A stretch of DNA of 64,000 nucleotides, from NCBI RefSeq assembly GCF_014203735.1, contig NZ_JACHJQ010000006.1, forward strand, positions 505,698-569,697, given 5' to 3'. The notes under the pieces are model-generated. The model had not been told where the DNA came from. It saw nothing but the letters and a program-made list of their open reading frames with translations, and made no database searches. Origin of the DNA: Actinophytocola algeriensis (GTDB lineage Bacteria; Actinomycetota; Actinomycetes; Mycobacteriales; Pseudonocardiaceae). Shown in pieces: positions 1 through 64,000 of this stretch (within the stretch, counting starts at the first letter, position 1; each line of letters starts with the position of its first letter). Made by a program: the position numbers and the translations under genes.

Positions 1-1163
1 GCCACCACGGCCATGTCGTCGTCGAGGTCACCACCGTTGAGCTCGCGCACCGCGTTGATCACGTGGTCGAGGAGCCCCTCGTCCCGCAGGCCCTCGGCGA
101 TGCCCGTCTGGACCAGCTCGATGAGACCGTCGACGTCGAGCCGCCTGCGTTCGTTGCCGACCCGGCCCTCGATGAGACCGTCGGTGTACATCAGCACGGT
201 CCACTTCTCGCCCAGCTCGACGTCGCAGCTCGGCCAGCGACTGCCGTCGCCGACACCGACCGGGGTGCGGACGGGTGCCTTCAGCTCGCGCACGTCCGAG
301 CCGGTGATCAACAGTGGCGGCGGGTGGCCGACGAGGTGCAGCGTGCCGGTGGTGCGGGCCGGGTCGATGGAGAGCATGCAGAGCGTGGTGAACAGGTTGG
401 GCTGGTACCGCTCGTGGGTGAACACCTGGTTCACGACCGTGAGCACCTCGGTGGACGGGCGGGCGGACAGCACCATCGTCCGCCAGGCGACGCGCATCGA
501 CACGCCGAGCGCGGCCTCGTCGGGGCCGTGGCCGCAGACGTCGCCGACGACCGCGTGCACGCAGCCGTCGGCGGTCTGGACCACGTCGTAGAAGTCGCCG
601 CCGAGCAGGAGCCGCTGCCCACCTGGCGAATAACGCGTGGTGACCCGCACGCCACTCTGCTCGTCCACGATCGGTGTCGGCAGCAGGCCACGTTCGAGGC
701 GGCCGTTCTCCTCGGCGTAGATCTGGGCGTCCCGCAGCTGCCGCTGCAGCGAGTCGGACCGCTCGCGCTCGACGGCGTAGCGGATCACGCGGTCGAGCAG
801 GTGCCCGTCGACCTGGCCCTTGACGAGGTAGTCCTGCGCGCCGAGCCGGACCGCCTCCTCGCCGAGGTACTCGTCGGCGAGGCCGGTGAGCACGACGACG
901 GCGACCGAGGGCACGTTCCCCTGCAGCCAGCGCAGCCCGTCGAGCTCGTGTGTGTCGGGGAGGCCGAGGTCGAGCAGCACGCAGGCGGCGTCCTGCACGG
1001 CCGCCTTCGCCTCGGCCAGCGTGCGGACGCGGTGCAGGTCGACCGCGGCACCGGACTCGAGCAGCAGTTCCTCCACGAGGAACGCGTCGCCGTCGTCGTC
1101 CTCGATCAGCAGCACCCGCGTCGGCGCGGGACTTTCACGTGCCGCGCTCAGTGCACCAACCAT
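1..1163 (-). CDS. Response regulator fused to PP2C/SpoIIE-type serine phosphatase (3' end cut by window edge)
   Basis: The frame runs off the left edge without a stop, so about 387 codons are visible. Reading from ATG at 1163, a receiver domain comes first: acidic cluster EDDD at residues 21-24, phosphoacceptor D65 in VLLDLGLPD, then LTGLAD and LVKGQ. After a short coiled linker comes an RsbU/SpoIIE-like PP2C domain with GGDFYDVV, GDVCGHGPDEAAL and YTDGLIEGR, which carry the metal-binding aspartates. The visible end, DDMAVV, is the usual last conserved strand, so only a few residues should be missing. Such proteins dephosphorylate anti-anti-sigma factors in partner-switching pathways when the receiver is phosphorylated. 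No partner kinase or STAS gene is visible. The role is family knowledge; the domain calls are read from the translation. Confidence 0.88.
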   Translation of the reverse strand, partial: MVGALSAARESPAPTRVLLIEDDDGDAFLVEELLLESGAAVDLHRVRTLAEAKAAVQDAACVLLDLGLPDTHELDGLRWLQGNVPSVAVVVLTGLADEYLGEEAVRLGAQDYLVKGQVDGHLLDRVIRYAVERERSDSLQRQLRDAQIYAEENGRLERGLLPTPIVDEQSGVRVTTRYSPGGQRLLLGGDFYDVVQTADGCVHAVVGDVCGHGPDEAALGVSMRVAWRTMVLSARPSTEVLTVVNQVFTHERYQPNLFTTLCMLSIDPARTTGTLHLVGHPPPLLITGSDVRELKAPVRTPVGVGDGSRWPSCDVELGEKWTVLMYTDGLIEGRVGNERRRLDVDGLIELVQTGIAEGLRDEGLLDHVINAVRELNGGDLDDDMAVV

Positions 1164-1347
1164 GTCCTGGCCGCTCGTCCCTCACTCCCCGGTGCCGACC
1201 ACGGGCGGTCGATACGGTCTGCCCATCGTAGTGGCTGAGGGCCGCGACGTAGTGATGGACACAGCCGCACGCCGAACAGGTGGAACCGTGACGGCGCTCA
1301 GCCACCCACCACCGGCCATCGGCGACCTTCGCCGGGCGGGACCACGT

Positions 1348-3627
1348 TCATACGCGGGGAGGCAGACCAGCGCTGCGCATGGCGGTTGTGGCGCGGTTCG
1401 TGCGGGTGTAAGGCGCGGTGAGCGCCGACAACGCCAGGTCCCAGGCCGGTTCGAGGCTGTAGAAACTGTGGCGGCGCATGGCGAGCCGGGGGCCGGTGTC
1501 GCCGTCGGCGGGCCACGGGTCGAGCAGCCGCCATTCCGCGCCGCAGCGCCGGATGCCGGTCACCGGGTCGGTCTCGTCGTCGGTGAGCGCCTCGCCGTCA
1601 CCGAGGCGGCAGGAGCGGAACCCGCCATCGTCGGTGCGGTCCCAGCTCAGCACCGGGCCGCCGATCGGGTCGGTCTCGCGGTACAGCGACACCCACTGGC
1701 GGTGCAGCACGTCCTCCTGCAGCCAGCACAGGAACGGGTGGTTGACGTACGCGGGGAACGCCCGCGCGTAGGCGACCTGCAGCTGCGACCCGTACGTCAG
1801 CAGCGCGACCCGCTGCCGGTACTCCGGCGCGAGCCGGGTCAGCGCGGCCGCCGCGATCAGGCTGCCCTGGCTGTGGCCCGCCAGCACGACGAACCGGGCC
1901 GGGCCCGAGACGTGGCACTCGATCCGCCTGCGGAGGTCGTCGATCACCTTCGGGGAGTACGGCGGCGGCACCAGCGGGTGCACCGCCGACGGCCAGAACG
2001 CGACCACGTCCCAGACCACGCAGGCACCGCGGCGGACCGCGCTGTCCCCCACCGCGCGGCGACCGAGGTAGACGAGGAAACCACCCAGCAGCAACAGGGC
2101 CGCGGTGCCGACGGTCACCGCGTCGAGGCCGGGCAGGTCGCGGCAGTCGGACAGGACCGTGCCGCCAGGGCGGCACACGACCGCGCCGAGGTCGCCCCAC
2201 GACTCGACCACCGCCGCGACCGTGAGCACGGTGCCCGCCGAGGCGACGGCGATCGCGAGCCAGTGCACGGAGAACTTGAGCCGCGCGAGCCACCACGACC
2301 GCGCGACACCCGTGAGCTGCCCGTCCGGCAGCAGGGCGGGCCCGGCCGACGCGCGCACGAACCCGCGGAACCGCTTGGCGGACAACAGCATCCACCCCGC
2401 GAGCACCAGCGCGAGCACGATCCCGAGCCCCACGGCGATCCCGGCGGCGTACGCGATCCGCAGGTGGAACAGCGGCAGCGCCATCGCGTCGGACCGGTCG
2501 GCGGGCCGCAGCAGCCGCAGCGTGCCGTAGCCGAGCGCGGCGGTGAACCCGACGCCGAGGAACATGCCGAGCGCGGCGACCACGGGCCCCGCCATGCCGC
2601 CGAGGAACGGGCGGAAAGGCTTGGGCGGCCTCGGTTTCCTGGTCCGCAGCGCCAGCACGGCCGCGGCCCCGATGAGCACGAGCAGTGCCGCGAGCGCGAG
2701 CCCGGCCGCCCACATGCCGAGGTTCGCGATGCCCGGCAGCACACCGCGGCCGGCCGACGGGAACTCCGGCACGGCGAGCACGGTGACCAGAGCGGCACCC
2801 AGCAACGCGATCGCGACGGCCAGCACGACGGCGGGCAGCCGGGTCACGAAGAACGCCGACAGCCGGGTACGGGTGCCGGACGGGTCGCCGATCAGCGCGG
2901 CGTGCACGATCGTCCACGGCAGCAGCACGAGCGCGACCCAGTACGGCCAGTCGCCGCCGCTGAACTCGCGGGCCACCGCGCCCGCCAGGAACGACAGGAC
3001 GGTGAGACCGGCGGCCAGGTGCAGGTGCCGCAGCGCGGGCACGTCACCGTCGCCTCGGTAGAACTCGCCGCCCGCGAGCCCGGTCACCTCGGCCGCGTCC
3101 GGCAGCGGCTCGGCGTCCGGCACCGACCTCGGCGGCCCGCCGATGAACCGGATCACCAGCAGTGCCACGGCGACCACGGCGAACGCGCCTGCCAGCCACC
3201 AGCGCGGGTCGCCGGAGCGCGGCGCCACCCCGGTCCACTGCCACGCGAACAGGTCGACCGCGGCCTGCGCGAGGCCAAGCACGACGAGCGCGGTCAGCGC
3301 GATCGCGAGGACCCGCAGCGCGGCGCGGGCCACCACGCGAGCCGCGGCGCCCTTTCCCGCCGGGAGCATGAAGTAGGCGGCGTTCACGAGCCCGAACGGG
3401 ATGAGCGCGAGCCACAGCGCCTGCCGCCACGTGCCCGAGGTCAGCGGTCCCCAGTGGTAGCCCTCGACGATGTGGCCGTCGGCCGCGCGGACCTCGTTCC
3501 CCGCGGCGTCGACCGGCCGGAAGAACCTGCCGTCGACGTCCCCGGCGACCTGCTTGACCAGCGGACGGTCGAGCATGTCCACCGGCGGCGTGCCGCTCAC
3601 CCCGTGGACGCGCAGTTCCACGAACAT
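1348..3627 (-). CDS. Polytopic membrane protein with C-terminal alpha/beta-hydrolase (lipase-like) domain
   Basis: 759 residues. The N-terminus (FVELRVHGVSGTPP) looks like an alpha/beta-hydrolase first strand with an HG motif. It is followed by many hydrophobic segments between about residues 70 and 530, then a soluble tail. The tail holds GHSQGS, with nucleophile Ser586, inside a strand-elbow-helix context (FVVLAGHSQGSLIAAAAL). Candidate acid and base residues are the Asp in RETDPIGG near 652 and the His in RRHSFYS near 720. I infer a hydrolase split in sequence by a membrane region, so that the first strand sits at the N-terminus and the nucleophile elbow at the C-terminus. Substrate is unknown. 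It is divergent from the XRE regulator at 3761. I do not recognise a named family. Confidence 0.75.
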   Translation of the reverse strand: MFVELRVHGVSGTPPVDMLDRPLVKQVAGDVDGRFFRPVDAAGNEVRAADGHIVEGYHWGPLTSGTWRQALWLALIPFGLVNAAYFMLPAGKGAAARVVARAALRVLAIALTALVVLGLAQAAVDLFAWQWTGVAPRSGDPRWWLAGAFAVVAVALLVIRFIGGPPRSVPDAEPLPDAAEVTGLAGGEFYRGDGDVPALRHLHLAAGLTVLSFLAGAVAREFSGGDWPYWVALVLLPWTIVHAALIGDPSGTRTRLSAFFVTRLPAVVLAVAIALLGAALVTVLAVPEFPSAGRGVLPGIANLGMWAAGLALAALLVLIGAAAVLALRTRKPRPPKPFRPFLGGMAGPVVAALGMFLGVGFTAALGYGTLRLLRPADRSDAMALPLFHLRIAYAAGIAVGLGIVLALVLAGWMLLSAKRFRGFVRASAGPALLPDGQLTGVARSWWLARLKFSVHWLAIAVASAGTVLTVAAVVESWGDLGAVVCRPGGTVLSDCRDLPGLDAVTVGTAALLLLGGFLVYLGRRAVGDSAVRRGACVVWDVVAFWPSAVHPLVPPPYSPKVIDDLRRRIECHVSGPARFVVLAGHSQGSLIAAAALTRLAPEYRQRVALLTYGSQLQVAYARAFPAYVNHPFLCWLQEDVLHRQWVSLYRETDPIGGPVLSWDRTDDGGFRSCRLGDGEALTDDETDPVTGIRRCGAEWRLLDPWPADGDTGPRLAMRRHSFYSLEPAWDLALSALTAPYTRTNRATTAMRSAGLPPRV

Positions 3628-3760
3628 GTCTCGAGGTCGTCACTGACGGTGAGATCGTTACGGGTCAACGGGGAATTCCGGGTTCGATATGCTCGACTGT
3701 GTCTGATGTTCGCTCCGCAAGCTCCGCGAACCCACGCCACCGGCTGATTGTTGCGACCTG

Positions 3761-5944
3761 ATGGACAGCTCGTTCCCAGACCTGCTCCGGGAGCACCGGG
3801 TTGCGGCGGGCCTGACGCAGGAGGCACTCGCCGAGCGGGCGTTGCTGTCGAGCCAGGCGGTCGGCGCACTCGAACGGGGCGACCGGCGGTTCCCCCGCCG
3901 CGACACCGTGGTCCGGATCGCGGACGCGCTCGGCCTGCACGACGAGGCCAGGGAGGCGTTCGTCGCGGCGGCCCCGAGCCGGGGCGGCAGCCCACGCCAT
4001 TCCGCAGCGCCGTGGCACCGCCCGCAGGAGCTGCCCGCGGACACGTTCGGGTTCATCGGCCGCACGGACGAGCTCGCCGAGCTGGACCGCGGGTTCGCCA
4101 CCGCGGTCGTGGCCGTGTGCGGCACCGCGGGCGTCGGGAAGACCGCGCTGGCCGTCCACTGGGCGCACTGGGTGGCGGCCGCGTTCCCCGACGGGCAGCT
4201 GTACCTGGACCTGCGTGGTTACGGACCGGACCAGCCGCTCGACCCGGCGGCCGCGCTGACCGCGCTGCTGCGCAGCCTCGGGCTCGGGAGCGCCGACATC
4301 CCGCACGAGCAGGCCGAACGCGCGAACCGCTACCGGACGCTGCTCGCCGAGCGGAAGTTGCTGGTGCTGCTGGACAACGCGCGTGACTTCGAGCAGATCC
4401 GCGACCTGCTGCCGGGGACGCCGGGCAGCCTCGCGGTGGTGACGAGCCGCGACGTGCTCGGCGAGCTGACCGTGCGGCACGGCGCGCACCGCGTGACGCT
4501 CGACGCGCTCACCACGGCCGAGGCGCACCAGCTGCTGCGTGTCCACATCGGACCCCGCGTCGACGAGGAGCCGGCCGCCGCCGCGGCGCTGGTCGAACAG
4601 TGCGCCCGGCTCCCGCTCGCGTTGCGGATCGCGGCACAGCTCGCCGCCACCCGTCCCGCCACCACGATGGCGACACTCGTCGGCGAGCTGCACGACGAGC
4701 AGGACCGGTTGGCACTGCTCGACACCGGCGGCCCGCACGGCTCCGCGGGTGCCGTGCTGTCGTGGTCCTACCGCCACCTGCCCGCGGAGGCGGCCCGCCT
4801 GTTCCGGTTGCTGGCCGTGCACCCGGGCAGGCACGTGGACGCGCACGCGGCGGCCGCCCTGCTCGACACCCCACTGGGCCCGGCCCGCGCGGTGATCGCG
4901 ATGCTGGCCCGCGCGCACCTGCTGCGCGAGGCCCGCCCCGGCCGGTACGACATGCACGACCTGCTGCGCGCGTACGCCGCGTCCCTCCCCCACGACGAGC
5001 CGGCCGCGCCGGCTCGCCTGGCGGACTACTACCTGCGCGCGGCCGCGGTGGCCATGCACGAGTTCGCACCGTTCGACCGGGCCCTGCGCCCGCCGGTGCC
5101 CGCCGGTTTCGCACCGGCCTTCCCGGACCGCGCGGCGGCACTGGCGTGGCTGGACGACGAACGGGCGAACCTGGTCGCCGTCGGCACGCGTACGCACAGC
5201 GTGCTGTTCTCCCGCGTGCTGTACCGGTACCTGAGCATCGGCGCGCACTACCAGGAGGCGGACGCCTTGCACAGCGCGGCGTTGCGGTCCGCGACTCCCG
5301 CTGAGCGCGGCGACGCACTGGTGACGTACGGGGTGGTGCTGTGGCGGCTGGGCAGGCTCGACGAGGCGCTGGCGCACTACGAGGAGGCGCTGACGCTGCT
5401 GCGCGCGGCGGGTGACCGGGAGGGCGAGGCGCGGGCGCTGGTGAACCAGGGCCTCACGTACCGCTGGCTGGGCCGGTTCGAGGAGGCCCTCGAGTGCCAC
5501 CGCAGGGCGGTCGACCACCTGGCCAGGACGGGCGACGGCTGGCGGGAGGCGCGGGTCAGGGACAACCTGGGGCTGGTGCACCACTCGCTCAGCCAGTACG
5601 AGGAGGCGCTGGAGCAGCAGGAACGGGCGCTGGCCCTGTACCGGGCGGCGGATGACCCGTACGGGGAGGCGGGGGTGCGCAGCAACCTGGGGGTGACGTG
5701 CGCACGGCTGGGCAGGCACGCGGAGGCGTTGGACCACCTCGAGCGGGCGCTGGCCAGTCTGCGGGCGGTCGGCGATCGGCGCGGGGAAGCGGAGACGCTC
5801 AACGACCTGGGGACGACGTTGCTGGCCGTTGGCCAGCGCGCGGAGGCGGCGGAACGGCACCGGCAGGCGTTGACACTGGCGGACGCGATCGGCGACCGCC
5901 ATGAGCACGGCCGTGCGGTGGAGGGCCTGCGCCTGACCCGGTGA
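3761..5944 (+). CDS. XRE-family HTH / NB-ARC ATPase / TPR transcriptional regulator
   Basis: 727 residues in three parts. Residues 1-65 are an XRE helix-turn-helix (LTQEALAERALLSSQAVGALERG). Residues about 90-400 are an NB-ARC/STAND ATPase: GRTDELAEL start, Walker A GTAGVGKTAL, Walker B LLVLLDN, and the LPLALRI motif of the winged-helix side. Residues about 480-720 are at least five TPR-like repeats (for example RLGRLDEALAHYEEALTLLRAAGD, with a recurring GEA/LGR pattern). Proteins of this architecture are common in actinomycetes as ATP-switched regulators, often of specialised metabolism. No SARP/BTAD domain is present. Only the divergent membrane hydrolase and the downstream convergent alpha/beta hydrolase are near, so the target is unknown. 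Confidence 0.9.
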   Translation: MDSSFPDLLREHRVAAGLTQEALAERALLSSQAVGALERGDRRFPRRDTVVRIADALGLHDEAREAFVAAAPSRGGSPRHSAAPWHRPQELPADTFGFIGRTDELAELDRGFATAVVAVCGTAGVGKTALAVHWAHWVAAAFPDGQLYLDLRGYGPDQPLDPAAALTALLRSLGLGSADIPHEQAERANRYRTLLAERKLLVLLDNARDFEQIRDLLPGTPGSLAVVTSRDVLGELTVRHGAHRVTLDALTTAEAHQLLRVHIGPRVDEEPAAAAALVEQCARLPLALRIAAQLAATRPATTMATLVGELHDEQDRLALLDTGGPHGSAGAVLSWSYRHLPAEAARLFRLLAVHPGRHVDAHAAAALLDTPLGPARAVIAMLARAHLLREARPGRYDMHDLLRAYAASLPHDEPAAPARLADYYLRAAAVAMHEFAPFDRALRPPVPAGFAPAFPDRAAALAWLDDERANLVAVGTRTHSVLFSRVLYRYLSIGAHYQEADALHSAALRSATPAERGDALVTYGVVLWRLGRLDEALAHYEEALTLLRAAGDREGEARALVNQGLTYRWLGRFEEALECHRRAVDHLARTGDGWREARVRDNLGLVHHSLSQYEEALEQQERALALYRAADDPYGEAGVRSNLGVTCARLGRHAEALDHLERALASLRAVGDRRGEAETLNDLGTTLLAVGQRAEAAERHRQALTLADAIGDRHEHGRAVEGLRLTR

Positions 5945-6071
5945 AGCCTGCCGGACCGGGACGCACCGGCACTGTGTAGGTGAACTGTAGAGCTTGTCGG
6001 TGGTGTGGCCGTTCCCCCGGACGGAGGATGGGGTCCGCGTTCGGCGCGTGGGGAGGGAGCGCCGGACGCGG

Positions 6072-6851
6072 TCAGCCGTCGAGGTGGGCGAGAACCAGGG
6101 GGCTCGCCACCTCGCGGTACTCCTCGAAGTACGCGTGCCGCGCGCCCGGGATCAGGTGCAGCCGCGCGTCGGGCACCCGCGACGCGATCACGGGTGCGTT
6201 GGCCGCCGGGTTGAAGACGTCGTCCGCGCCGTGGACCACCAGTGTCGGGGCGGTGATCTTCGCGAGCGCGTCCCAGCCGTCGTGTTCCTTGCTCGCCGTG
6301 AAATGGCCGCGGCGGGCATGAGCCGGCATACCGGGGTCGCCGACGGTGTTGAACGGGCCGGGGTGCGCGGCCAGCCAGCCCGGTGTGTACATCAACTCCA
6401 GCAGCGCCTGCCGAGCCGCGGCGGTATCGCGCTGTGCCAGGGACCGGCGAACCTCCGCGCTGCGTTCGATCCCGTGCGCCCCGCCCGGCGACGTACAACC
6501 GAGCACCAGCCCGCGCACCCGGTCCGGGTGGTCGGCGGCGAACCACTGCGCGACCCGGCCACCCATCGACGTCCCGTACACGTGCGCCCGCTCGACACCC
6601 ATGTCGTCGAGGATCGCGCGCACGTCCGCCGCGAAGCCGCGAGTGCTGTAACCGGTCTCCGGCTTGTCGCTCCGGCCGGTGCCGCGGTGGTCGAAGACGA
6701 CGGTGCGGAAGCGGGCGTCGAAGTCCGGCCGCGACACGTCCCACCAGTGGTGGTTGTTGGCCTGCCCGGCGATGAGCACGAGCACGTCGTCCCCGACCCC
6801 GTTGACCTCGTAGAACAGGGACACACCGTCATCGGCCCGAGCGAGACTCAC
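6072..6851 (-). CDS. Alpha/beta hydrolase
   Basis: 259 residues, the full length of a single alpha/beta-hydrolase domain with no signal peptide. The oxyanion region is VLIAGQANNHHWW, FDHRGTGRSDKP is the typical second motif, the nucleophile elbow is GTSMGG with Ser95, the acid lies in HGADDVF and the base in GARHAYF near the C-terminus. Family members include esterases, haloperoxidase-like enzymes and C-C hydrolases; the sequence does not separate these. Element copy 1 begins 12 bases upstream of the start codon, so the native promoter has probably been displaced or replaced. Confidence 0.85.
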   Translation of the reverse strand: MSLARADDGVSLFYEVNGVGDDVLVLIAGQANNHHWWDVSRPDFDARFRTVVFDHRGTGRSDKPETGYSTRGFAADVRAILDDMGVERAHVYGTSMGGRVAQWFAADHPDRVRGLVLGCTSPGGAHGIERSAEVRRSLAQRDTAAARQALLELMYTPGWLAAHPGPFNTVGDPGMPAHARRGHFTASKEHDGWDALAKITAPTLVVHGADDVFNPAANAPVIASRVPDARLHLIPGARHAYFEEYREVASPLVLAHLDG

Positions 6852-6863
6852 GTCCTGACCCTA

Positions 6864-7197
6864 GTGCTGTGTCCACCGATGTTTGCCGGGTCCTCCGGCG
6901 GGTCCGGCCAAGCCGACGGTGATCACCCATACCGGGATGGGCTTGTTTAACCGTGAAAGGCGCGTTCAGGGCATCGCCGACGCTAATGCCGTGAAAGCGC
7001 CTTTCACGGCACAACGGGTGAGGGTGCGGAGACGGCGGGGGCGCCGGGGGGCGCAAGCCCCCCACACATCCGAGGCTGCCTGCCATCCCAGAGACCTGCC
7101 CCTCCGGCGAGGAGCCGCCGGAGGCAAACCACGTCCGGCGAGAACGTCCGGCGACAAACCACGAACCCACCCCGGCCAACGCAAGCGGACACAGCAC
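6864..7197. mobile_element. MITE-like element, copy 1 (334 bp, both ends present)
   Basis: The left end GTGCTGTGTCCAC begins at 6864 directly after TA (6862-6863). The right end, read on the minus strand, is GTGCTGTGTCCGC, ending at 7197 and followed by TG rather than TA. The termini match imperfectly over about 27 bases. Inside lie GTGAAAGGCGC/GCGCCTTTCAC palindromes (about 6953-7015), a GC-rich segment, and the hairpin CCTCCGGC...GCCGGAGG. Three further copies lie at 27616, 33834 and 59303. No transposase is encoded, so if it is mobile it is non-autonomous. It accounts for most of the gene-free stretch 6852-7274. Short reading frames inside it look like by-products of the palindromes. Confidence 0.75.
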
Positions 7198-7274
7198 TGG
7201 CTGCCGCGGCCGCACCCGCCAGTGGTTACCCGGTCCGGGGTGGGCTTCGTTGACCACCCCGGCCGGGACTCGCT

Positions 7275-8438
7275 TCAGGAGCCGAGGACGGCAAGCTCCC
7301 AAAGCGAGTAGCCCCACTGGGTGGCACGTTGTGTGCCGAGGACGCGCACGTACCGGCCGGCCGAGCTGACCGTCACCTCGTCCGTGCCACCGTCCGATGT
7401 GGTCGTCGAGTGGACCGTGCGCCACGTGGAGTTGTTGTCCGACAACTGGATCTGGTACGCGCGGCCGTACGCGGTCTCCCACACGAGCCGCACGCGCTGG
7501 ACGTCGCGGACCGAGCCGAGGTCCACGGTGATGGACTGCGGGTCGGCGAAGGCGCTGCTCCACCTCGTGCCGGAGTTGCCGTCGACGGCGTTGGCGCCGT
7601 TGTGGGACGTGCCGGGTTCGACGCTCGTCACCGTGACCGGCCTGCCTCTGGCCAGGTCCGTCACGCCCGTCGAGGTGCCGCAGTCCGCCGTCACCGCGCC
7701 GCCCGCCCACTGGATGCCGCCCAGCAGCATGCGGGTGAAGTTCGACTCGGTGTAGGACTGTTCGGTGTGGCCGAGGCCCGTGTACCAGGCACGGCCGCCC
7801 TGGTAGTTCTGGCACCACGTGATGGGGTGGTCGCCCATGGAGCCGCCGCTGTAGGTCGACTCGTCCAGGTTGGCCAGGACCTTCACGACCGAGCGCGGGT
7901 TGGTGCGGTAGTTGTACCACTCGTCGGTGCGCGTCCAGGTCGACGGCAGGTGCGCGGTCGACGGGTGCGCGGTGGTCTCGACGCGCACGTTCGCCTGCTG
8001 GATCGCGGGGTGCGAGGCGAAGTAGCCGCCGACGAGACCGCCGTACCAGGCCCAGCCGTACTCGGTGTCGGCCGCGGCGTGGACGCCGACGTAACCGCCG
8101 CCGCCCCGGATGTAGGACTCGAACGCGGCCTGTTGGGTGTCGTTGAGGACATCGCCGGTCGTGGAGAGCCACACGACGGCCTGGTACTGCGCCAGGTTGG
8201 CGGTGGTGAACTGGTTGGCGTCCTCGGTCGCGGTGACCGAGAAACCGTTCTGCGATCCCAGCGTGGTGATCGCGGCGATGCCCTCGTCGATCGACGAGTG
8301 GCGGAAACCGGCGGTCTTCGAGAACACCAGGATCTTGGACAGCGGAGCGGCGTCCGCCTGCGGCGGGGCGGCCAGTGGTGCGACGACGACGGCCATGGCC
8401 GCGGTCGCGACAAGGAGAGCCTTGGCAACGGTGCGCAC
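7275..8438 (-). CDS. Secreted ThuA-domain protein with C-terminal F5/8 (discoidin/CBM32-like) domain
   Basis: 387 residues from GTG at 8438, chosen because GAGAGGA lies 7 bases upstream and the signal peptide (RTVAKALLVATAAM) then starts at once; a longer frame reaches 8495 but would put 19 odd residues before it. After cleavage near AQADAA-type residues comes a ThuA fold (KILVFSKTAGFRHSSIDEG, GGGGYVGVHAAADTEYGWAWYGGLVGGYF, WYTGLGHTEQSYTE). Then residues about 260-387 form a galactose-binding-like domain (NAVDGNSGTRWSSAF, ITVDLGS, YVRVLG). ThuA proteins are linked to trehalose and other sugar use, and secreted forms with carbohydrate-binding domains are common in actinomycetes. Divergent from the nuclease gene at 8854. 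Enzymatic activity is not established for the family. Confidence 0.88.
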   Translation of the reverse strand: MRTVAKALLVATAAMAVVVAPLAAPPQADAAPLSKILVFSKTAGFRHSSIDEGIAAITTLGSQNGFSVTATEDANQFTTANLAQYQAVVWLSTTGDVLNDTQQAAFESYIRGGGGYVGVHAAADTEYGWAWYGGLVGGYFASHPAIQQANVRVETTAHPSTAHLPSTWTRTDEWYNYRTNPRSVVKVLANLDESTYSGGSMGDHPITWCQNYQGGRAWYTGLGHTEQSYTESNFTRMLLGGIQWAGGAVTADCGTSTGVTDLARGRPVTVTSVEPGTSHNGANAVDGNSGTRWSSAFADPQSITVDLGSVRDVQRVRLVWETAYGRAYQIQLSDNNSTWRTVHSTTTSDGGTDEVTVSSAGRYVRVLGTQRATQWGYSLWELAVLGS

Positions 8439-8853
8439 GACTCGGTCCTCTCTCGGTGCAGGGGTGGATCCGAAAGAGACAGCAGGGTGTTTCACAAGCA
8501 GTTAACATCCGAGGTCTCGTTGCCGTCAAGCGCCCATTCGGACGTCATGAACGAGAAAGATTGACCGAGACATCCGATGTCTACTGGTCAGCCGATCAAG
8601 ATCGTCCTCCGCTGGGAAAACGCCCGCATTACGCCGTTCGGCATATCCGGAAACGGCGCCGAAGAATGGTGCGAACCGTTACGGTGACAATCCGCACATA
8701 TCCACCGTAACCAGCCGTATCCAGGCGACTCCGTTGTGTGCCAACGATTTCCAGCGCCCATCTAACAATCGCGCAACGTACATCTGCGCGCATTTTTCTC
8801 GACACCGTTCACACCTAGGCTCCGGCAGGTTCTATCCGCCTGATGGAGGCCCG
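8439..8853. promoter_or_regulatory. Divergent promoter region with repeated and inverted motifs
   Basis: This 415-base AT-richer gap separates the divergent thuA-like and nuclease genes. It holds two near-copies of ACATCCGAKGTCT, at 8505-8517 and 8570-8582. The second is part of an exact dyad GACATC-C-GATGTC (8569-8581). It also holds a 9-base perfect inverted repeat GTTACGGTG...CACCGTAAC with a 16-base spacer (8678-8686 and 8703-8711). These look like operators, but I cannot name the regulator. I see no coding potential in the gap. Confidence 0.45.
8807..8837 (+). promoter_or_regulatory. Possible PHO-box-like direct repeats
   Basis: GTTCACAC at 8807 and GTTCTATC at 8829 are 22 bases apart, which is two units of the 11-base spacing of actinobacterial PhoP direct repeats (consensus GTTCACC). 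The middle unit is poor. The site ends 17 bases before the start codon of a secreted nuclease/5'-nucleotidase, a typical Pho-regulon product. The context supports it; the sequence match is weak. Confidence 0.25.
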
Positions 8854-11800
8854 ATGCCCAGTAGTAGACGTGTCCGTTCGCTCCAAGTCGTCGGAGCGCT
8901 GACCGCGATCGCCACGGTCGCCGCGATCGCCGCGGTGCCCTCGCTGGCCCAGGCGGCCGAACCGAACGCCCCGTTCCTGTCTGAGATCCACTACGACAAC
9001 GCCGGAACGGACACCGGCGAGGCGCTGGAGATCGAGGCCCCCGCCGGCTTCGACCTCTCCGGCTGGCAGCTCGCCCTGTACAACGGCAACGGCGGCGCGG
9101 TGTACAACACCCGCACGTTGTCCGGCTCCGTCCCCGACGCGGGTGTGGTCGTCGCGACCTACCCGGTCGACGGCCTCCAGAACGGCTCCCCCGACGCCGT
9201 CGCGCTCGTCCGCCCGGACGGCACGGTCGCGGAGTTCCTCTCCTACGAGGGCCCGCTGACCGCCACCGGCGGCCCGGCGAACGGCACGACCGCCACCGAC
9301 ATCGGCGTCGCCGAGGGCTCGGCCACCCCGGTCGGCCACTCGCTGCAGAAGATCGACGGCACGTGGCGCGCGCCGGCCCAGAACACCTTCGGCACCCGCA
9401 ACTCAGGCGGCGACCCGGACCCCGATCCGGACCCGGTCGGCTGCGACATCGCGGTCACCAACACGATCGCCGAGGTCCAGGGCACCACCGACGCCTCGCC
9501 GCTGTCCGGCAGCCAGGTCGTCATCGAGGGCGTCGTCACCGCCGACCACGGCACCGGCGGCTACAACGGCGTCTACGTGCAGAGCGCGGGCTCCGGCGAC
9601 CGCGCCCCCGCCGCGGGCACCGCCTCCGACGGCGTGTTCGTCTACCTGACCACCAACGCCGCCAACCACCCGGCTGTCGCCGTCGGCGACCAGGTCCGCG
9701 TGCGCGGTGTGGTCAGCGAGTTCAACGGCCTCACCGAGGTCACCATCGGCGCCAAGGCCGACTTCCAGGTCTGCGCGCACGACGCGACCCTGCCTGCCCC
9801 GGCCCAGCTGACCCTGCCGCTCGACCCGGCCGCGCGTGAGTCGGTCGAGTCGATGCTCGTCGCGCCGGTCGGTGACTTCACGGTCTCCGAGGTCTACAAC
9901 ACCAACCGCTTCGGCGAGGTCGTGCTGGCCGCCGGCGACCAGGCCGCGCCGATCCCGACCGACCTGTTCCGCCCCGGCACCCCCGAGGCGCAGGCGCAGG
10001 CCGCGGACAACAAGCTGCGGCGCCTGCTGCTCGACGACGGCTCCTCGACGAACCTGTCGAGCGCGGGCCAGCTGCCGCCGTACGTGTACCCGGGCGCGCC
10101 GCTGCGCGTGGGTGACCAGGTGGAGGCGTTCGCGCCGGCCGTGCTGTCGTACGGCTTCAACGAGTGGCGGCTGCAGCCGACCACCCCGGTGACCGCGACG
10201 ACCCCGGAGCTGCAGCGGACCACGTTCAAGTCGGCCAACCCGCGCACCCCCGCGCCGGCGGCCGTCGGCGGCGACCTCAAGGTCGCGAGCTTCAACGTGC
10301 TCAACTACTTCGTGCACTTCGGCGGCGACGCCCGGGGCGCGGACGACGAGGCCGGGCTCGCCAAGCAGGAAGCCAAGATCGTCTCCGCGATCACCGCACT
10401 GGACCCCGACGTGGTGGCCCTCGAGGAGATCGAGAACTCGGTCCGCTTCGAGGCGAACGACCCGCAGATGGCGCTGAAGCGGCTCGTGCACGCGCTCAAC
10501 GCCGCGGACGGCGCCGGCACGTGGGACTACGTGCGCTCGCCTGCGAACCTGCCGCCCGCCGCGCAGCAGGACTTCATCACGACCGCGATCATCTTCAAGC
10601 CCGGTTCGGTGACCCCGACCGGTGCTTCGACGACGATCAACGACGAGACCGTGTGGTTCAACGCGCGGGAGCCGATCGCGCAGACGTTCACCGCGGGCCA
10701 GGTCACGTTCACCGTGGTGGCCAACCACATGAAGTCGAAGTCCTCTTCGGACTCCGCGACCGGCGACAACGCCGACGCCGGGGACGGCCAGGGCGCGTTC
10801 AACGGCGACCGGGTCCGGCAGGCACAGTCGCTGACCGCGTTCGTGGACGGGCTGAAGGCGTCGTCCGGCAGCGACGACGTGATCATCCTGGGCGACTTCA
10901 ACGCCTACACGCACGAGGACCCGATGCAGGTCTTCTACGACGCCTCGTTCGACGACGTCGCAGACGGCGAGGCCAGCTACGTGTTCGGCGGCGAGTCCGG
11001 TTCGCTGGACCACGCGGTCGCGACCCCGTCGCTCATGCAGCGGGTCACCGGCGTGGACGTGTGGCAGATCAACTCGCACGAGTCGTTCGCGTTCCAGTAC
11101 GACGGCCACCCGGCGTTCTACGCACCGGACCCGTACCGGGCGAGTGACCACAACCCGAAGGTGATCGGCATCAACACCGGCGCGCTCGCTCCGGTCGACC
11201 TGCAGATCCTGGGCATCAACGACTTCCACGGCCGCCTCGAGCCGCCGTCGGCGGGCGTTGGTGGCGCGGCACAGCTCGCGGGGCTGGTCGGCCAGCTGCG
11301 GGAGCAGAACCCGAACACGCTGTTCCTGTCGGCCGGTGACAACATCGGCGCGTCGACGTTCGTGTCGGCCATCGACGATGACAACCCGACGCTCGACGCG
11401 CTGAACCTGATGGGTCTGGACGCGGCGGCGGTGGGCAACCACGAGTTCGACAAGGGCTTCGCGGACCTGTCCGGCCGGGTGACCGACCGGGCGGACTTCC
11501 CGTACCTCGGCGCGAACGTGTACCGCGGGAACGACCGGGTGCTGCCCGCCTACGACGTGCAGACCGTGGCCGGTGTGCGCGTGGGCATCGTCGGTGTGGT
11601 GACCGAGCAGACGGCGTCACTGGTGAGCCCGGACGGGATCGCGGGCCTGACGTTCCGCGACCCGGTGGCCGAGGCGGACGCGGTCGCCGCGCAACTCTCC
11701 GACGGCGACGAGGCCAACGGCGAGGCCGACGTGGTCGTGCTGCTGGCACACGAAGGCGCGGCGACCGAGAACATCGGTTCCGCGCAGGACCTGCAGAACG

Positions 11801-13215
11801 ACCCGGTCTTCGGTGACTTCACGCGGGTCAGCGCGGACATCGACGCCATCCTGTCCGGGCACACGCACCAGCCGTACGCCTTCGAGATCCCGGTGCCGGG
11901 CACCGACCGGACCCGCCCGGTCATCCAGGCCGAGGACTACGGCGTGAAGCTGGGCAAGGCCACGTTGTCGATCGACCCGGCGACCAAGACGGTCATCTCG
12001 TCGGACGCGGCGCTGCTGGACGTGACCGGCGCACCGAGTGACCCCGAGGTCGCGGCACTGGTCGCACAGGCCAAGGCGAACGCCGAGGAGCTGGGCAAGG
12101 AGCCGCTGGGATCGATCACGGCCGACATCAAGCGGGCGTTCACGCAGGCGGGTGCCGAGGACCGCGGTGCCGAGTCGGTGCTGGGCAACTTCGTCGCCGA
12201 CGTGCAGTTGGCGGGCACCAAGGACGCGGGCCGGGGTGGAGCGCAGATCGCGTTCATGAACCCGGGCGGTCTGCGGTCCGACCTGCTGTACGCACCGGAC
12301 GGTGTCGTCACCTACTCCGAGGCGTTCTCGGTGCAGCCGTTCTCGAACGACGTCGTGACGAAGTCGTACACGGGCGCCCAGATCAAGCAGGTGCTGGAGG
12401 AGCAGTGGCAGCCCGCCGGTGCTTCGCGGCCGAAGCTGCACCTGGGTGTGTCAGCCGGGTTCCGCTACCTGTACCTGCCGGACAACCCGGCCGGTCAGCG
12501 GATCACGGGCATGTGGCTGAACGACGTGCCGATCGACCCGGCCGCGACCTACCGGGTGACGGTGAACTCGTTCCTGGCCTCTGGCGGCGACAACTTCGCC
12601 ACCCTGGCCCAGGGCACGAACCCGGCCACGACGGGCGACAACGACCTGACGATGCTGACCGCCTACATCGGTGCCAACTCGCCGATCACCGCGGACCCGG
12701 CGCCGAGGTCGGAGATCGGCCAGCCAGGCCCGGCCTGCGACGTGACGATCACGGGCATGAAGTTCGGCCCGGTCACCGTCTCGTCCGGCCTGACCTGTGT
12801 GGACGGCGCGACGATCCTGGGTCCGGTGACGGTCAGGGCAGGCGCGTCACTGATCGTGACCAACGGCCTGATCGCAGGCCCGGTCACGGCCACGAAGCCA
12901 CAGGTCTTCGAGCTGGGCGGCACGCAGGTCTTCGGCCCGGTGACGGTCACCGGCGCGACGGACCGGGTGGAACTCGACAAGGCCGACATCACCGGCCCGG
13001 TCTCGCTGGCCACCAACAAGGCAGGCGTCGCGATCGACACGTCGAAGATCACCGGCCCGGTGTCGCTGGTCGGCAACACGGGCGGTGCGGCGGTCGTGGC
13101 GGGCAACACGGTCACCGGCCCACTCGCGTGCACGGGCAACAACCCGCCGCCGACCAACGACGGCAGGAAGAACACCGTGCGCGGCCCAGCGTCCGGGCAG
13201 TGCGCGAAACTCTGA
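8854..13215 (+). CDS. Secreted multidomain nuclease / 5'-nucleotidase (ExeM/NucH-like fusion)
   Basis: 1453 residues from ATG 8854, which has GGAGG at 8845 and starts a clear signal peptide ending near AQAAEP; an upstream in-frame ATG at 8734 lacks these. Order: lamin-tail domain (about 30-170), OB-like region (about 200-340), endonuclease/exonuclease/phosphatase domain from about 474 (VASFNVLNYF, LEEIENS, ANHMKSKS, ILGDFNAY, SDHNP), metallophosphatase from about 783 (GINDFHGRLEP, GDNIGAS, GNHEFDKGF near 861, LSGHTHQPY near 999) and 5'-nucleotidase C-terminal domain from about 1083. The tail from about 1294 is a ladder of GPVTV/GPVSL repeats like a short beta-helix. All metal-ligand motifs of both enzymes look intact. 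Expected job: degrade extracellular DNA and release phosphate and nucleosides. No cell-wall anchor seen. Confidence 0.92.
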   Translation: MPSSRRVRSLQVVGALTAIATVAAIAAVPSLAQAAEPNAPFLSEIHYDNAGTDTGEALEIEAPAGFDLSGWQLALYNGNGGAVYNTRTLSGSVPDAGVVVATYPVDGLQNGSPDAVALVRPDGTVAEFLSYEGPLTATGGPANGTTATDIGVAEGSATPVGHSLQKIDGTWRAPAQNTFGTRNSGGDPDPDPDPVGCDIAVTNTIAEVQGTTDASPLSGSQVVIEGVVTADHGTGGYNGVYVQSAGSGDRAPAAGTASDGVFVYLTTNAANHPAVAVGDQVRVRGVVSEFNGLTEVTIGAKADFQVCAHDATLPAPAQLTLPLDPAARESVESMLVAPVGDFTVSEVYNTNRFGEVVLAAGDQAAPIPTDLFRPGTPEAQAQAADNKLRRLLLDDGSSTNLSSAGQLPPYVYPGAPLRVGDQVEAFAPAVLSYGFNEWRLQPTTPVTATTPELQRTTFKSANPRTPAPAAVGGDLKVASFNVLNYFVHFGGDARGADDEAGLAKQEAKIVSAITALDPDVVALEEIENSVRFEANDPQMALKRLVHALNAADGAGTWDYVRSPANLPPAAQQDFITTAIIFKPGSVTPTGASTTINDETVWFNAREPIAQTFTAGQVTFTVVANHMKSKSSSDSATGDNADAGDGQGAFNGDRVRQAQSLTAFVDGLKASSGSDDVIILGDFNAYTHEDPMQVFYDASFDDVADGEASYVFGGESGSLDHAVATPSLMQRVTGVDVWQINSHESFAFQYDGHPAFYAPDPYRASDHNPKVIGINTGALAPVDLQILGINDFHGRLEPPSAGVGGAAQLAGLVGQLREQNPNTLFLSAGDNIGASTFVSAIDDDNPTLDALNLMGLDAAAVGNHEFDKGFADLSGRVTDRADFPYLGANVYRGNDRVLPAYDVQTVAGVRVGIVGVVTEQTASLVSPDGIAGLTFRDPVAEADAVAAQLSDGDEANGEADVVVLLAHEGAATENIGSAQDLQNDPVFGDFTRVSADIDAILSGHTHQPYAFEIPVPGTDRTRPVIQAEDYGVKLGKATLSIDPATKTVISSDAALLDVTGAPSDPEVAALVAQAKANAEELGKEPLGSITADIKRAFTQAGAEDRGAESVLGNFVADVQLAGTKDAGRGGAQIAFMNPGGLRSDLLYAPDGVVTYSEAFSVQPFSNDVVTKSYTGAQIKQVLEEQWQPAGASRPKLHLGVSAGFRYLYLPDNPAGQRITGMWLNDVPIDPAATYRVTVNSFLASGGDNFATLAQGTNPATTGDNDLTMLTAYIGANSPITADPAPRSEIGQPGPACDVTITGMKFGPVTVSSGLTCVDGATILGPVTVRAGASLIVTNGLIAGPVTATKPQVFELGGTQVFGPVTVTGATDRVELDKADITGPVSLATNKAGVAIDTSKITGPVSLVGNTGGAAVVAGNTVTGPLACTGNNPPPTNDGRKNTVRGPASGQCAKL

Positions 13216-13232
13216 GTAGCCAGGGAACAAAG

Positions 13233-13268
13233 GGAAGGCCCGTCCGGCACCTGCCGGGCGGGCCTTCC
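13233..13268 (+). terminator. Intrinsic-type terminator hairpin
   Basis: A long near-perfect stem, GGAAGGCCCG followed by CCGGC, pairs with GCCGG and CGGGCCTTCC around a four-base loop, 17 bases after the nuclease stop. There is no T-run, as is usual for high-GC actinomycetes. Confidence 0.8.
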
Positions 13269-13302
13269 GCCGTCACGGGGCGAAACGACCTACGTTGGAA
13301 AC

Positions 13303-14184
13303 ATGAAGATCGGACTGGGCGCACCGGTGTCCGGCGCGTGGGCGACACCGGACACGCTGACCAACGTCGCCGTACGAGCCGAAGAGCTGGGCTACGACGA
13401 ACTCTGGACGTTCCAGCGACTCCTGGTAGGCACGGAGGACCACCTCGACCCCGTCTACCAGAGCGTCCTGGACCCGCTGCTGCCACTGAGCTTCGCGGCC
13501 GCGAGGACAACCCGGATCCGGCTGGGCGTGGCGCTGGTCAACCTCCCCTTCATCTCCCCGGTCCACCTCGCCAAGCAGGCCGCGACGCTCGACGTGCTGT
13601 CGGGAGGCCGCTTCGACCTGGGACTGGGGACAGGCTGGTCACGCACCGAGTTCACCGCGACCGGCGCGGACAAGGCCCGCAGGGGACACCGAGCCGAGGA
13701 GTTCGTCAAAGTCCTCCACACACTCTGGCACGACGACCCGGCCTCCTTCGAAGGCGAGTTCTACACCATCCCACCCAGCCGGATGCGCCCCCGGCCAGTA
13801 CAGCCAGGCGGCCCACCGATCCTCCTCGGCGGCGTGGTCAAACCAGCGCTCCAACGGGCAGGACGCGTGGCAGCGGGCTGGATGAGCCGCAGCGCCACCG
13901 ACCTCGACCACATCGCCGACGACATCGCCGTGGTGAAGAACGCCGCACCCGACCCGGACCGGACCAGGATCGTGGTCAGAGGCGTCGTGCGGCCGGGCCC
14001 CCGCGACGGCAGGCTCACCGGGACCTACGACGAGATCCGCGCCGACGCCGACTGGCTGGGCGAACAGGGCGTCACCGACCTGTACTACGACCTGAACTGG
14101 CACGACCGCATCGGCAACCCCGACGTGCCCCTCGAGGAAGCCACGGAGCAGGCGATGACGATCATCGAAGCGCTCCGCCCTTGA
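13303..14184 (+). CDS. LLM-class flavin (F420-type) oxidoreductase
   Basis: 293 residues, a TIM-barrel luciferase-like monooxygenase fold. The start MKIGLGAPVSG is a typical first strand; the motifs VALVNLPFISPVHLAKQAATLDVLSGGRF and LGLGTGWSRTEF belong to the F420-dependent branch. RGHRAEEFVKVLHTLW and PPILLGG follow in the usual order. Such enzymes reduce or oxidise small organic substrates with F420 (or FMN). The substrate cannot be read from sequence. It stands alone behind a strong terminator, and the esterase operon starts only 32 bases downstream, so some read-through is possible. Confidence 0.88.
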   Translation: MKIGLGAPVSGAWATPDTLTNVAVRAEELGYDELWTFQRLLVGTEDHLDPVYQSVLDPLLPLSFAAARTTRIRLGVALVNLPFISPVHLAKQAATLDVLSGGRFDLGLGTGWSRTEFTATGADKARRGHRAEEFVKVLHTLWHDDPASFEGEFYTIPPSRMRPRPVQPGGPPILLGGVVKPALQRAGRVAAGWMSRSATDLDHIADDIAVVKNAAPDPDRTRIVVRGVVRPGPRDGRLTGTYDEIRADADWLGEQGVTDLYYDLNWHDRIGNPDVPLEEATEQAMTIIEALRP

Positions 14185-14216
14185 CTTCACGTGTGGACGG
14201 TGGCTGAGATGGGTCG

Positions 14217-15269
14217 ATGATCGCCGAGACGGAGCCGCTCGTGACCGAGGGATCCGTCACGTTCCGGCTGCCCGACGCCGACTCGGCGCTGAACGCGACC
14301 CGGTTGCTGCCCGCACTCTCCCTCCCCGGCACGGACCTGGACTTCGAGTTCGCCGACGGGCTGTGGCAGCTCGAGCTCCCCCGCCCGGGGGTGCACCGGA
14401 TGGAGTACCGCCTCCGGCTGCACCACCGCGACGGTAGCGACGAGGAGATCTGCGACCCGGGCAACACGCTGCGCGCGCCCGGGGCGTTCGGGGACAAATC
14501 GGTCATCGAGTTCCCCGGGTACGTGCCGCCAGCGTGGCTGGGCGCCGACCAGGTGCCCGGTGAGACGGCCGACCTCGCGGTGCCGGCGCCGCTGCTCGCA
14601 CGGGACATCGCCGTGCGGGTCTGGTCCCCCGCACCAGTCGATGAGCCGCTGCCGCTGCTCGTCGCGCACGACGGTCCCGAGTACGACCGGCTCGCCGGCC
14701 TGACCGCGTACGCCGCGGCCATGATCGCCGCCGGGGACCTGCCGCCGTTCCGGGTGGCGCTGCTCGCGCCAGGGGAACGGGACGACGAGTACGCCGCCAA
14801 CCCGCGGTACGCGGCGACGCTGCACCAGCGGGTCCTGCCGCTGCTGCGCACGACGCTCGCGGTGACCGAGCCGGTCGTCGGCATGGGCGCGAGCCTCGGC
14901 GGGCTCGCCATGCTGCACGCGCAACGGGCGCTGCCCGGCCTGTTCGGCGGGCTGTTCCTGCAGTCGGCGTCGTTCCTGACCGTGGACCTCGACCCGCAGG
15001 AACAGCACCGGTTCGGCCGCTTCGGGCAGGTCAGCGTGTACGTGGCGGACGTGCTGCGCACGGTGCCGCACGAGACCGTGCCGGTGGTGATGACGTGCGG
15101 CACGGCCGAGGAGAACCTCGCGAACAACCGGCAGATGGCCGTCACCCTCACCAAACAGGGCTACGACGCGCGGCTGGTCGAGGTGCCCGACGCGCACAAC
15201 TACGTCGCCTGGCGCGACGCGTTCGACCCGGCGCTCACCGCTCTGCTCCGCGCGGTCTGGAGCGGCTGA
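14217..15269 (+). CDS. Esterase-family alpha/beta hydrolase (enterochelin-esterase-like), first gene of a three-gene operon
   Basis: 350 residues. Residues 1-105 form a beta-rich N-terminal domain of the kind that precedes the catalytic domain in Fes-like esterases. The catalytic part has the strand LPLLVAHDGPEYDRL (aspartate-glycine oxyanion motif), the nucleophile elbow GMGASLGG with Ser226, the acid region VVMTCGTAEENLANN, and His in DAHNYVAWRDAF, a pattern shared with Fes and esterase D. No signal peptide, so cytoplasmic. Its stop overlaps the ATG of the next esterase by one base, so the two are translationally coupled. It is predicted to hydrolyse an ester or amide made by the ATP-grasp enzyme two genes down; that link is inference from the operon. 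Confidence 0.85.
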   Translation: MIAETEPLVTEGSVTFRLPDADSALNATRLLPALSLPGTDLDFEFADGLWQLELPRPGVHRMEYRLRLHHRDGSDEEICDPGNTLRAPGAFGDKSVIEFPGYVPPAWLGADQVPGETADLAVPAPLLARDIAVRVWSPAPVDEPLPLLVAHDGPEYDRLAGLTAYAAAMIAAGDLPPFRVALLAPGERDDEYAANPRYAATLHQRVLPLLRTTLAVTEPVVGMGASLGGLAMLHAQRALPGLFGGLFLQSASFLTVDLDPQEQHRFGRFGQVSVYVADVLRTVPHETVPVVMTCGTAEENLANNRQMAVTLTKQGYDARLVEVPDAHNYVAWRDAFDPALTALLRAVWSG

Positions 15270-15994
15270 TGCGCCGCGACCAGTACGAGATCGGCGGCGG
15301 CACCGTCATCGCGTACGGGCACTACGGGCGGCCGTTCCTGGTGTTCCCTTCCGAGCAGGGCCAGGCGTGGGACTTCGAGACCAACGGCATGATCGACGCG
15401 GTCCGGCCGCTGATCGACGACGGCAGGGTGAAGCTGTACTGCGTGGACTCGCACGACGCGGCGTCCTGGTCGAACCAGTCGGTCCCGCTCGAGGAACGCG
15501 CCCACCAGCACGGCGTGTACGAGTCGTGGATCCTCGACGACGTCCTGCCCGCGGTGCACCGCGACTGCGGCGGGTTCACCGAGGTCGCGACGGTGGGCTG
15601 TTCGCTCGGCGCGTTCCACGCGGTGCTGTTCGCGCTGCGCCGCGCGGACCTGTTCCCGCTGGCCATCGGCATGTCCGGCAACTACGACCCGTCGACGTGG
15701 CACGGCTGGGGCGACCGGGGTGACGCCGCGTACTTCACCAACCCCGTCGACTTCGTGCCGAACCTGGCAGGCGGCCACCTCGACTGGCTGCGGTCGCGCC
15801 TGTCCGTGCTGCTGGTCGTCGGCCAGGGCCAGTGGGAGGACACGACGGGCTCGCTGCCGTCCACGACCGCGTTCGCGGACCTGTTGCGGGACAAGGGTCT
15901 GCGCTGCGAGCTGGACGTGTGGGGGCACGACGTGCCGCACGACTGGCCGTCGTGGCGGGCGCAGTTCACCCACCACCTGCCCCGGTTCTGTTGA
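15269..15994 (+). CDS. Second esterase-family alpha/beta hydrolase of the operon
   Basis: 241 residues, starting at ATG 15269, which overlaps the previous stop as TGATG; longer upstream frames read through the first esterase and are not real. The start MRRDQYEIGGGTVIAYGHYGRP leads into FPSEQGQAWDFE, the nucleophile elbow TVGCSLGAFHA with Ser112, then VVGQGQWEDTTG and the His region DVWGHDVPHDWPSW. This is the compact esterase D/PHB-depolymerase-like pattern. The enzyme differs from its upstream neighbour and is not a duplicate. The ATP-grasp gene begins 11 bases downstream behind an excellent ribosome-binding site, so all three genes should be co-transcribed. Confidence 0.85.
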   Translation: MRRDQYEIGGGTVIAYGHYGRPFLVFPSEQGQAWDFETNGMIDAVRPLIDDGRVKLYCVDSHDAASWSNQSVPLEERAHQHGVYESWILDDVLPAVHRDCGGFTEVATVGCSLGAFHAVLFALRRADLFPLAIGMSGNYDPSTWHGWGDRGDAAYFTNPVDFVPNLAGGHLDWLRSRLSVLLVVGQGQWEDTTGSLPSTTAFADLLRDKGLRCELDVWGHDVPHDWPSWRAQFTHHLPRFC

Positions 15995-16005
15995 AGGAGG
16001 ATCAC

Positions 16006-17241
16006 GTGGACCGTACGGAACACCTGCTCGGCCTCCTGCTGGGCACCGAGGAGGACTGGCCGCGCGCGTTCGAGGAACTGCTGCGACGGCTCGGCCCGGT
16101 GCGCGCGGGCGGCGGCGAGCACACGCTGCGCGCCGAGCGGATCACCATCGAGCCGTTCGACCTGCGCGCGAAACCCCGCTACGACCTCGTGATCGACCGG
16201 CTCGCGTACTGGTACTACGTGCCGCGCGAGTGGCTGAAGAAGATCGCGCTGATGGACGACGTGTACCTGCTGAACAGCCCGTTCACGTTCCAGTCCATGG
16301 AGAAGCACGCCGCGTACTGCGCGATGATCCGGCTGGGGCTGAAGGTGCCGGACACGTGGCTGGTGCCGTACAAGAACCCCGTCGACAACGCCCGCTACGC
16401 CTACACGGCCGAGCGGTACAACCAGCCGTTCGACCTCGACGAGATCGCCGGGCGGATCGGCTATCCGATGTACATGAAGCCCTACGACGGCGGCGCGTGG
16501 CGCGGCGTGTCCCGCGTCAAGGACCCGCGCACCCTGCACCGGGCGTACGACGAGTCCGGCGAGATGCTGATGCACCTGCAGGCATCGGTCGAGGGCTACG
16601 ACGTGTTCGCGCGGTCGCTGACGATCGGCCCGGACAGCATGGTGATGAAGTTCCAGCCGGACGAGCCGATGCACCACCGGTACGCGGTGGCCCACGGCTT
16701 CCTGTCACCCGAGGTGGGTGACGAGGTGCTGACGATCTCGCGGCTGATCAACGCGTTCTTCCGCTGGGAGTTCAACTCGTGCGAGAGCCTGGTGGTCGAC
16801 GGGTCGGTGCACCCGATCGACTACGCCAACGCGTGCCCGGACATCTCGATCACGTCGCTGCACTACTACTTCCCGTGGGCGATCTCCTCGCTGCTGAAGT
16901 GGTCGGTGTTCTGCGCGGTGTCGGGCCGCACGCCGCGGCTGGACCTGGACACCCACAACTACTTCGCGGTCGCGGACTCGGAGCGGACCTACGACGAGAA
17001 GCTGGCCGAGTACCGGAAGCTGGCCGACGACTACTTCGAAACCGAGCGGTACCACGAGTTCTGCGCGACCACACTGTCGCATGTGGATGACCTGGTGCGG
17101 GACTGGGTGGTGTCGCCCGCGTTCGACGAGCTGCTCGTGTCGACCGTGCGGTCGACCTACCCGGTCTCCGAGCACGACCGGTTCGTCGCGCACTTCCGCG
17201 GCCTGCTGCGGTTGTGGGTCGAGGAGAACACCGGAACCTGA
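16006..17241 (+). CDS. ATP-grasp superfamily ligase, uncharacterised subfamily
   Basis: 411 residues from GTG 16006, set by AAGGAGG at 15994-16000; longer frames to 15832 run through the esterase. The ATP-grasp core shows IGYPMYMKPYDGGAWRGVSRV, where the lysine and the following loop should bind ATP; then EMLMHLQASVEGYDVFARSLTIG (adenine-binding strand and hinge) and WEFNSCESLVVDGSVHPIDYANACPD, which supplies the metal-binding acidic and Asn residues near the C-terminal side of the fold. Members of the superfamily join a carboxylate to an amine or thiol through an acyl phosphate. Substrates are unknown. The long aromatic N-terminal region (residues 40-110) is not typical of RimK or D-Ala-D-Ala ligases. 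Confidence 0.8.
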   Translation: MDRTEHLLGLLLGTEEDWPRAFEELLRRLGPVRAGGGEHTLRAERITIEPFDLRAKPRYDLVIDRLAYWYYVPREWLKKIALMDDVYLLNSPFTFQSMEKHAAYCAMIRLGLKVPDTWLVPYKNPVDNARYAYTAERYNQPFDLDEIAGRIGYPMYMKPYDGGAWRGVSRVKDPRTLHRAYDESGEMLMHLQASVEGYDVFARSLTIGPDSMVMKFQPDEPMHHRYAVAHGFLSPEVGDEVLTISRLINAFFRWEFNSCESLVVDGSVHPIDYANACPDISITSLHYYFPWAISSLLKWSVFCAVSGRTPRLDLDTHNYFAVADSERTYDEKLAEYRKLADDYFETERYHEFCATTLSHVDDLVRDWVVSPAFDELLVSTVRSTYPVSEHDRFVAHFRGLLRLWVEENTGT

Positions 17242-17328
17242 AGACCTGGGCGATCGTGCCCGGCCCGGATCGCGGGCGCGCTCGTCAGGCGCTGAGACCG
17301 GTGAGCCGCTCCCGCGGCGTGGCGGCTG

Positions 17329-17793
17329 TCACGCCGTCCTCTTCGGCAGCTTCGAGTGGCCCGGGAGGACGATCCGGTTGTAGGCGTTGATCACCATCAC
17401 CATCCACACGACCGCCTGGTACTGCGACTCGGTGAACACCTTCGTGGCGAACTCGTAGACGTCCTCCGGCACGTCGTTCGTCTCCGCGAGGCGGGTGAGC
17501 ACCTCGGTCAGCTCGAGCGCGGCCCGCTCCTGCTCGGTGTACAGGTCGGTCTCGCGCCACGCGGCGAGCACGTGCAGCCTCCTGGCGTCCTCACCCTCCT
17601 TGAGCGCGTCGGCCGTGTGCATGTCGAGGCAGTACGCGCAGCCGTTGATCTGCGAGGCGCGGACCTTGACGAGTTCGAGGAGCTTCGTGTCCACGCCCGC
17701 GACCGCCGCGGCCTTCGCGACCACCCCCGCCATGGTGTTGAGGGCGTCGAACGGGCCGGTCATGCCTTTGATGATCGAGATGCGCTGTGTCAT
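17329..17793 (-). CDS. Carboxymuconolactone decarboxylase / AhpD-like peroxidase
   Basis: 154 residues from ATG 17793; the longer frame to 18024 overlaps the divergent MocR gene and is rejected. The protein has the AhpD-like core helix pair with C52-A-Y-C55 and His59 (NGCAYCLDMHTADA), the redox-active CXXC plus histidine of alkylhydroperoxidase D-type proteins. Length fits the family. Cytoplasmic, expected to reduce peroxides or to act on related small molecules. It is divergent from a MocR regulator with only 46 bases between the starts, the classic arrangement in which a MocR protein controls its neighbour. Confidence 0.88.
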   Translation of the reverse strand: MTQRISIIKGMTGPFDALNTMAGVVAKAAAVAGVDTKLLELVKVRASQINGCAYCLDMHTADALKEGEDARRLHVLAAWRETDLYTEQERAALELTEVLTRLAETNDVPEDVYEFATKVFTESQYQAVVWMVMVINAYNRIVLPGHSKLPKRTA

Positions 17794-17839
17794 GTGATCG
17801 ACACTAGCTCGCACTTGTCCACGCGTAGAGTCCAGTTTC

Positions 17840-19210
17840 ATGGCAGATTCGTGGACCAGTTCGTCGGTCGACGCGCACCTGGACTGGACGCCGGGCAGCG
17901 GGCGCACCCAGCTCGCGCACGCCATCCGCGCCGCGATCCGCGACGGCCGGTGGCGGCCGGGCTCCGTCGTGCCGTCCACCCGCGCGCTCGCCGCCGACCT
18001 CGGCGTCGCCAGGGGGACGGTCACCCGCGTGTACGCCGACCTCGCCGCCGAGGGCTACCTGCGGACCAGCCAGGGCGCGCCGACCAGGGTCGCGACCGCG
18101 GGCGCGGCGCCGCTGTCGTCGCCGGACCCCGCGTACACGCCGGGGACGACGCGCCGCTGGACGCTCCTGGCCGGCAGGCCGGACGTGTCGCTGTTCCCGC
18201 GTGACCAGTGGCTGACGTCGACCCGGCGGGTGCTGACCAACGCACCGCACGAGATCTTCGGCTACGGCGAGCAGCGCGGGTCACTCGTGTTGCGCACGAT
18301 GCTCGCCGCGTACCTCGGCCGCAGCCGCGGCGTGCTGGCTGACCCGGCGCGGATCGTGGTCGTCGCGGGCTTCACGCACGCCATCACCGTGCTGGGGCGC
18401 GCGTTCGCCGACCTCGGCATGACCGAGACCGCGTTCGAGGACCCGTCGATCGACCGGTTCCGGCACTTCGCGGCGGTCGCCGGGCAGAAGGTCGTCGGCG
18501 TGCCGGTGGACGACGAGGGGCTGGTGGTCGACCGGCTGTCGAGCCCCGCGGTGGTCGTCACCCCGGCCCACCAGGCGCCGCTCGGGGTCACGATGGCGCC
18601 CGGCCGCCGCACGGCACTGGCCCGCTCCGGCGCGGTCATCGTGGAGGACGACTACGACGGCGAGTTCCGCTTCGACCGCCAGCAGGTCGGCGCGCTGCAG
18701 GCACTCGCGCCCGAGCGGGTGGTGTACGCGGGCACGGCCAGCAAGACTCTCGCGCCGTCGCTGCGCCTCGGGTGGCTGGTGCTGCCGAGGTTCCTGGTGG
18801 ATCCGGTGATCGCCGCGCTGGAGAGCACCGGTGTGCAGCCGCCGATGCTGGACCAGCTCGCGCTGGCCGACCTGATCAGCTCCGGTGCGTTCGACCGGCA
18901 CGTGCGCAGGTGCAGGCTGGAGTACCGGGCGCGGCGGGACCGGCTCGCGGCGGCGCTGCCCGCGCACCTGACGCCACGCGGGATCCCAGCCGGGCTGGCG
19001 CTGTTCGTGCCGCTGTCCGCGGCGGCCGAGGCGGCGGTACCCGCCTCGGCCGCACGGCACTCACTGACCATCGAACCGGTCAGCCCGCACGCGATCCGCA
19101 CCACGGACCCGTCGACCGGCCTGATGATCGGCTACGCGGCCTCGTCGAAGGCGTCGTTCGGCGGTGCGCTGGCCGCGTTGCGGGGCGTGCTGCGGGACGT
19201 GTCACCGTGA
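17840..19210 (+). CDS. MocR-type (GntR-HTH / aminotransferase-fold) transcriptional regulator
   Basis: 456 residues. Residues about 20-85 are a GntR winged helix (RTQLAHAIRAAIRDGRWRPGSVVPSTRALAADLGVARGTVTRVYADLAAEGYL). The rest is a class-I aminotransferase-like domain with the PLP pocket: VEDDYDGEFRFDR and YAGTASKTLAPSLRLGW, where the lysine of SKTLAP is the Schiff-base residue. Such proteins sense PLP or an amino-acid derivative. The divergent AhpD-like gene is the likely target, because its start lies 46 bases away. Confidence 0.9.
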   Translation: MADSWTSSSVDAHLDWTPGSGRTQLAHAIRAAIRDGRWRPGSVVPSTRALAADLGVARGTVTRVYADLAAEGYLRTSQGAPTRVATAGAAPLSSPDPAYTPGTTRRWTLLAGRPDVSLFPRDQWLTSTRRVLTNAPHEIFGYGEQRGSLVLRTMLAAYLGRSRGVLADPARIVVVAGFTHAITVLGRAFADLGMTETAFEDPSIDRFRHFAAVAGQKVVGVPVDDEGLVVDRLSSPAVVVTPAHQAPLGVTMAPGRRTALARSGAVIVEDDYDGEFRFDRQQVGALQALAPERVVYAGTASKTLAPSLRLGWLVLPRFLVDPVIAALESTGVQPPMLDQLALADLISSGAFDRHVRRCRLEYRARRDRLAAALPAHLTPRGIPAGLALFVPLSAAAEAAVPASAARHSLTIEPVSPHAIRTTDPSTGLMIGYAASSKASFGGALAALRGVLRDVSP

Positions 19211-19987
19211 CCGGCGGCGCAGCGTGCGGTCGTAGTCGCCGAACCGCGCCTTCGCGATGACGGCCCGGTCCGGACTGCGCAGCACGATGCCCTCCGGCAG
19301 GCCACCCGCCTCGTCGTCGAGCGCGCTCCGCGTCGCGGGCAGGTGCTCGGCGAGGAAGGCCCTGGTCTTGTCCAGCTCCTTCGGCAGCTCCGTACCATCC
19401 ACCTGGAACAGTCGCGGGGTGAGCGCGAAGCCGTCCCGCGCCGCGGTGCCGGCGAGCGCGTCCTCGTCGAGGTACGACTGGCCGCCGCCGTCGCGCCAGG
19501 TGGAGATCGCCGCCGCGTCCTGCCGCAGCACAGCGCGGTGGTCCGGGATCACCGCCACGTCGAACAGGCGGAAACCCACCGCCTTGGCACCGGTGTACTG
19601 CTTGCTCGCGGCGGTCACCTTGCCGCCGTAGACCTCGAGGAAGTGCACCCGCACGCAGTCGTCGGTGACCGGCGCCAGTCCCGAGGCCACCTCCCGCAGT
19701 GCCGCGACGATGCCCTGTGCCGGGTTCCAGATCAGGTCACCCTTGGCGTACAACAGCTCTTCGCGGCTGCCCAGCAGGAAAGTCCCGTCCGGCAAGGAGA
19801 TGATGCGCGAGTTGGTGCCGTCGACCTTCTCGGTGCCGAGCACCGGACCCGGGAACGCGACGGTGTCGTCCTCGATCAGGCTGCCGTTCCCGGGGTCCAG
19901 CGCGTGGTAGGTCGGGATCGACGGGTACTTGGTCATCGAGTTGAGGGCGCCGAGATCGGCCGCCCGCACGTCGAACTGCTCCTCCAT
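19202..19987 (-). CDS. Rnl2-type RNA ligase family protein
   Basis: 261 residues from ATG 19987. The adenylylation motif is GTEKVDGTNSRI with Lys54 (KxDG). It is followed by LGSREELLYAKGD, VHFLEVYGGKVTAASKQYT (motif IV-like EVYG) and a C-terminal GIVLRSPDRAVIAKARFGDYDR that gives motif V, K-x-K-like. This is the nucleotidyltransferase core of Rnl2/DraRnl-type ATP-dependent RNA ligases; length fits. An alternative GTG start at 19969 has GGAGGAG at ideal distance and would lose six residues. The gene overlaps the tail of mocR by 9 bases, in convergence. No kinase/phosphatase partner (Pnkp-like) is adjacent, so the repair context is unknown. Confidence 0.82.
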   Translation of the reverse strand: MEEQFDVRAADLGALNSMTKYPSIPTYHALDPGNGSLIEDDTVAFPGPVLGTEKVDGTNSRIISLPDGTFLLGSREELLYAKGDLIWNPAQGIVAALREVASGLAPVTDDCVRVHFLEVYGGKVTAASKQYTGAKAVGFRLFDVAVIPDHRAVLRQDAAAISTWRDGGGQSYLDEDALAGTAARDGFALTPRLFQVDGTELPKELDKTRAFLAEHLPATRSALDDEAGGLPEGIVLRSPDRAVIAKARFGDYDRTLRRRSR

Positions 19988-20060
19988 GGCGAGGATGATC
20001 GCAGCGCTCTTCGCCCGGCGCGATCGGTTTAGGCACCTCCGGCCCGGGTAGGCCCGTGCC

Positions 20061-20693
20061 ATGACGCAGCTGGTACTCGACACGGCGGGCGCGCACCTCG
20101 ACGCGGACGTGGTTGTGCCGGACGGTGCGTACGGGGTGGTGTTGTTCGCACATGGGAGTGGGAGTTCGCGGCACAGTCCTCGCAACCGGGCGGTGGCCGA
20201 CGAGCTGAACCGGCGTGGGCTGGCCACGGTGTTGATGGACTTGCTGACAGCAGAGGAGGACCGGGCGGACGGTGGGCCTCGGTTCGACATCGTTCTGCTG
20301 GCGGAGCGGTTGGTCGGGGCGATCGACCGGTTGACCGCGGAGCCTTCGACGGCTCGGTTGGCCCTGGGGCTGTTCGGCGCCAGCACCGGCGGCGCGGCCG
20401 CCTTGGTGGCGGCTGCTGCCCGGCCTTCCGCGGTGCGGGCGGTGGTGTGTCGTGGTGGCCGGCCCGATCTGGCCGGCGCCGCTCTGGTCGAGGTTCGTTC
20501 GCCCACGCTGTTGATCGTGGGTGAGTTCGACCCGATGGTGGCGGATCTGAACGAGCGGGCCCGGAATGTGCTTTCGGCGCCTTCGGAGATGCGGGTCGTC
20601 CCCGGGGCTTCGCACCTGTTCGAGGAGCCCGGGACCTTGGAGGAGGTCGCCGCGCAGGCGGCGGACTGGTTCACCGGGGCGTTGCGGGCCTGA
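20061..20693 (+). CDS. Dienelactone-hydrolase-type alpha/beta hydrolase
   Basis: 210 residues without signal peptide. The strand GVVLFAHGSGSSRHSPRN supplies the oxyanion region, LGLFGASTGGAAAL holds nucleophile Ser108, LLIVGEFDPMV gives the acid Asp and VVPGASHLFEEPG the catalytic His. Short proteins with this arrangement are frequently encoded with phosphoribosyltransferases, but that domain is absent here. It is divergent from the RNA ligase gene (73 bases between starts), so the two may share a control region. Confidence 0.84.
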   Translation: MTQLVLDTAGAHLDADVVVPDGAYGVVLFAHGSGSSRHSPRNRAVADELNRRGLATVLMDLLTAEEDRADGGPRFDIVLLAERLVGAIDRLTAEPSTARLALGLFGASTGGAAALVAAAARPSAVRAVVCRGGRPDLAGAALVEVRSPTLLIVGEFDPMVADLNERARNVLSAPSEMRVVPGASHLFEEPGTLEEVAAQAADWFTGALRA

Positions 20694-20738
20694 GTCGCCG
20701 CAGCTCGCTTTGACCCCGGGCGGTGGGCTTTCTGCCCC

Positions 20739-21311
20739 TCAGGCGAGGGTTGCCGCTGCTGCTTTCAGTTCTGCCAGCGCTTCTCGTGCCAGGGTGGCGA
20801 ACTTCTCTTCGCACGACGGGGACACCCATCGCTCGAAGGCTCGCACGAAGGCCAGGCTTCCTACTTCGGCTGCCAGGCCTGCCGTCGGGTCGGCCACTCC
20901 GCGTTCGCGCAGCGCGGTCGCCATGGCCGCCGTCAGTCGGGCCAGTTTGAGCAGCTCGCGTTCTCGCAGGTCGTCGTTCGCGTCGATGACGGACTGGCGT
21001 TGCCGGACGAACTCGCGCCGGTCCTGGCCGAACACCGCCGCTGCCGACTCCAGTGCCGCCGTGACCGCGTCCAGCGGTGTGGCCCCGGTGGGGGCGGCCT
21101 TGATCGCGTCGGTGAACAGGCGGGTCAGTTGGTCCTGGCCGAGGAACAGGACCTCGCGTTTGTCCGCGTAGTGCCGGAAGAACGTCCGCTTCGTCAGGCC
21201 CGCTCGATCGGTGATCTCCGCGACCGTGGTCCTGTCATAGCCCTGGCCGACGAACAGCTCCAGCGCGGCCTGCGTCAGCCGCTCCTGCGCGTTCGGTTCC
21301 CATCGAGCCAT
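20739..21311 (-). CDS. TetR-family transcriptional repressor
   Basis: 190 residues. The N-terminal helix-turn-helix is clear: AQERLTQAALELFVGQGYDRTTVAEITDRAGLTKRTFFRHYADK. The rest is an all-helical ligand-binding domain with no specific motif. It is divergent from the NAD(P)-binding protein at 21399, and a perfect 19-base inverted repeat lies between them; that makes it a near-certain local repressor of both genes. The ligand is unknown. Confidence 0.93.
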   Translation of the reverse strand: MARWEPNAQERLTQAALELFVGQGYDRTTVAEITDRAGLTKRTFFRHYADKREVLFLGQDQLTRLFTDAIKAAPTGATPLDAVTAALESAAAVFGQDRREFVRQRQSVIDANDDLRERELLKLARLTAAMATALRERGVADPTAGLAAEVGSLAFVRAFERWVSPSCEEKFATLAREALAELKAAAATLA

Positions 21312-21326
21312 GGGGCCAGCCTAGCG

Positions 21327-21381
21327 TGATGACACTTGGTGTCGTCAGTGCTAGCGTTGGTTACGACACCAAGTGTCATCA
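21327..21381. promoter_or_regulatory. TetR operator pair between divergent genes
   Basis: A perfect 19-base inverted repeat: TGATGACACTTGGTGTCGT at 21327-21345 and its complement at 21363-21381, with a 17-base spacer. Each arm holds its own dyad GACAC-N3-GTGTC (21331-21343 and 21365-21377). This is what two TetR-dimer sites would look like, placed to block both promoters. The right arm ends 5 bases before the GGAGG of the downstream gene. Confidence 0.8.
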
Positions 21382-21398
21382 CTGAGGAGGATCTCTCA

Positions 21399-22292
21399 AT
21401 GCGTGTCTTCGTCACCGGTGCCAGCGGGCACCTCGGCTCCGCCGTCGTCCCTGAGCTGCTCAAGGCTGGTCACTCCGTCGTCGGGCTCGCTCGATCCGAC
21501 GCCTCCGCCGCCGTCCTCGCCGACTGGGGTGCCCACGTCCGGCGTGGTGACCTCGACGACCTCGACGGGCTCCGCGAGGCGGCCGCCGCCTCGGACGGTG
21601 TGGTGCACCTCGCCTTCAAGCACGACCTCTTGGCCACCGGCGACTACTCGGGTGCGGTCGACGCCGATCTCGCTGCTGTGCGGGCGCTCGCGGAGGGACT
21701 CGAGGGCTCCGGCGCGCCCTTCGTCGGAACCTCCGGGACGGCCATGCTCGCCGGGCTGAACCGCGTTGGCACCGAGGACGACGTGCTCGGCTCCGGGGCG
21801 CGGATCGACGCCGAGAACGTGCTCACGGCGTTCGCCGGGCGTGGGGTCCGGCCCTCTGTTGTCCGGCTGCCGCCCGTTGTGCACAGCACGCTCGACACGA
21901 CCGGCTTCGTCCGGACGCTGATCGCTGCCGCTCGTGCCGCTGGACGGTCCGGGTATCTCGGCGACGGTGCCAACCGCTGGCCCTCGGTCCACACCCTCGA
22001 CGCCGCCCGCCTCTACCGTCTGGCACTGGAGGAGGCGCCGGCCGGCACGCGGCTGCATGCCGTCGACGACGAGGGGGTGCCGTTCCGGCAGATCGCCGAG
22101 GGCATCGGGCGGCACCTGGGTCTGCCGACCGTGAGCATCCCGGCCGACGAAGCGCCCACTCACTTCGGGTGGCTGGCCGGCTTCGTCGGGATCGACAACC
22201 CGACGTCCGCCGAGCTCACCAGGGAGCGGTTCGGCTGGGTGCCCGCCGGGCCGGGACTTCTCGACGACCTCGGCAGCTACTTCTCCGGCTGA
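21399..22292 (+). CDS. NAD(P)-dependent epimerase/reductase (extended SDR)
   Basis: 297 residues from ATG 21399, with GGAGG at 21386; the longer frame to 21336 would run through the operator. The Rossmann motif is VTGASGHLGSAVVPELL (TGxxGxxG), with LDDLDGLREAAAASDGVVHLAF following in the usual order. It resembles SDR family proteins of the YbjT/NmrA-like or extended type; the YxxxK motif is not obvious, so the catalytic class is uncertain. Expression is probably lifted when the divergent TetR protein releases its operator. The gene end overlaps the converging GNAT gene by 16 bases. Confidence 0.85.
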   Translation: MRVFVTGASGHLGSAVVPELLKAGHSVVGLARSDASAAVLADWGAHVRRGDLDDLDGLREAAAASDGVVHLAFKHDLLATGDYSGAVDADLAAVRALAEGLEGSGAPFVGTSGTAMLAGLNRVGTEDDVLGSGARIDAENVLTAFAGRGVRPSVVRLPPVVHSTLDTTGFVRTLIAAARAAGRSGYLGDGANRWPSVHTLDAARLYRLALEEAPAGTRLHAVDDEGVPFRQIAEGIGRHLGLPTVSIPADEAPTHFGWLAGFVGIDNPTSAELTRERFGWVPAGPGLLDDLGSYFSG

Positions 22293-22810
22293 TCACGCCA
22301 TTCCCGCCGGTTCAGCGCGTAGACGACATCGCCTTCGTCCGCGCCCGGCAGTGGGTCCGGCCAGTCGCCGTGGAACGTGTGCACGTGGCGCAGCCCGGCC
22401 TTCTCCAGCACTCGCCGGGAACCGGTGTTGACCGCCATCGTCGTCGCCACCACCCGGGGTAGTCCCAATTCCTCGAACGCCCGCCGCACCAGGACGCGCG
22501 CGCCCTCGGTGGCGAGGCCGCGGCCCCAGCACGACGGCAACAGCCGGTAGCCCAGCTCGACGTCACCCGGGTCGAGGCCCACGCTCGTCGCGGGCCGCAG
22601 GGAGAACCAGCCGATGAACTCCGGTGCGTCCGCGGCGAACTGACCCATCCCGGCGGGCAGGTCCACGTACTCACGCAGGATCGCGGGCAGGGTCGACGAC
22701 TCGACCACTGCCCGCGGTTCCGGGTCCCCGATGTACCGCATCACCTCGGCGTCGCCGTGCAGGCGGGCGAGCCCGTCGACGTCCGCCGAGGTGAAACGCC
22801 GCAGTATCAC
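22277..22810 (-). CDS. GNAT-family N-acetyltransferase (RimJ/RimL-like)
   Basis: 177 residues. The sequence fits the acetyltransf_3 type: LRRFTSADVDGLARLHGDAEVMRYIG start, VELGYRLLPSCWGRGLATEGARVLVRRAFEELGLPRVVA (the CoA-binding motif A, with Q/RxxGxG/A appearing as GRGLATEG) and NTGSRRVLEKAGLRHV. It acetylates a small molecule or a protein N-terminus in the cytoplasm; the acceptor is unknown. Its ATG overlaps the htpG stop by four bases (ATGA), so it is translationally coupled to the chaperone gene. Confidence 0.88.
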   Translation of the reverse strand: MILRRFTSADVDGLARLHGDAEVMRYIGDPEPRAVVESSTLPAILREYVDLPAGMGQFAADAPEFIGWFSLRPATSVGLDPGDVELGYRLLPSCWGRGLATEGARVLVRRAFEELGLPRVVATTMAVNTGSRRVLEKAGLRHVHTFHGDWPDPLPGADEGDVVYALNRREWRDQPEK

Positions 22811-24633
22811 AGGGTTTTCGACAGCCTCGTCGCCATCAGCTTCGTGAAGCGGGACGGGTCGGCCAGGTCGCCGCCCTCCGCGAGCAGGGCCATGCCGTAC
22901 AGCAGCTCGGCGACCTCAGCGAGGTCCGGCTTCTCGGCAGCCTGGGCGTCCCGCAGCGCGAGCACGAACTCGTGCTTCGGGTTCAGCTCGAGGATGCGCT
23001 TGATCTGCGGCATCGGCTGCCCCATCGAGCGGTACATCTTCTCCAGCGTCGGCGTCAGGTCGTAGGTGTCGCCGACGATGCACGCGGGTGAGGTGGTCAG
23101 CCGCGACGACAGGCGCACCTCCTTCACCTGCTCGTCCAAAGTGGACTTCAGCCAGCCGAGGAGGCCCTCGAACTCCTTCTCCTGCTCGGGGTCCTTCTCG
23201 TCCTCGAGGTCGACCTGACCCTTGGCGATCGACTGGAACTTCCTGCCGCTGAACTCGGGTACGGCGTCGACCCACATCTCGTCGATGGGGTCGGTCAGGA
23301 TCAGCACCTCGTAACCCTTGGCCTGGAAGGCTTCCAGGTGCGGCGAGTTCTCCACGGCCGTGCGGGACTCGCCGGTGAGGTAGTAGATCTCCTCCTGGCC
23401 CTCCTTCATCCGCTCCACGTAGTCGGCGAGCCTCGTCTGGCCCTCCGCCGCGTGGGTGGAGTCGAACGAGCAGATCTCCAGGATCGCCTCGCGGTTCTCC
23501 ACGTCGTCCAGCAGGCCCTCCTTGACCGCCTTGCCGAACTCGCCCCAGAACGTCTCGTACTTCTCCGACGGCAGCGCCTTGACCGTCTGCAGCACCTTCT
23601 TCACCAGCCTGCGCCGGATGCGCTCGATCTGCCGGTCCTGCTGGAGGATCTCGCGCGACACGTTCAGCGACAGGTCCTGCGCGTCGACGACACCCTTGAC
23701 GAACCGCAGGTACTCCGGCATCAGCGCTTCGCAGTCGTCCATGATGAACACGCGCTTGACGTACAGCTGCACGCCGCGCTTGCGCTCCCGCATGAACAGG
23801 TCGAACGGCGCCTTGGCGGGCAGGAACAGCAGCGCCTGGTACTCGAAGGTGCCCTCGGCCTGCAGCCGGAACGTCTCGAGCGGCGCCTGCCAGTCGTGGC
23901 TGATGTGCTTGTAGAACTCGGAGTACTCCTCCTCGGTCGCGTCCGAGCGCGCCCAGAGGGCCTTCATCGAGTTCAGCGTGTCCTCGCCGAGGCGGACCGG
24001 CCAGGTGATGAAGTCCGAGTACCGCTTGACGATCTCGGTCAGCTTCGCCTTGTCCGCGTAGTCGTAGAGGCGGTCCTCGGTGTCCTCCGGCTTGAGGTGC
24101 AGCGTGACCGAGGTGCCCTGGGGCGCGTCCTCGAACGGCTCGATCGTGTACGTGCCCTCGCCAGCCGACTCCCAGCGCACCCCCTCGGTGGTCCCGGCCC
24201 TGCGGGTCACCAGCGTGACCTTGTCGGCCACCATGAAGCTCGAGTAGAAGCCGACGCCGAACTGACCGATCAGCTCACCGGTCTGCGACTCCTTCGACTC
24301 CTTCAGCTTCGCGAGGAACTCGGCGGTGCCGGACTTGGCGATGGTGCCGATGAGGTTGACCACGTCGTCACGGCTCATGCCGATGCCGTTGTCGCGCACG
24401 GTGAGGGTCCGGGCGACCGGGTCGGGGGTCAGCTCGATGTGGAGATCGGACGTGTCGACGTCCAGCTCCTTGTCGCGGAACGCCTCCAGGCGAAGCTTGT
24501 CGAGCGCGTCGGACGCGTTCGAGACGAGCTCGCGCAGGAAGGTGTCCTTGTTCGAGTACACCGAGTGGATCATCAACTGCAGCAGCTGGCGCGCCTCGGA
24601 CTGGAACTCGAGCGTCTCGGCCTCAGCAGTCAC
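22807..24633 (-). CDS. htpG: Chaperone HtpG (Hsp90 family)
   Basis: 608 residues, within the usual range for bacterial Hsp90. The N-terminal GHKL ATPase has [44 protein letters not shown] and [16 protein letters not shown]. The middle domain carries the catalytic arginine region ([17 protein letters not shown]). The C-terminal dimerisation domain ends in a short KTL. HtpG is a cytosolic ATP-dependent chaperone. Upstream (24634-24823) I find no CIRCE or HAIR element, so HrcA/HspR control is not supported by the sequence. A GNAT gene follows with a four-base overlap. Confidence 0.97.
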
Positions 24634-24764
24634 GGGTGTCCCCCCTCAATCAACAAGAATTTCGACCGCACGATTTTACGGTGTCGCCTCCGGGCGCTGC
24701 GCACCGGCGAGCGTAGCGAGCCGATTCGGCACTGTTCACCCACTGTTCAGTCCAACGGAGGGTT

Positions 24765-24794
24765 CTTGCTTATGCAAGCGAAGCAATACTTCGC
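24765..24794. promoter_or_regulatory. Two abutting small inverted repeats in the htpG / PHP-protein gap
   Basis: CTTGC-ttat-GCAAG at 24765-24778 runs directly into GCGAAG-caata-CTTCGC at 24778-24794, sharing one base, 30 bases before the ATG at 24824. They could be operators or a leader hairpin of the PHP-domain gene. Seen in sequence; the function is a guess. Confidence 0.35.
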
Positions 24795-24823
24795 GCTGGT
24801 CACAGCACGAATGGAGCAGCCGC

Positions 24824-26545
24824 ATGGGCGCCGGACACGATCATGAGCACCACCATCACCACGACCTCGAGCCGGTAGCAGGCAGCTGGCGAGACGAGGC
24901 CGACGACCGGCCGCTGTCGGTCGCGCGCCGCCGGTTCCTCACCGGCATGGGCGTCGCCGCGGCGGCGACCGCGGTGGGCACCGGCACCGCGGCGGCCGAC
25001 GACCACGGCAGCGACCACGGCCATCGCGGCGACCACCAGCACGGGCCGCGCAACCCGTGGCGACCCGGTGACCGCTGGTACGCGGGCGACCACCACATCC
25101 ACACCAAGTACTCCCCCGACGCGCAGTACGAGGTCGCGACGCAGGTCGCCAACGCGCGCGAGTACGGCCTCGACTGGGTCGTGATCACCGACCACGGCGG
25201 CGTCGCGCACCAGAAGTTCTCGATCGACCAGGTCGCCCCGGACATCGAGCGCGCACGCAGGCAGTACCGCGACACCCTCGTCTACCAGGGCCTGGAGTGG
25301 AACATCCCGGGCGCGGAGCACGCGACGGTGTTCCTGCCGCCGGGCCGCGACACCGTCGACATCCTCCGCGCGTTCGAGGCGGCCTACGACGGCGGCGTCC
25401 TGTCGACGCCGGTCGCGAACGGCGGCCGGGGGCTCATCCAGCGCGCCACCTCGGCCGACGGCGAGCCCTACGCGCTGGCCGCGCTGCGGTACCTCGACGC
25501 GCAGGTCTTCGCGGGCCGCACCGAGATCGCGCTCATGCTGGCCAACCACCCGGCCCGCCGCGGTGTCGACAGCCCACACGAGCTGCGCGGCTGGCGGGAC
25601 GCGGCCCCGGACGTGGCGATCGGCATGGAGGGCGCGCCCGGTCACCAGGCCGCCGCGATCACCTCGGCCAACGGCGGCCGGGGCGCAGGCCGCGGCTACT
25701 ACGACGGCTCGCCGGGCGCCGACAGCTTCCCCGGCTACGCGCCGACCGCGACCGAGAACCCGTACCGCGGCTATGGCGGCTTCGACTGGATGACCGCGAA
25801 GCTCGGCGGCCTGTGGGACTCGATGCTCGCCGAGGGCAGGCCGTGGACGATCACCGCGACCTCCGACAGCCACCAGAACTTCGCCGACACGTTCGTGCCG
25901 GGGTCGCAGAACCACGACCAGACCGGCAGCCGCGGCGCACCCGTCGACTCCGGTACGCGCCAGGTGTACGGCGACTTCTGGCCGGGCCAGTACAGCAGCA
26001 CGCTCGTCGGCGCCACCTCGCGGTCCTATGTGGACATCATGCGCGGGCTGCGGGCCGGCAAGGTGGTCGCGGTGCACGGCAGGCTGATCGACGGGCTGGA
26101 CCTGCGGGTGCGTGCGAAGTCCGACGGTGACACCCGAGGCGTGTCGACCGGCGGGCGCACGTTCGTGCGGCGCGGCACCGACGTCGAGGTGACGATCGAG
26201 GTCACCCTCGCGAGCCGCCCGAACTTCGCCGGTGCCGTGCCGAAGCTCGCGAAGGTCGACCTGGTCGCGGGCCCGGTCACTGGCCCGGCCGCCGACCGCG
26301 ACGCGATGACCGCGCCGGAGACGAAGGTCGTCGAGACGTTCGCGGTGCCTGGCCGCGCCACGGGCAAGGTCCGGTTCACGCACGTCTTCCGCAACGTGGA
26401 CCGCGCGTTCTACCTGCGGCTGCGGGGCAGCGACGGCAACCGCCTCGACTCGGCGGGCAACCCGATGATGGACGTGCTCGGCGACGACGACCCGTGGTCG
26501 GACCTGTGGTTCTACGCGAACCCGGTGTTCGTGGACGTCGTCTGA
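24824..26545 (+). CDS. Tat-exported PHP-domain metallohydrolase (CehA/McbA-like) with His-rich N-terminus
   Basis: 573 residues from ATG 24824, where GGAG lies 9 bases upstream; earlier in-frame ATGs lie over htpG. The N-terminus is unusual: GHDHEHHHHHDLEP precedes a twin-arginine signal ARRRFLTGMGVAAAA and AAA cleavage site. The linker after it is again His/Asp-rich (DDHGSDHGHRGDHQHGP). The PHP fold follows: YAGDHHIHTKYSPDA (HxH motif), VITDHGG, GLEWNIPG, ANHPARRG, ATSDSHQNF. These are the metal-binding histidines and aspartates of the PHP family, which usually bind two or three ions. Expected location is outside the membrane. It is followed by, and overlaps by one base, a small gene with a Cys/His tail. 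Confidence 0.85.
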   Translation: MGAGHDHEHHHHHDLEPVAGSWRDEADDRPLSVARRRFLTGMGVAAAATAVGTGTAAADDHGSDHGHRGDHQHGPRNPWRPGDRWYAGDHHIHTKYSPDAQYEVATQVANAREYGLDWVVITDHGGVAHQKFSIDQVAPDIERARRQYRDTLVYQGLEWNIPGAEHATVFLPPGRDTVDILRAFEAAYDGGVLSTPVANGGRGLIQRATSADGEPYALAALRYLDAQVFAGRTEIALMLANHPARRGVDSPHELRGWRDAAPDVAIGMEGAPGHQAAAITSANGGRGAGRGYYDGSPGADSFPGYAPTATENPYRGYGGFDWMTAKLGGLWDSMLAEGRPWTITATSDSHQNFADTFVPGSQNHDQTGSRGAPVDSGTRQVYGDFWPGQYSSTLVGATSRSYVDIMRGLRAGKVVAVHGRLIDGLDLRVRAKSDGDTRGVSTGGRTFVRRGTDVEVTIEVTLASRPNFAGAVPKLAKVDLVAGPVTGPAADRDAMTAPETKVVETFAVPGRATGKVRFTHVFRNVDRAFYLRLRGSDGNRLDSAGNPMMDVLGDDDPWSDLWFYANPVFVDVV

Positions 26546-26961
26546 TGGGGTGGTGGTCCGCCGCGGGCTCCTGTGTGGACGAACTGGCCGCGGACGTGGT
26601 GTGCACGCACGTGGACCGCTCGGCCGTGGTGGCGACGACCGTGCTCGTCGCCAGGGGTGTGCCGACGGGCGGGCACGCCCCGCTGGACGGCCCACCCGAC
26701 GGGGCACGGGCGGTCCGGTTCCCCGGGCAGGACCGCCTGACGGGCGTGCACCCGGCCGCGGCGATCACCGCGCTGTCGGAGATCGACGAGGTCGTCGGGA
26801 TCGGGGTGCCGGTCGCGCCGGACACCCCGGTGGACACACGCGGCTTCCTCCGGCCGACATACCAGTCGGGCAGGCTCGTCCTGCTCGTCGAACCGGCCGC
26901 GGGCGGTGTCCTGCGGCCGAGTGAGATCGAACAACCCCACCAGTGCTGTGGTGGGCACTGA
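26545..26961 (+). CDS. Hypothetical protein with C-terminal HQCCGGH motif
   Basis: 138 residues from ATG 26545, which overlaps the stop of the PHP gene as TGATG. I do not recognise the family. It has no signal peptide and no membrane segment. Cysteines occur at residue 10 (AAGSCVDEL) and near 22, and the end of the chain is HQCCGGH, a likely metal site. The body has alternating short hydrophobic strands (VVATTVLVARG, ITALSEIDEVVGIG). Because it is coupled to a secreted metallohydrolase whose N-terminus is His-rich, a role in metal supply or folding of that enzyme is a reasonable guess, nothing more. Confidence 0.7.
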   Translation: MGWWSAAGSCVDELAADVVCTHVDRSAVVATTVLVARGVPTGGHAPLDGPPDGARAVRFPGQDRLTGVHPAAAITALSEIDEVVGIGVPVAPDTPVDTRGFLRPTYQSGRLVLLVEPAAGGVLRPSEIEQPHQCCGGH

Positions 26962-26987
26962 GTCAGCGCTGGACAACGGAGGACTCC

Positions 26988-27616
26988 TTGCGTTCCCTCT
27001 TACGCGTCGCGGCCTGCGGCGCGCTCGTCGCCGCGGTCGCCGGCCTCACGGTCCCGGCGTCGGCGAGTGACCGCGACTACCGGACGAACCTCGGTCTCGC
27101 ACCGCTCGGCACGTACGCGACCGGCATCTTCGACGAGAGCGCCGCCGAGATCGTGTCGTACCACCCCCGGTCGCGGCGGCTGTTCGTGGTCAACGCGGCA
27201 CAGGCCAAGGTCGAGGTGCTCGACGCGGCCGACACGGCGGTCCCGGCGAAGCTGTTCGACCTGGTCACCGTCGGTGTGCGGGCCGCGGACGGCACCACGA
27301 TCCCGGTCGGCGCGGTCGCCAACTCGGTCGACGTGCGGCCGGACGGCCTCGGCGCGGTCGCGATCGAGTCGGCCACCAAGACCGACCGGTGTACGACGTC
27401 ACCGACCCGCGGCACCCGTTCTTCGTGACCTACGAGAACAACCGGGACTTCGCGGAGTCCGTCGAGGACGGCGGCGACCTCGCGAAGGCGGGCGATCTCG
27501 GGCCGGAGGGCCTGACGTTCATCCCCGCCGAGGACTCTCCGACCAGGACGCCGCTCGTCGCGGTGGCCAACGAGGTCTCCGGCACGACCACGCTGTTCCG
27601 CGTCACGATCAGTTAG
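26988..27616 (+). pseudogene. Truncated 'choice-of-anchor I' secreted protein, internal deletion with frame change
   Basis: The gene starts well: TTG at 26988 with GGAGG five bases upstream, a signal peptide (LLRVAACGALVAAVAGLTVPASA) and the opening of a beta-propeller-like choice-of-anchor I protein (GLAPLGTYATGIFDESAAEIV, RRLFVVNAAQAKVEVLD, VDVRPDG). At about 27388 the frame changes abruptly. The last 75 residues in the other frame are the normal C-terminus of the same family (VYDVTDPRHPFF, GDLGPEGLTFIPAEDSPT, VANEVSGTTTLF). Intact proteins are several hundred residues; here about 210 remain, so the whole middle is gone. The stop codon TAG (27614-27616) is completed by the first base of element copy 2. 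Called a pseudogene with confidence. Confidence 0.85.
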
Positions 27617-27981
27617 TGCTGTGTCCACTTACGTTGGCCGGGGTGGGTTCGTGGTTTGTCCTTGCCGGACGGGGTTTGCCTCCGGCGGCTCCTCGCCGGA
27701 GGGGCAGGTCTCTGGGATGGCTCCCTGGGTTGGCAACGGGGGTCTTTGGCAGGGACTCTTTCGGTGGTCTGCCTGCAGCCTCGGGTGTGGTGTGGGGCTT
27801 GCGCCCCCCGGCGCCTGCCCACCCTCACGACGTCCGTTGTGCTGTGAAAAGGCGCTTTCACGGCGTTGGCCATGCTCTGAACGCGCCTTTCACGGCACAC
27901 CAGCCCACCCCGGTACGGCGATCATTGTCGGCTTGGCCGGACCCCGCCGCAGGACCCGGCAAACGTTGGTGGACACAGCAC
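27616..27981. mobile_element. MITE-like element, copy 2 (366 bp, best-preserved ends)
   Basis: Inverted orientation to copy 1. Both ends read GTGCTGTGTCCAC and both are flanked by TA (27614-27615 and 27982-27983), the duplication expected for IS630/Tc1-mariner-type insertion. The ends match over about 24 of 27 bases. Inside are the same hairpin CCTCCGGC/GCCGGAGG, the GC-rich segment, and GTGAAAAGGCGC-type palindromes (about 27844-27900). Compared with copy 1 it carries an extra segment near 27720-27775. It lies exactly between two decayed genes and finishes both reading frames. No transposase inside. Confidence 0.8.
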
Positions 27982-28669
27982 TAGCCGAGCGACGGAACCA
28001 CGGTCTTGGCGACCGCGGTCGCCTTCTCGCAGGCGGTCGCGGCGTCGAGGCCGCTGTCCGGTTCTCCGCTGAACGACACGGAAACCAGCTCGCCGTAACC
28101 GTCCGCCTCGTCCTCGACCGGGGTTTCCACCCGCAGCCAGGTCACCGCGCACCGGACGGTGCTCGTGTCCTCGTCCTTCACCTGGATCGCCGGCACGCCG
28201 CCACCGAGGCCGGCGGGGTCACCGTCCTCCGCCGCCACTGGCAGGCCGGTGTGGAAGTTCACCGACAGCTGCGGGTAGCTCGTGCCGTCACCGGTCCAGA
28301 TGTCGCACTCGTGCAGGCCTTCGGCTCCACGAACGTCTCCTCCCCCAGCGCGGTCACCAAGGCCTTCTCGTCGGCCATCGCGCACGGGTCGGCGGTCAGC
28401 ACCGTCCCTTCCACCTGCTCGTACTGCGGCGGGGCGTCGTGCAGTGTCGTCAGAACCGTTGTCAGCTCTGTCTTTCCGGCCGCGCACCCGTCGCCGCCCG
28501 GATAGTCCACCTGGAACGTGATGCCCAGCGACAGCTCGAACGACGTCACGACCGACACCCAGCACGACTCCGGGTCCTCGTCGTCCACGACCAGCGGCAG
28601 TCCCGCCAGCTCACCGCTCGGGTCGTCCGCCATGATCAGCTGGTCGCCGATCCGCAGCACGAACTCCAC
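27981..28669 (-). pseudogene. Frameshifted Cys-containing protein with two similar halves (unrecognised)
   Basis: Two overlapping minus-strand frames make one protein-like sequence. Frame A, from about 28669, gives EFVLRIGDQLIMADDPSG... to EETFVEPK; frame B continues GLHECDIWTGDGTSYPQL to the end KTVVPSLG. They join at a run GAAGG near 28322, so a single base change would restore one frame. The protein resembles actinobacterial secreted sensor or lipoprotein domains such as DUF3558 (DPCAMADEKALVTALGE; paired cysteines), but I cannot name it. No start codon with a ribosome-binding site or signal peptide is visible upstream; the frame is open only back to a TGA near 28755. The TAG stop is made of element copy 2 plus its TA flank. 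A sequencing error cannot be excluded. Confidence 0.65.
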
Positions 28670-28755
28670 AGTCGTGCCGCCCGCGTCGACGTCCGCGCTG
28701 CAGTGTGTTTCATGATCACCCGCGACACCGCAACGAACCCGGACCCGACTACGTC

Positions 28756-29070
28756 AATTGCCTCCGTGAAGCGTCCCCTATCAGTTAATTTCCGACATAG
28801 ATCAACAGCAGGGCTGCGCGGACCGGGCCGGACTTCGCCACCGCCACCCGATCGAAGACTGCGGGCGGCGACGGACCACGTTCCCCGCGGGCGGGAAGTC
28901 GTTGCGGCGCAAGGTGATGCGTGCGGCCGAGGAGGCGCTCCCCACGCCGCTGCCCGCCGGCGAGCGGTCGACGTCCACGGCACCGCTGCCCAGGTTCCTG
29001 GCGGCGAAGTGCAACTGAGGGCATCATGGGCAGCACACAGCGTGCAGATCATGACATCGGGGGATCTCAC
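28756..29070. other. Intergenic stretch with possible gene remnant
   Basis: Between the frameshifted gene and the peptidase gene. On the plus strand, about 28873-29018, a frame reads FPAGGKSLRRKVMRAAEEA and ends LPRFLAAKCN before a stop; its codon bias looks coding but it has no start and no recognised homologue. Otherwise only the peptidase promoter is expected here. GGGGG at about 29059 is the ribosome-binding site of the next gene. Confidence 0.3.
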
Positions 29071-30579
29071 ATGACGCATAAACGAAGCTTGGTCGCGTTG
29101 CTCGCGGGCACGCTCGTCGCCACGGGGGTCGCGCTCACACCGGGCACGGCCGCGGCGGCACCGGCCATCGACTGGCAACCCTGTCCCGACACACCGGAGG
29201 TCGACTGCGCGTCCATCGAGGTGCCGCTCGACTGGGCGAAACCGGACGGGGAGAAAATCCACATCGGACTCGCGCGGCGTCCCGCGAAGGACCAGGCCGC
29301 CCGCATCGGCTCGATCCTCATGGACCCGGGTGGCCCTGGTGGTTCCGGTGTCGAGTCGGTGAAGGGGTCCGACACGTTCACCGACGCCGTGAACGCGCGG
29401 TTCGACCAGGTCGGTTTCGACCCGCGCGGCATCACCAACTCCTCGCAGCTGCGGTGCGACGCGAACCTCGCGCAGCAATCGGACGCGGCGAAGCACCCGA
29501 CGAGCCAGGCCGAGTTCGACCACCTGGCGAGCGTCAACCGGGCGCTGCACGACAGCTGCCGCGCCAACTCCGCCGGGCTCGCGGAGCACGTCGACAACCT
29601 CGCGACCGTGCGGGACATGGACGCGATCCGCGCCGCGCTCGGCGAGGAGAAGCTCACCTACGTCGGCTACTCGTACGGCAGCCTGATGGGCCAGCAGTAC
29701 GCGGAGATGTTCCCGGACCGGATCCGCGCGTTCGTCATGGACGGCAACATGGACCACAGCCTGCGGACGGCGTGGGACTTCATGCGCAGCGAGACCGCAC
29801 CGGTCGAGCAGGGTTTCGTGGAGTTCGCGAACTGGTGTGACACCACGCAGACGTGCGCGCTGTACGGCAAGGACACCAAGGCCGTGTACGCCGACCTGAA
29901 GAAGCGGGCCAAGGCCGGGACGCTCACCGACCCGGACGGGCGGCCGATGGACTTCTACGCCCTGGCGTCGTCGGCGTTCGCGGTGATGAACCCCGCGTCG
30001 TGGGGTGGCCTCGCGACGTACTTCGCCGACCTGCGGGACGGCACCGCGACGACGGTCGTCTCGTTCGCCGCCGACATCAGGAACATCCCGTACCCGTCGA
30101 TCTGGTGCAGCGACTGGCAGTACCCGGTGAAGAACTACAGCCATTACAAGCTCCTGCGGAGCAAGCTCGACCGCGCCTTCCCGAACGTCGAGTGGTCCCC
30201 GTACGTCGACCACGCCATGACGTGCGTCGGCAGCGGCACCGAGACCACGAACCCGCAGCGGCGCCTGGACATCGACGACGCGCCGCCGCTGGTGATGATC
30301 GGCAACGTCCACGACCCGGCGACCGTGTACGAGTGGAACCTGACCGCCGCACACCAGAGCGGCGCGCACCTGATCACCTACGAGGGCTGGGGCCACACGG
30401 CGTACGGCAACGGTGGCCCGAGCGACTGCGTCAACAAGGCGGTCGACGACTACCTGATCAACCTGAAGCCGCCGAAGCGGGGCCTGCGCTGCCCGGCCAC
30501 GGAGGTCCCGGCCTCAGGACCGGCGACGATCAAGACCAGCACGATCCATCCCGAGGTCGGCCCGTACCGGCTCGGTTAG
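29071..30579 (+). CDS. Secreted alpha/beta hydrolase, tripeptidyl-aminopeptidase (TAP/SlpD-E) type
   Basis: 502 residues from ATG 29071, chosen because the signal peptide (KRSLVALLAGTLVATGVAL...TAAA) starts there. Mature protein: IDWQPCPDTPEVDCASIEVPLDW, the typical start of Streptomyces tripeptidyl aminopeptidases, GGPGGSGVES oxyanion loop, FDPRGITNSS, nucleophile elbow GYSYGS with Ser201, and the C-terminal TAP-like domain with VMIGNVHDPATVYEWN (acid) and YEGWGHTAYGNGGPSDC (His). The paired cysteines (C in SDCVN and LRCP) fit the secreted family. It would remove tripeptides from, or hydrolyse short peptides and esters at, the outside of the cell. Confidence 0.9.
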   Translation: MTHKRSLVALLAGTLVATGVALTPGTAAAAPAIDWQPCPDTPEVDCASIEVPLDWAKPDGEKIHIGLARRPAKDQAARIGSILMDPGGPGGSGVESVKGSDTFTDAVNARFDQVGFDPRGITNSSQLRCDANLAQQSDAAKHPTSQAEFDHLASVNRALHDSCRANSAGLAEHVDNLATVRDMDAIRAALGEEKLTYVGYSYGSLMGQQYAEMFPDRIRAFVMDGNMDHSLRTAWDFMRSETAPVEQGFVEFANWCDTTQTCALYGKDTKAVYADLKKRAKAGTLTDPDGRPMDFYALASSAFAVMNPASWGGLATYFADLRDGTATTVVSFAADIRNIPYPSIWCSDWQYPVKNYSHYKLLRSKLDRAFPNVEWSPYVDHAMTCVGSGTETTNPQRRLDIDDAPPLVMIGNVHDPATVYEWNLTAAHQSGAHLITYEGWGHTAYGNGGPSDCVNKAVDDYLINLKPPKRGLRCPATEVPASGPATIKTSTIHPEVGPYRLG

Positions 30580-30584
30580 CGGAA

Positions 30585-30613
30585 GGGGGCCCGGCGCCAC
30601 GCGCCGGGCCCCT
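30585..30613. terminator. Bidirectional terminator between convergent genes
   Basis: GGGGCCCGGCGC-cac-GCGCCGGGCCCC, a perfect 12-base-pair stem with a three-base loop, then a short T-run on the plus strand. It lies between the peptidase and GH97 stops. Confidence 0.88.
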
Positions 30614-30624
30614 TTCTCCTCCTG

Positions 30625-33228
30625 TCAGCCCTGGCAGGTCAGCCGTGCGTCAGCCCAGTCGGCGTGGTCGAAGTTCTTGCCGTCGCCGCCGTCGGTGACC
30701 TTCAGCGTCAGCATCCGGGCGCCGGTCACGTCGGCCGACACCGCGGTCGCCGGGCCGGGCCGGAGCACGCCGCTGTCGTGGACCACCGCGTCGTCGGCCA
30801 GGACCTGGAAGGTGACCGAACCCGGTTGCGTGGTCTCGTCGTCGAGGCCAACGGCCGCGGTGAACGTGGTGCAGCGGCCACCCAGGTAGACCTGCACCGC
30901 GGCGGGTGCGTGGGTGCCGATGCCCTTGTCGTACACCACGCCGCCGATCGTGATCGGGTTGCCGTCGCCGCCGGCCGACTCGCCCACGGAGCGGTCCCGT
31001 TCGACCGGGCCCCACCCGTTGGTCTCGCTGACGAACGTCAGGTCGCTGACGTACGGGGTGCCGGTCAGCGGCGGTGGCGGCACGAACACCCGCACGGCCT
31101 CCGCCACGTGCACCCGCTTCGACCACAACCCGTCCGGCGCGCGGAACTCCGCGTACACCGGCACGTCGACGTACCCGGCCGACTGTCCGACCTGGACGGT
31201 CCAGCGGCCGGTCAGCGACTGGCCCTCGGTCATGCGTGCCCGCGTGAGCACCGGCCCGTCGACCTGCCAGCCGTCAGGTGCGGCGGCGCGGAACCGCACG
31301 TCCTTCGCGACGCCATCGGTCAGCGTGAAGGTCCCGGTCACCTCGACCGTCGAGCCCACGGACGCGTCCACAGTGGACGGCGTCACCGAGACAGAACCCG
31401 AGGGCACGTCCGGCAGCGGCTTCGAGCACGACGACCCCCGGCACACGATCGCGGCGAACCCGCCGTTCGCGGGCACGTCGACCGACAGCGTGTCCGACGC
31501 CCGCACCCGCTGCCGCGACCACACCACGTCACCGCGTTCGGTCGCCGAACCGTCGCGCACCACCTCGACGGTCCACGTGCCGTCGCCGAGGAAGTCCAGC
31601 GGCGCGGTCACCGTGCGCGCCGCGCCGACCGAGATCGCCCCGACGAACCACCGGTCGCCCGACCTGCGCGCGAGGACGGTGCCCTCGCTCGGGTGCCCGG
31701 CCACGTAACGGGTCTCGTCCCAGCCGGACGGCACCTGGTTCAGGAACCGCAGCGCCTCCGGGTACCGCTCGTAGGCCTCCGGCTTGTCCGCGTAGTGCGT
31801 CCAGCCCGACTCGTACACGACCGGCAGGGCGATCTCGTGCGCGACCGACGCCTCGTGGGTGCCGACGTCGAGCGACACCGGCGTGTAGTCCATCGAGCCG
31901 ACCACGTTGCGGGTGAACGCCTGCACCGGGTTGTTCACGGCGGGCGGGTAGTTCTCCGCGCCGCGGATGCCTTCCATGGTCATGATGTGCGGCCACGTGC
32001 GGGCCAGGCCGTGCGGGATGGTCGAGCCGTGGAAGTTGACCATGAGCTGCAGCTCGGCGGTCTTCGCGAGCACCGCGTCGTACCACTGGTAGCGCGCCTG
32101 CGAGTCCGACTCCATGAAGTCGATCTTCACGCCGCGCACGCCCCAGCTCTTCACCATCGGCAGGATCGTGTCCCGCTTCTCCGCCGTGTCGAGCCGGTTC
32201 CAGTGGAACCACAGCAACACCTCGACGCCGCGGGCACGGGCGTAGCGGACGAGTGCGGGCACCCAGTCGGCGCTCCAGCCCTCGTCGACGAGCACCGCGG
32301 ACCAGCCGTTGCTGGCCGCGAAGTCGACGAAGTCCTTCTGCCGCTCGAAGTCCGACGGGCTCTGGTGCTCCGACAGCCACGACCATGCGACCTTGCCGGT
32401 GTGCACCCACGACGTGTCGCGGAACTTCGCGGGGGTCGCGAGGTCGTCGACCAGCGTGGACTCGGTGACACCGCCGAGGTCGCCGATGATCGCGGTGCGC
32501 CATGGCGTCTGCCGCGCGGTGACCGCCTCGTCGGCGAGCACCACCTGGTAGGTGGACGAGCCCGCCGCGTGCCGCAGCCGCATGCCGGAGTACCGGCCGT
32601 CCACATCGGACTCGGTGAGCAGCGCGTAGCTGTCACCGACCTGGAACAGCGACGGGTTGCCGAAGTCCCCCGCAGCGGCGCCACCGGCGGTGGTCGCGAC
32701 CCGGTTGGCCTCGTACCAGGCGTTGTAGGGCAGCAGCCAGGCAGGCGCGTCGGCCGGCAGCGTGAACGCGGACGCCTCGGAGGTGATCTCCTCGGCGGCG
32801 GGCAGCTCATAGCGGTAGGCGACACCGTCGGGCGCGACCCGCAGCACGACGTCGATGCGCGCACCGCCGTCTCCGGCGAACGACAGCCGCCGCTCGGTCA
32901 TCGTGGTCGCGCGCTCGCGGCGCTTGCCGGTGGTCATGGTGTACCGCTGGTCGACCGTACGGCTGCGGTCCCCCACCAGGTGGAGGCCGCGGGACAGGTC
33001 GGCGCCCGCGGTGTGCAGGCCGAGCGGCGCGGGCGCGAGCACCTGCGTGCCGAGGTGGGTGACGCTCAGGGTGGGCGTGCCGTCCTGGTCGAGGGCGACC
33101 TGCGCGGTCAGGGCCCGGTCCGGACCGGTGACGGTCCACTGACCGGGCGGTGCGGCGGTGGCGGGAACGGGTAACGCGGCGGCCAGGGCCACGGCGAGCG
33201 TGGCGGCGGTGGCAAGGCTGGACTTCAT
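30625..33228 (-). CDS. Secreted glycoside hydrolase family 97 with C-terminal NEW3/NPCBM domains
   Basis: 867 residues from ATG 33228 (GGGG upstream; a GTG at 33240 adds four residues). A signal peptide (ATAATLAVALAAALPVPATAAPP) precedes a GH97 N-terminal beta-sandwich (about 30-270), the catalytic barrel (WSWLSEHQSPSDFERQKDFVDFAASNGWSAVLVDEGW; VKIDFMESDSQ; MTMEGIRGAEN) and the GH97 C-terminal part (SDRWFVGAISVG-like GDRWFVGAISVG). Then come an alpha-galactosidase NEW3 domain (about 610-710) and an NPCBM sugar-binding domain (YDKGIGTHAPAAVQVYLGG). GH97 enzymes are alpha-glucosidases or alpha-galactosidases; the barrel motif KIDFMES has a nucleophile-type Asp, which favours the retaining (galactosidase-like) branch, an inference. 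Upstream repeats suggest sugar-responsive control. Confidence 0.9.
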   Translation of the reverse strand: MKSSLATAATLAVALAAALPVPATAAPPGQWTVTGPDRALTAQVALDQDGTPTLSVTHLGTQVLAPAPLGLHTAGADLSRGLHLVGDRSRTVDQRYTMTTGKRRERATTMTERRLSFAGDGGARIDVVLRVAPDGVAYRYELPAAEEITSEASAFTLPADAPAWLLPYNAWYEANRVATTAGGAAAGDFGNPSLFQVGDSYALLTESDVDGRYSGMRLRHAAGSSTYQVVLADEAVTARQTPWRTAIIGDLGGVTESTLVDDLATPAKFRDTSWVHTGKVAWSWLSEHQSPSDFERQKDFVDFAASNGWSAVLVDEGWSADWVPALVRYARARGVEVLLWFHWNRLDTAEKRDTILPMVKSWGVRGVKIDFMESDSQARYQWYDAVLAKTAELQLMVNFHGSTIPHGLARTWPHIMTMEGIRGAENYPPAVNNPVQAFTRNVVGSMDYTPVSLDVGTHEASVAHEIALPVVYESGWTHYADKPEAYERYPEALRFLNQVPSGWDETRYVAGHPSEGTVLARRSGDRWFVGAISVGAARTVTAPLDFLGDGTWTVEVVRDGSATERGDVVWSRQRVRASDTLSVDVPANGGFAAIVCRGSSCSKPLPDVPSGSVSVTPSTVDASVGSTVEVTGTFTLTDGVAKDVRFRAAAPDGWQVDGPVLTRARMTEGQSLTGRWTVQVGQSAGYVDVPVYAEFRAPDGLWSKRVHVAEAVRVFVPPPPLTGTPYVSDLTFVSETNGWGPVERDRSVGESAGGDGNPITIGGVVYDKGIGTHAPAAVQVYLGGRCTTFTAAVGLDDETTQPGSVTFQVLADDAVVHDSGVLRPGPATAVSADVTGARMLTLKVTDGGDGKNFDHADWADARLTCQG

Positions 33229-33302
33229 CGGCAACCCCACGCTTTGTGTGTGAACGTGACCGCTTCTGTGCGGTTCCTGTTCAAGGGGTACCGGATGTGT
33301 CG

Positions 33303-33358
33303 GTTATAGACAAGACTTTCGCTCAACTTGCGCGAAAGTTTGCTCAAATCTTGCTCAA
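33303..33358 (-). promoter_or_regulatory. GH97 promoter/operator region
   Basis: Upstream of the GH97 start: a candidate -10 TATAAC (33303-33308, minus strand), a perfect inverted repeat ACTTTCGC-N9-GCGAAAGT (33315-33322 and 33332-33339), and three repeats of the type TTNGCTCAA (33318, 33339, 33350). Repeats of the TTGAGCAA kind recall the LacI-family sites in front of actinomycete sugar genes. The regulator is not in the window. Confidence 0.5.
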
Positions 33359-33833
33359 GTAGGCCCGCACCCTGACCATGGCGTCATCGGGTGACCCATC
33401 GTTGGCGACGACGAGCCTCGGCCCGTCACGCCCGGCGTCCCACGGCTCGTACGCGACCGCCGTGACCTGCCGCCACGTCGGCACGACCAGCCCGGTGACG
33501 TCACTGCGCCGCGCCTCGACCCGACGCCGATGCTCAGCCGGATCGGACACGACGACCTCGATCAGGCGCACCGACGTCCCCGACGCGCGGGCCAGTTCCA
33601 GCCAGCCGGCCCGAGCCGCAGGCACCGGCGAGACCGCGTCCACCACGACGGAGGCACCCACGACCAGACACGACGCGGCAACCTCGTGCGCGACGACGTA
33701 GCCAACCGGACCGAGCGGCGGCTCCGCCAGCCCACTGCGGATGACCGCCGCCTCGATGGCGTCGATCCGGAGGTGGGCGGCTTTCAGCTCCGCGGCCGTG
33801 AGCCTGGCGAGCGTCGTCTTGCCGGTGCCCGGC
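33344..33833 (-). pseudogene. P-loop kinase/AAA gene cut at its Walker A by element copy 3
   Basis: On the minus strand the frame reads GTGKTTLARLTAAELKAAHLR from the element junction onward, then GLAEPPLGPVGYVVAHEVAAS and the remainder of a small P-loop (zeta-toxin/kinase-like) protein, ending VRVRAYLSKI at 33344. The first strand and the start of the Walker A loop, normally xxxLxGxPGTGKTT, are missing: the sequence before PPGTGKTT is element DNA (about 33834 on). No start codon is in frame before 33661, which lies beyond the Walker A. So the gene has lost its N-terminus and should be inactive. Unusually, the deleted part is about the first 10-12 residues only. Confidence 0.75.
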
Positions 33834-34141
33834 GGGGTGGGCTGGTGTGCCGTGAAAGGCGCGTTCAGGGCATCGCCGGTGTTGTGAAAGGCGCGTTGAG
33901 GGCGGTGAGCGTCCTAAACGCGCCTTTCACAGCATGGCCTGTGCCGTGAAGGCGCCTTTCACGGCACAACGGGATGTCGTGAGGGTGCGGGAGACGCCGG
34001 GGGGCGCAAGCCCCACACCACACCCGAGGGTGCCTGCCATCCCAGAGACCTGCCCCTCCGGCGAGGAGCCGCCGGAGGCAAAGCCCGTCCGGCGAGAACA
34101 AACCACGAACCCACCCCGGCCAACGCAAATGGACACAGCAC
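33834..34141. mobile_element. MITE-like element, copy 3 (about 308 bp, left end lost)
   Basis: Same orientation as copy 1. It starts abruptly at GGGGTGGGCTGG, corresponding to a point well inside copy 2, so about 60 bases including the left terminal repeat are missing. The right end, read on the minus strand, is GTGCTGTGTCC, ending at 34141 and followed by TA (34142-34143). It carries four or more GTGAAAGGCGC/GCGCCTTTCAC palindromes (33852-33965), the GC-rich segment and the CCTCCGGC hairpin. It sits between a truncated kinase gene and a methyltransferase gene whose stop codon it completes. Confidence 0.75.
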
Positions 34142-34908
34142 TACGAACGAACAGCCGTATGAAGCGTGGCGGCGAACTCCAACGTGATACCGCCGTTGCG
34201 GTGCATCTCCTCCGCACCGCGGAAGAAGCGCTCGCGAAACGTGACGGCCTCACCACCAGGCAGTGAGTCGAGCGCTTCCGGCACGCCCTGCAGCGCGAGC
34301 CAGTCCCACAACGCGGCCGGGTCGTCCATGTCCTTCGGCACCTTCACCAAGGCCCGCTCCGGAGCGGCGAAACCCGACCCGACGAGCAATTCGTCCAGGC
34401 CGTCCGGGGACAGCGGGTCGCCACCGCTCTCGCCGCCGAAGAACTCGCGGTTCAGGTCGTGGAGCCAGCCGAGGCGGCCGACCGTCTGCCGTTCGAGTGA
34501 CAGCGCCACCATGCCGCCCGGTGCGAGGACGCGGTGGAACTCCGCCAGCGCCGCCGCCGGTTCGGTGAGCACCTGCACCAGGAACCCGGCGGTCACCACG
34601 TCGAACGACCCGTCGGGGAAGTCGAGCGCGCCCGCGTCCTGCTGGCGCGCCACCATCTCCGGGTGGTCGTCGGCGAGCCGGGCCACCATGCCGGCCGACG
34701 CGTCGACCGCGGTCACCGCACAGCCACGCGCCAGCGCGGCCCTGGCGACCGCCCCTCGTCCGGCGCCGACGTCCAGCAGCCGTGCGCCCGGCGGTGGCCC
34801 CGCTGCCGACACCAGCTCCTGTCCCATGTCAGCGACGTAGAAGTAGATCTCCTCGTAGCGGTCGGCGAGCGCGTCGTACTTGCGCCGTCCCTGTTCGGTA
34901 CTGGTCAC
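34141..34908 (-). CDS. SAM-dependent methyltransferase (class I)
   Basis: 255 residues. Motif I LLDVGAGRGAVARAALARG binds SAM; the acidic loop ending motif II is AVTAVDASAGMV; motif III-IV FDVVTAGFLVQVL; the typical LAPGGMVALSLER follows. It is a Methyltransf_11/25-type small-molecule methyltransferase; substrate unknown. The stop codon TAG, read at 34143-34141, combines the TA flank and the last base of element copy 3, so the native C-terminus may have been altered by the insertion. No operon partners. Confidence 0.85.
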   Translation of the reverse strand: MTSTEQGRRKYDALADRYEEIYFYVADMGQELVSAAGPPPGARLLDVGAGRGAVARAALARGCAVTAVDASAGMVARLADDHPEMVARQQDAGALDFPDGSFDVVTAGFLVQVLTEPAAALAEFHRVLAPGGMVALSLERQTVGRLGWLHDLNREFFGGESGGDPLSPDGLDELLVGSGFAAPERALVKVPKDMDDPAALWDWLALQGVPEALDSLPGGEAVTFRERFFRGAEEMHRNGGITLEFAATLHTAVRS

Positions 34909-35047
34909 CGGGGAACCTCCAAGAGAAGCCAGCCTAAAAGTGCCGCCCGCGCCCGCTGTACCGCCGAAACGGGCGACGCGTCACACGATCGATTGGTTGG
35001 TGAACACTGAGTGCCACGTTGCCGGTTCGGGAACCCTCCCGAGTCCG

Positions 35048-35683
35048 ATGGACGATGATGATGTCGTGAAGGACGAGGCGGAGTTACCGACCGGGGTGGA
35101 GGTCTACCGGTTCGGCGCAGCAGGTGACCGCACGGTGACCGACCGGGCCGGGACCCGGCCGCTCGGCGCGGACGAGGACCTGCTCCGGTTCATCGACGAC
35201 GGGCAGCTGGCGCACTACTTCGTCGGCGACGCGCGGACGTCACCCGAACGGCCGAGCAACGCGACCTACAAGCTGGGCGTCGTCGCGCCGCACAGCGCGT
35301 TCACCCCGCACGCGCACGGCGGCGAGCACTTCGTGCTGAGCCTCGGGCACGCGTCGTGCGGCCTGTTCGACGAGCGCCGCGACACCGCCGTCGACCTGCG
35401 GCTCACGCCGGGCACGATGGTGCGCATCCCCGCGATGATGCCGCACTCGTTCGGCAACCGCGCCACCACGCCGCTGCTGATCCTGGCTGCCAACACCGGG
35501 TTCGGCATCGACCACGAGGACTACGCGATCACCGCCGCCGAGGCCGACCGGCGTGGTGCGGTGGAGCTCACGAAGGCGTTGCTGGCACTGGAGGAACGCG
35601 CCCCGGACCTCACCACGACGTGGCGTGAACGGGTGGCGTCCCGGCTCCGGCGTCTGGCATCCAGAGTGGACGGTTCACCGTGA
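35048..35683 (+). CDS. Cupin-domain protein, first gene of a five-gene operon
   Basis: 211 residues from ATG 35048; a longer frame to 34880 has no support. A single cupin barrel: motif 1 is FTPHAHGGEHFVLSLGHASCGL (HxH...E metal ligands) and motif 2 is MMPHSFGNRATTPLLILAANTG with one more His. The second part (residues 150-211) is a charged helical tail. Cupins range from dioxygenases to sugar isomerases and sensors, and this one cannot be placed. The next gene begins with GTG overlapping the stop by four bases (GTGA), so coupling is tight. Confidence 0.82.
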   Translation: MDDDDVVKDEAELPTGVEVYRFGAAGDRTVTDRAGTRPLGADEDLLRFIDDGQLAHYFVGDARTSPERPSNATYKLGVVAPHSAFTPHAHGGEHFVLSLGHASCGLFDERRDTAVDLRLTPGTMVRIPAMMPHSFGNRATTPLLILAANTGFGIDHEDYAITAAEADRRGAVELTKALLALEERAPDLTTTWRERVASRLRRLASRVDGSP

Positions 35684-36666
35684 TCTGCCCGCACTGCAGC
35701 AAGAACCTGCTCCGGCGCCACCGCACGGGCTCGAAGTGCACGTACTGCGACCGCACGTTCGCGTTCGACCCCAAGACGAACGGACTCCAGCTGCACGACC
35801 TCAAGGTGCGGCGGCAGGCGGCCCGGCTCGCGGAGGGTGGGCTGTCGTACACCTCGCGGCAGCTCTGGTACGCCGTGTCCCGCAAGAAGGTGACCGAGCC
35901 GGTCCAGCCGCTGAACGGGTGCGGCTGCGGCACGTTCGTCCTCCTGACGGTCGCCGTGGTCTTCGTCGCCGCGGCGATCCAGCCACCGAAGGAGGTGTTC
36001 GCCGGGGTGGTGATCGGTGCGGTGGCCCTGCTCGTCGTGGCGAACATCGTCTTCGCGGTACTGCGGCCGATCCTTGCCGCGCGTGCGGAGATCCACCCGC
36101 CGGTCCTCGAGATCCGCTTCCGCACGATGCTCTCGGACTGGCGGCGCGTGTACGGTGCCAGCCCGCCCGGCATGATCGACACCGTGCCGCGCGCGATGGT
36201 CCAGGCACCCGAGGCCGCACTGGTGTGCCAGGACGGGTCCGTCCTCGACTGCCTGAACGCGAACGGTGTGCCGCACCGGAACAAGCTGGCGCTCGCGACG
36301 AACGCGGCCGGGGTGCCACCGGAGGTGCCGGTCGTCCTGCTGCACGACGCGAGCGTGGCCGGCCTGCGGTTCGCGGCCGCGACCCGGGCCGCGCTGCCCG
36401 GCCGGGTGGTGGTCGACGCGGGCCTGCGACCGTCGACCGTGCTCCACAACCGCGGGCTGCTCCGGCTCCGGGGCCCCCGTGGAGCGGGGGCGGAGTTGCG
36501 GCGCCACGGCCTGTCCCGCGAGGAGGTCGAGTGGCTGGCGGCGGGCTGGTGGTCGCCGATCGGGGCGGTGCCGCCCGCGAAGCTGCTGTCCGCTGTGGAC
36601 AGAGCGCTCACGCGGACGGACCGGGCGCGCGCGGCGGAAGTGGGGTTCATGACATGGCCGGAATGA
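35680..36666 (+). CDS. Zinc-ribbon membrane protein with HDAS motif (paralogue of next gene)
   Basis: 328 residues from GTG 35680. The N-terminus is a zinc ribbon: C3-P-H-C6 and C20-T-Y-C23. Then SYTSRQLWYAVSRKK, which resembles a small winged helix, two membrane helices (about 84-103 and 108-128), and a cytosolic domain. That domain has MVQAPEAALVCQDGSVLDCLNANG and VVLLHDASVAGLRFAA with H222-D223-A224-S225 and ends VGFMTWPE. The downstream gene shares the QLYY/QLWY helix, the VCQ...ANG strand, the HDAS motif and the ending VGF[ML]TWP, so they are paralogues. The strand-loop resembles a TOPRIM-like or nucleotide-binding core, but I cannot name the family. Confidence 0.7.
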   Translation: MICPHCSKNLLRRHRTGSKCTYCDRTFAFDPKTNGLQLHDLKVRRQAARLAEGGLSYTSRQLWYAVSRKKVTEPVQPLNGCGCGTFVLLTVAVVFVAAAIQPPKEVFAGVVIGAVALLVVANIVFAVLRPILAARAEIHPPVLEIRFRTMLSDWRRVYGASPPGMIDTVPRAMVQAPEAALVCQDGSVLDCLNANGVPHRNKLALATNAAGVPPEVPVVLLHDASVAGLRFAAATRAALPGRVVVDAGLRPSTVLHNRGLLRLRGPRGAGAELRRHGLSREEVEWLAAGWWSPIGAVPPAKLLSAVDRALTRTDRARAAEVGFMTWPE

Positions 36667-37364
36667 TGGCCAGGGCGTTGCGGGTCGCGGCGGAGCGGGT
36701 GGCCGAACCGGGCGGGCTGCGGTTCACCGAACGGCAGCTGTACTACGAGCTGTGCCGGGTGCTGCGGCCGTGGCACCGGGTGACCAGGCGGGTGCCGTTC
36801 ACCACCGCGCCACCGGTGTCCTATTCGGACTTCCGCGCGTTGCTCCGGCCGCTGCCCGGGCTCCTGCCGCCACCGGAACCGCTGGGAACACCGGGACGGC
36901 ACACGACCGAGCCGGACCTGTTCGACTACGGACTGCCGAGGCTGCTGGTGTGCCAGTCGGCGGCGGTCGCGGACATGGTGCGTGCCAACGGGTTGCCGAT
37001 GGAGTCCGCGTGCCCGGTGTTCAGCGTGGCCGACCTGCCGCTCGACGAGCGGGTGGTGTCGATGCTGGCACGGGTGGACGGCACGGTGTACGTGCTGCAC
37101 GACGCGAGCACGACCGGGCTCGCCGTGCCGGGGATGGTGCCGGCCGGGCCGCGGGTGTCACCACTCGGGCTGAACCACCGGCAGGCGGCGGCGCTGCACC
37201 TCACGCACGGCCGCGGCCCGGACGGGCGGTTCGTGGAGGTGGAGGCGGTGCGCCCGGCGGTGCTGCTGCGGACCGTGCACCGGCTGGTCCGCGAGGTGCG
37301 GCCGCAACGTCCACAGTGGCTTGTCGGCCGGGAGGTCGGCTTCCTGACCTGGCCGACCGCATGA
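36654..37364 (+). CDS. Soluble HDAS-motif protein, paralogue of upstream gene
   Basis: 236 residues from ATG 36654, overlapping the previous gene by 13 bases; ATGs at 36663 and 36666 are also possible. No zinc ribbon and no membrane segments. Residues 15-45 read GGLRFTERQLYYELCRVL, then the conserved order LLVCQSAAVADMVRANG, VYVLHDASTTGLAVPG with H149-D150-A151-S152, and the end REVGFLTWPTA. It is thus a trimmed soluble version of the previous protein; the pair may form a heterodimer. RQLYY followed by a strand-HD motif recalls the winged-helix plus TOPRIM order of topoisomerase VI A subunits, but this is only a resemblance by eye. Confidence 0.7.
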   Translation: MAGMMARALRVAAERVAEPGGLRFTERQLYYELCRVLRPWHRVTRRVPFTTAPPVSYSDFRALLRPLPGLLPPPEPLGTPGRHTTEPDLFDYGLPRLLVCQSAAVADMVRANGLPMESACPVFSVADLPLDERVVSMLARVDGTVYVLHDASTTGLAVPGMVPAGPRVSPLGLNHRQAAALHLTHGRGPDGRFVEVEAVRPAVLLRTVHRLVREVRPQRPQWLVGREVGFLTWPTA

Positions 37365-37376
37365 GAGGGCACGACC

Positions 37377-37868
37377 GTGGCTGAGATCCCCTACCGCGAC
37401 GAGCTGCTCGCGGACCGCACGGTGCACCGCCGCTACGCCGACGGGCGTGAGGAGTGGCGGACGCGAGACGGTGGCGTGGTGCGGTGGCGCGACAACCGGG
37501 GCCGCGCGGGCACCGACGAGCTGCTGGGGCAGCGGATCATCAAGCGCACGTACACCGACGGTGGTGTCGTGTACGCGCGGGACGTCGGATACGGGCGCAC
37601 GCTGTGGCGCGACGGCACGGTGACGGTGAACCGGACGTCGTTTCGCGGGCGGCTCGGGATGCTGCTGGCCGCGGTGGCGGGCGGGGTGGTGCTGGGGGCG
37701 ATGGCGCCGCCGCCCGCGGAGATGACGGTCGCGGAGGAGGAGGCGCTGCGGCAGCAGGCCGCGTCGGGGTCCAGTGGCGGCGGGGGCGGTGGTGGTGACG
37801 GTGGCGGTGGGTACGACGACTGGGACGACGGCGATGACGGCGGCGACGCGGACGGCGACTTCGGCTGA
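37377..37868 (+). CDS. Small single-pass membrane protein with Gly/Asp-rich tail
   Basis: 163 residues from GTG 37377. Residues 1-90 are short repeated strands of the type RTYTDGGVVYARD and RYADGREEWRTRDGG, perhaps a small beta-propeller-like or MORN-like sheet. One membrane helix follows (GRLGMLLAAVAGGVVLGAM) and then an extreme low-complexity tail SSGGGGGGGDGGGGYDDWDDGDDGGDADGDFG. No family recognised. It is 12 bases after the HDAS gene and 15 before the synthetase gene, so it belongs to the operon. The acidic tail could be a cation or protein contact. Confidence 0.7.
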   Translation: MAEIPYRDELLADRTVHRRYADGREEWRTRDGGVVRWRDNRGRAGTDELLGQRIIKRTYTDGGVVYARDVGYGRTLWRDGTVTVNRTSFRGRLGMLLAAVAGGVVLGAMAPPPAEMTVAEEEALRQQAASGSSGGGGGGGDGGGGYDDWDDGDDGGDADGDFG

Positions 37869-37883
37869 GATGCGGAGGATGTG

Positions 37884-39641
37884 ATGCCGAGATGGGTGGC
37901 CTGCCAGGGGCCGGACCCGGTGGCACAACTGGCGGCGATGGGCGCTCACTCGATCGTGTCGGACGCCGCCGACGGCTCCCCGATCACCAGCCTGGCGGCG
38001 GGCACCGGCGGTTCCGGCGTCCGCGCGGGCGGGCCGGTGGACAACGTCGCACTCGGGTTGCTCGCCGGGACAGGGCCCGCGGTCGGGCCGTTCCGCGTCG
38101 GGTCGCTGACCGCCGTCGGGGAGGTCACGCTGTTCAACGCGGCCGAGTTGCGGCGGCTGACCGGTGCGCCCGCCGACGCCACCCATGCCGAGCTGCTCCT
38201 GCACGCCTACGCCCGCGGAGAGGTGGCCGCCGCGGACGGGATGTTCGTGCTCGCCGTCTCCGACGGGGGTTCGCTCGTGCTGGTCCGGGACCACGTCGGC
38301 GCCCGCACCCTGTTCCACGCCACCGCCGGTGCCCACTGGGCCGCCGCGACCTCGTTGCGTGCGCTGCGGGACTGGCCCGCGCTCGACACCGGCCTGCACC
38401 TGCCCGCCGTCACGTCGTTCCTGACCTTCGCCTACCTCCCCGGCACCGACACGTTCCTGCGCGGCGTCCACGAGGCCCTCCCCGGCCGGGTCACCACCCG
38501 CCACGGCACCCGGACCTTCTGGGAACCGAGGGAGGAAACGGACGAACGGTCACCGGAGGCGCACGCGGACGCGCTCCGCGCGCTGCTCGAGGACGCCACC
38601 GCCCGCCGTCTCCCCGACGCGGAGCCCGCGGCCGTCCTGCTGTCCGGCGGTGTCGACTCCAGCCTGGTCACGGCACTGGCCGCCAAGCTGCACGACCACC
38701 CGGTCCACACGTACTCGATCAGCTTCGGCGCCGACCTGCCCAACGAGCTGGGCTACTCGGGGCTCGTCGCCGCCCACTGCCGCACCGAGCACACCGTGCT
38801 GTCGGTCAGCGGGCAGACCGTCGCGGACCGCCTGGAAGGCACGGTCGCGCTGCTCGACAGCCCGGTCGGCGACCCGCTCACGGTGCCGAACCTGCTGCTC
38901 GCCGAGGCCGTCGCGGCCACCGGCGCGAGCGCGGTCCTCAACGGCGAGGGCGGCGACCCGGTGTTCGGCGGGCCGAAGAACCTGCCGATGCTGATCTTCG
39001 AGCTGCACCGCGACGACCCGGACCCGGACGCGCGGGCCCGCACCTACCTGGAGTCCTACCGCAAGTGCCACGGCGACCTGCCGATGCTGCTGACCCGCGC
39101 CACGCAGGAGGCGCTCGCCGGTGCCCCGCCGCTGACCGACCACGTCGCGCCGTACCTGCGGCCGGGCCCGATGCGCGGCCTGCTCAACCAGCTCCTGCAC
39201 ACCAACTTGCGCACCAAGGGCGCCCACCACATCCTCACCAAGGTCGAGCGCCTGACCGCCGCGACCGGCATCGAGGGCCGCGCGCCGCTGTTCGACCGGG
39301 CGGTGATCGACCACGCGTTCCGCGTGCCGCCGCGGTACAAGCTCAACGGGACCGCCGAGAAGTGGATCCTCAAGGAAGCGGTGCGCGACCTCCTGCCCGC
39401 CACGATCGTGGACCGGCCGAAGAGCGGCATGCGGGTCCCGGTCCAGCAGTGGCTGCACGGTCCGCTGCGCGACCTCGGCCACGACCTGCTGCTCGGCCCG
39501 ACCGCCCGTGCCAGGGGACTGTTCCGGCCGGACACCATCGAGACCTGGCTGCGCCGCGAAGGCACCCTCCTCCCCCGCCAGGGCGGCAAGCTGTGGCTGC
39601 TGCTCACCCTGGAGCTGTGGCTGCGCTCGTACGGCCTCTGA
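37884..39641 (+). CDS. Asparagine-synthetase-like enzyme without glutaminase cysteine (beta-lactam-synthetase-like)
   Basis: 585 residues from ATG 37884, where GGAGG lies five bases upstream (a GTG at 37881 is too close). The N-terminal half has the class-II glutamine amidotransferase fold remnants (DGMFVLAVSDGGSLVLVRDHVGARTLF), but the chain begins MPRWVACQG: the essential Cys2 is absent. The C-terminal half is intact: ATP-pyrophosphatase loop LLSGGVDSSLV (254-260), YSISFGADLPNE, the GEGGDPVFGG loop, and the late lysine K513 in RPKSGMRVP. Missing Cys with intact synthetase is what beta-lactam and carbapenam synthetases show, which use an intramolecular amine. It may close a ring or form an amide without ammonia. 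Last gene of the cupin operon. Confidence 0.82.
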   Translation: MPRWVACQGPDPVAQLAAMGAHSIVSDAADGSPITSLAAGTGGSGVRAGGPVDNVALGLLAGTGPAVGPFRVGSLTAVGEVTLFNAAELRRLTGAPADATHAELLLHAYARGEVAAADGMFVLAVSDGGSLVLVRDHVGARTLFHATAGAHWAAATSLRALRDWPALDTGLHLPAVTSFLTFAYLPGTDTFLRGVHEALPGRVTTRHGTRTFWEPREETDERSPEAHADALRALLEDATARRLPDAEPAAVLLSGGVDSSLVTALAAKLHDHPVHTYSISFGADLPNELGYSGLVAAHCRTEHTVLSVSGQTVADRLEGTVALLDSPVGDPLTVPNLLLAEAVAATGASAVLNGEGGDPVFGGPKNLPMLIFELHRDDPDPDARARTYLESYRKCHGDLPMLLTRATQEALAGAPPLTDHVAPYLRPGPMRGLLNQLLHTNLRTKGAHHILTKVERLTAATGIEGRAPLFDRAVIDHAFRVPPRYKLNGTAEKWILKEAVRDLLPATIVDRPKSGMRVPVQQWLHGPLRDLGHDLLLGPTARARGLFRPDTIETWLRREGTLLPRQGGKLWLLLTLELWLRSYGL

Positions 39642-39716
39642 CCCGCGGAATCGCCGTCGCGGGTGACCGCGGCGGCCACGGCGTTTAGCGTCGCGGGCGC
39701 CGGGTACCGCCCGCTC

Positions 39717-42700
39717 ATGCGTCGTATCCTCGAGTCGTGGCCGGTGTACCGCCAGGTCACCGGCAGGGACCGGACCGGCCGCGGCGAGGCCGCCAAGTCG
39801 CGCCGGAGCGCCGAGCTCACCGCACGGACCGCGACCGCGGACCGGGTCACCAAGTCGATCTGTCCCTACTGTGCGGTCGGGTGCGGTCAGAACGTGTACG
39901 TGAAGGACGAGAAGGTCGTCCAGATCGAGGGTGACCCGGACTCGCCGATCAGCCGCGGTCGCCTGTGCCCCAAGGGATCCGCGACCCTGCAGCTCACCAC
40001 CGGGTCGAGCCGCCGCCACCAGGTGCTGTACCGGCCGCCGCACGCGAAGGACTGGCAGCCGCTCGACCTCGACACCGCCATGGACATGGTCGCCGAGCGG
40101 GTGATCGCCACCAGGAAGCAGACATGGCAGTCCGAACACGAAGGCAGCGAGACGAACCGGACGATGGGGATCGCAAGCCTCGGCGGCGCCACGCTCGACA
40201 ACGAGGAGAACTACCTCATCAAGAAGCTCCTCACGGGCCTCGGCGTGGTGCAGATCGAGAACCAGGCGCGGGTGTGCCACAGCTCGACGGTCGTCGGGCT
40301 CGGCACGTCGTTCGGGCGCGGCGGCGCGACCGGCTTCATGCAGGACCTGCAGCACTCCGACTGCATCGTCATCGAAGGTTCCAACTTCGCCGAGTGCCAC
40401 CCCGTGGGGTTCCAGTGGGTGATGGCGGCGAAGGCCCGCGGCGCCACGGTGATCCACGTCGACCCGAGGTTCACCAGGACGAGCGCACTCGCGGACCTGC
40501 ACGTGCCGCTCCGGGCGGGCACCGACGTGGCGTTCCTCGGCGGCATCATCAACCACGTCCTGTCGACGGACGCGTACTTCCACGACTTCGTGGTGCCGTA
40601 CACGAACGCGGCCACGATCGTCGGCGAGGAGTTCCGCGACACCGAGGACCTCGACGGGCTGTTCTCCGGTTTCGACGAGGAGGCCCGCAAGTACGACTTC
40701 GACACGTGGACCTACGACGGCGCACCGGTCGCGCCCGCCACCGGGCAGCGCGACGAGACGCCGGGGCAACGGGAAGGCGACCGAGGGGACGTGCGGGCCG
40801 CTGGCCGCAGTGAGCAGCACGGCTCCGGCGGCCCGGCCGTGGAGGGGCGCGACCCGGAGCGGGACGAGACGCTCCGGCACCCGCGCTGCGTCTTCCAGCT
40901 CCTCAAGCGCCACTACGCCCGCTACACCCCGGAGAAGGTCGAGGAGATCTGCGGGATCCCGACGGCATCGTTCGAGAAGGTGTGCCGCGCGCTGGTCGAG
41001 AACTCCGGCCCGGAACGCACGAGCCAGTTCGTGTACGCGGTCGGCTGGACGCAGCATTCGACCGGCTCCCAGTTCATCCGGGCCGCGTGCGTGCTGCAGT
41101 TGCTGCTCGGCAACGTCGGTCGTCCCGGCGGCGGCATCCAGGCACTGCGCGGGCACGCCAGCATCCAGGGCTCCAGCGACATCCCCACGCTCTTCAACCT
41201 GCTGCCCGGCTACCTGCCCATGCCCTACGCGCACCACCAGCAGACCCTCGAGACGTTCATCGAGGCCGACCGCGCGCGGAAGGGCTTCTGGGCCAACATG
41301 GAGGCCTATCTCGTGAGCCTCCTCAAGGCGTACTGGGGCGACAAAGCGACAAAGGACAACGACTTCTGCTTCGGCTACCTGCCGAAGCTGACCGGCAGCC
41401 ACTCCACCTACGACACGGTGATGGAGCAGCTCGCGGGGCGCTGCAAGGGTTACTTCCTGATGGGTGAGAACCCGGCGGTCGGGTCGGCCAACGCGAAGAT
41501 GCAGCGGCTCGGCATGGCGAACCTGGAATGGCTGGTGGTGCGGGACTTCTCGCTCACCGAGAGCGCCACCTGGTGGCAGGACGGCCCCGAGGTCGACACC
41601 GGCGAGCTGACCTGCGAGGACAACGCGACCGAGGTGTTCTTCTTCCCCGCCGCCGCGCACACCGAGAAGGACGGCAGCTTCACCAACACGAACCGGTGGC
41701 TGCAGTGGCACCACGCCGCGGTCCTGCCGGAGGGCGACGCCCGCAGCGACCTGTGGTTCATGTACCACCTCGGCCGGAAGATCCGCGCGAAGCTCGCCGA
41801 CAGCACCGACCCGATCGACCGGCCGGTGCTGGACCTCACGTGGGACTACCCGGTCGAGGGCCCGCTCGCCGAACCGTCGGCGGCGGCCGTGCTCGCGGAG
41901 ATCAACGGGCACGACGCCGACGGGAAACCGTTGTCCGCCTACACACAGCTGAAGGCGGACGGCTCGACCGCGTGCGGCTGCTGGATCTACTGCGGCGTGT
42001 ACGCCGACGGCGTGAACCAGGCCGCGCGCCGCAAGCCGTGGACCGAGCAGGACTGGATCGCCGCCGAATGGGCGTGGGCGTGGCCCGCGAACCGGCGCAT
42101 CCTGTACAACCGCGCGTCGGCACGGCCGGACGGCACACCGTGGAGCGAACGCAAGAAGCTCGTGTGGTGGGACGCCGCGCGAGGCAGGTGGACCGGCCGG
42201 GACGTGCCGGACTTCGAGCCGGAGAAGGCGCCGGGCTACCGGCCGGCCGAAGGCGCGTCCGGCGTCGCGGCTCTGTCCGGTGTGGACCCGTTCATCATGC
42301 AGGCCGACGGCAAGGGCTGGCTGTACGCGCCCGCCGGCGTGCTGGACGGGCCGATGCCGACGCACTACGAACCGCAGGACTCGCCGTTCCCCAACGCGTT
42401 GTACAGCCAGCAGCGCAACCCGGCGCGGATCCTGTTCCCGCACGAGCACAACCGGTACCAGCCGAGCGGTGACGACCCGGGCAGCCAGGTCTACCCGTAC
42501 GTGGTGACCACGTACCGGCTGACCGAGCACTTCACGGCGGGCGGCATGTCCCGGTGGACGCCGTACCTCGCCGAGCTGCAACCGGAGATGTTCTGCGAGA
42601 TCTCGCCGGAGCTGGCGGCCGCGAAGGGGCTCGAGAACCGTGGCTGGGCCACGATCGTGACAGCACGCGGCGCGATCGAGGCGCGGGTGCTCGTCACCGA

Positions 42701-42968
42701 CAGGATGACCCCGCTCCGGGTGCAGGGCCGGGTGGTCGAGCAGATCGGGTTGCCGTACCACTGGGGTCCCAACGGGATGGCGACCGGCGACGCGGCCAAC
42801 GAGCTGTCGGCGATCACGCTCGACCCCAGCTCGCACATCCAGGAGGTCAAGACGTTCAGTGCCGACATCCGGCCAGGGCGGCGGCCACGCGGTGCCGCGC
42901 TGCCTGAGCTGGTGCGGTCCTACCAGGACAAGGCGGGCGTCACGGAGCGCACGGGGACGGAGGTGTGA
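39717..42968 (+). CDS. Formate dehydrogenase, catalytic (alpha) subunit, Cys type
   Basis: 1083 residues from ATG 39717 (GTG at 39663 would lengthen it by 18). N-terminus WPVYRQVTGRDRTGRG has no Tat signal, which is usual for the actinobacterial form. The first [4Fe-4S] is C49-P-Y-C52-AVG-C56 and LCPKG. The molybdenum ligand is Cys187 in ARVCHSS (codon TGC, 40275-40277), so no selenocysteine is needed. The molybdopterin/bis-MGD domains follow (IVIEGSNFAECHPVGF, VHVDP-like VIHVDPRFTRTS, GNVGRPGGGIQALRGHASIQGSSD). The C-terminal part has HFTAGGMSRWTPYLAEL and PYHWGPNGMATGD. It oxidises formate to CO2; electrons pass to the beta and gamma subunits encoded next. FdhD and MGD genes are not in the window. 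Confidence 0.95.
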   Translation: MRRILESWPVYRQVTGRDRTGRGEAAKSRRSAELTARTATADRVTKSICPYCAVGCGQNVYVKDEKVVQIEGDPDSPISRGRLCPKGSATLQLTTGSSRRHQVLYRPPHAKDWQPLDLDTAMDMVAERVIATRKQTWQSEHEGSETNRTMGIASLGGATLDNEENYLIKKLLTGLGVVQIENQARVCHSSTVVGLGTSFGRGGATGFMQDLQHSDCIVIEGSNFAECHPVGFQWVMAAKARGATVIHVDPRFTRTSALADLHVPLRAGTDVAFLGGIINHVLSTDAYFHDFVVPYTNAATIVGEEFRDTEDLDGLFSGFDEEARKYDFDTWTYDGAPVAPATGQRDETPGQREGDRGDVRAAGRSEQHGSGGPAVEGRDPERDETLRHPRCVFQLLKRHYARYTPEKVEEICGIPTASFEKVCRALVENSGPERTSQFVYAVGWTQHSTGSQFIRAACVLQLLLGNVGRPGGGIQALRGHASIQGSSDIPTLFNLLPGYLPMPYAHHQQTLETFIEADRARKGFWANMEAYLVSLLKAYWGDKATKDNDFCFGYLPKLTGSHSTYDTVMEQLAGRCKGYFLMGENPAVGSANAKMQRLGMANLEWLVVRDFSLTESATWWQDGPEVDTGELTCEDNATEVFFFPAAAHTEKDGSFTNTNRWLQWHHAAVLPEGDARSDLWFMYHLGRKIRAKLADSTDPIDRPVLDLTWDYPVEGPLAEPSAAAVLAEINGHDADGKPLSAYTQLKADGSTACGCWIYCGVYADGVNQAARRKPWTEQDWIAAEWAWAWPANRRILYNRASARPDGTPWSERKKLVWWDAARGRWTGRDVPDFEPEKAPGYRPAEGASGVAALSGVDPFIMQADGKGWLYAPAGVLDGPMPTHYEPQDSPFPNALYSQQRNPARILFPHEHNRYQPSGDDPGSQVYPYVVTTYRLTEHFTAGGMSRWTPYLAELQPEMFCEISPELAAAKGLENRGWATIVTARGAIEARVLVTDRMTPLRVQGRVVEQIGLPYHWGPNGMATGDAANELSAITLDPSSHIQEVKTFSADIRPGRRPRGAALPELVRSYQDKAGVTERTGTEV

Positions 42969-42972
42969 GGCG

Positions 42973-43836
42973 ATGACGGACACGCGGGACACCCAGCCCC
43001 GGATGGGGTTCTTCACCGACACGAGCGTGTGCATCGGCTGCAAGGCCTGCGAGGTGGCGTGCAAGGAGTGGAACGCCGTCCCCGGCCCGGCCGGCTCGGC
43101 CGGACTGAACTTCACCGGCGACTCCTACGACAACACCGGTGGCCTCGGCGCGGACACGTGGCGGCACGTCGCGTTCATCGAGCAGCGCACACCACCGGGC
43201 GGCCAGGAGAACATCGGGTCCACTGTGGACCTGGGGATGCCGGGAATGCCCGGCGAGCACGACCGGTCGGAGTTCCGCTGGCTGATGGCGTCGGACGTGT
43301 GCAAGCACTGCACGCACGCCGCGTGCCTGGACGTGTGCCCGACGGGTGCGTTGTTCCGCACCGAGTTCGGCACGGTCGTCGTGCAGGAGGACATCTGCAA
43401 CGGCTGCGGGTACTGCGTGCCCGCGTGCCCGTACGGGGTGATCGACCAGCGCGAGGACGACGGGCGGGTCTGGAAGTGCACGATGTGCTACGACCGGCTC
43501 GGCGCGGGCCAGGAACCGGCGTGCGCCAAGGCGTGCCCGACGGACTCCATCCAGTTCGGTGAGCTGGACGTGCTGCGGGCACGGGCCGACGAGCGGCTGG
43601 CACAGCTGCACGAGGCGGGCGTCGGCGACGCGCGGCTGTACGGCCGCGACCCGGCCGACGGTGTCGGCGGCAACGGCGCGTTCTTCCTGCTGCTGGACGA
43701 GCCGGAGGTGTACGGCCTGCCGCCCGCGCCGGTGGTGACGACCCGCGACCTGCCTGCGATGTGGCGTCGCGCGGGCGCCGCGGCGGCGACCCTGCTGGTC
43801 GGCCTGGCGGCCACGTTCCTCGGGAGGAAGCGATGA
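42973..43836 (+). CDS. Formate dehydrogenase iron-sulfur (beta) subunit
   Basis: 287 residues from ATG 42973, five bases after the alpha stop. Four [4Fe-4S] binding groups are visible: CIGCKACEVACKEW, CKHCTHAACLDVCPTGALF, CNGCGYCVPACPYGVI and CTMCYDRLGAGQEPACAKACPTDS. The C-terminus is a membrane anchor (AGAAAATLLVGLAATFLGRKR). It ferries electrons from the catalytic subunit to the membrane subunit. Overlaps the gamma gene by four bases. Confidence 0.95.
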   Translation: MTDTRDTQPRMGFFTDTSVCIGCKACEVACKEWNAVPGPAGSAGLNFTGDSYDNTGGLGADTWRHVAFIEQRTPPGGQENIGSTVDLGMPGMPGEHDRSEFRWLMASDVCKHCTHAACLDVCPTGALFRTEFGTVVVQEDICNGCGYCVPACPYGVIDQREDDGRVWKCTMCYDRLGAGQEPACAKACPTDSIQFGELDVLRARADERLAQLHEAGVGDARLYGRDPADGVGGNGAFFLLLDEPEVYGLPPAPVVTTRDLPAMWRRAGAAAATLLVGLAATFLGRKR

Positions 43837-44822
43837 CCGACGTCCGCGCCGACGCGACCGCACCCCCGGACCGCACCGCGGTCACCGGCCGGCGCCGCCG
43901 TGGCCGCCGTGGCCGCGGCGAACAGCCGATGGTGCCGGACGCGTCGTTCCAGTCCTACTACGGCAGGCCGGTGCTGAAGAAACCGACGTGGGAGGCCCGC
44001 GACATCGCGGGGTACCTCTTCCTCGGCGGCCTGGCCGGCGCGTCGTCGGTGCTGGCGGCGGGCGCGCAGCTCACGAACCGGCCGGGGCTGGCCCGCGGCG
44101 CGAAGACCGGTGCGCTCGTGGGGATCTCGGGGTCGCTGTTCGCGCTGGTGCACGACCTGGGCCGCCCGGCACGGTTCCTGTACATGCTGCGCATGGTCAA
44201 ACCGACGTCGCCGATGAGCATCGGCACGTGGCTCCTCATGGCGTACGGCCCGGCCGCAGGCGCGGCGGCGGTGTCCGAGTGGACGGGCGTCATGCCCCGC
44301 GCGGGGCGCGCCGCGGCACTGGCCGCGGGCGTGGTGGGCCCGGCGGTGGCGGCGTACACGGCGCCGCTGATGGCGAACACGGCAGTCCCGGCGTGGCATG
44401 GCGGACATCGGGAACTGCCGTTCGTGTTCGTCGGCTCGGCGGCCGCCGCGGCGGGTGGCCTGGGCATGGTGACGGCACCCGTGTCGGAAGCGGGCCCAGC
44501 CCGGCGGGCGGCCGTACTGGGCGCCGCACTGGAGGTGGCGGCCGCGAAACGCATGGCACGCGGCATGGGCCTGGCCGCCGAACCACTGCACACCGGCCGA
44601 GGGGGCAGCCTCATGAAGGCGGCCGAGATCCTCACGGTCGCCGGCGCGGTGGCCGGCGGCGTACTCGGCCGCAGGTCCCGCACGGCGGCGGTCCTGGGCG
44701 GCCTGGCGAGCCTGGCGGGTTCGGCGTGCACGCGGTTCGGCGTCTTCCATGCGGGCGTCCAGTCCGCCGAGGACCCGAAGTACACCGTCCGGCCACAGCG
44801 CGAACGGCTCAGGGACCAGTAG
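43833..44822 (+). CDS. NrfD/PsrC-type membrane (gamma) subunit of formate dehydrogenase
   Basis: 329 residues from ATG 43833 with GGGAGGAAG upstream. About eight hydrophobic helices, with the conserved NrfD features: DIAGYLFLGGLAGASSVL, FALVHDLGRPARFLYMLRMVKPTSPMSIGTWLL and AVPAWHGGHRELPFVFVGS. The N-terminal 35 residues are Arg/Gly-rich. It replaces the di-haem cytochrome gamma subunit of proteobacterial FdnI-type enzymes and should pass electrons to menaquinone. The gene end overlaps the converging small membrane gene by 14 bases. Confidence 0.9.
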   Translation: MTDVRADATAPPDRTAVTGRRRRGRRGRGEQPMVPDASFQSYYGRPVLKKPTWEARDIAGYLFLGGLAGASSVLAAGAQLTNRPGLARGAKTGALVGISGSLFALVHDLGRPARFLYMLRMVKPTSPMSIGTWLLMAYGPAAGAAAVSEWTGVMPRAGRAAALAAGVVGPAVAAYTAPLMANTAVPAWHGGHRELPFVFVGSAAAAAGGLGMVTAPVSEAGPARRAAVLGAALEVAAAKRMARGMGLAAEPLHTGRGGSLMKAAEILTVAGAVAGGVLGRRSRTAAVLGGLASLAGSACTRFGVFHAGVQSAEDPKYTVRPQRERLRDQ

Positions 44823-45324
44823 CGACCGGAACGCTGATCTTGTGCTCCCTGAGCCCGAGATCGGCGCGCGCACAACGGAAGAACTCGCCCCGCGCCTCGT
44901 TGTGGGCGGTGAACACGGCGACCACGTCGTGGTCGTCGGCCGGTCCGCCGCGGGCGATCTTCTCCAGCCGCCACGCGACCTGGTGCCAGGCGCGGCCCGC
45001 CTCGATCACGGAGTTGCTCCCCAGCAGCTGGATGCTCTCCCACTTCACCGACCGCTCGTGCTCCGCCTCCGCCAGCTGGGCGAGCCCGGTCTCCGGATCG
45101 AGCGGTTGCCCGCCGGCGGGCAGCCCGCGGAACGCCACCATGCGGGACGAGACGTGGACGCAGTTCTTCACCGCGTTGGCGTAGTCGATGTAGGAGTTCA
45201 CCCGCCGGTCGTCCCAGCGCGCCTCCTGGGCCCGCCGCCACCGGGTCCGTTCGTTCAGCGCCGTGACGGAGTAGGTCGCCGCGGCACCGAGGACGACACC
45301 GAGCAACGTGAACAGCTGGCTCAT
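44809..45324 (-). CDS. Small membrane-anchored hypothetical protein
   Basis: 171 residues from ATG 45324, overlapping the upstream stop by four bases (ATGA). One N-terminal helix (MSQLFTLLGVVLGAAATYSVTAL) anchors a mostly helical, charged domain (RTRWRRAQEARWDDRRVNSYIDYANAVKNCVHVSSRM; LAQLAEAEHERSVKWESIQLLGSNSVIEAGRAWHQVAWRLEKIARG). This pattern is frequent in actinomycetes, and no function is known to me. Coupled to the PrmC-like gene. Confidence 0.75.
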   Translation of the reverse strand: MSQLFTLLGVVLGAAATYSVTALNERTRWRRAQEARWDDRRVNSYIDYANAVKNCVHVSSRMVAFRGLPAGGQPLDPETGLAQLAEAEHERSVKWESIQLLGSNSVIEAGRAWHQVAWRLEKIARGGPADDHDVVAVFTAHNEARGEFFRCARADLGLREHKISVPVATGP

Positions 45325-46091
45325 CCAGCGCACCTCCCGATGATCACTGTCGCCGCGAGGTCGTCGTCCGTTGCCACTTCCGGCGTGAGACCGGCCACGT
45401 GCAGCAGATCCACCGCCGCCGGGGTCTGGTGGGCGCTCATCTCGAACAGGAGGTGGCCGCCCGGCGCGAGCCACTCCCCGGCCCCCGCGACCACCCGGCG
45501 CAGCACGTCCAGCCCGTCCGCGCCGCCGTCCAGCGCCACCAGTGGTTCGTACACGCGGGCCTCCGGCGGCAGCATGGCCACCTCATCCGACGGCACGTAC
45601 GGCACGTTCACCACCAGCACGTCGACCCGGCCCCGGAGCCGGTGCGGCAGGGCGTCGTAGAGATCCCCCTCGTACACCGCGCCGTGGACGTTGCGGCGCG
45701 CGCACCGGACCGCCGCCGGTTCGATGTCGGCGGCGGACAGGTCCACGTCCGGCACGGCCACGGCGATCGCCGCCGCCACCGCACCGGAGCCGCAGCACAG
45801 GTCCACCACCGCCGCGCCCGGGCGGGCGCGGCGGATCGCTTGCCGGGCAAGGAACTCCGTGCGCCGCCGGGGGACGAACACGCCCGGGTCGACGGCGATG
45901 CGCAGGCCGAGGAACGCGGCCCAGCCGAGCACGTGTTCCAGCGGTACCCCGGCCGCACGCCGGGCGGCCATCGTGGCGAGTTCGAGTGGGGTGCCTGCCG
46001 CTTCGAGGAGCAGCCGGGCCTCGTCCTCCGCGAACACGCAGCCCGCGGCGCGCAGCCGTGCGACGAGGTCAGTACTGAGATCAGAGGTCAT
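45321..46091 (-). CDS. PrmC/HemK-related protein N5-glutamine methyltransferase (TIGR03704-like)
   Basis: 256 residues from ATG 46091; the TTG at 46106 is less likely. The small N-terminal helical domain (residues 1-70) precedes a SAM-binding core: VVDLCCGSGAVAAAIAVAVPDVDLSAADIEPAAV. The active-site NPPY of PrmC is replaced by NVPYVPSDE, as in the PrmC-related subgroup of actinomycetes. Motif GADGLDVLRRVVAGAGEWLAPGGHLLFEM follows in the normal order. PrmC methylates the GGQ glutamine of release factors; the target of this subgroup is unproven. The start codon sits at the foot of a hairpin GAGCGCC/GGCGCTC that covers its ribosome-binding site, and a structured leader precedes it. Confidence 0.83.
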   Translation of the reverse strand: MTSDLSTDLVARLRAAGCVFAEDEARLLLEAAGTPLELATMAARRAAGVPLEHVLGWAAFLGLRIAVDPGVFVPRRRTEFLARQAIRRARPGAAVVDLCCGSGAVAAAIAVAVPDVDLSAADIEPAAVRCARRNVHGAVYEGDLYDALPHRLRGRVDVLVVNVPYVPSDEVAMLPPEARVYEPLVALDGGADGLDVLRRVVAGAGEWLAPGGHLLFEMSAHQTPAAVDLLHVAGLTPEVATDDDLAATVIIGRCAG

Positions 46092-46200
46092 GAGCGCCTT
46101 TCGCAATGGGCGCTCCCCCGGCTCTCCTAGGCCGTACGAGGTGAGAGCACCCAGCCAGCAACAGCGTTGATGGGACTCACCTCCCTGGGTCGAGCGGACG
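46092..46200 (-). promoter_or_regulatory. Structured leader of the PrmC-like gene, possible attenuator
   Basis: On the minus strand, GAGGTGAG (46183-46176) can pair with CTCACCTC (46145-46138), and CCCAG just before it with CTGGG (46154-46150), which would make a pseudoknot. GCTCTC (46151-46143 region) can instead pair with GAGAGC (46126-46121). The final stem GAGCGCC/GGCGCTC (ending one base before ATG 46091) encloses the only ribosome-binding-like GAAAGG. Mutually exclusive stems ending in a sequestered start are the hallmark of translation attenuation. Seen in sequence; function inferred. Confidence 0.45.
46127..46180 (-). CDS. Possible 17-residue leader peptide
   Basis: GTG 46180 to TAG 46127 reads MSPINAVAGWVLSPRTA. 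It lies wholly within the structured leader and spans both alternative stems. Weak point: GGGAGG is directly against the GTG, with no spacing, so initiation would be poor. It is included because its position suits an attenuator. Confidence 0.25.
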   Translation of the reverse strand: MSPINAVAGWVLSPRTA

Positions 46201-46208
46201 CGTCAACA

Positions 46209-46937
46209 CTACCTCCCCGCGAGCCGGGCGAGGAATCCCCTCAGTCGATCTCGTGTGGACGGTGCGCTCCACAGCTGCTCGACGCCCGGATCGTCCTGTT
46301 CGCGCCGGGCCGCGATCCGCTCGTGCGCAGGCGCGTGCAGTTGCCGCTTCGCGAGCGCGTACACCTCGGGCGGTGCTGCCGTGAGCGCCGTCGCACGGGC
46401 GAGCGCATCGGGCAGCAGGTCATCGGACATGTCGACCAGCCCGATCCGGTGCGCCTCCTCGCGCGGCAACCGTTCCGCCGCCAGCACGAGCCGGCCGACG
46501 GCCGGGCCCACGGCGTGCCGCATGACCTCCAGCGGCACGGTCGGGAACGGCACCCCGGCCGCCAGCTCGGTCAGCCCGATGGTGCCGCCGGACATCAGCC
46601 GCACGTCGCACGCCGCCGCCAGCACACAGCCACCGGCGAGCGCGTGCCCGTTGACGGCGGCGACGACCGGGCGCGGGTGGTCGAACAGCGCCAGCACGGC
46701 GGTGCTCAGCGCGGGCAGGAACTCCGCGACGTACGGCGGCCCGCCGTCGCCGATCCGCTTCAGGTCGACCCCGGCGGAGAAGCAGCCGCCCGCGCCGGTG
46801 AGCACGACCGCGGCCGCGTCGGCGACCCCGGCCAGCGCACCGGGGAGCGCGGTGAGCAGCTCCAGGTCGAGCGCGTTGACCGGGCCGTGGGACAGGGTGA
46901 GGACGGCGGTGTCGCCGTGTTCTGTGGTCTCGAGCAC
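46209..46937 (-). CDS. Enoyl-CoA hydratase/isomerase family protein
   Basis: 242 residues from GTG 46937; a longer frame to 47072 would run into the sigma-gene promoter. Crotonase fold: AVLTLSHGPVNALDLELLTAL, VVLTGAGGCFSAGVDLKRI (oxyanion hole), HPRPVVAAVNGHALAGGCVLAAACDVRLM and GLTELAAGVPFP. One of the two catalytic glutamates is in GLTELAAG; the other position (ACDVRLMSGG) has no Glu, so isomerase or another crotonase reaction is possible. Length is short of the usual 255-260. Confidence 0.86.
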   Translation of the reverse strand: MLETTEHGDTAVLTLSHGPVNALDLELLTALPGALAGVADAAAVVLTGAGGCFSAGVDLKRIGDGGPPYVAEFLPALSTAVLALFDHPRPVVAAVNGHALAGGCVLAAACDVRLMSGGTIGLTELAAGVPFPTVPLEVMRHAVGPAVGRLVLAAERLPREEAHRIGLVDMSDDLLPDALARATALTAAPPEVYALAKRQLHAPAHERIAARREQDDPGVEQLWSAPSTRDRLRGFLARLAGR

Positions 46938-47003
46938 GAGGTCAGCATGCCCTTTCGGGCAGCTTTTGGTGCGACGGATGGCGGTACGGCCACACAGGGG
47001 AAA

Positions 47004-47034
47004 GTCGTAAGGTTTCCTCGCTTCGGGGGCTCCT
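47004..47034 (+). promoter_or_regulatory. ECF-type promoter of the sigma-factor gene
   Basis: GTCGTAAGG (47004-47012), 16 bases, GCTCCT (47029-47034). The promoter at 48683 has the same -35, spacer length and GCTC, so both are probably read by the same sigma factor, likely the one encoded here. The transcript would start about 34 bases before the GTG. Confidence 0.6.
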
Positions 47035-47074
47035 TGTCGATGCACGTCGTACGTACTGACCCCGGAGGTCATCC

Positions 47075-48532
47075 GTGAGTGAACGCACTGACACCGAGCT
47101 GGTGGCCGGTGTGCTCGCGGGCGACCGGGAGGCGTTCGCCGCGGTCTACGACCGCTACGCCAACCGGTTGCACGATTTCTGCTGGTCAGTGCTCCGCGAC
47201 CGTGACGAGGCCGCGGACGCCGTCCAGGACACCTTCGTCCTCGCCGTCGAACGCCTCGTGCAGCTCAACGACCCGGAACGGCTCCGGCCCTGGCTGTACG
47301 CCATCGCACGCAGCGTGGCGTTGCGCAGGGTCCGGGTCCGCGGCCGCGTCGTGCTCGACGAGGTGGAGGACATGGCGGACACCGACCCGGGGCCGCACCG
47401 CGCGGCAGAACAACAGGCGCTGGCCGACCTCGTGTGGTCGGCGGCCGCGGGCCTGTCCGAGCGCGACCGCGCACTGCTCGACCTGCACCTGCGCCAGGGC
47501 CTGGACGGCGCGGAGCTCGGCGAGGCCATGGGTGTCAGCGCCAACCACGCGTACGTGCTGCTCACCCGGCTCCGCGACCAGGTGGAACGGTCGCTCGGCG
47601 CGCTGCTCATCGCCCGCCTCGGCCGCAGGGACTGCACCGAGCTCGACACCCTCCTCGCCGACTGGGACGGCCGCTTCTCCCCGCTCATGCGCAAACGCGT
47701 CGCCCGGCACGTCGACGCGTGCGAGGTCTGCTCGGAGCGGCGACGGGTGGCGGTCAGCCCGCTGGCCCTGCTCGCCGGGGTGCCGCTGCTGCCCGCGCCG
47801 CTGTTCCTCAAGGACCGCGTGATGGCCGAGGTACAGCTCGTGTCCTCGGACCGGACCGTCGTGACGCCCATGGCCCCTCGGCCACCGAAGTCCCGCCGCG
47901 GGCGCGTGGTCGCCGCGGGGGTCGCGGTGCTGGCACTGCTGGCCGCCGGTTCCGTGGTCGCGTACTGGCGCAGTGGCGAGCCCCTCGAAGGCGAGCCACT
48001 GGCACTCGAGAACACGGTCCCGTCCACGACCACGTCCGGCGACCGCACCACGACCACCACGGCGGCCTCCACAGCCCCCACGACCACCACGACGACGACG
48101 CCCATCACCACGACAACGACTACCACGCGGCGCACCACCACGACAACGACGAACGTGGCTCAGCCTCCGCCCGTGCCACCGGATCCGCCTGAGCCGCCGG
48201 AGCCACCCCGCGACACCACGCAGCCGGTGGTCGGCAGCGCCGCCGCGGGCGGCGACATCTACGTCATCCAGTGCGGGCAGCCGACCACGACCTCGATCAC
48301 CGCGTCCGCCACCGACAACGTCGGCGTCACCACGATGATGTTGCGCTGGACGGACCCGGCCGGTGTGCCCGGCAGCACGGCGATGCAGTTCATCCGCGGT
48401 GCGTGGCGGGCCACTCTGGGCCCGTTCTCGAACTCCGGCGACGTGCCGTGGACGGTCACGGCTTCCGACGCGGAGGGCAACACCGGCAGCCGCTCCGGTG
48501 AGACCGCCGTGTACTGCCCTGTCATCGGGTGA
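47075..48532 (+). CDS. ECF sigma factor fused to zinc-binding anti-sigma and membrane/extracellular domains
   Basis: 485 residues from GTG 47075 with GGAGG six bases upstream. Residues about 5-85 are sigma region 2 (AVYDRYANRLHDFCWSVLRDRDEAADAVQDTFV) and about 105-175 region 4 (LLDLHLRQGLDGAELGEAMGVSANHAYVLLTRLR). Near residue 211 comes RHVDACEVCSERR, an HxxxCxxC zinc anti-sigma motif, then a membrane helix (VVAAGVAVLALLAAGSVVAYW, about 277-298), a Thr-rich stretch (about 310-355), Pro-rich linker and an Ig-like outer domain with two cysteines. So sigma, its inhibitor and an outside sensor are one chain tethered to the membrane. How the sigma part is freed (proteolysis?) is unknown. Autoregulation is likely from the promoter. 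Confidence 0.85.
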   Translation: MSERTDTELVAGVLAGDREAFAAVYDRYANRLHDFCWSVLRDRDEAADAVQDTFVLAVERLVQLNDPERLRPWLYAIARSVALRRVRVRGRVVLDEVEDMADTDPGPHRAAEQQALADLVWSAAAGLSERDRALLDLHLRQGLDGAELGEAMGVSANHAYVLLTRLRDQVERSLGALLIARLGRRDCTELDTLLADWDGRFSPLMRKRVARHVDACEVCSERRRVAVSPLALLAGVPLLPAPLFLKDRVMAEVQLVSSDRTVVTPMAPRPPKSRRGRVVAAGVAVLALLAAGSVVAYWRSGEPLEGEPLALENTVPSTTTSGDRTTTTTAASTAPTTTTTTTPITTTTTTTRRTTTTTTNVAQPPPVPPDPPEPPEPPRDTTQPVVGSAAAGGDIYVIQCGQPTTTSITASATDNVGVTTMMLRWTDPAGVPGSTAMQFIRGAWRATLGPFSNSGDVPWTVTASDAEGNTGSRSGETAVYCPVIG

Positions 48533-48637
48533 TGGTCCCTTCGTAACACTCGGTGCGATGAAGGACCCCTTCGTTGCGCTCAACGCCATGAAGGACCCCT
48601 TCATCGCTGCCGACGTGATGAAGGGGTCCTTCATGAG
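48532..48637. repeat. Tandem palindromic repeats, 30-nt period
   Basis: ATGAAGGACCCCTTCRT-type palindromes start at 48558, 48588 and 48618, exactly 30 bases apart, with a degenerate unit at 48532 that begins within three bases of the sigma-gene stop. The units are abutting, without unrelated spacers. Each 15-17 base core is self-complementary. In frame they spell MKDPF or MKGSF on both strands. Role unknown; could end transcription of the sigma gene. Confidence 0.85.
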
Positions 48638-48682
48638 ATCGGCAACGCCTCGTCATCGGCCCCAAAAAAGTTCTCCGGAAAA

Positions 48683-48713
48683 GTTGTAAGGCCTTCCCAC
48701 CTCCTCGGCTCAT
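48683..48713 (+). promoter_or_regulatory. ECF-type promoter of the wall-protein/sortase operon
   Basis: GTTGTAAGG (48683-48691), 16 bases, GCTCAT (48708-48713), preceded by GGAAAA as the sigma promoter is preceded by GGGAAA. Start of transcription expected about 25 bases before AGGAGG (48736). Confidence 0.6.
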
Positions 48714-48746
48714 ACCTGGCGACACACCGTCAACCAGGAGGAACCG

Positions 48747-49268
48747 ATGAAGAAGACCGTGCTGACGACCGCGATCCTGTTGGGCACGCTGCTGTCCGGT
48801 GCCGGAGTGGCGGTCGCCGCGCCGCCGTTCGGGGGGCCGACCGACATCGTGGCGCCGACCGCGACGACAGAGCCCGATCCGGAGCCGTGCAAGCCGATCA
48901 CCTGCGAGATCACGCTGCCGACGCCGGACGAGCTGCCCACCGACGTCGCGAACCCGACCGAGAACCCGGACCCGGACCCGACCTTCCCGACCGGGCCGAC
49001 GGACATCGCGAACCCCACGGAGAACCCGGACCCGACCGACCCGCCGGAGCCCACTGAGCCGCCGGTCACCACGACGACCCCGGTGCCCCCGGTCGAGCAG
49101 CCGAAGAACCCGCCGTCGGGCGTGCCGACCCCGAACCGCATCGACACCGGTGCGGGTCCGGCCGACCCGGTGGACTGGTGGCTGATCGCGCTGCCCGCGC
49201 TGGCGCTGCTCGGTCTCGCGGCGACCGGTGCGTGGCTGGTGATCCAGCGCAGCGAACGGCGTTCGTGA
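48747..49268 (+). CDS. Secreted Pro/Asp-rich wall protein with sortase-like C-terminal sorting region
   Basis: 173 residues with AGGAGG five bases before ATG 48747. Signal peptide MKKTVLTTAILLGTLLSG...AVAA. The mature part is a Pro/Thr/Asp-rich low-complexity stalk with repeats of the type DVANPTENPDPD and DIANPTENPDPT. The end reads NRIDTGAG, a membrane helix (DWWLIALPALALLGLAATGAWLVI) and a basic tail QRSERRS. This order (xxDTG, helix, Arg-rich tail) fits a sortase sorting signal, although the motif is not classical LPXTG. The sortase gene starts at the stop codon (TGATG). The protein is probably the substrate. Confidence 0.8.
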   Translation: MKKTVLTTAILLGTLLSGAGVAVAAPPFGGPTDIVAPTATTEPDPEPCKPITCEITLPTPDELPTDVANPTENPDPDPTFPTGPTDIANPTENPDPTDPPEPTEPPVTTTTPVPPVEQPKNPPSGVPTPNRIDTGAGPADPVDWWLIALPALALLGLAATGAWLVIQRSERRS

Positions 49269-49837
49269 TGAAGGTCGTGACCTGGGTGGCGGCCGTGCTG
49301 GTCGCGGTCGTCGCCGTCGTACTCGTCGGCACGCAGCTGCGCGAGGTGTCGACGGCGGCGACCGCCCCACCCGTGACGACCCCGCCGCCCGCCGATCCCG
49401 GCGACCCGCTGCGGGTCACCATCCCGGCGATCGGCGTGGACGCGGCGCTGGTGCCGGTCGGGCTGAAGCCGGACGGTGCGGTGCAGACGCCGGACTTCGG
49501 GCTCGCCGCGTGGTACTCGCCGGGCCCGCGCCCCGGCGAGGCGGGGCCGTCGGTCGTGCTCGCGCACGTGGACTCGGCGGCGAACGGGCCGGACGTGTTC
49601 TTCCGGCTGAACGAACTGGCGGCGGGCGACGAGGTGGTCGTCCACTACCGCACGAGCGCGGTGACGTTCGTCGTCACCGGCAAGGAGCAGACCGCGAAGA
49701 CCGCGCTGCCCACGGAAAAGATCTGGAACGGCGCGAGCGCGCCGGTCCTCCGGCTCATCACCTGCGGCGGCGGGTTCGACCGTGCCGCGCGCAGCTACCT
49801 CGACAACGTCATCGTCTACGCCGACCAGCTCGGCTGA
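49268..49837 (+). CDS. Class E/F sortase
   Basis: 189 residues from ATG 49268, overlapping the previous stop. One N-terminal membrane anchor (VTWVAAVLVAVVAVVLVG), then the sortase barrel: LRVTIPAIGVDAALVPVGL, SVVLAHVDSA with catalytic His near 99, and VLRLITCGGGFDRAARSYLDN with catalytic Cys near 166 and Arg in the FDR/AAR segment. Short class F enzymes of actinomycetes look like this. It would join the preceding protein to peptidoglycan or act on other wall substrates. Confidence 0.9.
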   Translation: MKVVTWVAAVLVAVVAVVLVGTQLREVSTAATAPPVTTPPPADPGDPLRVTIPAIGVDAALVPVGLKPDGAVQTPDFGLAAWYSPGPRPGEAGPSVVLAHVDSAANGPDVFFRLNELAAGDEVVVHYRTSAVTFVVTGKEQTAKTALPTEKIWNGASAPVLRLITCGGGFDRAARSYLDNVIVYADQLG

Positions 49838-49852
49838 TGTGGGGAGACAGCA

Positions 49853-50485
49853 ATGATGGCAACCACCCGCACCCAGGTCCTGGTCCGCGCGACCGACCCG
49901 ATCCTGCAGAACGGGGTGTCCGCGGCACTGCGCACCCGCCAGGAGGTCTGGCTCGCCGGTGACGACGCCGACCCGGCGGCGACGGTCGCGCTGGTCGCCG
50001 CCGACCGGTTCGACGAGCGCGCCGCGCAGCTGCTGCGCGTGTTGCAGGGCGGCGGTTTCACCCGGATCGTCCTGGTTTCCGGCGAGATGGCCGAGGCCGA
50101 GATCCTGACGGCCATCGAGGCCGGCGTGTGCGCGGTCGCGCGCCGCGCGGAAGCGACGCCCGAGGTGTTGGTGCGCCTGGTCAAGGCGGCGGAGGCCGGT
50201 GAGGGTGCGCTGCCGCCGGACCTGCTGGGGCGGCTGCTGAACCGGGTGTCGCGGCTGCAGCGGCACGTGCTCGAGCCGCGTGGGCTGCAGCTCGCGGGCA
50301 TCACGAACCGCGAGGGGGAGGTGCTGCGGCTGGTGGCGTCCGGGCTGTCGACGCAGGAGATCGCGGAGAAGCTCTGCTACTCGCAGCGCACGGTGAAGAG
50401 CATCATCCACGACGTCACGAACCGGTTCCAGCTGAAGAACCGGGCGCACGCGGTGGCGTACGCCCTGAAGGAGGGCCTGATCTAG
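49853..50485 (+). CDS. LuxR/NarL-family regulator with degenerate receiver
   Basis: 210 residues. The C-terminal HTH is canonical: LAGITNREGEVLRLVASGLSTQEIAEKLCYSQRTVKSIIHDVTNRFQLKNRAHAVAYALKEGLI. The N-terminal part has the alpha/beta pattern of a receiver (RIVLVSGEMAEAEILTAIEAGVCAVARRAE) but the phosphoacceptor position has no clear Asp (VALVAADRFDERAAQ). It may therefore act without phosphorylation. It follows the sortase gene by 15 bases and may be part of the operon. Confidence 0.86.
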   Translation: MMATTRTQVLVRATDPILQNGVSAALRTRQEVWLAGDDADPAATVALVAADRFDERAAQLLRVLQGGGFTRIVLVSGEMAEAEILTAIEAGVCAVARRAEATPEVLVRLVKAAEAGEGALPPDLLGRLLNRVSRLQRHVLEPRGLQLAGITNREGEVLRLVASGLSTQEIAEKLCYSQRTVKSIIHDVTNRFQLKNRAHAVAYALKEGLI

Positions 50486-50706
50486 GGGCTTGTGTTCATT
50501 GTGGTCACTGTAAGTGTGACGAAGCCGCGTGTACGCTCCCCCGCAACCCTTCTGCGCAGGTCAGAACGATGCGGGGGATACCCGGTGGTAACCGGCCGAC
50601 ACGCCGGTGTGAAGGTGTTGCGCGATGGCAGTAATCTGCTGCCTGCGTGGACGTTGCTCCACGCGGGGTTTCGCGGCAAGATCACCGGGTCTCCCGAGGT
50701 TGGGAA

Positions 50707-51258
50707 GTGAAGGAATCCGTGCGCGATCAGACGGTGCAGGTGGACGACCTGAAACTCGTCGCGCTGCCGAGCGCCGTGAACTGCGCCGACCTCTTCGTGC
50801 GGTTCACGCTCACGGAGTGGCGCGTCGAGTCGATGGTGACTGAGGTACGGCGCACCGCGGAGGCGCTGGTCAGGGCGGTGGTGGGCGACGCGAAGCCCAC
50901 CTCGACACCGACCATGCTGCTCTTCCGGCTGCGCCTGTCCGGCAGCTCCTTGGCGGTCGAGATCGAGGACGACCGCGCCACTCCGGCCCTCGACGTGCCG
51001 AGATCACTGGCGGGCGCGAACAGCGGCGCACAGCTCCTGTCGACGGGTAAGCAGCTGCTGTGGTGCGAGGTCCCGCTGCCTCAGGGCATGGATGCGACGG
51101 TCGTCCCGCTCCCCCGGCGCGGCACCACCCGCGCCGCGGCGGCCGCCGCGCCACCACCAGCGGAGATCGCCTCGGCGGACGACCTGTCCCCGGACGTCAT
51201 GGAACGCATCCTGAAGGGCCTGCGCCGCGACCACGGCGACCCGCCGATGCGCATCTGA
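50707..51258 (+). CDS. GHKL/HATPase-like protein (RsbW-type), probable
   Basis: 183 residues from GTG 50707; GTG 50719, with AAGGA before it, is an alternative. The order LVALPSAVNCADLFVRFTLTEWRV, VRRTAEALVRAVVG, LLFRLRLSGSSLAVEIEDD and GAQLLSTGKQLLWCEVPLP matches a small HATPase of the anti-sigma RsbW type, with the N-box (usually N) weak. The C-terminal 45 residues (Ala/Pro-rich, then SPDVMERILKGLRRDHGD) are an extra helix. Whether it binds ATP is uncertain. It may partner the LuxR regulator or the phosphatase pathways; no STAS partner is adjacent. Confidence 0.6.
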   Translation: MKESVRDQTVQVDDLKLVALPSAVNCADLFVRFTLTEWRVESMVTEVRRTAEALVRAVVGDAKPTSTPTMLLFRLRLSGSSLAVEIEDDRATPALDVPRSLAGANSGAQLLSTGKQLLWCEVPLPQGMDATVVPLPRRGTTRAAAAAAPPPAEIASADDLSPDVMERILKGLRRDHGDPPMRI

Positions 51259-51347
51259 GCACTGCGGGCGACACGCGGGTTGTGCTGGGCGAACACGCGG
51301 GTTGTGCGCCGCCTACAGGGGCGGTCCCGGCGCACTAGGGTGGCCTT

Positions 51348-52394
51348 GTGACCATGCTTGCCGGGCGGTTGAACGCTGAAGCCGGGACGTTCGAGATGAA
51401 GCAGGTGCCGGTGCCGGAGCCGGGTCCCGGCGAGGTGCGCATCCGCGTCCGCGCCGCCGGTGTCTGCCTCTCCGACGTGCACCTCATCGACGGCAGCCTG
51501 AAACCGGCGTTCCCGTCGGGCGAGGAAGTGACGCTGGGGCACGAGGTCGCGGGCGAGATCGACGTCGTCGGACCGGACGTACCGGACACGTGGCAGCCCG
51601 GCGCCAGGGTCACGCTCGCGGCCGGTGAGCGGTGCGGCGTGTGTCCACAGTGCACCCGGTTCCGCGAGCCGTGCCTCGCCGTGCGCACTCGCGGCGTCGA
51701 CTACGACGGCGGCTGGGCCGAGTACGCCACCGCGACCCACCACACGCTCGTCGCGATCCCCGACTCGCTTCCCTTCGAACAGGCCGCGATCGTGCCCGAC
51801 GCGGTGTCCACGCCATGGGGCGCGGTCGCGGGCACCGGGCGCGCCGAACCCGGGCGTCCGGCGGGCGTGTGGGGTGTCGGCGGGCTGGGCGCGCACGCCG
51901 TGCAGTTGCTGCGGCTGCTGGGCGCGGCCCCGATCGTCGCGGTCGATCCGCTCGAGTCGGCACGCGGCAGGGCGCTGGAGTTCGGCGCGGACTTCGCGTT
52001 CGACCCCGCCGATCCCGAGTTCGGCGACAAGGTGCTCGCCGCCACCGGCGGGAACGGGCTCGACGTCGCCTACGACATGGCGGGTGTCGCCGCGGTCCGC
52101 GGCCAGGCGCTGAAAACCCTGGCCAGGAAAGGCAGGCTGGTGCTCGTCGGGCTCACCCCGGAGCCACTGGCCGTGAAGAACAGCATCGCGCTGAGCGTCC
52201 GCGGGCTGCAGGTGCTCGGCCACTACGGCTCGGCGTCCGGCGACGTGGAACGGCTCATCGACCTCACCCGCCACGGCCGCCTCGACCTGTCCCGGTCGAT
52301 CAGCGGCACCATGCCGCTCGCCGAGGCACCCGCCGCCGTGCGGGCCCTCACCGACAAGACCGGCGACCCGATCCGGTTGATCCTGGTGCCATGA
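51348..52394 (+). CDS. Zinc-dependent alcohol dehydrogenase (MDR family)
   Basis: 348 residues from GTG 51348. The catalytic zinc site is GVCLSDVHLIDG with LGHEVAGEI; the structural zinc site is CGVCPQCTRFREPC, all four cysteines present. The Rossmann fingerprint is GVWGVGGLGAHAVQLLRLLGA. It oxidises an alcohol or reduces an aldehyde with NAD(P). The downstream acyl-CoA dehydrogenase starts with ATG overlapping the stop (ATGA), so both act in one pathway. Confidence 0.9.
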   Translation: MTMLAGRLNAEAGTFEMKQVPVPEPGPGEVRIRVRAAGVCLSDVHLIDGSLKPAFPSGEEVTLGHEVAGEIDVVGPDVPDTWQPGARVTLAAGERCGVCPQCTRFREPCLAVRTRGVDYDGGWAEYATATHHTLVAIPDSLPFEQAAIVPDAVSTPWGAVAGTGRAEPGRPAGVWGVGGLGAHAVQLLRLLGAAPIVAVDPLESARGRALEFGADFAFDPADPEFGDKVLAATGGNGLDVAYDMAGVAAVRGQALKTLARKGRLVLVGLTPEPLAVKNSIALSVRGLQVLGHYGSASGDVERLIDLTRHGRLDLSRSISGTMPLAEAPAAVRALTDKTGDPIRLILVP

Positions 52395-53575
52395 CCGGCT
52401 TCGCAGCGCACACCGGCGACCTCTACGGGTTCGAGGAGCAGCTCTCCGACGCGGAACGCGCGATCGTCCTGCGGGTGCGGGAGTTCCTGCAGGCCGAGGT
52501 CGCGCCGATCGCCACCGAGTACTGGGAGCGCGCCGAGTTCCCGTTCCAGGTCATCGACGGTTTCCGCGCCCTCGACACCGCGGGCCTGATGTACGACGGG
52601 ATGGCCGCGCACCGCGGCACCCGCCTGCTGACCGGGTTCATCGCGCTGGAGATCGGCCGCGTCGACCCGTCCATGAACACCTTCTACGGCGTCCACACCG
52701 GACTCGCCATGGGCAGCGTCGACCGCTGCGGCTCACCGGAGCAGCGCGAGCGGTGGCTGCCTGCCATGGCACGCATGGAGAAGATCGGCGCGTTCGCGCT
52801 GACCGAGCCGCACGGCGGGTCCGACGTGGCAGGTGGCCTGGAGACCACGGCCCGCCGCGACGGCGACACGTGGCTGCTCAACGGCGCGAAGCGGTGGATC
52901 GGCAACGCCACGTTCGCCGACCTCGTCGTCGTCTGGGCCCGCGACGAAGAAGACGACCAGGTCAAGGGGTTCGTCGTCGAGAAGGGCACGCCCGGCTTCA
53001 CCGCCACGAAGATCGGGGGCAAGGTCGCGCTGCGGACCGTGCAGAACGCGGACATCGTCCTGGCCGACTGCGTGGTGCCGGAGGAGAACCGGCTGCGGCG
53101 CGCGAACTCGTTCCGCGACACCGGCGACGTGCTGCGCCAGACCCGCGGCGGGGTCGCGTGGGGCGCGGTCGGCTGCATGATGGGTGCCTACGAGGCCGCG
53201 CTGCGCTACGCGGGCGAGCGGGTGCAGTTCGGCAGGCCCATCGCGGGTTTCCAGCTGGTGCAGGACCACCTGGCGACGATGCTCGGCAACGTGACGTCGT
53301 CGCTCGCGATGGTCGTCGGCCTGGCCGGCCTGCAGGACCGCGGCGTCAACAAGGACGAGCACGCCGCGCTCGCGAAGTCGGTGGTGTCCACGCGGATGCG
53401 CGAGACGGTGGCGCTCGCGCGGGAAGTGCTGGGCGGCAACGGGATCCTGCTGGAGAACGACGTGGCGCGGTACATGGCCGACGCGGAGGCGCTGTACTCC
53501 TACGAGGGCACCAGGGAGATCAACCAGCTGATCGTCGGCCGCGCGGTCACGGGGTTGAGCGCGTTCGTTCGCTGA
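52391..53575 (+). CDS. Acyl-CoA dehydrogenase, glutaryl-CoA-dehydrogenase-like
   Basis: 394 residues from ATG 52391. Domain order is normal: N-terminal helices, FALTEPHGGSDVAGGLETTARR (FAD/substrate loop), LLNGAKRWIGNATFADLVVVWA, RGGVAWGAVGCMMGAYEAALRYAGERVQFGRPIAGFQLVQDHLA and the end EGTREINQLIVGRAVTG, where the Glu of YEGT is the catalytic base. These are the glutaryl-CoA group motifs; decarboxylation cannot be assumed. The end overlaps the converging LAL gene by 29 bases. Confidence 0.9.
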   Translation: MTGFAAHTGDLYGFEEQLSDAERAIVLRVREFLQAEVAPIATEYWERAEFPFQVIDGFRALDTAGLMYDGMAAHRGTRLLTGFIALEIGRVDPSMNTFYGVHTGLAMGSVDRCGSPEQRERWLPAMARMEKIGAFALTEPHGGSDVAGGLETTARRDGDTWLLNGAKRWIGNATFADLVVVWARDEEDDQVKGFVVEKGTPGFTATKIGGKVALRTVQNADIVLADCVVPEENRLRRANSFRDTGDVLRQTRGGVAWGAVGCMMGAYEAALRYAGERVQFGRPIAGFQLVQDHLATMLGNVTSSLAMVVGLAGLQDRGVNKDEHAALAKSVVSTRMRETVALAREVLGGNGILLENDVARYMADAEALYSYEGTREINQLIVGRAVTGLSAFVR

Positions 53576-55946
53576 CGACGACACGGCGTGCCAGTTCCAC
53601 GCGGGAGCGCACCCCGAGCGTGGTGAAGATGTTGCGCAGGTGGTGGTCCACGGTCCGGTGGCTGATCACGAGGCGCCGCGCGATCTCCTTGTTCGTCTCC
53701 CCGGCCGCGACGAGCCGCGTGATCGCCGCCTGCTGCGGGGTGAGCCCGGCGAGCGACTGGTGCGGCGCGGCGACGGTCTCGCCGGTGGCCCGCAGGCCCG
53801 CACGGGCACGTTCGACGTACCTCGGCGCGCCCACGTTCTCGAAGCCCCGCAAGGCGTCGCGGAACTGGTCGCGTGCGTCGCGGGTGCGCCGGTGGCGGCG
53901 CAGGAGCGTCGCGTAGGCGAGCTGGGTGCGGGCCAGCTCCATGCCGCTGCCCGCGCGCCGGTGGCAGTCGATCGCTCGGCGGAAGTGGAACTCCGCCTCG
54001 GCGGTGTCCGATGTGGTCAGCGCGTGGCAGCGGTGGGACAGCGCCAGCCAGGTCGGGCTGCCACCGGTACGCGTCCAGCGGTCGAAGATGTCGAGCGCCG
54101 CCCGCGCGCGCTCCGGGCGCGCCACGAGCACCGCCGCCTCGACGAGCTGCGGCGTGGCGAGGACCCGGATCGCGGGCTGGTCCCCCGCCACGCCCGCGGC
54201 GAGGTCCTCGAGCCTGCCGAGCGCGTCGTCGGGCCGGTCCTCGGCGAGGTCGAGGCAGGCGTGCGCCCACGCGGCCACGGCGGCCGGCCTGCCCAGCCCG
54301 CGCTCGGCGATGCCGCCCGCCGCCTCGTCCAGTTCCGCTGCCCGGTCGCCGAGTAGCGCGGCGGCGAGCCCGAGCAGCGTCAGGTGCTCCATGCGCAGGT
54401 TGTGCGGCGCGGACAGCCCGTCCCGGGACGCCGCTTTGGCGCAGGGGATCCGGTCGAGCACGATGGCGGACAGGGAGAAGAACACCAGCGCCCACGGCAG
54501 CTCCGCGTGCCGCTTCCCGAGCCGGGCCCGGCCGACCGCGGCGGCCGCGCACTCGTGGGCCTGCTCGACGTGACCGCGCGCGAAGGCGGCCTCGGCGGCC
54601 CAGACCGCACCGGCCACGTCGGTGGCCGCCATGCCCCGCCGCACGGTCTCGTCGAGCGGCTCCGCCGCGTCGTCGTGCCGTCCGGCGAAGATCGCGGTGA
54701 ACCCGCGGAAGTGCGCGTCGACCAGGCCGCCCCCGCCAGCCAGCTCGAGGCCGAGCCTGCGGTAGCCGCGCAGGTCACCACCCAGCCTGCGCGCCTCGCC
54801 TGCCAACAGCAGCGCGGGCGCCGGGTCGGGCAGCAACGCCGCGGCCGTGGTCAGCTCGTGGGTGGCGACGGCCGGGTCGCCGTCGCGCAGCTCGATCTCC
54901 CCGTGCCGCAACGCGACCTCACCCGGCCGGGTGTCCACCCGGGACAGCAGCAGCCGCGCCCAGCCCGGCCTGCCCGCCTGCCACGCCGCGTCGACCGCGG
55001 CCAGCAGCCGGGTGGCCCGCAACGCCGGGTCGGCGGTCAGCGCCGCCGCCCGTTCCAGCTGCCGGGCGGCCGTCGCGTGGTCGGCGGCCGGGGCGGCCGC
55101 CAGCTCGTCGGCCAGTGTCGCGGACTGGGTCGCGGTCGCCATCGCGCGGTGCCACGTGCGGTCCGGCCCCTCCAGCGTGGACGCCAGGTGTGCGTGCGCG
55201 GCCCTGCGGTCGGCGAGCGAGGCCGCCGCGTACCACGTCGACCGGGTCGCCCTGCTCATGTCGGCGGGTGCCTCGGCGGCGTTCGCCAGCAGCCGGATCC
55301 GGTCCGCCTCGGACAGTTCCGCGAGCCGTGCGGCGTATCGGGACAGCCGCGACACGAGGACCGGCGACACCGGTTCCCGGCCGGCCGCCTGCGCCGCGGT
55401 CAGCGACTCCGCGAGTGCCACCAGGTCCGCCGGGTTGCCACCACCCAGCTCGACCAGCTGTGGCCGCACCCCGGCCGGCACCCCGCGGTCGCGCAGCAGC
55501 GCGTCCGCCGCGTCGTCGGTCAACGGGGTCAGCTCCACCGACTCGAACAGCTCGGACGGGGTCCTGGACGCCAGGACGACACCCACCGGGTGCCCCGCGA
55601 GCCGCCGGGCGGCGAACGCCAGCGCGGCACGGGATTCCTCGTCGAGCCACTGTGCGTCGTCCACCCAGCACAGCGTCGGCATCGACACCGTCGTCAGCAT
55701 GCGGTGGACCGCGGGACCGTCCACCACCGCGGCACCGAACATCCGTTGCAGCGCGGCGAACGGCAGCGCACGTTCCGCCAGCAGGCCCGGCACACCGAGG
55801 ACGCGGGTGCCCGTCGCGGCACGCAGGGCCGTCAGCAGCGCCGACTTGCCGAGCCCTTCCGCGCCGCGCACCAGCACCGCGCCGCCGACCACCGACCGCA
55901 GCCCGCCGAGCACGGCATCCCTGCCACGCAGCGGGTAGGCGGTCAC
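53547..55946 (-). CDS. LAL-type LuxR regulator (AAA ATPase plus LuxR HTH)
   Basis: 799 residues. The N-terminus is an AAA/STAND ATPase: RGRDAVLGGL, Walker A VRGAEGLGKSALL and Walker B LCWVDDAQWLDEESRAAL. A long helical/TPR-like middle follows, with a LuxR HTH at the end (GLTPQQAAITRLVAAGETNKEIARRLVISHRTVDHHLRNIFTTLGVRSRVELARRVVV). Large LuxR regulators of this kind control catabolic or specialised pathways in actinomycetes. It overlaps the acyl-CoA ligase by four bases, so both share one transcript and likely one pathway. Confidence 0.93.
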   Translation of the reverse strand: MTAYPLRGRDAVLGGLRSVVGGAVLVRGAEGLGKSALLTALRAATGTRVLGVPGLLAERALPFAALQRMFGAAVVDGPAVHRMLTTVSMPTLCWVDDAQWLDEESRAALAFAARRLAGHPVGVVLASRTPSELFESVELTPLTDDAADALLRDRGVPAGVRPQLVELGGGNPADLVALAESLTAAQAAGREPVSPVLVSRLSRYAARLAELSEADRIRLLANAAEAPADMSRATRSTWYAAASLADRRAAHAHLASTLEGPDRTWHRAMATATQSATLADELAAAPAADHATAARQLERAAALTADPALRATRLLAAVDAAWQAGRPGWARLLLSRVDTRPGEVALRHGEIELRDGDPAVATHELTTAAALLPDPAPALLLAGEARRLGGDLRGYRRLGLELAGGGGLVDAHFRGFTAIFAGRHDDAAEPLDETVRRGMAATDVAGAVWAAEAAFARGHVEQAHECAAAAVGRARLGKRHAELPWALVFFSLSAIVLDRIPCAKAASRDGLSAPHNLRMEHLTLLGLAAALLGDRAAELDEAAGGIAERGLGRPAAVAAWAHACLDLAEDRPDDALGRLEDLAAGVAGDQPAIRVLATPQLVEAAVLVARPERARAALDIFDRWTRTGGSPTWLALSHRCHALTTSDTAEAEFHFRRAIDCHRRAGSGMELARTQLAYATLLRRHRRTRDARDQFRDALRGFENVGAPRYVERARAGLRATGETVAAPHQSLAGLTPQQAAITRLVAAGETNKEIARRLVISHRTVDHHLRNIFTTLGVRSRVELARRVVVSERTRSTP

Positions 55947-57508
55947 GACAACCGGCTCCGCAGCTCGCGTTTGAGCACCTTCCCCGCCGCGGACACCGGG
56001 ATCTGGTCGACGAAGACGACGTCCCGCAAACGCTTGTACGCGACCACCTGCTCGTTCACCACGGACATCAGGGAGTCCGCGGTGACCGCCTCGGACGCGG
56101 GCACCACGAACGCGACCGGCAGCTCACCGACGGACGGGTCCGGCTTGCCGACGACGGCCGCCGCGAGCACCCCCGGCTGTGCGGCCAGGATCTCCTCCAG
56201 CTCACGCGGGTAGACGTTGTAGCCCTTGTACAGCAGCATGTCCTTCATGCGGTCGACGATGGACAGGTAGCCGTCCTCGTCGAGCACGCCGACGTCACCG
56301 GTGTGCAGCCAGCCGTCCCTGATCACCTCGGCGGTCGCGTCGGGCCGGTTGTGATAGCCCGCCATGACCTGCGGGCCCTTGACGCAGACCTCGCCGCGCT
56401 CGCCGGCCGGCACCTCGGCGCCGGCCGAGTCGAGGATCCGCACCCGCGTGTCGAAGGTCGGCACGCCGACGGTGCCCACCTTCCGCACACCCGACCGGTG
56501 CACCGGGCCCAGCGTGGCGCCCATGGTGACCTCGGTGAGCCCGTAGCCCTCGGTCACCACGGCATCCGGTGCCAGCGCACGCATCCGGTTGATCATCTCG
56601 AGCGGCATCGGGGCGGCACCGGACGAGATCGTCCTGACGGTCGTCAGGTCGGTGGTGGCGATCGCCGGGTGGTTCAGCAGCGCCGCGAACAACGCGGGTG
56701 CGCCACCGATCGACGTGATCCGCAGCCGTTCGGCGTCGGCGAGGTAGGCACCAGGGTCGAGCCGGTCGTGCAGCACGGTCGTGTAACCCAGCAGCAGCAG
56801 GGCGTTCAGCCCGGCGATGGTGCCCATCGCGTGGAACCACGGCGTCAGGTTGATCGCGACCGACGTGCCGAGGCGGCTCGGGTACTCGTCCTCGGAGGCG
56901 ACCTGGTCGAGCACGACACCGCCGTCCGCGTCGAGCGCGGGCACCGAACCGGATCCCCAGCACGCGTACTGCAGCGTGTTCACCACGACGTTGCGGTGCG
57001 GCAGGCGCACGCCCTTCGACTCGCCGGTCGTGCCGCCGGTGTAGGCGAGGTGCGCGAGGTCGCCGTACACGTCGATGTCGACGACCGGTGGCGCCGCCGG
57101 CTGTCCCGTGCACAACCCCGGCACGTCCGAGGGGCTCAGGGTCAGCACCGCGCCGGCGTCCGCGATCTGTTTGGCGGCGGCGGGTTCCGGCAGCAGCGGG
57201 TTCACCGGCACGAACACCGCGCCCGCGAGCAACGTGCCGTAGTAGGCGACCGGGTACTCCAGGCAGTTCGGCATCCGCAGCGCCACCCGGTCACCGGGCC
57301 GGACACCGCGCGCGAGGAGCCCGTGCGCGGCCTGCGCCGCCCGCTCACCCAGTTGGCGGTAGGTCACGGCCTCGGCGCCGCGGGAGAAGGCGACCCGGTC
57401 GCCGTAGCGGCGCGCCGCGCCCGCGAGGATGGCGCCGGCCGCGACTTCGGGATATACGAGCGATCCCGGGAGCCCGGGTGGCCAACTGACGTCCGTCCGG
57501 ACGGGCAT
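55943..57508 (-). CDS. AMP-dependent acyl-CoA ligase
   Basis: 521 residues. P-loop YTGGTTGESKGVRLPHRNVV, then GGAPALFAALL, VTEGYGLTEVT, GEVCVKGPQVMAGYHNRPDATAEV, WLHTGDVGVLDEDGYLSIVDRMKDMLLYKGYNVYPRELEEIL and the late lysine in PVSAAGKVLKRELRSRL. All ten core motifs of the ANL superfamily are in order. The acid activated is unknown; the fatty-acid type is favoured. A regulator operator lies just upstream of the start. Confidence 0.92.
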   Translation of the reverse strand: MPVRTDVSWPPGLPGSLVYPEVAAGAILAGAARRYGDRVAFSRGAEAVTYRQLGERAAQAAHGLLARGVRPGDRVALRMPNCLEYPVAYYGTLLAGAVFVPVNPLLPEPAAAKQIADAGAVLTLSPSDVPGLCTGQPAAPPVVDIDVYGDLAHLAYTGGTTGESKGVRLPHRNVVVNTLQYACWGSGSVPALDADGGVVLDQVASEDEYPSRLGTSVAINLTPWFHAMGTIAGLNALLLLGYTTVLHDRLDPGAYLADAERLRITSIGGAPALFAALLNHPAIATTDLTTVRTISSGAAPMPLEMINRMRALAPDAVVTEGYGLTEVTMGATLGPVHRSGVRKVGTVGVPTFDTRVRILDSAGAEVPAGERGEVCVKGPQVMAGYHNRPDATAEVIRDGWLHTGDVGVLDEDGYLSIVDRMKDMLLYKGYNVYPRELEEILAAQPGVLAAAVVGKPDPSVGELPVAFVVPASEAVTADSLMSVVNEQVVAYKRLRDVVFVDQIPVSAAGKVLKRELRSRLS

Positions 57509-57533
57509 CGGCGCCTCCTTCGGTCACCCATGA

Positions 57534-57558
57534 TGAAACACCGTGTACTTGTGTTTCA
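57534..57558. promoter_or_regulatory. Operator-like inverted repeat before the acyl-CoA ligase gene
   Basis: TGAAACAC-N9-GTGTTTCA, perfect arms, 26 bases upstream of the ligase start. Its right arm overlaps the stop codon of the QsdR-type repressor gene (57556-57558). The likely binder is that repressor. Confidence 0.65.
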
Positions 57559-58152
57559 CAAGGGGGTCGTCGGCACCCGGCCCTCCACCAGCGCCGCGAG
57601 CAGCGTCGACGCGGCCCCGAGGTCGGGTGCCCGCGAGGCGAGCACGTCGGAGTACAGGAAGGCTTCACCGAGCCGGACGATGGCGTAACACAGGCTTTCC
57701 AGGCTCACCGCCGGCACGAACCCGCCGTCCTCGACGTCGCGGCGCAACAGGTCGACATGTGCCGCCATCACCCTCGGCTGCACCCGGCCGTGCGGGTCGG
57801 TGAGGATCCGGATGGCGACGGTCGGCTCCTCGTCGAGGAACCGCCGGAACCCCTTGTTGCCCGCGATGGCCGAGCGGTACTCCCGCATCACGGCGAGGCA
57901 CCGCAGCTCACCGTCGGCATCGCGCACAGCGGATCCCTCGGTCCGCTCCCACGTCCGGACCGCGGCCGCCATGGTGTGGTCGGCGAGGTACCAGAGCGCC
58001 TCGCCGAGCAGGTCCTCCCGGTTGCCGACACGGCGGAACAGCGTGCTGCGCGAGATGCCCAGCTCGTGGGCGAAGGTACGGGTGTCCATGCGGATGCCGC
58101 GATCGATCCAGTGCGCTGCGGAACGGACGATCTCGTCGGCGGTGGGGCTCAC
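57556..58152 (-). CDS. QsdR-family TetR-type transcriptional regulator
   Basis: About 198 residues if the GTG at 58152 is the start; other frames reach 58182 and 58257. The HTH is [51 protein letters not shown], and the C-terminal domain has [40 protein letters not shown], the QsdR-type ligand domain. QsdR relatives respond to acyl-lactones or acyl-CoA. Downstream lies the inverted repeat of 57534, then the ligase/LAL operon, which it probably represses. Confidence 0.82.
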
Positions 58153-58289
58153 GACCGCCGATGGTACGTCCGCCAGGGGCACATCGTGCCGGATCCCACC
58201 ACACACCGGTGATTGCACCGATGCGGCACCTGGCGTCCGTTTGCCACAGTCGGTCACCGAACGTGTTCAACGGCGAACGGAGAGGGCAC

Positions 58290-59147
58290 ATGCGAAGAGG
58301 CGCACGAATCCTGTGTGGACTGTCGGCGGTCGCGGCACTCGCGATCGCGCCGACGGCGCAGGCAGTGGACAACCCGTACGAGCGGGGCCCGGACCCCACG
58401 GAGAACAGCATCGAGGCGTCGCGAGGCCCGTTCTCGGTGTCACAGACGACGGTGTCGAGCCTGGTATCGGGCTTCGGCGGCGGCACCATCTACTACCCGA
58501 CCAGCACGTCGGAGGGCACTTTCGGCGCGCTGGCCATCTCGCCGGGCTTCACCGCGAGCCAGTCCAGCATCGCGTGGCTGGGCCCACGGCTCGCGTCGCA
58601 GGGTTTCGTGGTCATCACCATCGACACGAACTCGATCTACGACCAGCCGGCGAGCCGAGGCGACCAACTGCGAGCGGCGCTGTCGTACCTGACCAGCAGC
58701 AGCACCGTCCGCTCCCGCATCGACGCCTCCCGCCTGGCGGTGGCAGGCCACTCCATGGGCGGCGGCGGTTCCCTGGAGGCGGCGCAGGACCAGCCGACCC
58801 TGCAGGCGGCCATCCCGCTCGCGCCGTGGAACTCGCAGAAGTCCTGGTCGACCCTGCGCGTGCCGACGTTCATCATCGGCGGCGAGAACGACTCGGTCGC
58901 ATCGGTGTCCTCGCACGCCATCCCGTTCTACAACTCCATCCCGTCCTCCGCGGAGAAGGCGTACATGGAGATGAACGGCGCGAGCCACTTCTTCCCGAAC
59001 ACGTCGAACACCACGGTCGCGAAGTACATGATCTCGTGGCTGAAGCGCTTCGTGGACAACGACACCCGCTACGAGCAGTTCCTGTGCCCGGCGCCGAACG
59101 ACTCGGACATCGAGGAGTACCGGAACACCTGCCCGCACGCGGCCTGA
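58290..59147 (+). CDS. Secreted cutinase / polyester hydrolase (PET-hydrolase type I homologue)
   Basis: 285 residues from ATG 58290, with AGAGGG just upstream and a signal peptide ([21 protein letters not shown]). The mature start [20 protein letters not shown] and the whole chain follow actinomycete cutinases such as those of Thermobifida. Nucleophile Ser155 is in GHSMGGGGS, acid Asp201 in GGENDSVAS, base His233 in NGASHFFP; the spacings of these residues equal those of known cutinases. SPGFTA puts Phe where many have Tyr (oxyanion side); Trp in [10 protein letters not shown] is retained. The C-terminus has two Cys (LCPAP and TCPH), the usual disulfide. It would cleave polyester or lipid esters outside the cell. 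Confidence 0.93.
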
Positions 59148-59175
59148 CCCAACGCGCTGAGGGGCAGCGAATGCC

Positions 59176-59222
59176 GTGAGGGTGCGGATGGGGACGCTGG
59201 GCGTCGCTGTCCGCACCCTCAC
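59176..59222 (+). terminator. Terminator after the cutinase gene
   Basis: GTGAGGGTGCGGA and TCCGCACCCTCAC form a perfect 13-base-pair stem; the loop contains its own short stem GACGC-tgg-GCGTC. Confidence 0.8.
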
Positions 59223-59302
59223 AACCACACCACGCCCAACCAGATCGACCGCAGCCGTGGCCCCTCCCGAAATCCACATGACGGGTCGGGGCGGCGGCCG
59301 GT

Positions 59303-59530
59303 TGGCCGCGAAAGGCGCGTTCACGGCATCCCCAGTGCCGTGAAAGGCGCGTTCAGGACGTTGAGTGCCCTGAAAGCGCCTTTCACAGCATGACCAACGC
59401 CGCGAACGCGCCTTTCACAGCACAACGGGACGTCGCGAGGGCGCGGGAGACGCCGGGGGCGCCGGGGGCAAACCCCATCCGGCGAGAACAAACCACGAAC
59501 CCACCCCGGCCAACGTAAAGCAAGCAGCAC
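59303..59530. mobile_element. MITE-like element, copy 4 (degenerate)
   Basis: Same orientation as copies 1 and 3. The core shows GAAAGGCGCGTTCA palindromes and GCGCCTTTCAC (about 59307-59420), then a shortened GC-rich segment, GGCGAGAACAAACCACGAACC, and a corrupted right end GCAAGCAGCAC at 59530 followed by TA. The left end and the CCTCCGGC hairpin are lost. It fills most of the gap between the cutinase terminator and the PucR gene; the remainder (59531-59573) shows nothing. Confidence 0.65.
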
Positions 59531-59573
59531 TAGTTGTGCCGACAACCAGCCGAAAGGTCGTCCACAGACAAGA

Positions 59574-60797
59574 TCAACTCCGCCCGTCGTACCCCCGTCC
59601 AGCGGCCAGCAACCCCAACATCAACTCGAACTTGTCATGCGCGTCGGCCAGACTGCGGCCGGTGATCGACTCGATCTGCTTCATCCGGTAGATCACCGTG
59701 TTCCGGTGGCAGTACAACGCCTGGGCGGCATGCGTGGGCGACCCGTCGTGGGCCAGCAGGGCAGCGAGAGTCTCCAACAGGGTGTCGGCCAGCGAAGGCG
59801 GCTGGGCCAGCAGCGGCCCGACGGTGGAAGCGACCAGCACCGGCACGACCTCGGGGCTCCCGGCCAGCAGCACCTCGGGCAACCGGTCGGCGAGCGCCAC
59901 CAGCCGGTGCGCACCCCGGGGCAGGGACTCGGCGGCCCGGGAAGCCAGCTGGTAGGCGGTGGCGAACCCGGCCAACCCGTCAGCACAGGCGGCGACCCCG
60001 ACCCGCCCGGCCACACACGGCGCGAGCTGGTCGCACACCTCCTGCACGGACAACCGCGACACCAGCCCGAAGTAGTTGCCCCCACGCACGTGCCAGTGCG
60101 ACACCACCCCGCCCCGCTCCAACCGGTCCTCCGGCGCGCGCAACGGCTCGTCCAGCGGATCCAGGAAGGGCGCGACCACACACAGGATCGCGTCGTCGGC
60201 GCCGAGGCCCAGCTCCTCCCGCGCCTCCCTGGCGAACTCCGGGTCCGCGCCACGCCCCTCGACCAGCCCGTCGAGGAAGCTCTGCTGACGCTGCAGGTCC
60301 CGCCGCTGCAACCGCGTCGACTCCCGCCGGTAGGACTCGACGAGGATCGCGTTCTGCACGTCCAGCGCCGCCCACAGCTTCTGGCCCGCGAACAGCAGCA
60401 GGTGCTCGCCGATCTCCACCTCGTGGTCCCAGCCCTGCCGCAGCAGCGCCTCCCACAGCGTGCGGGTGCCGAGCGTGTACGCCGACAGCACCCGGTCCAT
60501 CGGCACGCCCTGCCGTGCGCGGAGCCTGCCGGTCTCCCGCCAGACGTCGATCGCGCGCTGGTCCGGGTCGGGGACCCCGGCCATGGTCTGGATGCCGCGG
60601 CGGATGTGCTCGCGGGTGCTCGACCGCAGGTCGGCCTGGCGGTCCGGCCGCTGCTCCGACCAGTACGGGTCGCGGGCGAGCAGGGTCAGCGTGATGTCGT
60701 CGGCGATGGCGTCTGCCTGGCCGAGCAACGAGGCCCATGCCCGTTCGATCTCACGCTCCATGGCGGGCTCGAGCGTGGGCACTCTGACGGCGTCCAT
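59574..60797 (-). CDS. PucR/CdaR-family transcriptional regulator
   Basis: 407 residues. The C-terminal HTH_30 is clear: AQALYCHRNTVIYRMKQIESITGRSLADAHDKFELMLGLL. The N-terminal helical sensor region starts AMEREIERAWASLLGQADAIADDI, and a GGDEF-like/diguanylate-cyclase-remnant core lies about 175-320. PucR proteins often control adjacent catabolic or transport operons; the divergent liv-type operon is the likely target. Confidence 0.9.
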   Translation of the reverse strand: MDAVRVPTLEPAMEREIERAWASLLGQADAIADDITLTLLARDPYWSEQRPDRQADLRSSTREHIRRGIQTMAGVPDPDQRAIDVWRETGRLRARQGVPMDRVLSAYTLGTRTLWEALLRQGWDHEVEIGEHLLLFAGQKLWAALDVQNAILVESYRRESTRLQRRDLQRQQSFLDGLVEGRGADPEFAREAREELGLGADDAILCVVAPFLDPLDEPLRAPEDRLERGGVVSHWHVRGGNYFGLVSRLSVQEVCDQLAPCVAGRVGVAACADGLAGFATAYQLASRAAESLPRGAHRLVALADRLPEVLLAGSPEVVPVLVASTVGPLLAQPPSLADTLLETLAALLAHDGSPTHAAQALYCHRNTVIYRMKQIESITGRSLADAHDKFELMLGLLAAGRGYDGRS

Positions 60798-60807
60798 GTC
60801 GGCAGCG

Positions 60808-60823
60808 TTGCACGCGATTGCAC
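60808..60823. promoter_or_regulatory. Direct repeats TTGCAC before the PucR gene
   Basis: TTGCAC-gcga-TTGCAC: two copies 10 bases apart, one helix turn, 11 bases upstream of the PucR start and in the gap to the liv operon. Could be the PucR binding site. Low support. Confidence 0.35.
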
Positions 60824-60953
60824 AGAATGACCAGTCCGGGAGTCCGGTTCAGGTCGGTTCGCACCACTGATTTTGTGCGCCGCGCCCATGTTCTCGATCG
60901 TGCGGTGGGACCAAAGTTCTACCCACGTTGAACCCCAGCGTTGGGAGCCGTGC

Positions 60954-61736
60954 GTGGCAGAGACCTTCGAGATGTCCGGCGTGTCGGTGAACTTCGGCGG
61001 GCTGGTCGCGCTCTCCGACGTCTCCCTGTCCGTCGCAGCGGGCCAGGTGCTCGGCGTGATCGGGCCGAACGGGGCAGGCAAGACCACGCTGTTCAACGTG
61101 GCCTGCGGGTTCGTCCGGCCCGACACCGGCACCCTCACCTGGCGTGGTGAGGAGCTGCGCAAGCTGCGCCCCCACCAGCTCGCGGGCCTCGGCATCGCGC
61201 GCAGCCTGCAGGAGCTGGGCCTGTTCGACCGGATGACCGTCCTGGACAACGTGCTCGTCGGCGCGGACCGGCACGCGACGACCGGCTTCTGGCCCGCCCT
61301 GCTCGGCCTGCCGAGACGCGCGAAGGACGAGCGCGCGCTGCGGGACCGCGCGATGGCGGCGCTCGAGGAGTTCGACATCGCCGACGTCGCGGCGCGCTAC
61401 CCGGCGAGCCTGCCCTACCCGGTCCGCAAGCGGGTCGCGCTCGCCCGCGCGCTGGTCGGCGAGCCTGACCTGCTGCTGCTCGACGAACCGGCCAGCGGGC
61501 TGTCGTCGGCCGAGATGGCCGAGATCGGCGAACTGGTGCGCGGGCTGACCGACCGCATGTCGGTGATGCTGGTCGAACACCACATGGACCTCGTGATGAG
61601 CGTGTGCGACGACATCGTGGTCCTGGACTTCGGGAAGGTGATCGCCCGCGGCGCCCCCGCCGAGATCCAGGCGGACCCGGCTGTGCAGGCGGCCTACCTC
61701 GGCGAGGACGTGGTGACCGGTGCTGACAGTCGATAA
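60954..61736 (+). CDS. livG: LivG-type ABC transporter ATP-binding protein
   Basis: 260 residues from GTG 60954 (GGGAG six bases upstream). Walker A GPNGAGKTTLFN, Q-loop context IARSLQELGLFDRM, signature replaced by LPYPVRKRVALARAL (weak LSGGQ, as LPYPV), Walker B LLLLDEPASGL and H-loop VEHHMD. The LivG hallmark of a long insertion before the signature (NVLVGADRHATTGFWPALLG) is there. It powers branched-chain-amino-acid or similar amide uptake with LivF and the two permeases. The degenerate signature deserves note. Confidence 0.92.
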   Translation: MAETFEMSGVSVNFGGLVALSDVSLSVAAGQVLGVIGPNGAGKTTLFNVACGFVRPDTGTLTWRGEELRKLRPHQLAGLGIARSLQELGLFDRMTVLDNVLVGADRHATTGFWPALLGLPRRAKDERALRDRAMAALEEFDIADVAARYPASLPYPVRKRVALARALVGEPDLLLLDEPASGLSSAEMAEIGELVRGLTDRMSVMLVEHHMDLVMSVCDDIVVLDFGKVIARGAPAEIQADPAVQAAYLGEDVVTGADSR

Positions 61737-62424
61737 CCTCTCCGCGGGCTACGGGCCGGTGCCCGCGCTCGACGACGTGAGCCTCACCGCGGGGCACGGC
61801 GAGATCACCGCGGTGCTCGGCGCGAACGGCGCGGGCAAGACCACGTTGCTGCGCACCATCTCCGGGCTGGTCCGCGCGCGGTCCGGGACCGTGTCGCTCG
61901 ACGGCCGCCCGCTCACCGGCGTGTCCACCGAGGACCTGCCCGCGCTCGGGCTCGCGCACGTGCCGGAGGGCAGGGGCGTGCTCGCGGAGCTGACCGTCGA
62001 GGAGAACCTGCGGCTCGGCGCACTCGGGTCGCGGCGGAAGACGACCGCTGCCGACCTGCGCCGGATCTACGACCTGTTCCCGGTGCTCGCCGAGCGCGGG
62101 ACCGGGCTCGCGCACGTGCTGTCCGGCGGCGAGCGGCAGATGCTGGTGATCGGCCGCGCGCTGCTGTCGCGGCCGAAGGTGCTGCTGCTCGACGAACCGT
62201 CGCTGGGCCTCGCGCCCAAGGTCGTCGTGCAGATCTTCGAACTGCTCCGCGGGCTCGTGCGCGACGACGGGCTGACCGTCGTGCTCGTCGAGCAGAACGC
62301 GCGGAGCGCACTGTCCATCGCGGACCACGGTGTCGTGCTCAACCTCGGCAAGGTGGTGGTGCGCGACGACGCGGCCACCCTCGCCGCGGATGACGGCCTC
62401 CGCCACGCCTATCTCGGATTCTGA
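61720..62424 (+). CDS. livF: LivF-type ABC transporter ATP-binding protein
   Basis: 234 residues from GTG 61720, overlapping livG by 17 bases. Walker A GANGAGKTTLLR, LAHVPEGRGVLAELTVEENL (LivF hallmark), signature HVLSGGERQMLVIGRALL, Walker B LLLLDEPSLGLAP and LVEQNA. All motifs intact. Confidence 0.95.
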   Translation: MLTVDNLSAGYGPVPALDDVSLTAGHGEITAVLGANGAGKTTLLRTISGLVRARSGTVSLDGRPLTGVSTEDLPALGLAHVPEGRGVLAELTVEENLRLGALGSRRKTTAADLRRIYDLFPVLAERGTGLAHVLSGGERQMLVIGRALLSRPKVLLLDEPSLGLAPKVVVQIFELLRGLVRDDGLTVVLVEQNARSALSIADHGVVLNLGKVVVRDDAATLAADDGLRHAYLGF

Positions 62425-62435
62425 CAGGGGGCCTC

Positions 62436-63314
62436 GTGCAGCAACTGCTGACCACCGTGCTCACCGGCGTGACGCTGGGCGTGGTGTACGCCGCGTTCGC
62501 GCTGGCGCTCGTGCTGATCTGGCGGGCGACGCGGATCGTGAACTTCGCGCAGGCGCCCATGGCGATGATCACCACGTACATCGCACTGGTGCTGATCGAC
62601 GCGGGCTACTCGTACTGGCTCGGGTTCGCCGCCGCCCTGCTGTCGGGTCTCGTGCTCGGCGCCGTGGTGGAACGGTTCGTGGTCCGGTTCGTGTCCGGCA
62701 AGTCCGAGATCAACGCGGTGATCCTCACGCTCGGGCTGTTCATCGTGCTGCACGCACTGGCGGCCATCGTGTTCGGCTCGCGGTACCGGTCGTTCCCGGC
62801 GCCGTTCGGGTTGCGCGGCTTCCAGATCGGCGACACGACGATCGCACTGACCGGGTTCGGGGTGTTCACGGTCGTCGCGGTCGCCGTGGTCATGGTCGGG
62901 CTCGTGCTGCTGTTCCGAGGCACCGACCTGGGGCTGCGGATGCGGGCGTCGGCGTTCAACCAGGAGGTGTCACGCCTCCTCGGCGTGAAGGTCGGGCGGA
63001 TGCTGACGCTCGGCTGGGCGCTCGCCGCGCTCGTCGGCTCGCTGTCCGGGCTGCTGATCGCGGGCGGCGGCCTGGTCCACCCGTCCTACATGGACGGTGT
63101 GGTGGTGTACGGGTTCGTCGCCGCGGTGCTCGGCGGGCTCGACAGCCCGGTCGGCGCCGTGGTCGGCGGGCTCCTGCTCGGGCTGTCGCTGAGCCTGGTC
63201 AGCGGGTACGTCGGTTCGGAGCTGGTACCGCTCGCCGCGCTGGTGATCCTGATGGCGGTGCTGTTGCTCAAACCCGGCGGCCTGTTCGCGAGCGTCCGTG
63301 AGCGGAGGGTCTGA
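62436..63314 (+). CDS. livH: LivH-type ABC permease
   Basis: 292 residues from GTG 62436. Eight hydrophobic stretches with the LivH signature: GVTLGVVYAAFALALVLIWRATRIVNFAQ at the start, GLRMRASAFNQEVSRLLGVKVGRM (cytoplasmic coupling loop) and AAVLGGLDSPVGAVVGGLLLG near the end. Forms the membrane channel with LivM. Confidence 0.93.
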   Translation: MQQLLTTVLTGVTLGVVYAAFALALVLIWRATRIVNFAQAPMAMITTYIALVLIDAGYSYWLGFAAALLSGLVLGAVVERFVVRFVSGKSEINAVILTLGLFIVLHALAAIVFGSRYRSFPAPFGLRGFQIGDTTIALTGFGVFTVVAVAVVMVGLVLLFRGTDLGLRMRASAFNQEVSRLLGVKVGRMLTLGWALAALVGSLSGLLIAGGGLVHPSYMDGVVVYGFVAAVLGGLDSPVGAVVGGLLLGLSLSLVSGYVGSELVPLAALVILMAVLLLKPGGLFASVRERRV

Positions 63315-63315
63315 C

Positions 63316-64000
63316 ATGGTGCGCAGGCATCTGCTCCTCGCGCTCGGCGCGCTGGTGGTCGTCGTGCTCGTGCTGGAGACCACCAGCCAGTTCCGCAACG
63401 CGCAGTTCGCCGCCATGGCCTACTACGCGATCGCGGCGGCCGGCCTGACCATCCTCACCGGACTGAACGGTCAGCTGTCCCTCGGGCACGGCGCGCTGAT
63501 GGCGGTGGGCGCGTACTCGACCGCGCTCATGCTGCAGTCGCGGGAGGGAACGTTGCCACTGCTGGTGATCCTGGCACTGGCGACGGTGATCACGGTGGTG
63601 GTCGGCGCGCTCGTCGGCGTCGCCGCCGCGCGGTTGCACGGGCCGTACCTGGCGGGTGCGACACTCGCGCTCGCCGTCGCCATACCGGGGATCCCGCTGT
63701 ACTTCAGCGAGTGGCTCGGTGGCGAGCAGGGCCTGAACGTGCGGATGCCGGAGATCCCGGTCTGGCTCGCGGACGCGGCGTACTTCGTGACGGGCCAGGA
63801 ACTGACGCAGATCAGGTATCTCGCCTACCTGGGCTGGCTCGGCGTGATCGTGGTGTTCGTGCTGCTCGCGAACCTGTCGCGGAGCCGCGTCGGCCGCAAC
63901 TGGCAGGCGGTGCGGGACGACGAGGTGGCGGCCGAGCTGGCCGGCATCAACCTGGGCCGCGCGCGGGTGCAGGCGTTCGTCGTCAGCGCGGGGTGTGCTG
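63316..64000 (+). CDS. livM: LivM-type ABC permease (3' end cut by window edge)
   Basis: At least 228 residues from ATG 63316, one base after the livH stop. Hallmarks: AYYAIAAAGLTILTGLNGQLSLGHGALMAVGAYS and SRVGRNWQAVRDDEVAAELAGINLGRARVQAFVVSAG (EAA-like loop). The reading frame is open at the window end. A substrate-binding protein gene is expected downstream but is not visible. Confidence 0.92.
   Translation, partial: MVRRHLLLALGALVVVVLVLETTSQFRNAQFAAMAYYAIAAAGLTILTGLNGQLSLGHGALMAVGAYSTALMLQSREGTLPLLVILALATVITVVVGALVGVAAARLHGPYLAGATLALAVAIPGIPLYFSEWLGGEQGLNVRMPEIPVWLADAAYFVTGQELTQIRYLAYLGWLGVIVVFVLLANLSRSRVGRNWQAVRDDEVAAELAGINLGRARVQAFVVSAGCA

Follow-up and report, generated by a model that had tools for sequence, protein, structure and literature searches.

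The host of IS630 is Shigella. The study by Tenzen and Ohtsubo (1991) reports, according to its title as cited in PMC2170065, that IS630 and a composite transposon have as their preferred target the TA within 5'-CTAG-3'. In the passages of the same paper considered here, ISY100 of Synechocystis is an IS630/Tc1-mariner element whose cut-and-paste transposition takes place at TA in vitro (PMC2170065). Among short elements, RUP of Streptococcus pneumoniae is described, in the parts of PMC3049150 that were compared, as having ends like those of IS630-Spn1, a length of about 107 bp, and an AT-rich sequence, while the corresponding parts of PMC3189936 place MITEPsy1 of Pseudomonas syringae, also a MITE, at CTAG or YTAA.

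The locus analyzed here is a stretch of 64,000 nucleotides, referred to below as the window (G000:C6:505698-569697), from the genome of Actinophytocola algeriensis (9,733,683 bases or 9.73 Mb, in 23 contigs). It contains four related copies which almost certainly belong to a non-autonomous IS630-type MITE family, joined by a transposase into the TA of CTAG, with the stop codon rebuilt by the first G of the element. This reading is directly supported by the conserved ends, the TA flanks, the CTAG context, a resident insertion sequence (IS) with matching ends, two uninterrupted sites, and the placement on stop codons. The copies and the features associated to them are the following:

6862..7199, minus strand: copy 1, full length (6864-7197), with a B end at 6862-6875 on the left and an A end at 7186-7199 on the right.
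27614..27983, plus strand: copy 2, full length (27616-27981) and flanked by TA left and right, with an A end at 27614-27627 and a B end at 27970-27983.
27614..27616, plus strand: left stop at copy 2, a TAG ending the frame 27071-27613, where TA is the target and G belongs to copy 2; the reconstructed earlier codon is TAG.
27679..27702, plus strand: hairpin module CCTCCGGCGGCTCCTCGCCGGAGG (CCTCCGGC hairpin), exact in 30 of 39 genomic BLAST matches to copy 2.
27839..27899, plus strand: palindrome module of the GTGAAAGGCGC type, present also at three places outside end-bearing elements.
27981..27983, minus strand: right stop at copy 2, a TAG ending the ORF 27981-28565 (minus), where TA is again the target and G belongs to copy 2; the reconstructed earlier codon is TAA.
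33834..34143, minus strand: copy 3, with an intact A end at 34130-34143 and the left end lost.
34141..34143, minus strand: stop at copy 3, a TAG to which copy 3 contributes its first base and which ends a methyltransferase gene (34141-34908, minus).
59303..59533, minus strand: copy 4, core and decayed A (right) end, with an intact CTAG at 59530-59533.

An earlier note on this DNA had described four copies sharing a modular core, with both inverted ends in copies 1 and 2. All four were found again on re-reading the window, as were the paired ends of both copies, those of copy 2 being GTGCTGTGTCCAC. The TA flanks that it attributed to the family are present on both sides of copy 2 and on the left of copy 1 (6862-6863), but not on the right of copy 1, where the TA is now TG. 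Copy 2 is the only fully intact copy in the window, copies 1, 3, and 4 being eroded. Beside copy 3, the frame 33344-33840 is kinase-like with a P-loop (its AAA_33 match is weak and below the cut-off) and is apparently cut on its 5' side, which suggests a deletion at the point where copy 3 lacks its left end.

Genome-wide, the end word TAGTGCTGTGTCCA has 46 exact occurrences and 41 more that differ at a single base, giving 87 versus 4 for the reversed control, and a BLAST search with copy 2 returns 90 matches, several per copy. Once the ends were typed by their inner sequence, 68 insertions were resolved, 24 of them two-ended and 44 one-ended, with three further ends that belong to IS copies kept apart from this count. 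Two types of end follow the common word, A (CTTRCGTTGGCCGGGGTGGG) and B (CCAACGTTTGCCGGGTCCTG), each conserved over about 28 bp, and their consensus sequences agree at 26 of 34 bases. The end-conservation check proposed in the earlier note thus has a clear outcome, as the terminal inverted repeats are kept between copies across the genome. TA is found at 41 of the 48 ends of paired copies, and the other dinucleotides at the remaining seven are read as decay. Two-ended copies are 49 to 449 bp long, and the smallest (C2:288941-288993, 49 bp) is barely more than two joined ends, so the core is unnecessary for spread. Copies are short and gene-less, and the five DDE_3 hits of this genome all fall outside them, in agreement with the earlier statement that no transposase lies inside. 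That statement was accompanied by a claim of high density, which is true locally, with four copies in 64 kb versus a genomic mean of about one insertion per 143 kb (68 in 9.73 Mb); the window was, however, picked for its density, and copy 4 is outside the 68.

At E<=1e-6, the sequence of copy 2 has no match in 59 other genomes, five of the same genus and the rest from the family or order. The exact end word is present in 12 of 390 genomes of the taxonomic family, with more than five occurrences only in A. algeriensis. The MITE family is new, and so far known from one species, and one genome, only. In another genus, a 165-bp element (L225, G023:C1:780708-780872) has the identical end word at CTAG and an apparently unrelated core. 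Within A. algeriensis, two pairs of insertions (C1:1053562 with C2:618918, and C6:872349 with C7:162898; L007, L010, L043, and L034) have a common adjoining outer flank, as if neighboring DNA had moved along with the element; these common flanks measure only 34 bp and 23 bp, and the 23-bp piece begins with TCTAG.

The earlier note had also proposed a search for an autonomous IS630-type element with the same ends. An element of this type with matching ends is present in the genome, with its transposase frame broken. A DDE_3 profile search gave five hits, four of them above the cut-off and one lying between two matching ends. This resident IS (G000:C5:616893-618135) has a long open part matching DDE_3, HTH_32, and HTH_29, that is, a DDE_3-type catalytic domain and an N-terminal HTH; its right end agrees with consensus A at 28 of 34 bases and its left end with consensus B at 26 of 34. 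The frame is interrupted near the N-terminus by a one-base gap relative to G086 (open for 373 codons), and this is the only copy with matching ends in the assembly, whose 23 contigs leave gaps. Relatives of the IS with 86-88% identity are found in G086, G104, G110, and G162. Open frames of 378-381 codons occur in the first three; the G104 element has the end word without mismatch at one of its two ends, and the search for ends in G162 found none. The closest matches to the resident transposase in the family all come from one genus and are alike, the best named match being that of Amycolatopsis vastitatis. On these sequences, a matching enzyme exists in the taxonomic family, the one candidate copy of this assembly being broken, and the mini-elements would be mobilized in trans. 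The MITE ends thus match both a resident element with a broken transposase frame and relatives with open ones.

The base outside the TA is C at 77 of 92 MITE ends, and at 40 of the 48 ends of paired copies. A set of related IS comprising 80 loci in named actinomycetes was examined as well; ends could be paired at 34 of these loci, and 46 of the 80 have no end pair under the criteria used. In the paired copies the outer base is C at 66 of 68 ends, both exceptions stemming from two of the 34 pairs that look false (7 mismatches). Since C is the outer base at nearly all related IS ends and at most MITE ends, the target is CTAG. Related IS630-type elements of Micromonospora, Actinoplanes, Dactylosporangium, and Streptomyces have this end and target logic in common. 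The IS630/Tc1-mariner reading that the earlier note drew from the TA flanks is hence supported by ends, flanks, and resident IS, but narrowed from any TA to CTAG.

Empty sites in close relatives, likewise suggested in the earlier note, were searched for at seven joined sites, and two of them gave an informative uninterrupted site with a single CTAG in the genome of a sister species (G001). The counterpart of C7:205640 is an uninterrupted CTAG in an orthologous gene with the same TAG stop codon. That of C5:255475 is also uninterrupted with CTAG present, 9 bp differing alongside, and there the apparent stop of the gene is a TGA just before the CTAG. Together with the 41 of 48 paired ends, these sites agree with insertion at TA and duplication of the TA. 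In another genome (G002), the gene corresponding to that at C7:82607 ends at the same codon, as TGA, and the counterpart of the gene at window copy 2 ends one codon earlier.

The background frequency of the target was taken from 20 control stretches, 400 kb in total, hand-placed away from known copies and not randomly drawn; because of this placement, the absence of end words from them is no evidence. CTAG occurs 60 times there, compared with 230 expected from the counts of CTA, TAG, and TA, and 1,073 expected from base composition. In-frame stops make up 20 of these 60 sites, and coding sequence lies on both sides of only 2, whereas stops account for 73 of 3,599 TA sites.

According to the mechanism that we propose, an IS630-type transposase would bind the ends of about 28 bp and excise the element, by a cut-and-paste chemistry like that of IS630/Tc1-mariner work, and the element would then be joined into the TA of CTAG, with duplication of the TA. 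As this GC-rich genome contains few CTAG sites, most of which remain at gene ends and between genes, those are the places where the element would land. Where the stop that is hit reads TAG or TAA, TAG would be rebuilt at once with the protein unchanged, because the first base of the element is G; with the protein unharmed at its stop, such insertions would be neutral.

The placement of many copies on stop codons was absent from the account of the earlier reader. Scoring the 150 bases outside each end, a codon model built from 30 long frames of the window recognizes 45 coding flanks at the 68 insertions; in 34 of these the gene runs into the element, its stop consisting of TA plus the first base of the element. 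Three of the 34 calls are false, failing the 60-codon open-frame test with an earlier stop fewer than 10 codons upstream, and were removed, so that 28 of the 68 insertions (31 ends) coincide with the stop codon of a frame open for at least 60 codons. With a maximum of 300 codons taken from each of these 31 frames, 22 matched Pfam at E<=1e-5 (one below the curated cut-off), including a GTPase with a complete KH domain, CBM_2, and the C-terminal domain of saccharopine dehydrogenase, several domains being complete near the C-terminus. A further 31 open frames were not called stop-ending by the codon model; nine were sent to Pfam and three matched, among them the methyltransferase gene at copy 3, which the model had overlooked and which was recovered through the ORF list and Pfam. 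For the 14 stop ends that belong to two-ended copies, reconstruction gives TAG as the earlier codon at 12 and TAA at two, one of the latter at window copy 2; today 13 are TAG and one is TAA through a changed first element base. In the related IS, 5 of 34 resolved loci are on stop codons, a weak figure given that the codon model was trained on this window.

Copy 2 is placed between two convergent frames, both of which end at it. The left one (27071-27613) matches in Pfam only the C-terminal part of the choice_anch_I (choice-of-anchor I) domain, and the upstream part of the gene may lie in another reading frame; the right one (27981-28565, minus) has no Pfam match. A counter-case to gene-end placement is copy 1, situated just upstream of a start codon, 10 bp away from the GTG with which a hydrolase ORF (6072-6851, minus) begins.

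The alternative that survives best, even though we regard it as improbable, is that copies are retained as two-way 3'-end modules, acting as terminators or mRNA stabilizers, with selection operating besides target choice. It would account for the direction of flanking genes: at 39 flanks the gene faces the element and at 6 it faces the other way, compared with 36 and 34 for control CTAG (p=1e-4, in a test where the two ends of a single insertion are not independent). This bias is left unexplained by target choice, and either a 3'-end role or the loss of insertions near promoters would produce it, purifying selection against promoter insertions yielding an equal bias. The convergent frames at copy 2 fit such a role, as does its RNA fold, with z of -6.0 for one strand and -5.5 for the other, both beating all 100 shuffles; long inverted ends alone would, however, be enough to cause the low folding energy. 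The exactness of the core hairpin in 30 of 39 matches is also in its favor, in a set gathered by similarity to copy 2 and showing little variation in the covariation check. Against it, elements show no significant preference for one orientation with respect to the gene: stops coincide with 21 of 48 B ends and with 10 of 38 A ends (p=0.12), the figures for two-ended copies alone being 5 and 4, and an orientation bias was accordingly dropped as a candidate. An RNA family search of the window gave zero matches.

An active choice of stop codons beyond that of CTAG, such as one coupled to the termination of translation, is highly improbable. Without an ORF filter, stops take up 31 of 68 insertions versus 28 of 96 control sites (p=0.033), but under a matched 60-codon filter the excess is not significant (28 of 68 versus 29 of 99, p=0.14), and we do not claim it. 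The choice of CTAG accounts for most of the stop-codon pattern. Least probable of all is that the family is of the palindromic REP/BIME kind and owes its spread to a Y1 transposase of the REP type, with incidental IS630-like ends, since the GTGAAAGGCGC palindromes found without element ends at three places in 400 kb (one in an apparent eroded copy) are outweighed by ends, TA flanks, and CTAG context agreeing with an IS630-type element, and by the 49-bp end-only copy; the two-ended copies, which measure 49-449 bp and have TA flanks and long inverted ends, also differ from the single palindrome of 20-40 bp tagged GTAG or CGTC by which the passages considered of PMC3733652 define REP/BIME.

Other repeats were seen along the way. 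Counted over both strands, the control stretches (L157-L176, 400 kb) contain AGCTTGCGGAGCGA 15 times, and overlapping words point to a longer unit around TGAGCGGAGCTTGCGGAGCGAACATC, an unrelated interspersed repeat. The window also contains, at 48537-48624, tandem 30-bp units with ATGAAGGACCCCTTCAT palindromes, and a related word, GAAGGGGTCCTTCAT, is present in control stretches too.

For the preferred reading, an IS630-type MITE family inserted at CTAG, target scarcity leading to gene ends and a first base restoring the stop give a countable reason for about 70 transposon copies in a gene-dense, GC-rich genome. They also carry a warning, as gene callers take part of a transposon for a stop codon. 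We offer only as a tentative and rather doubtful extension that a CTAG-choosing transposase with G-starting ends is an evolved safe-landing strategy that repairs stops, the mini-elements then being ready-made 3' ends between genes. If true, insertions would be steered to the few CTAG places surviving in GC-rich genomes, many of them stops. The account by target scarcity and stop restoration is itself widely testable, since related IS630-type elements of other actinomycetes have the same end and target logic. In literature searches of open papers, none was recognizable by title or abstract as dealing with stop-codon-restoring MITEs.

Compared with the systems introduced above, as far as the cited passages describe them, the family resembles IS630 in its target, TA in CTAG, and in its transposase superfamily, but is non-autonomous where IS630 is autonomous. 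ISY100 is likewise of the IS630/Tc1-mariner type with a TA target, and differs in being autonomous and in having a target given as TA, not CTAG (PMC2170065). RUP is similarly short, non-coding, folded, and of high copy number, with IS630-type ends; it is, in contrast, of about 107 bp and AT-rich, and placement at CTAG or stop codons is absent from the passages compared (PMC3049150). MITEPsy1 is alike in being a MITE reported at CTAG, and unlike in being IS5-like, with a 4-nt duplication and a length of 100 bp. In this company, the interesting property of the new MITE family of the IS630 kind is the combination of CTAG choice with stop-codon restoration.
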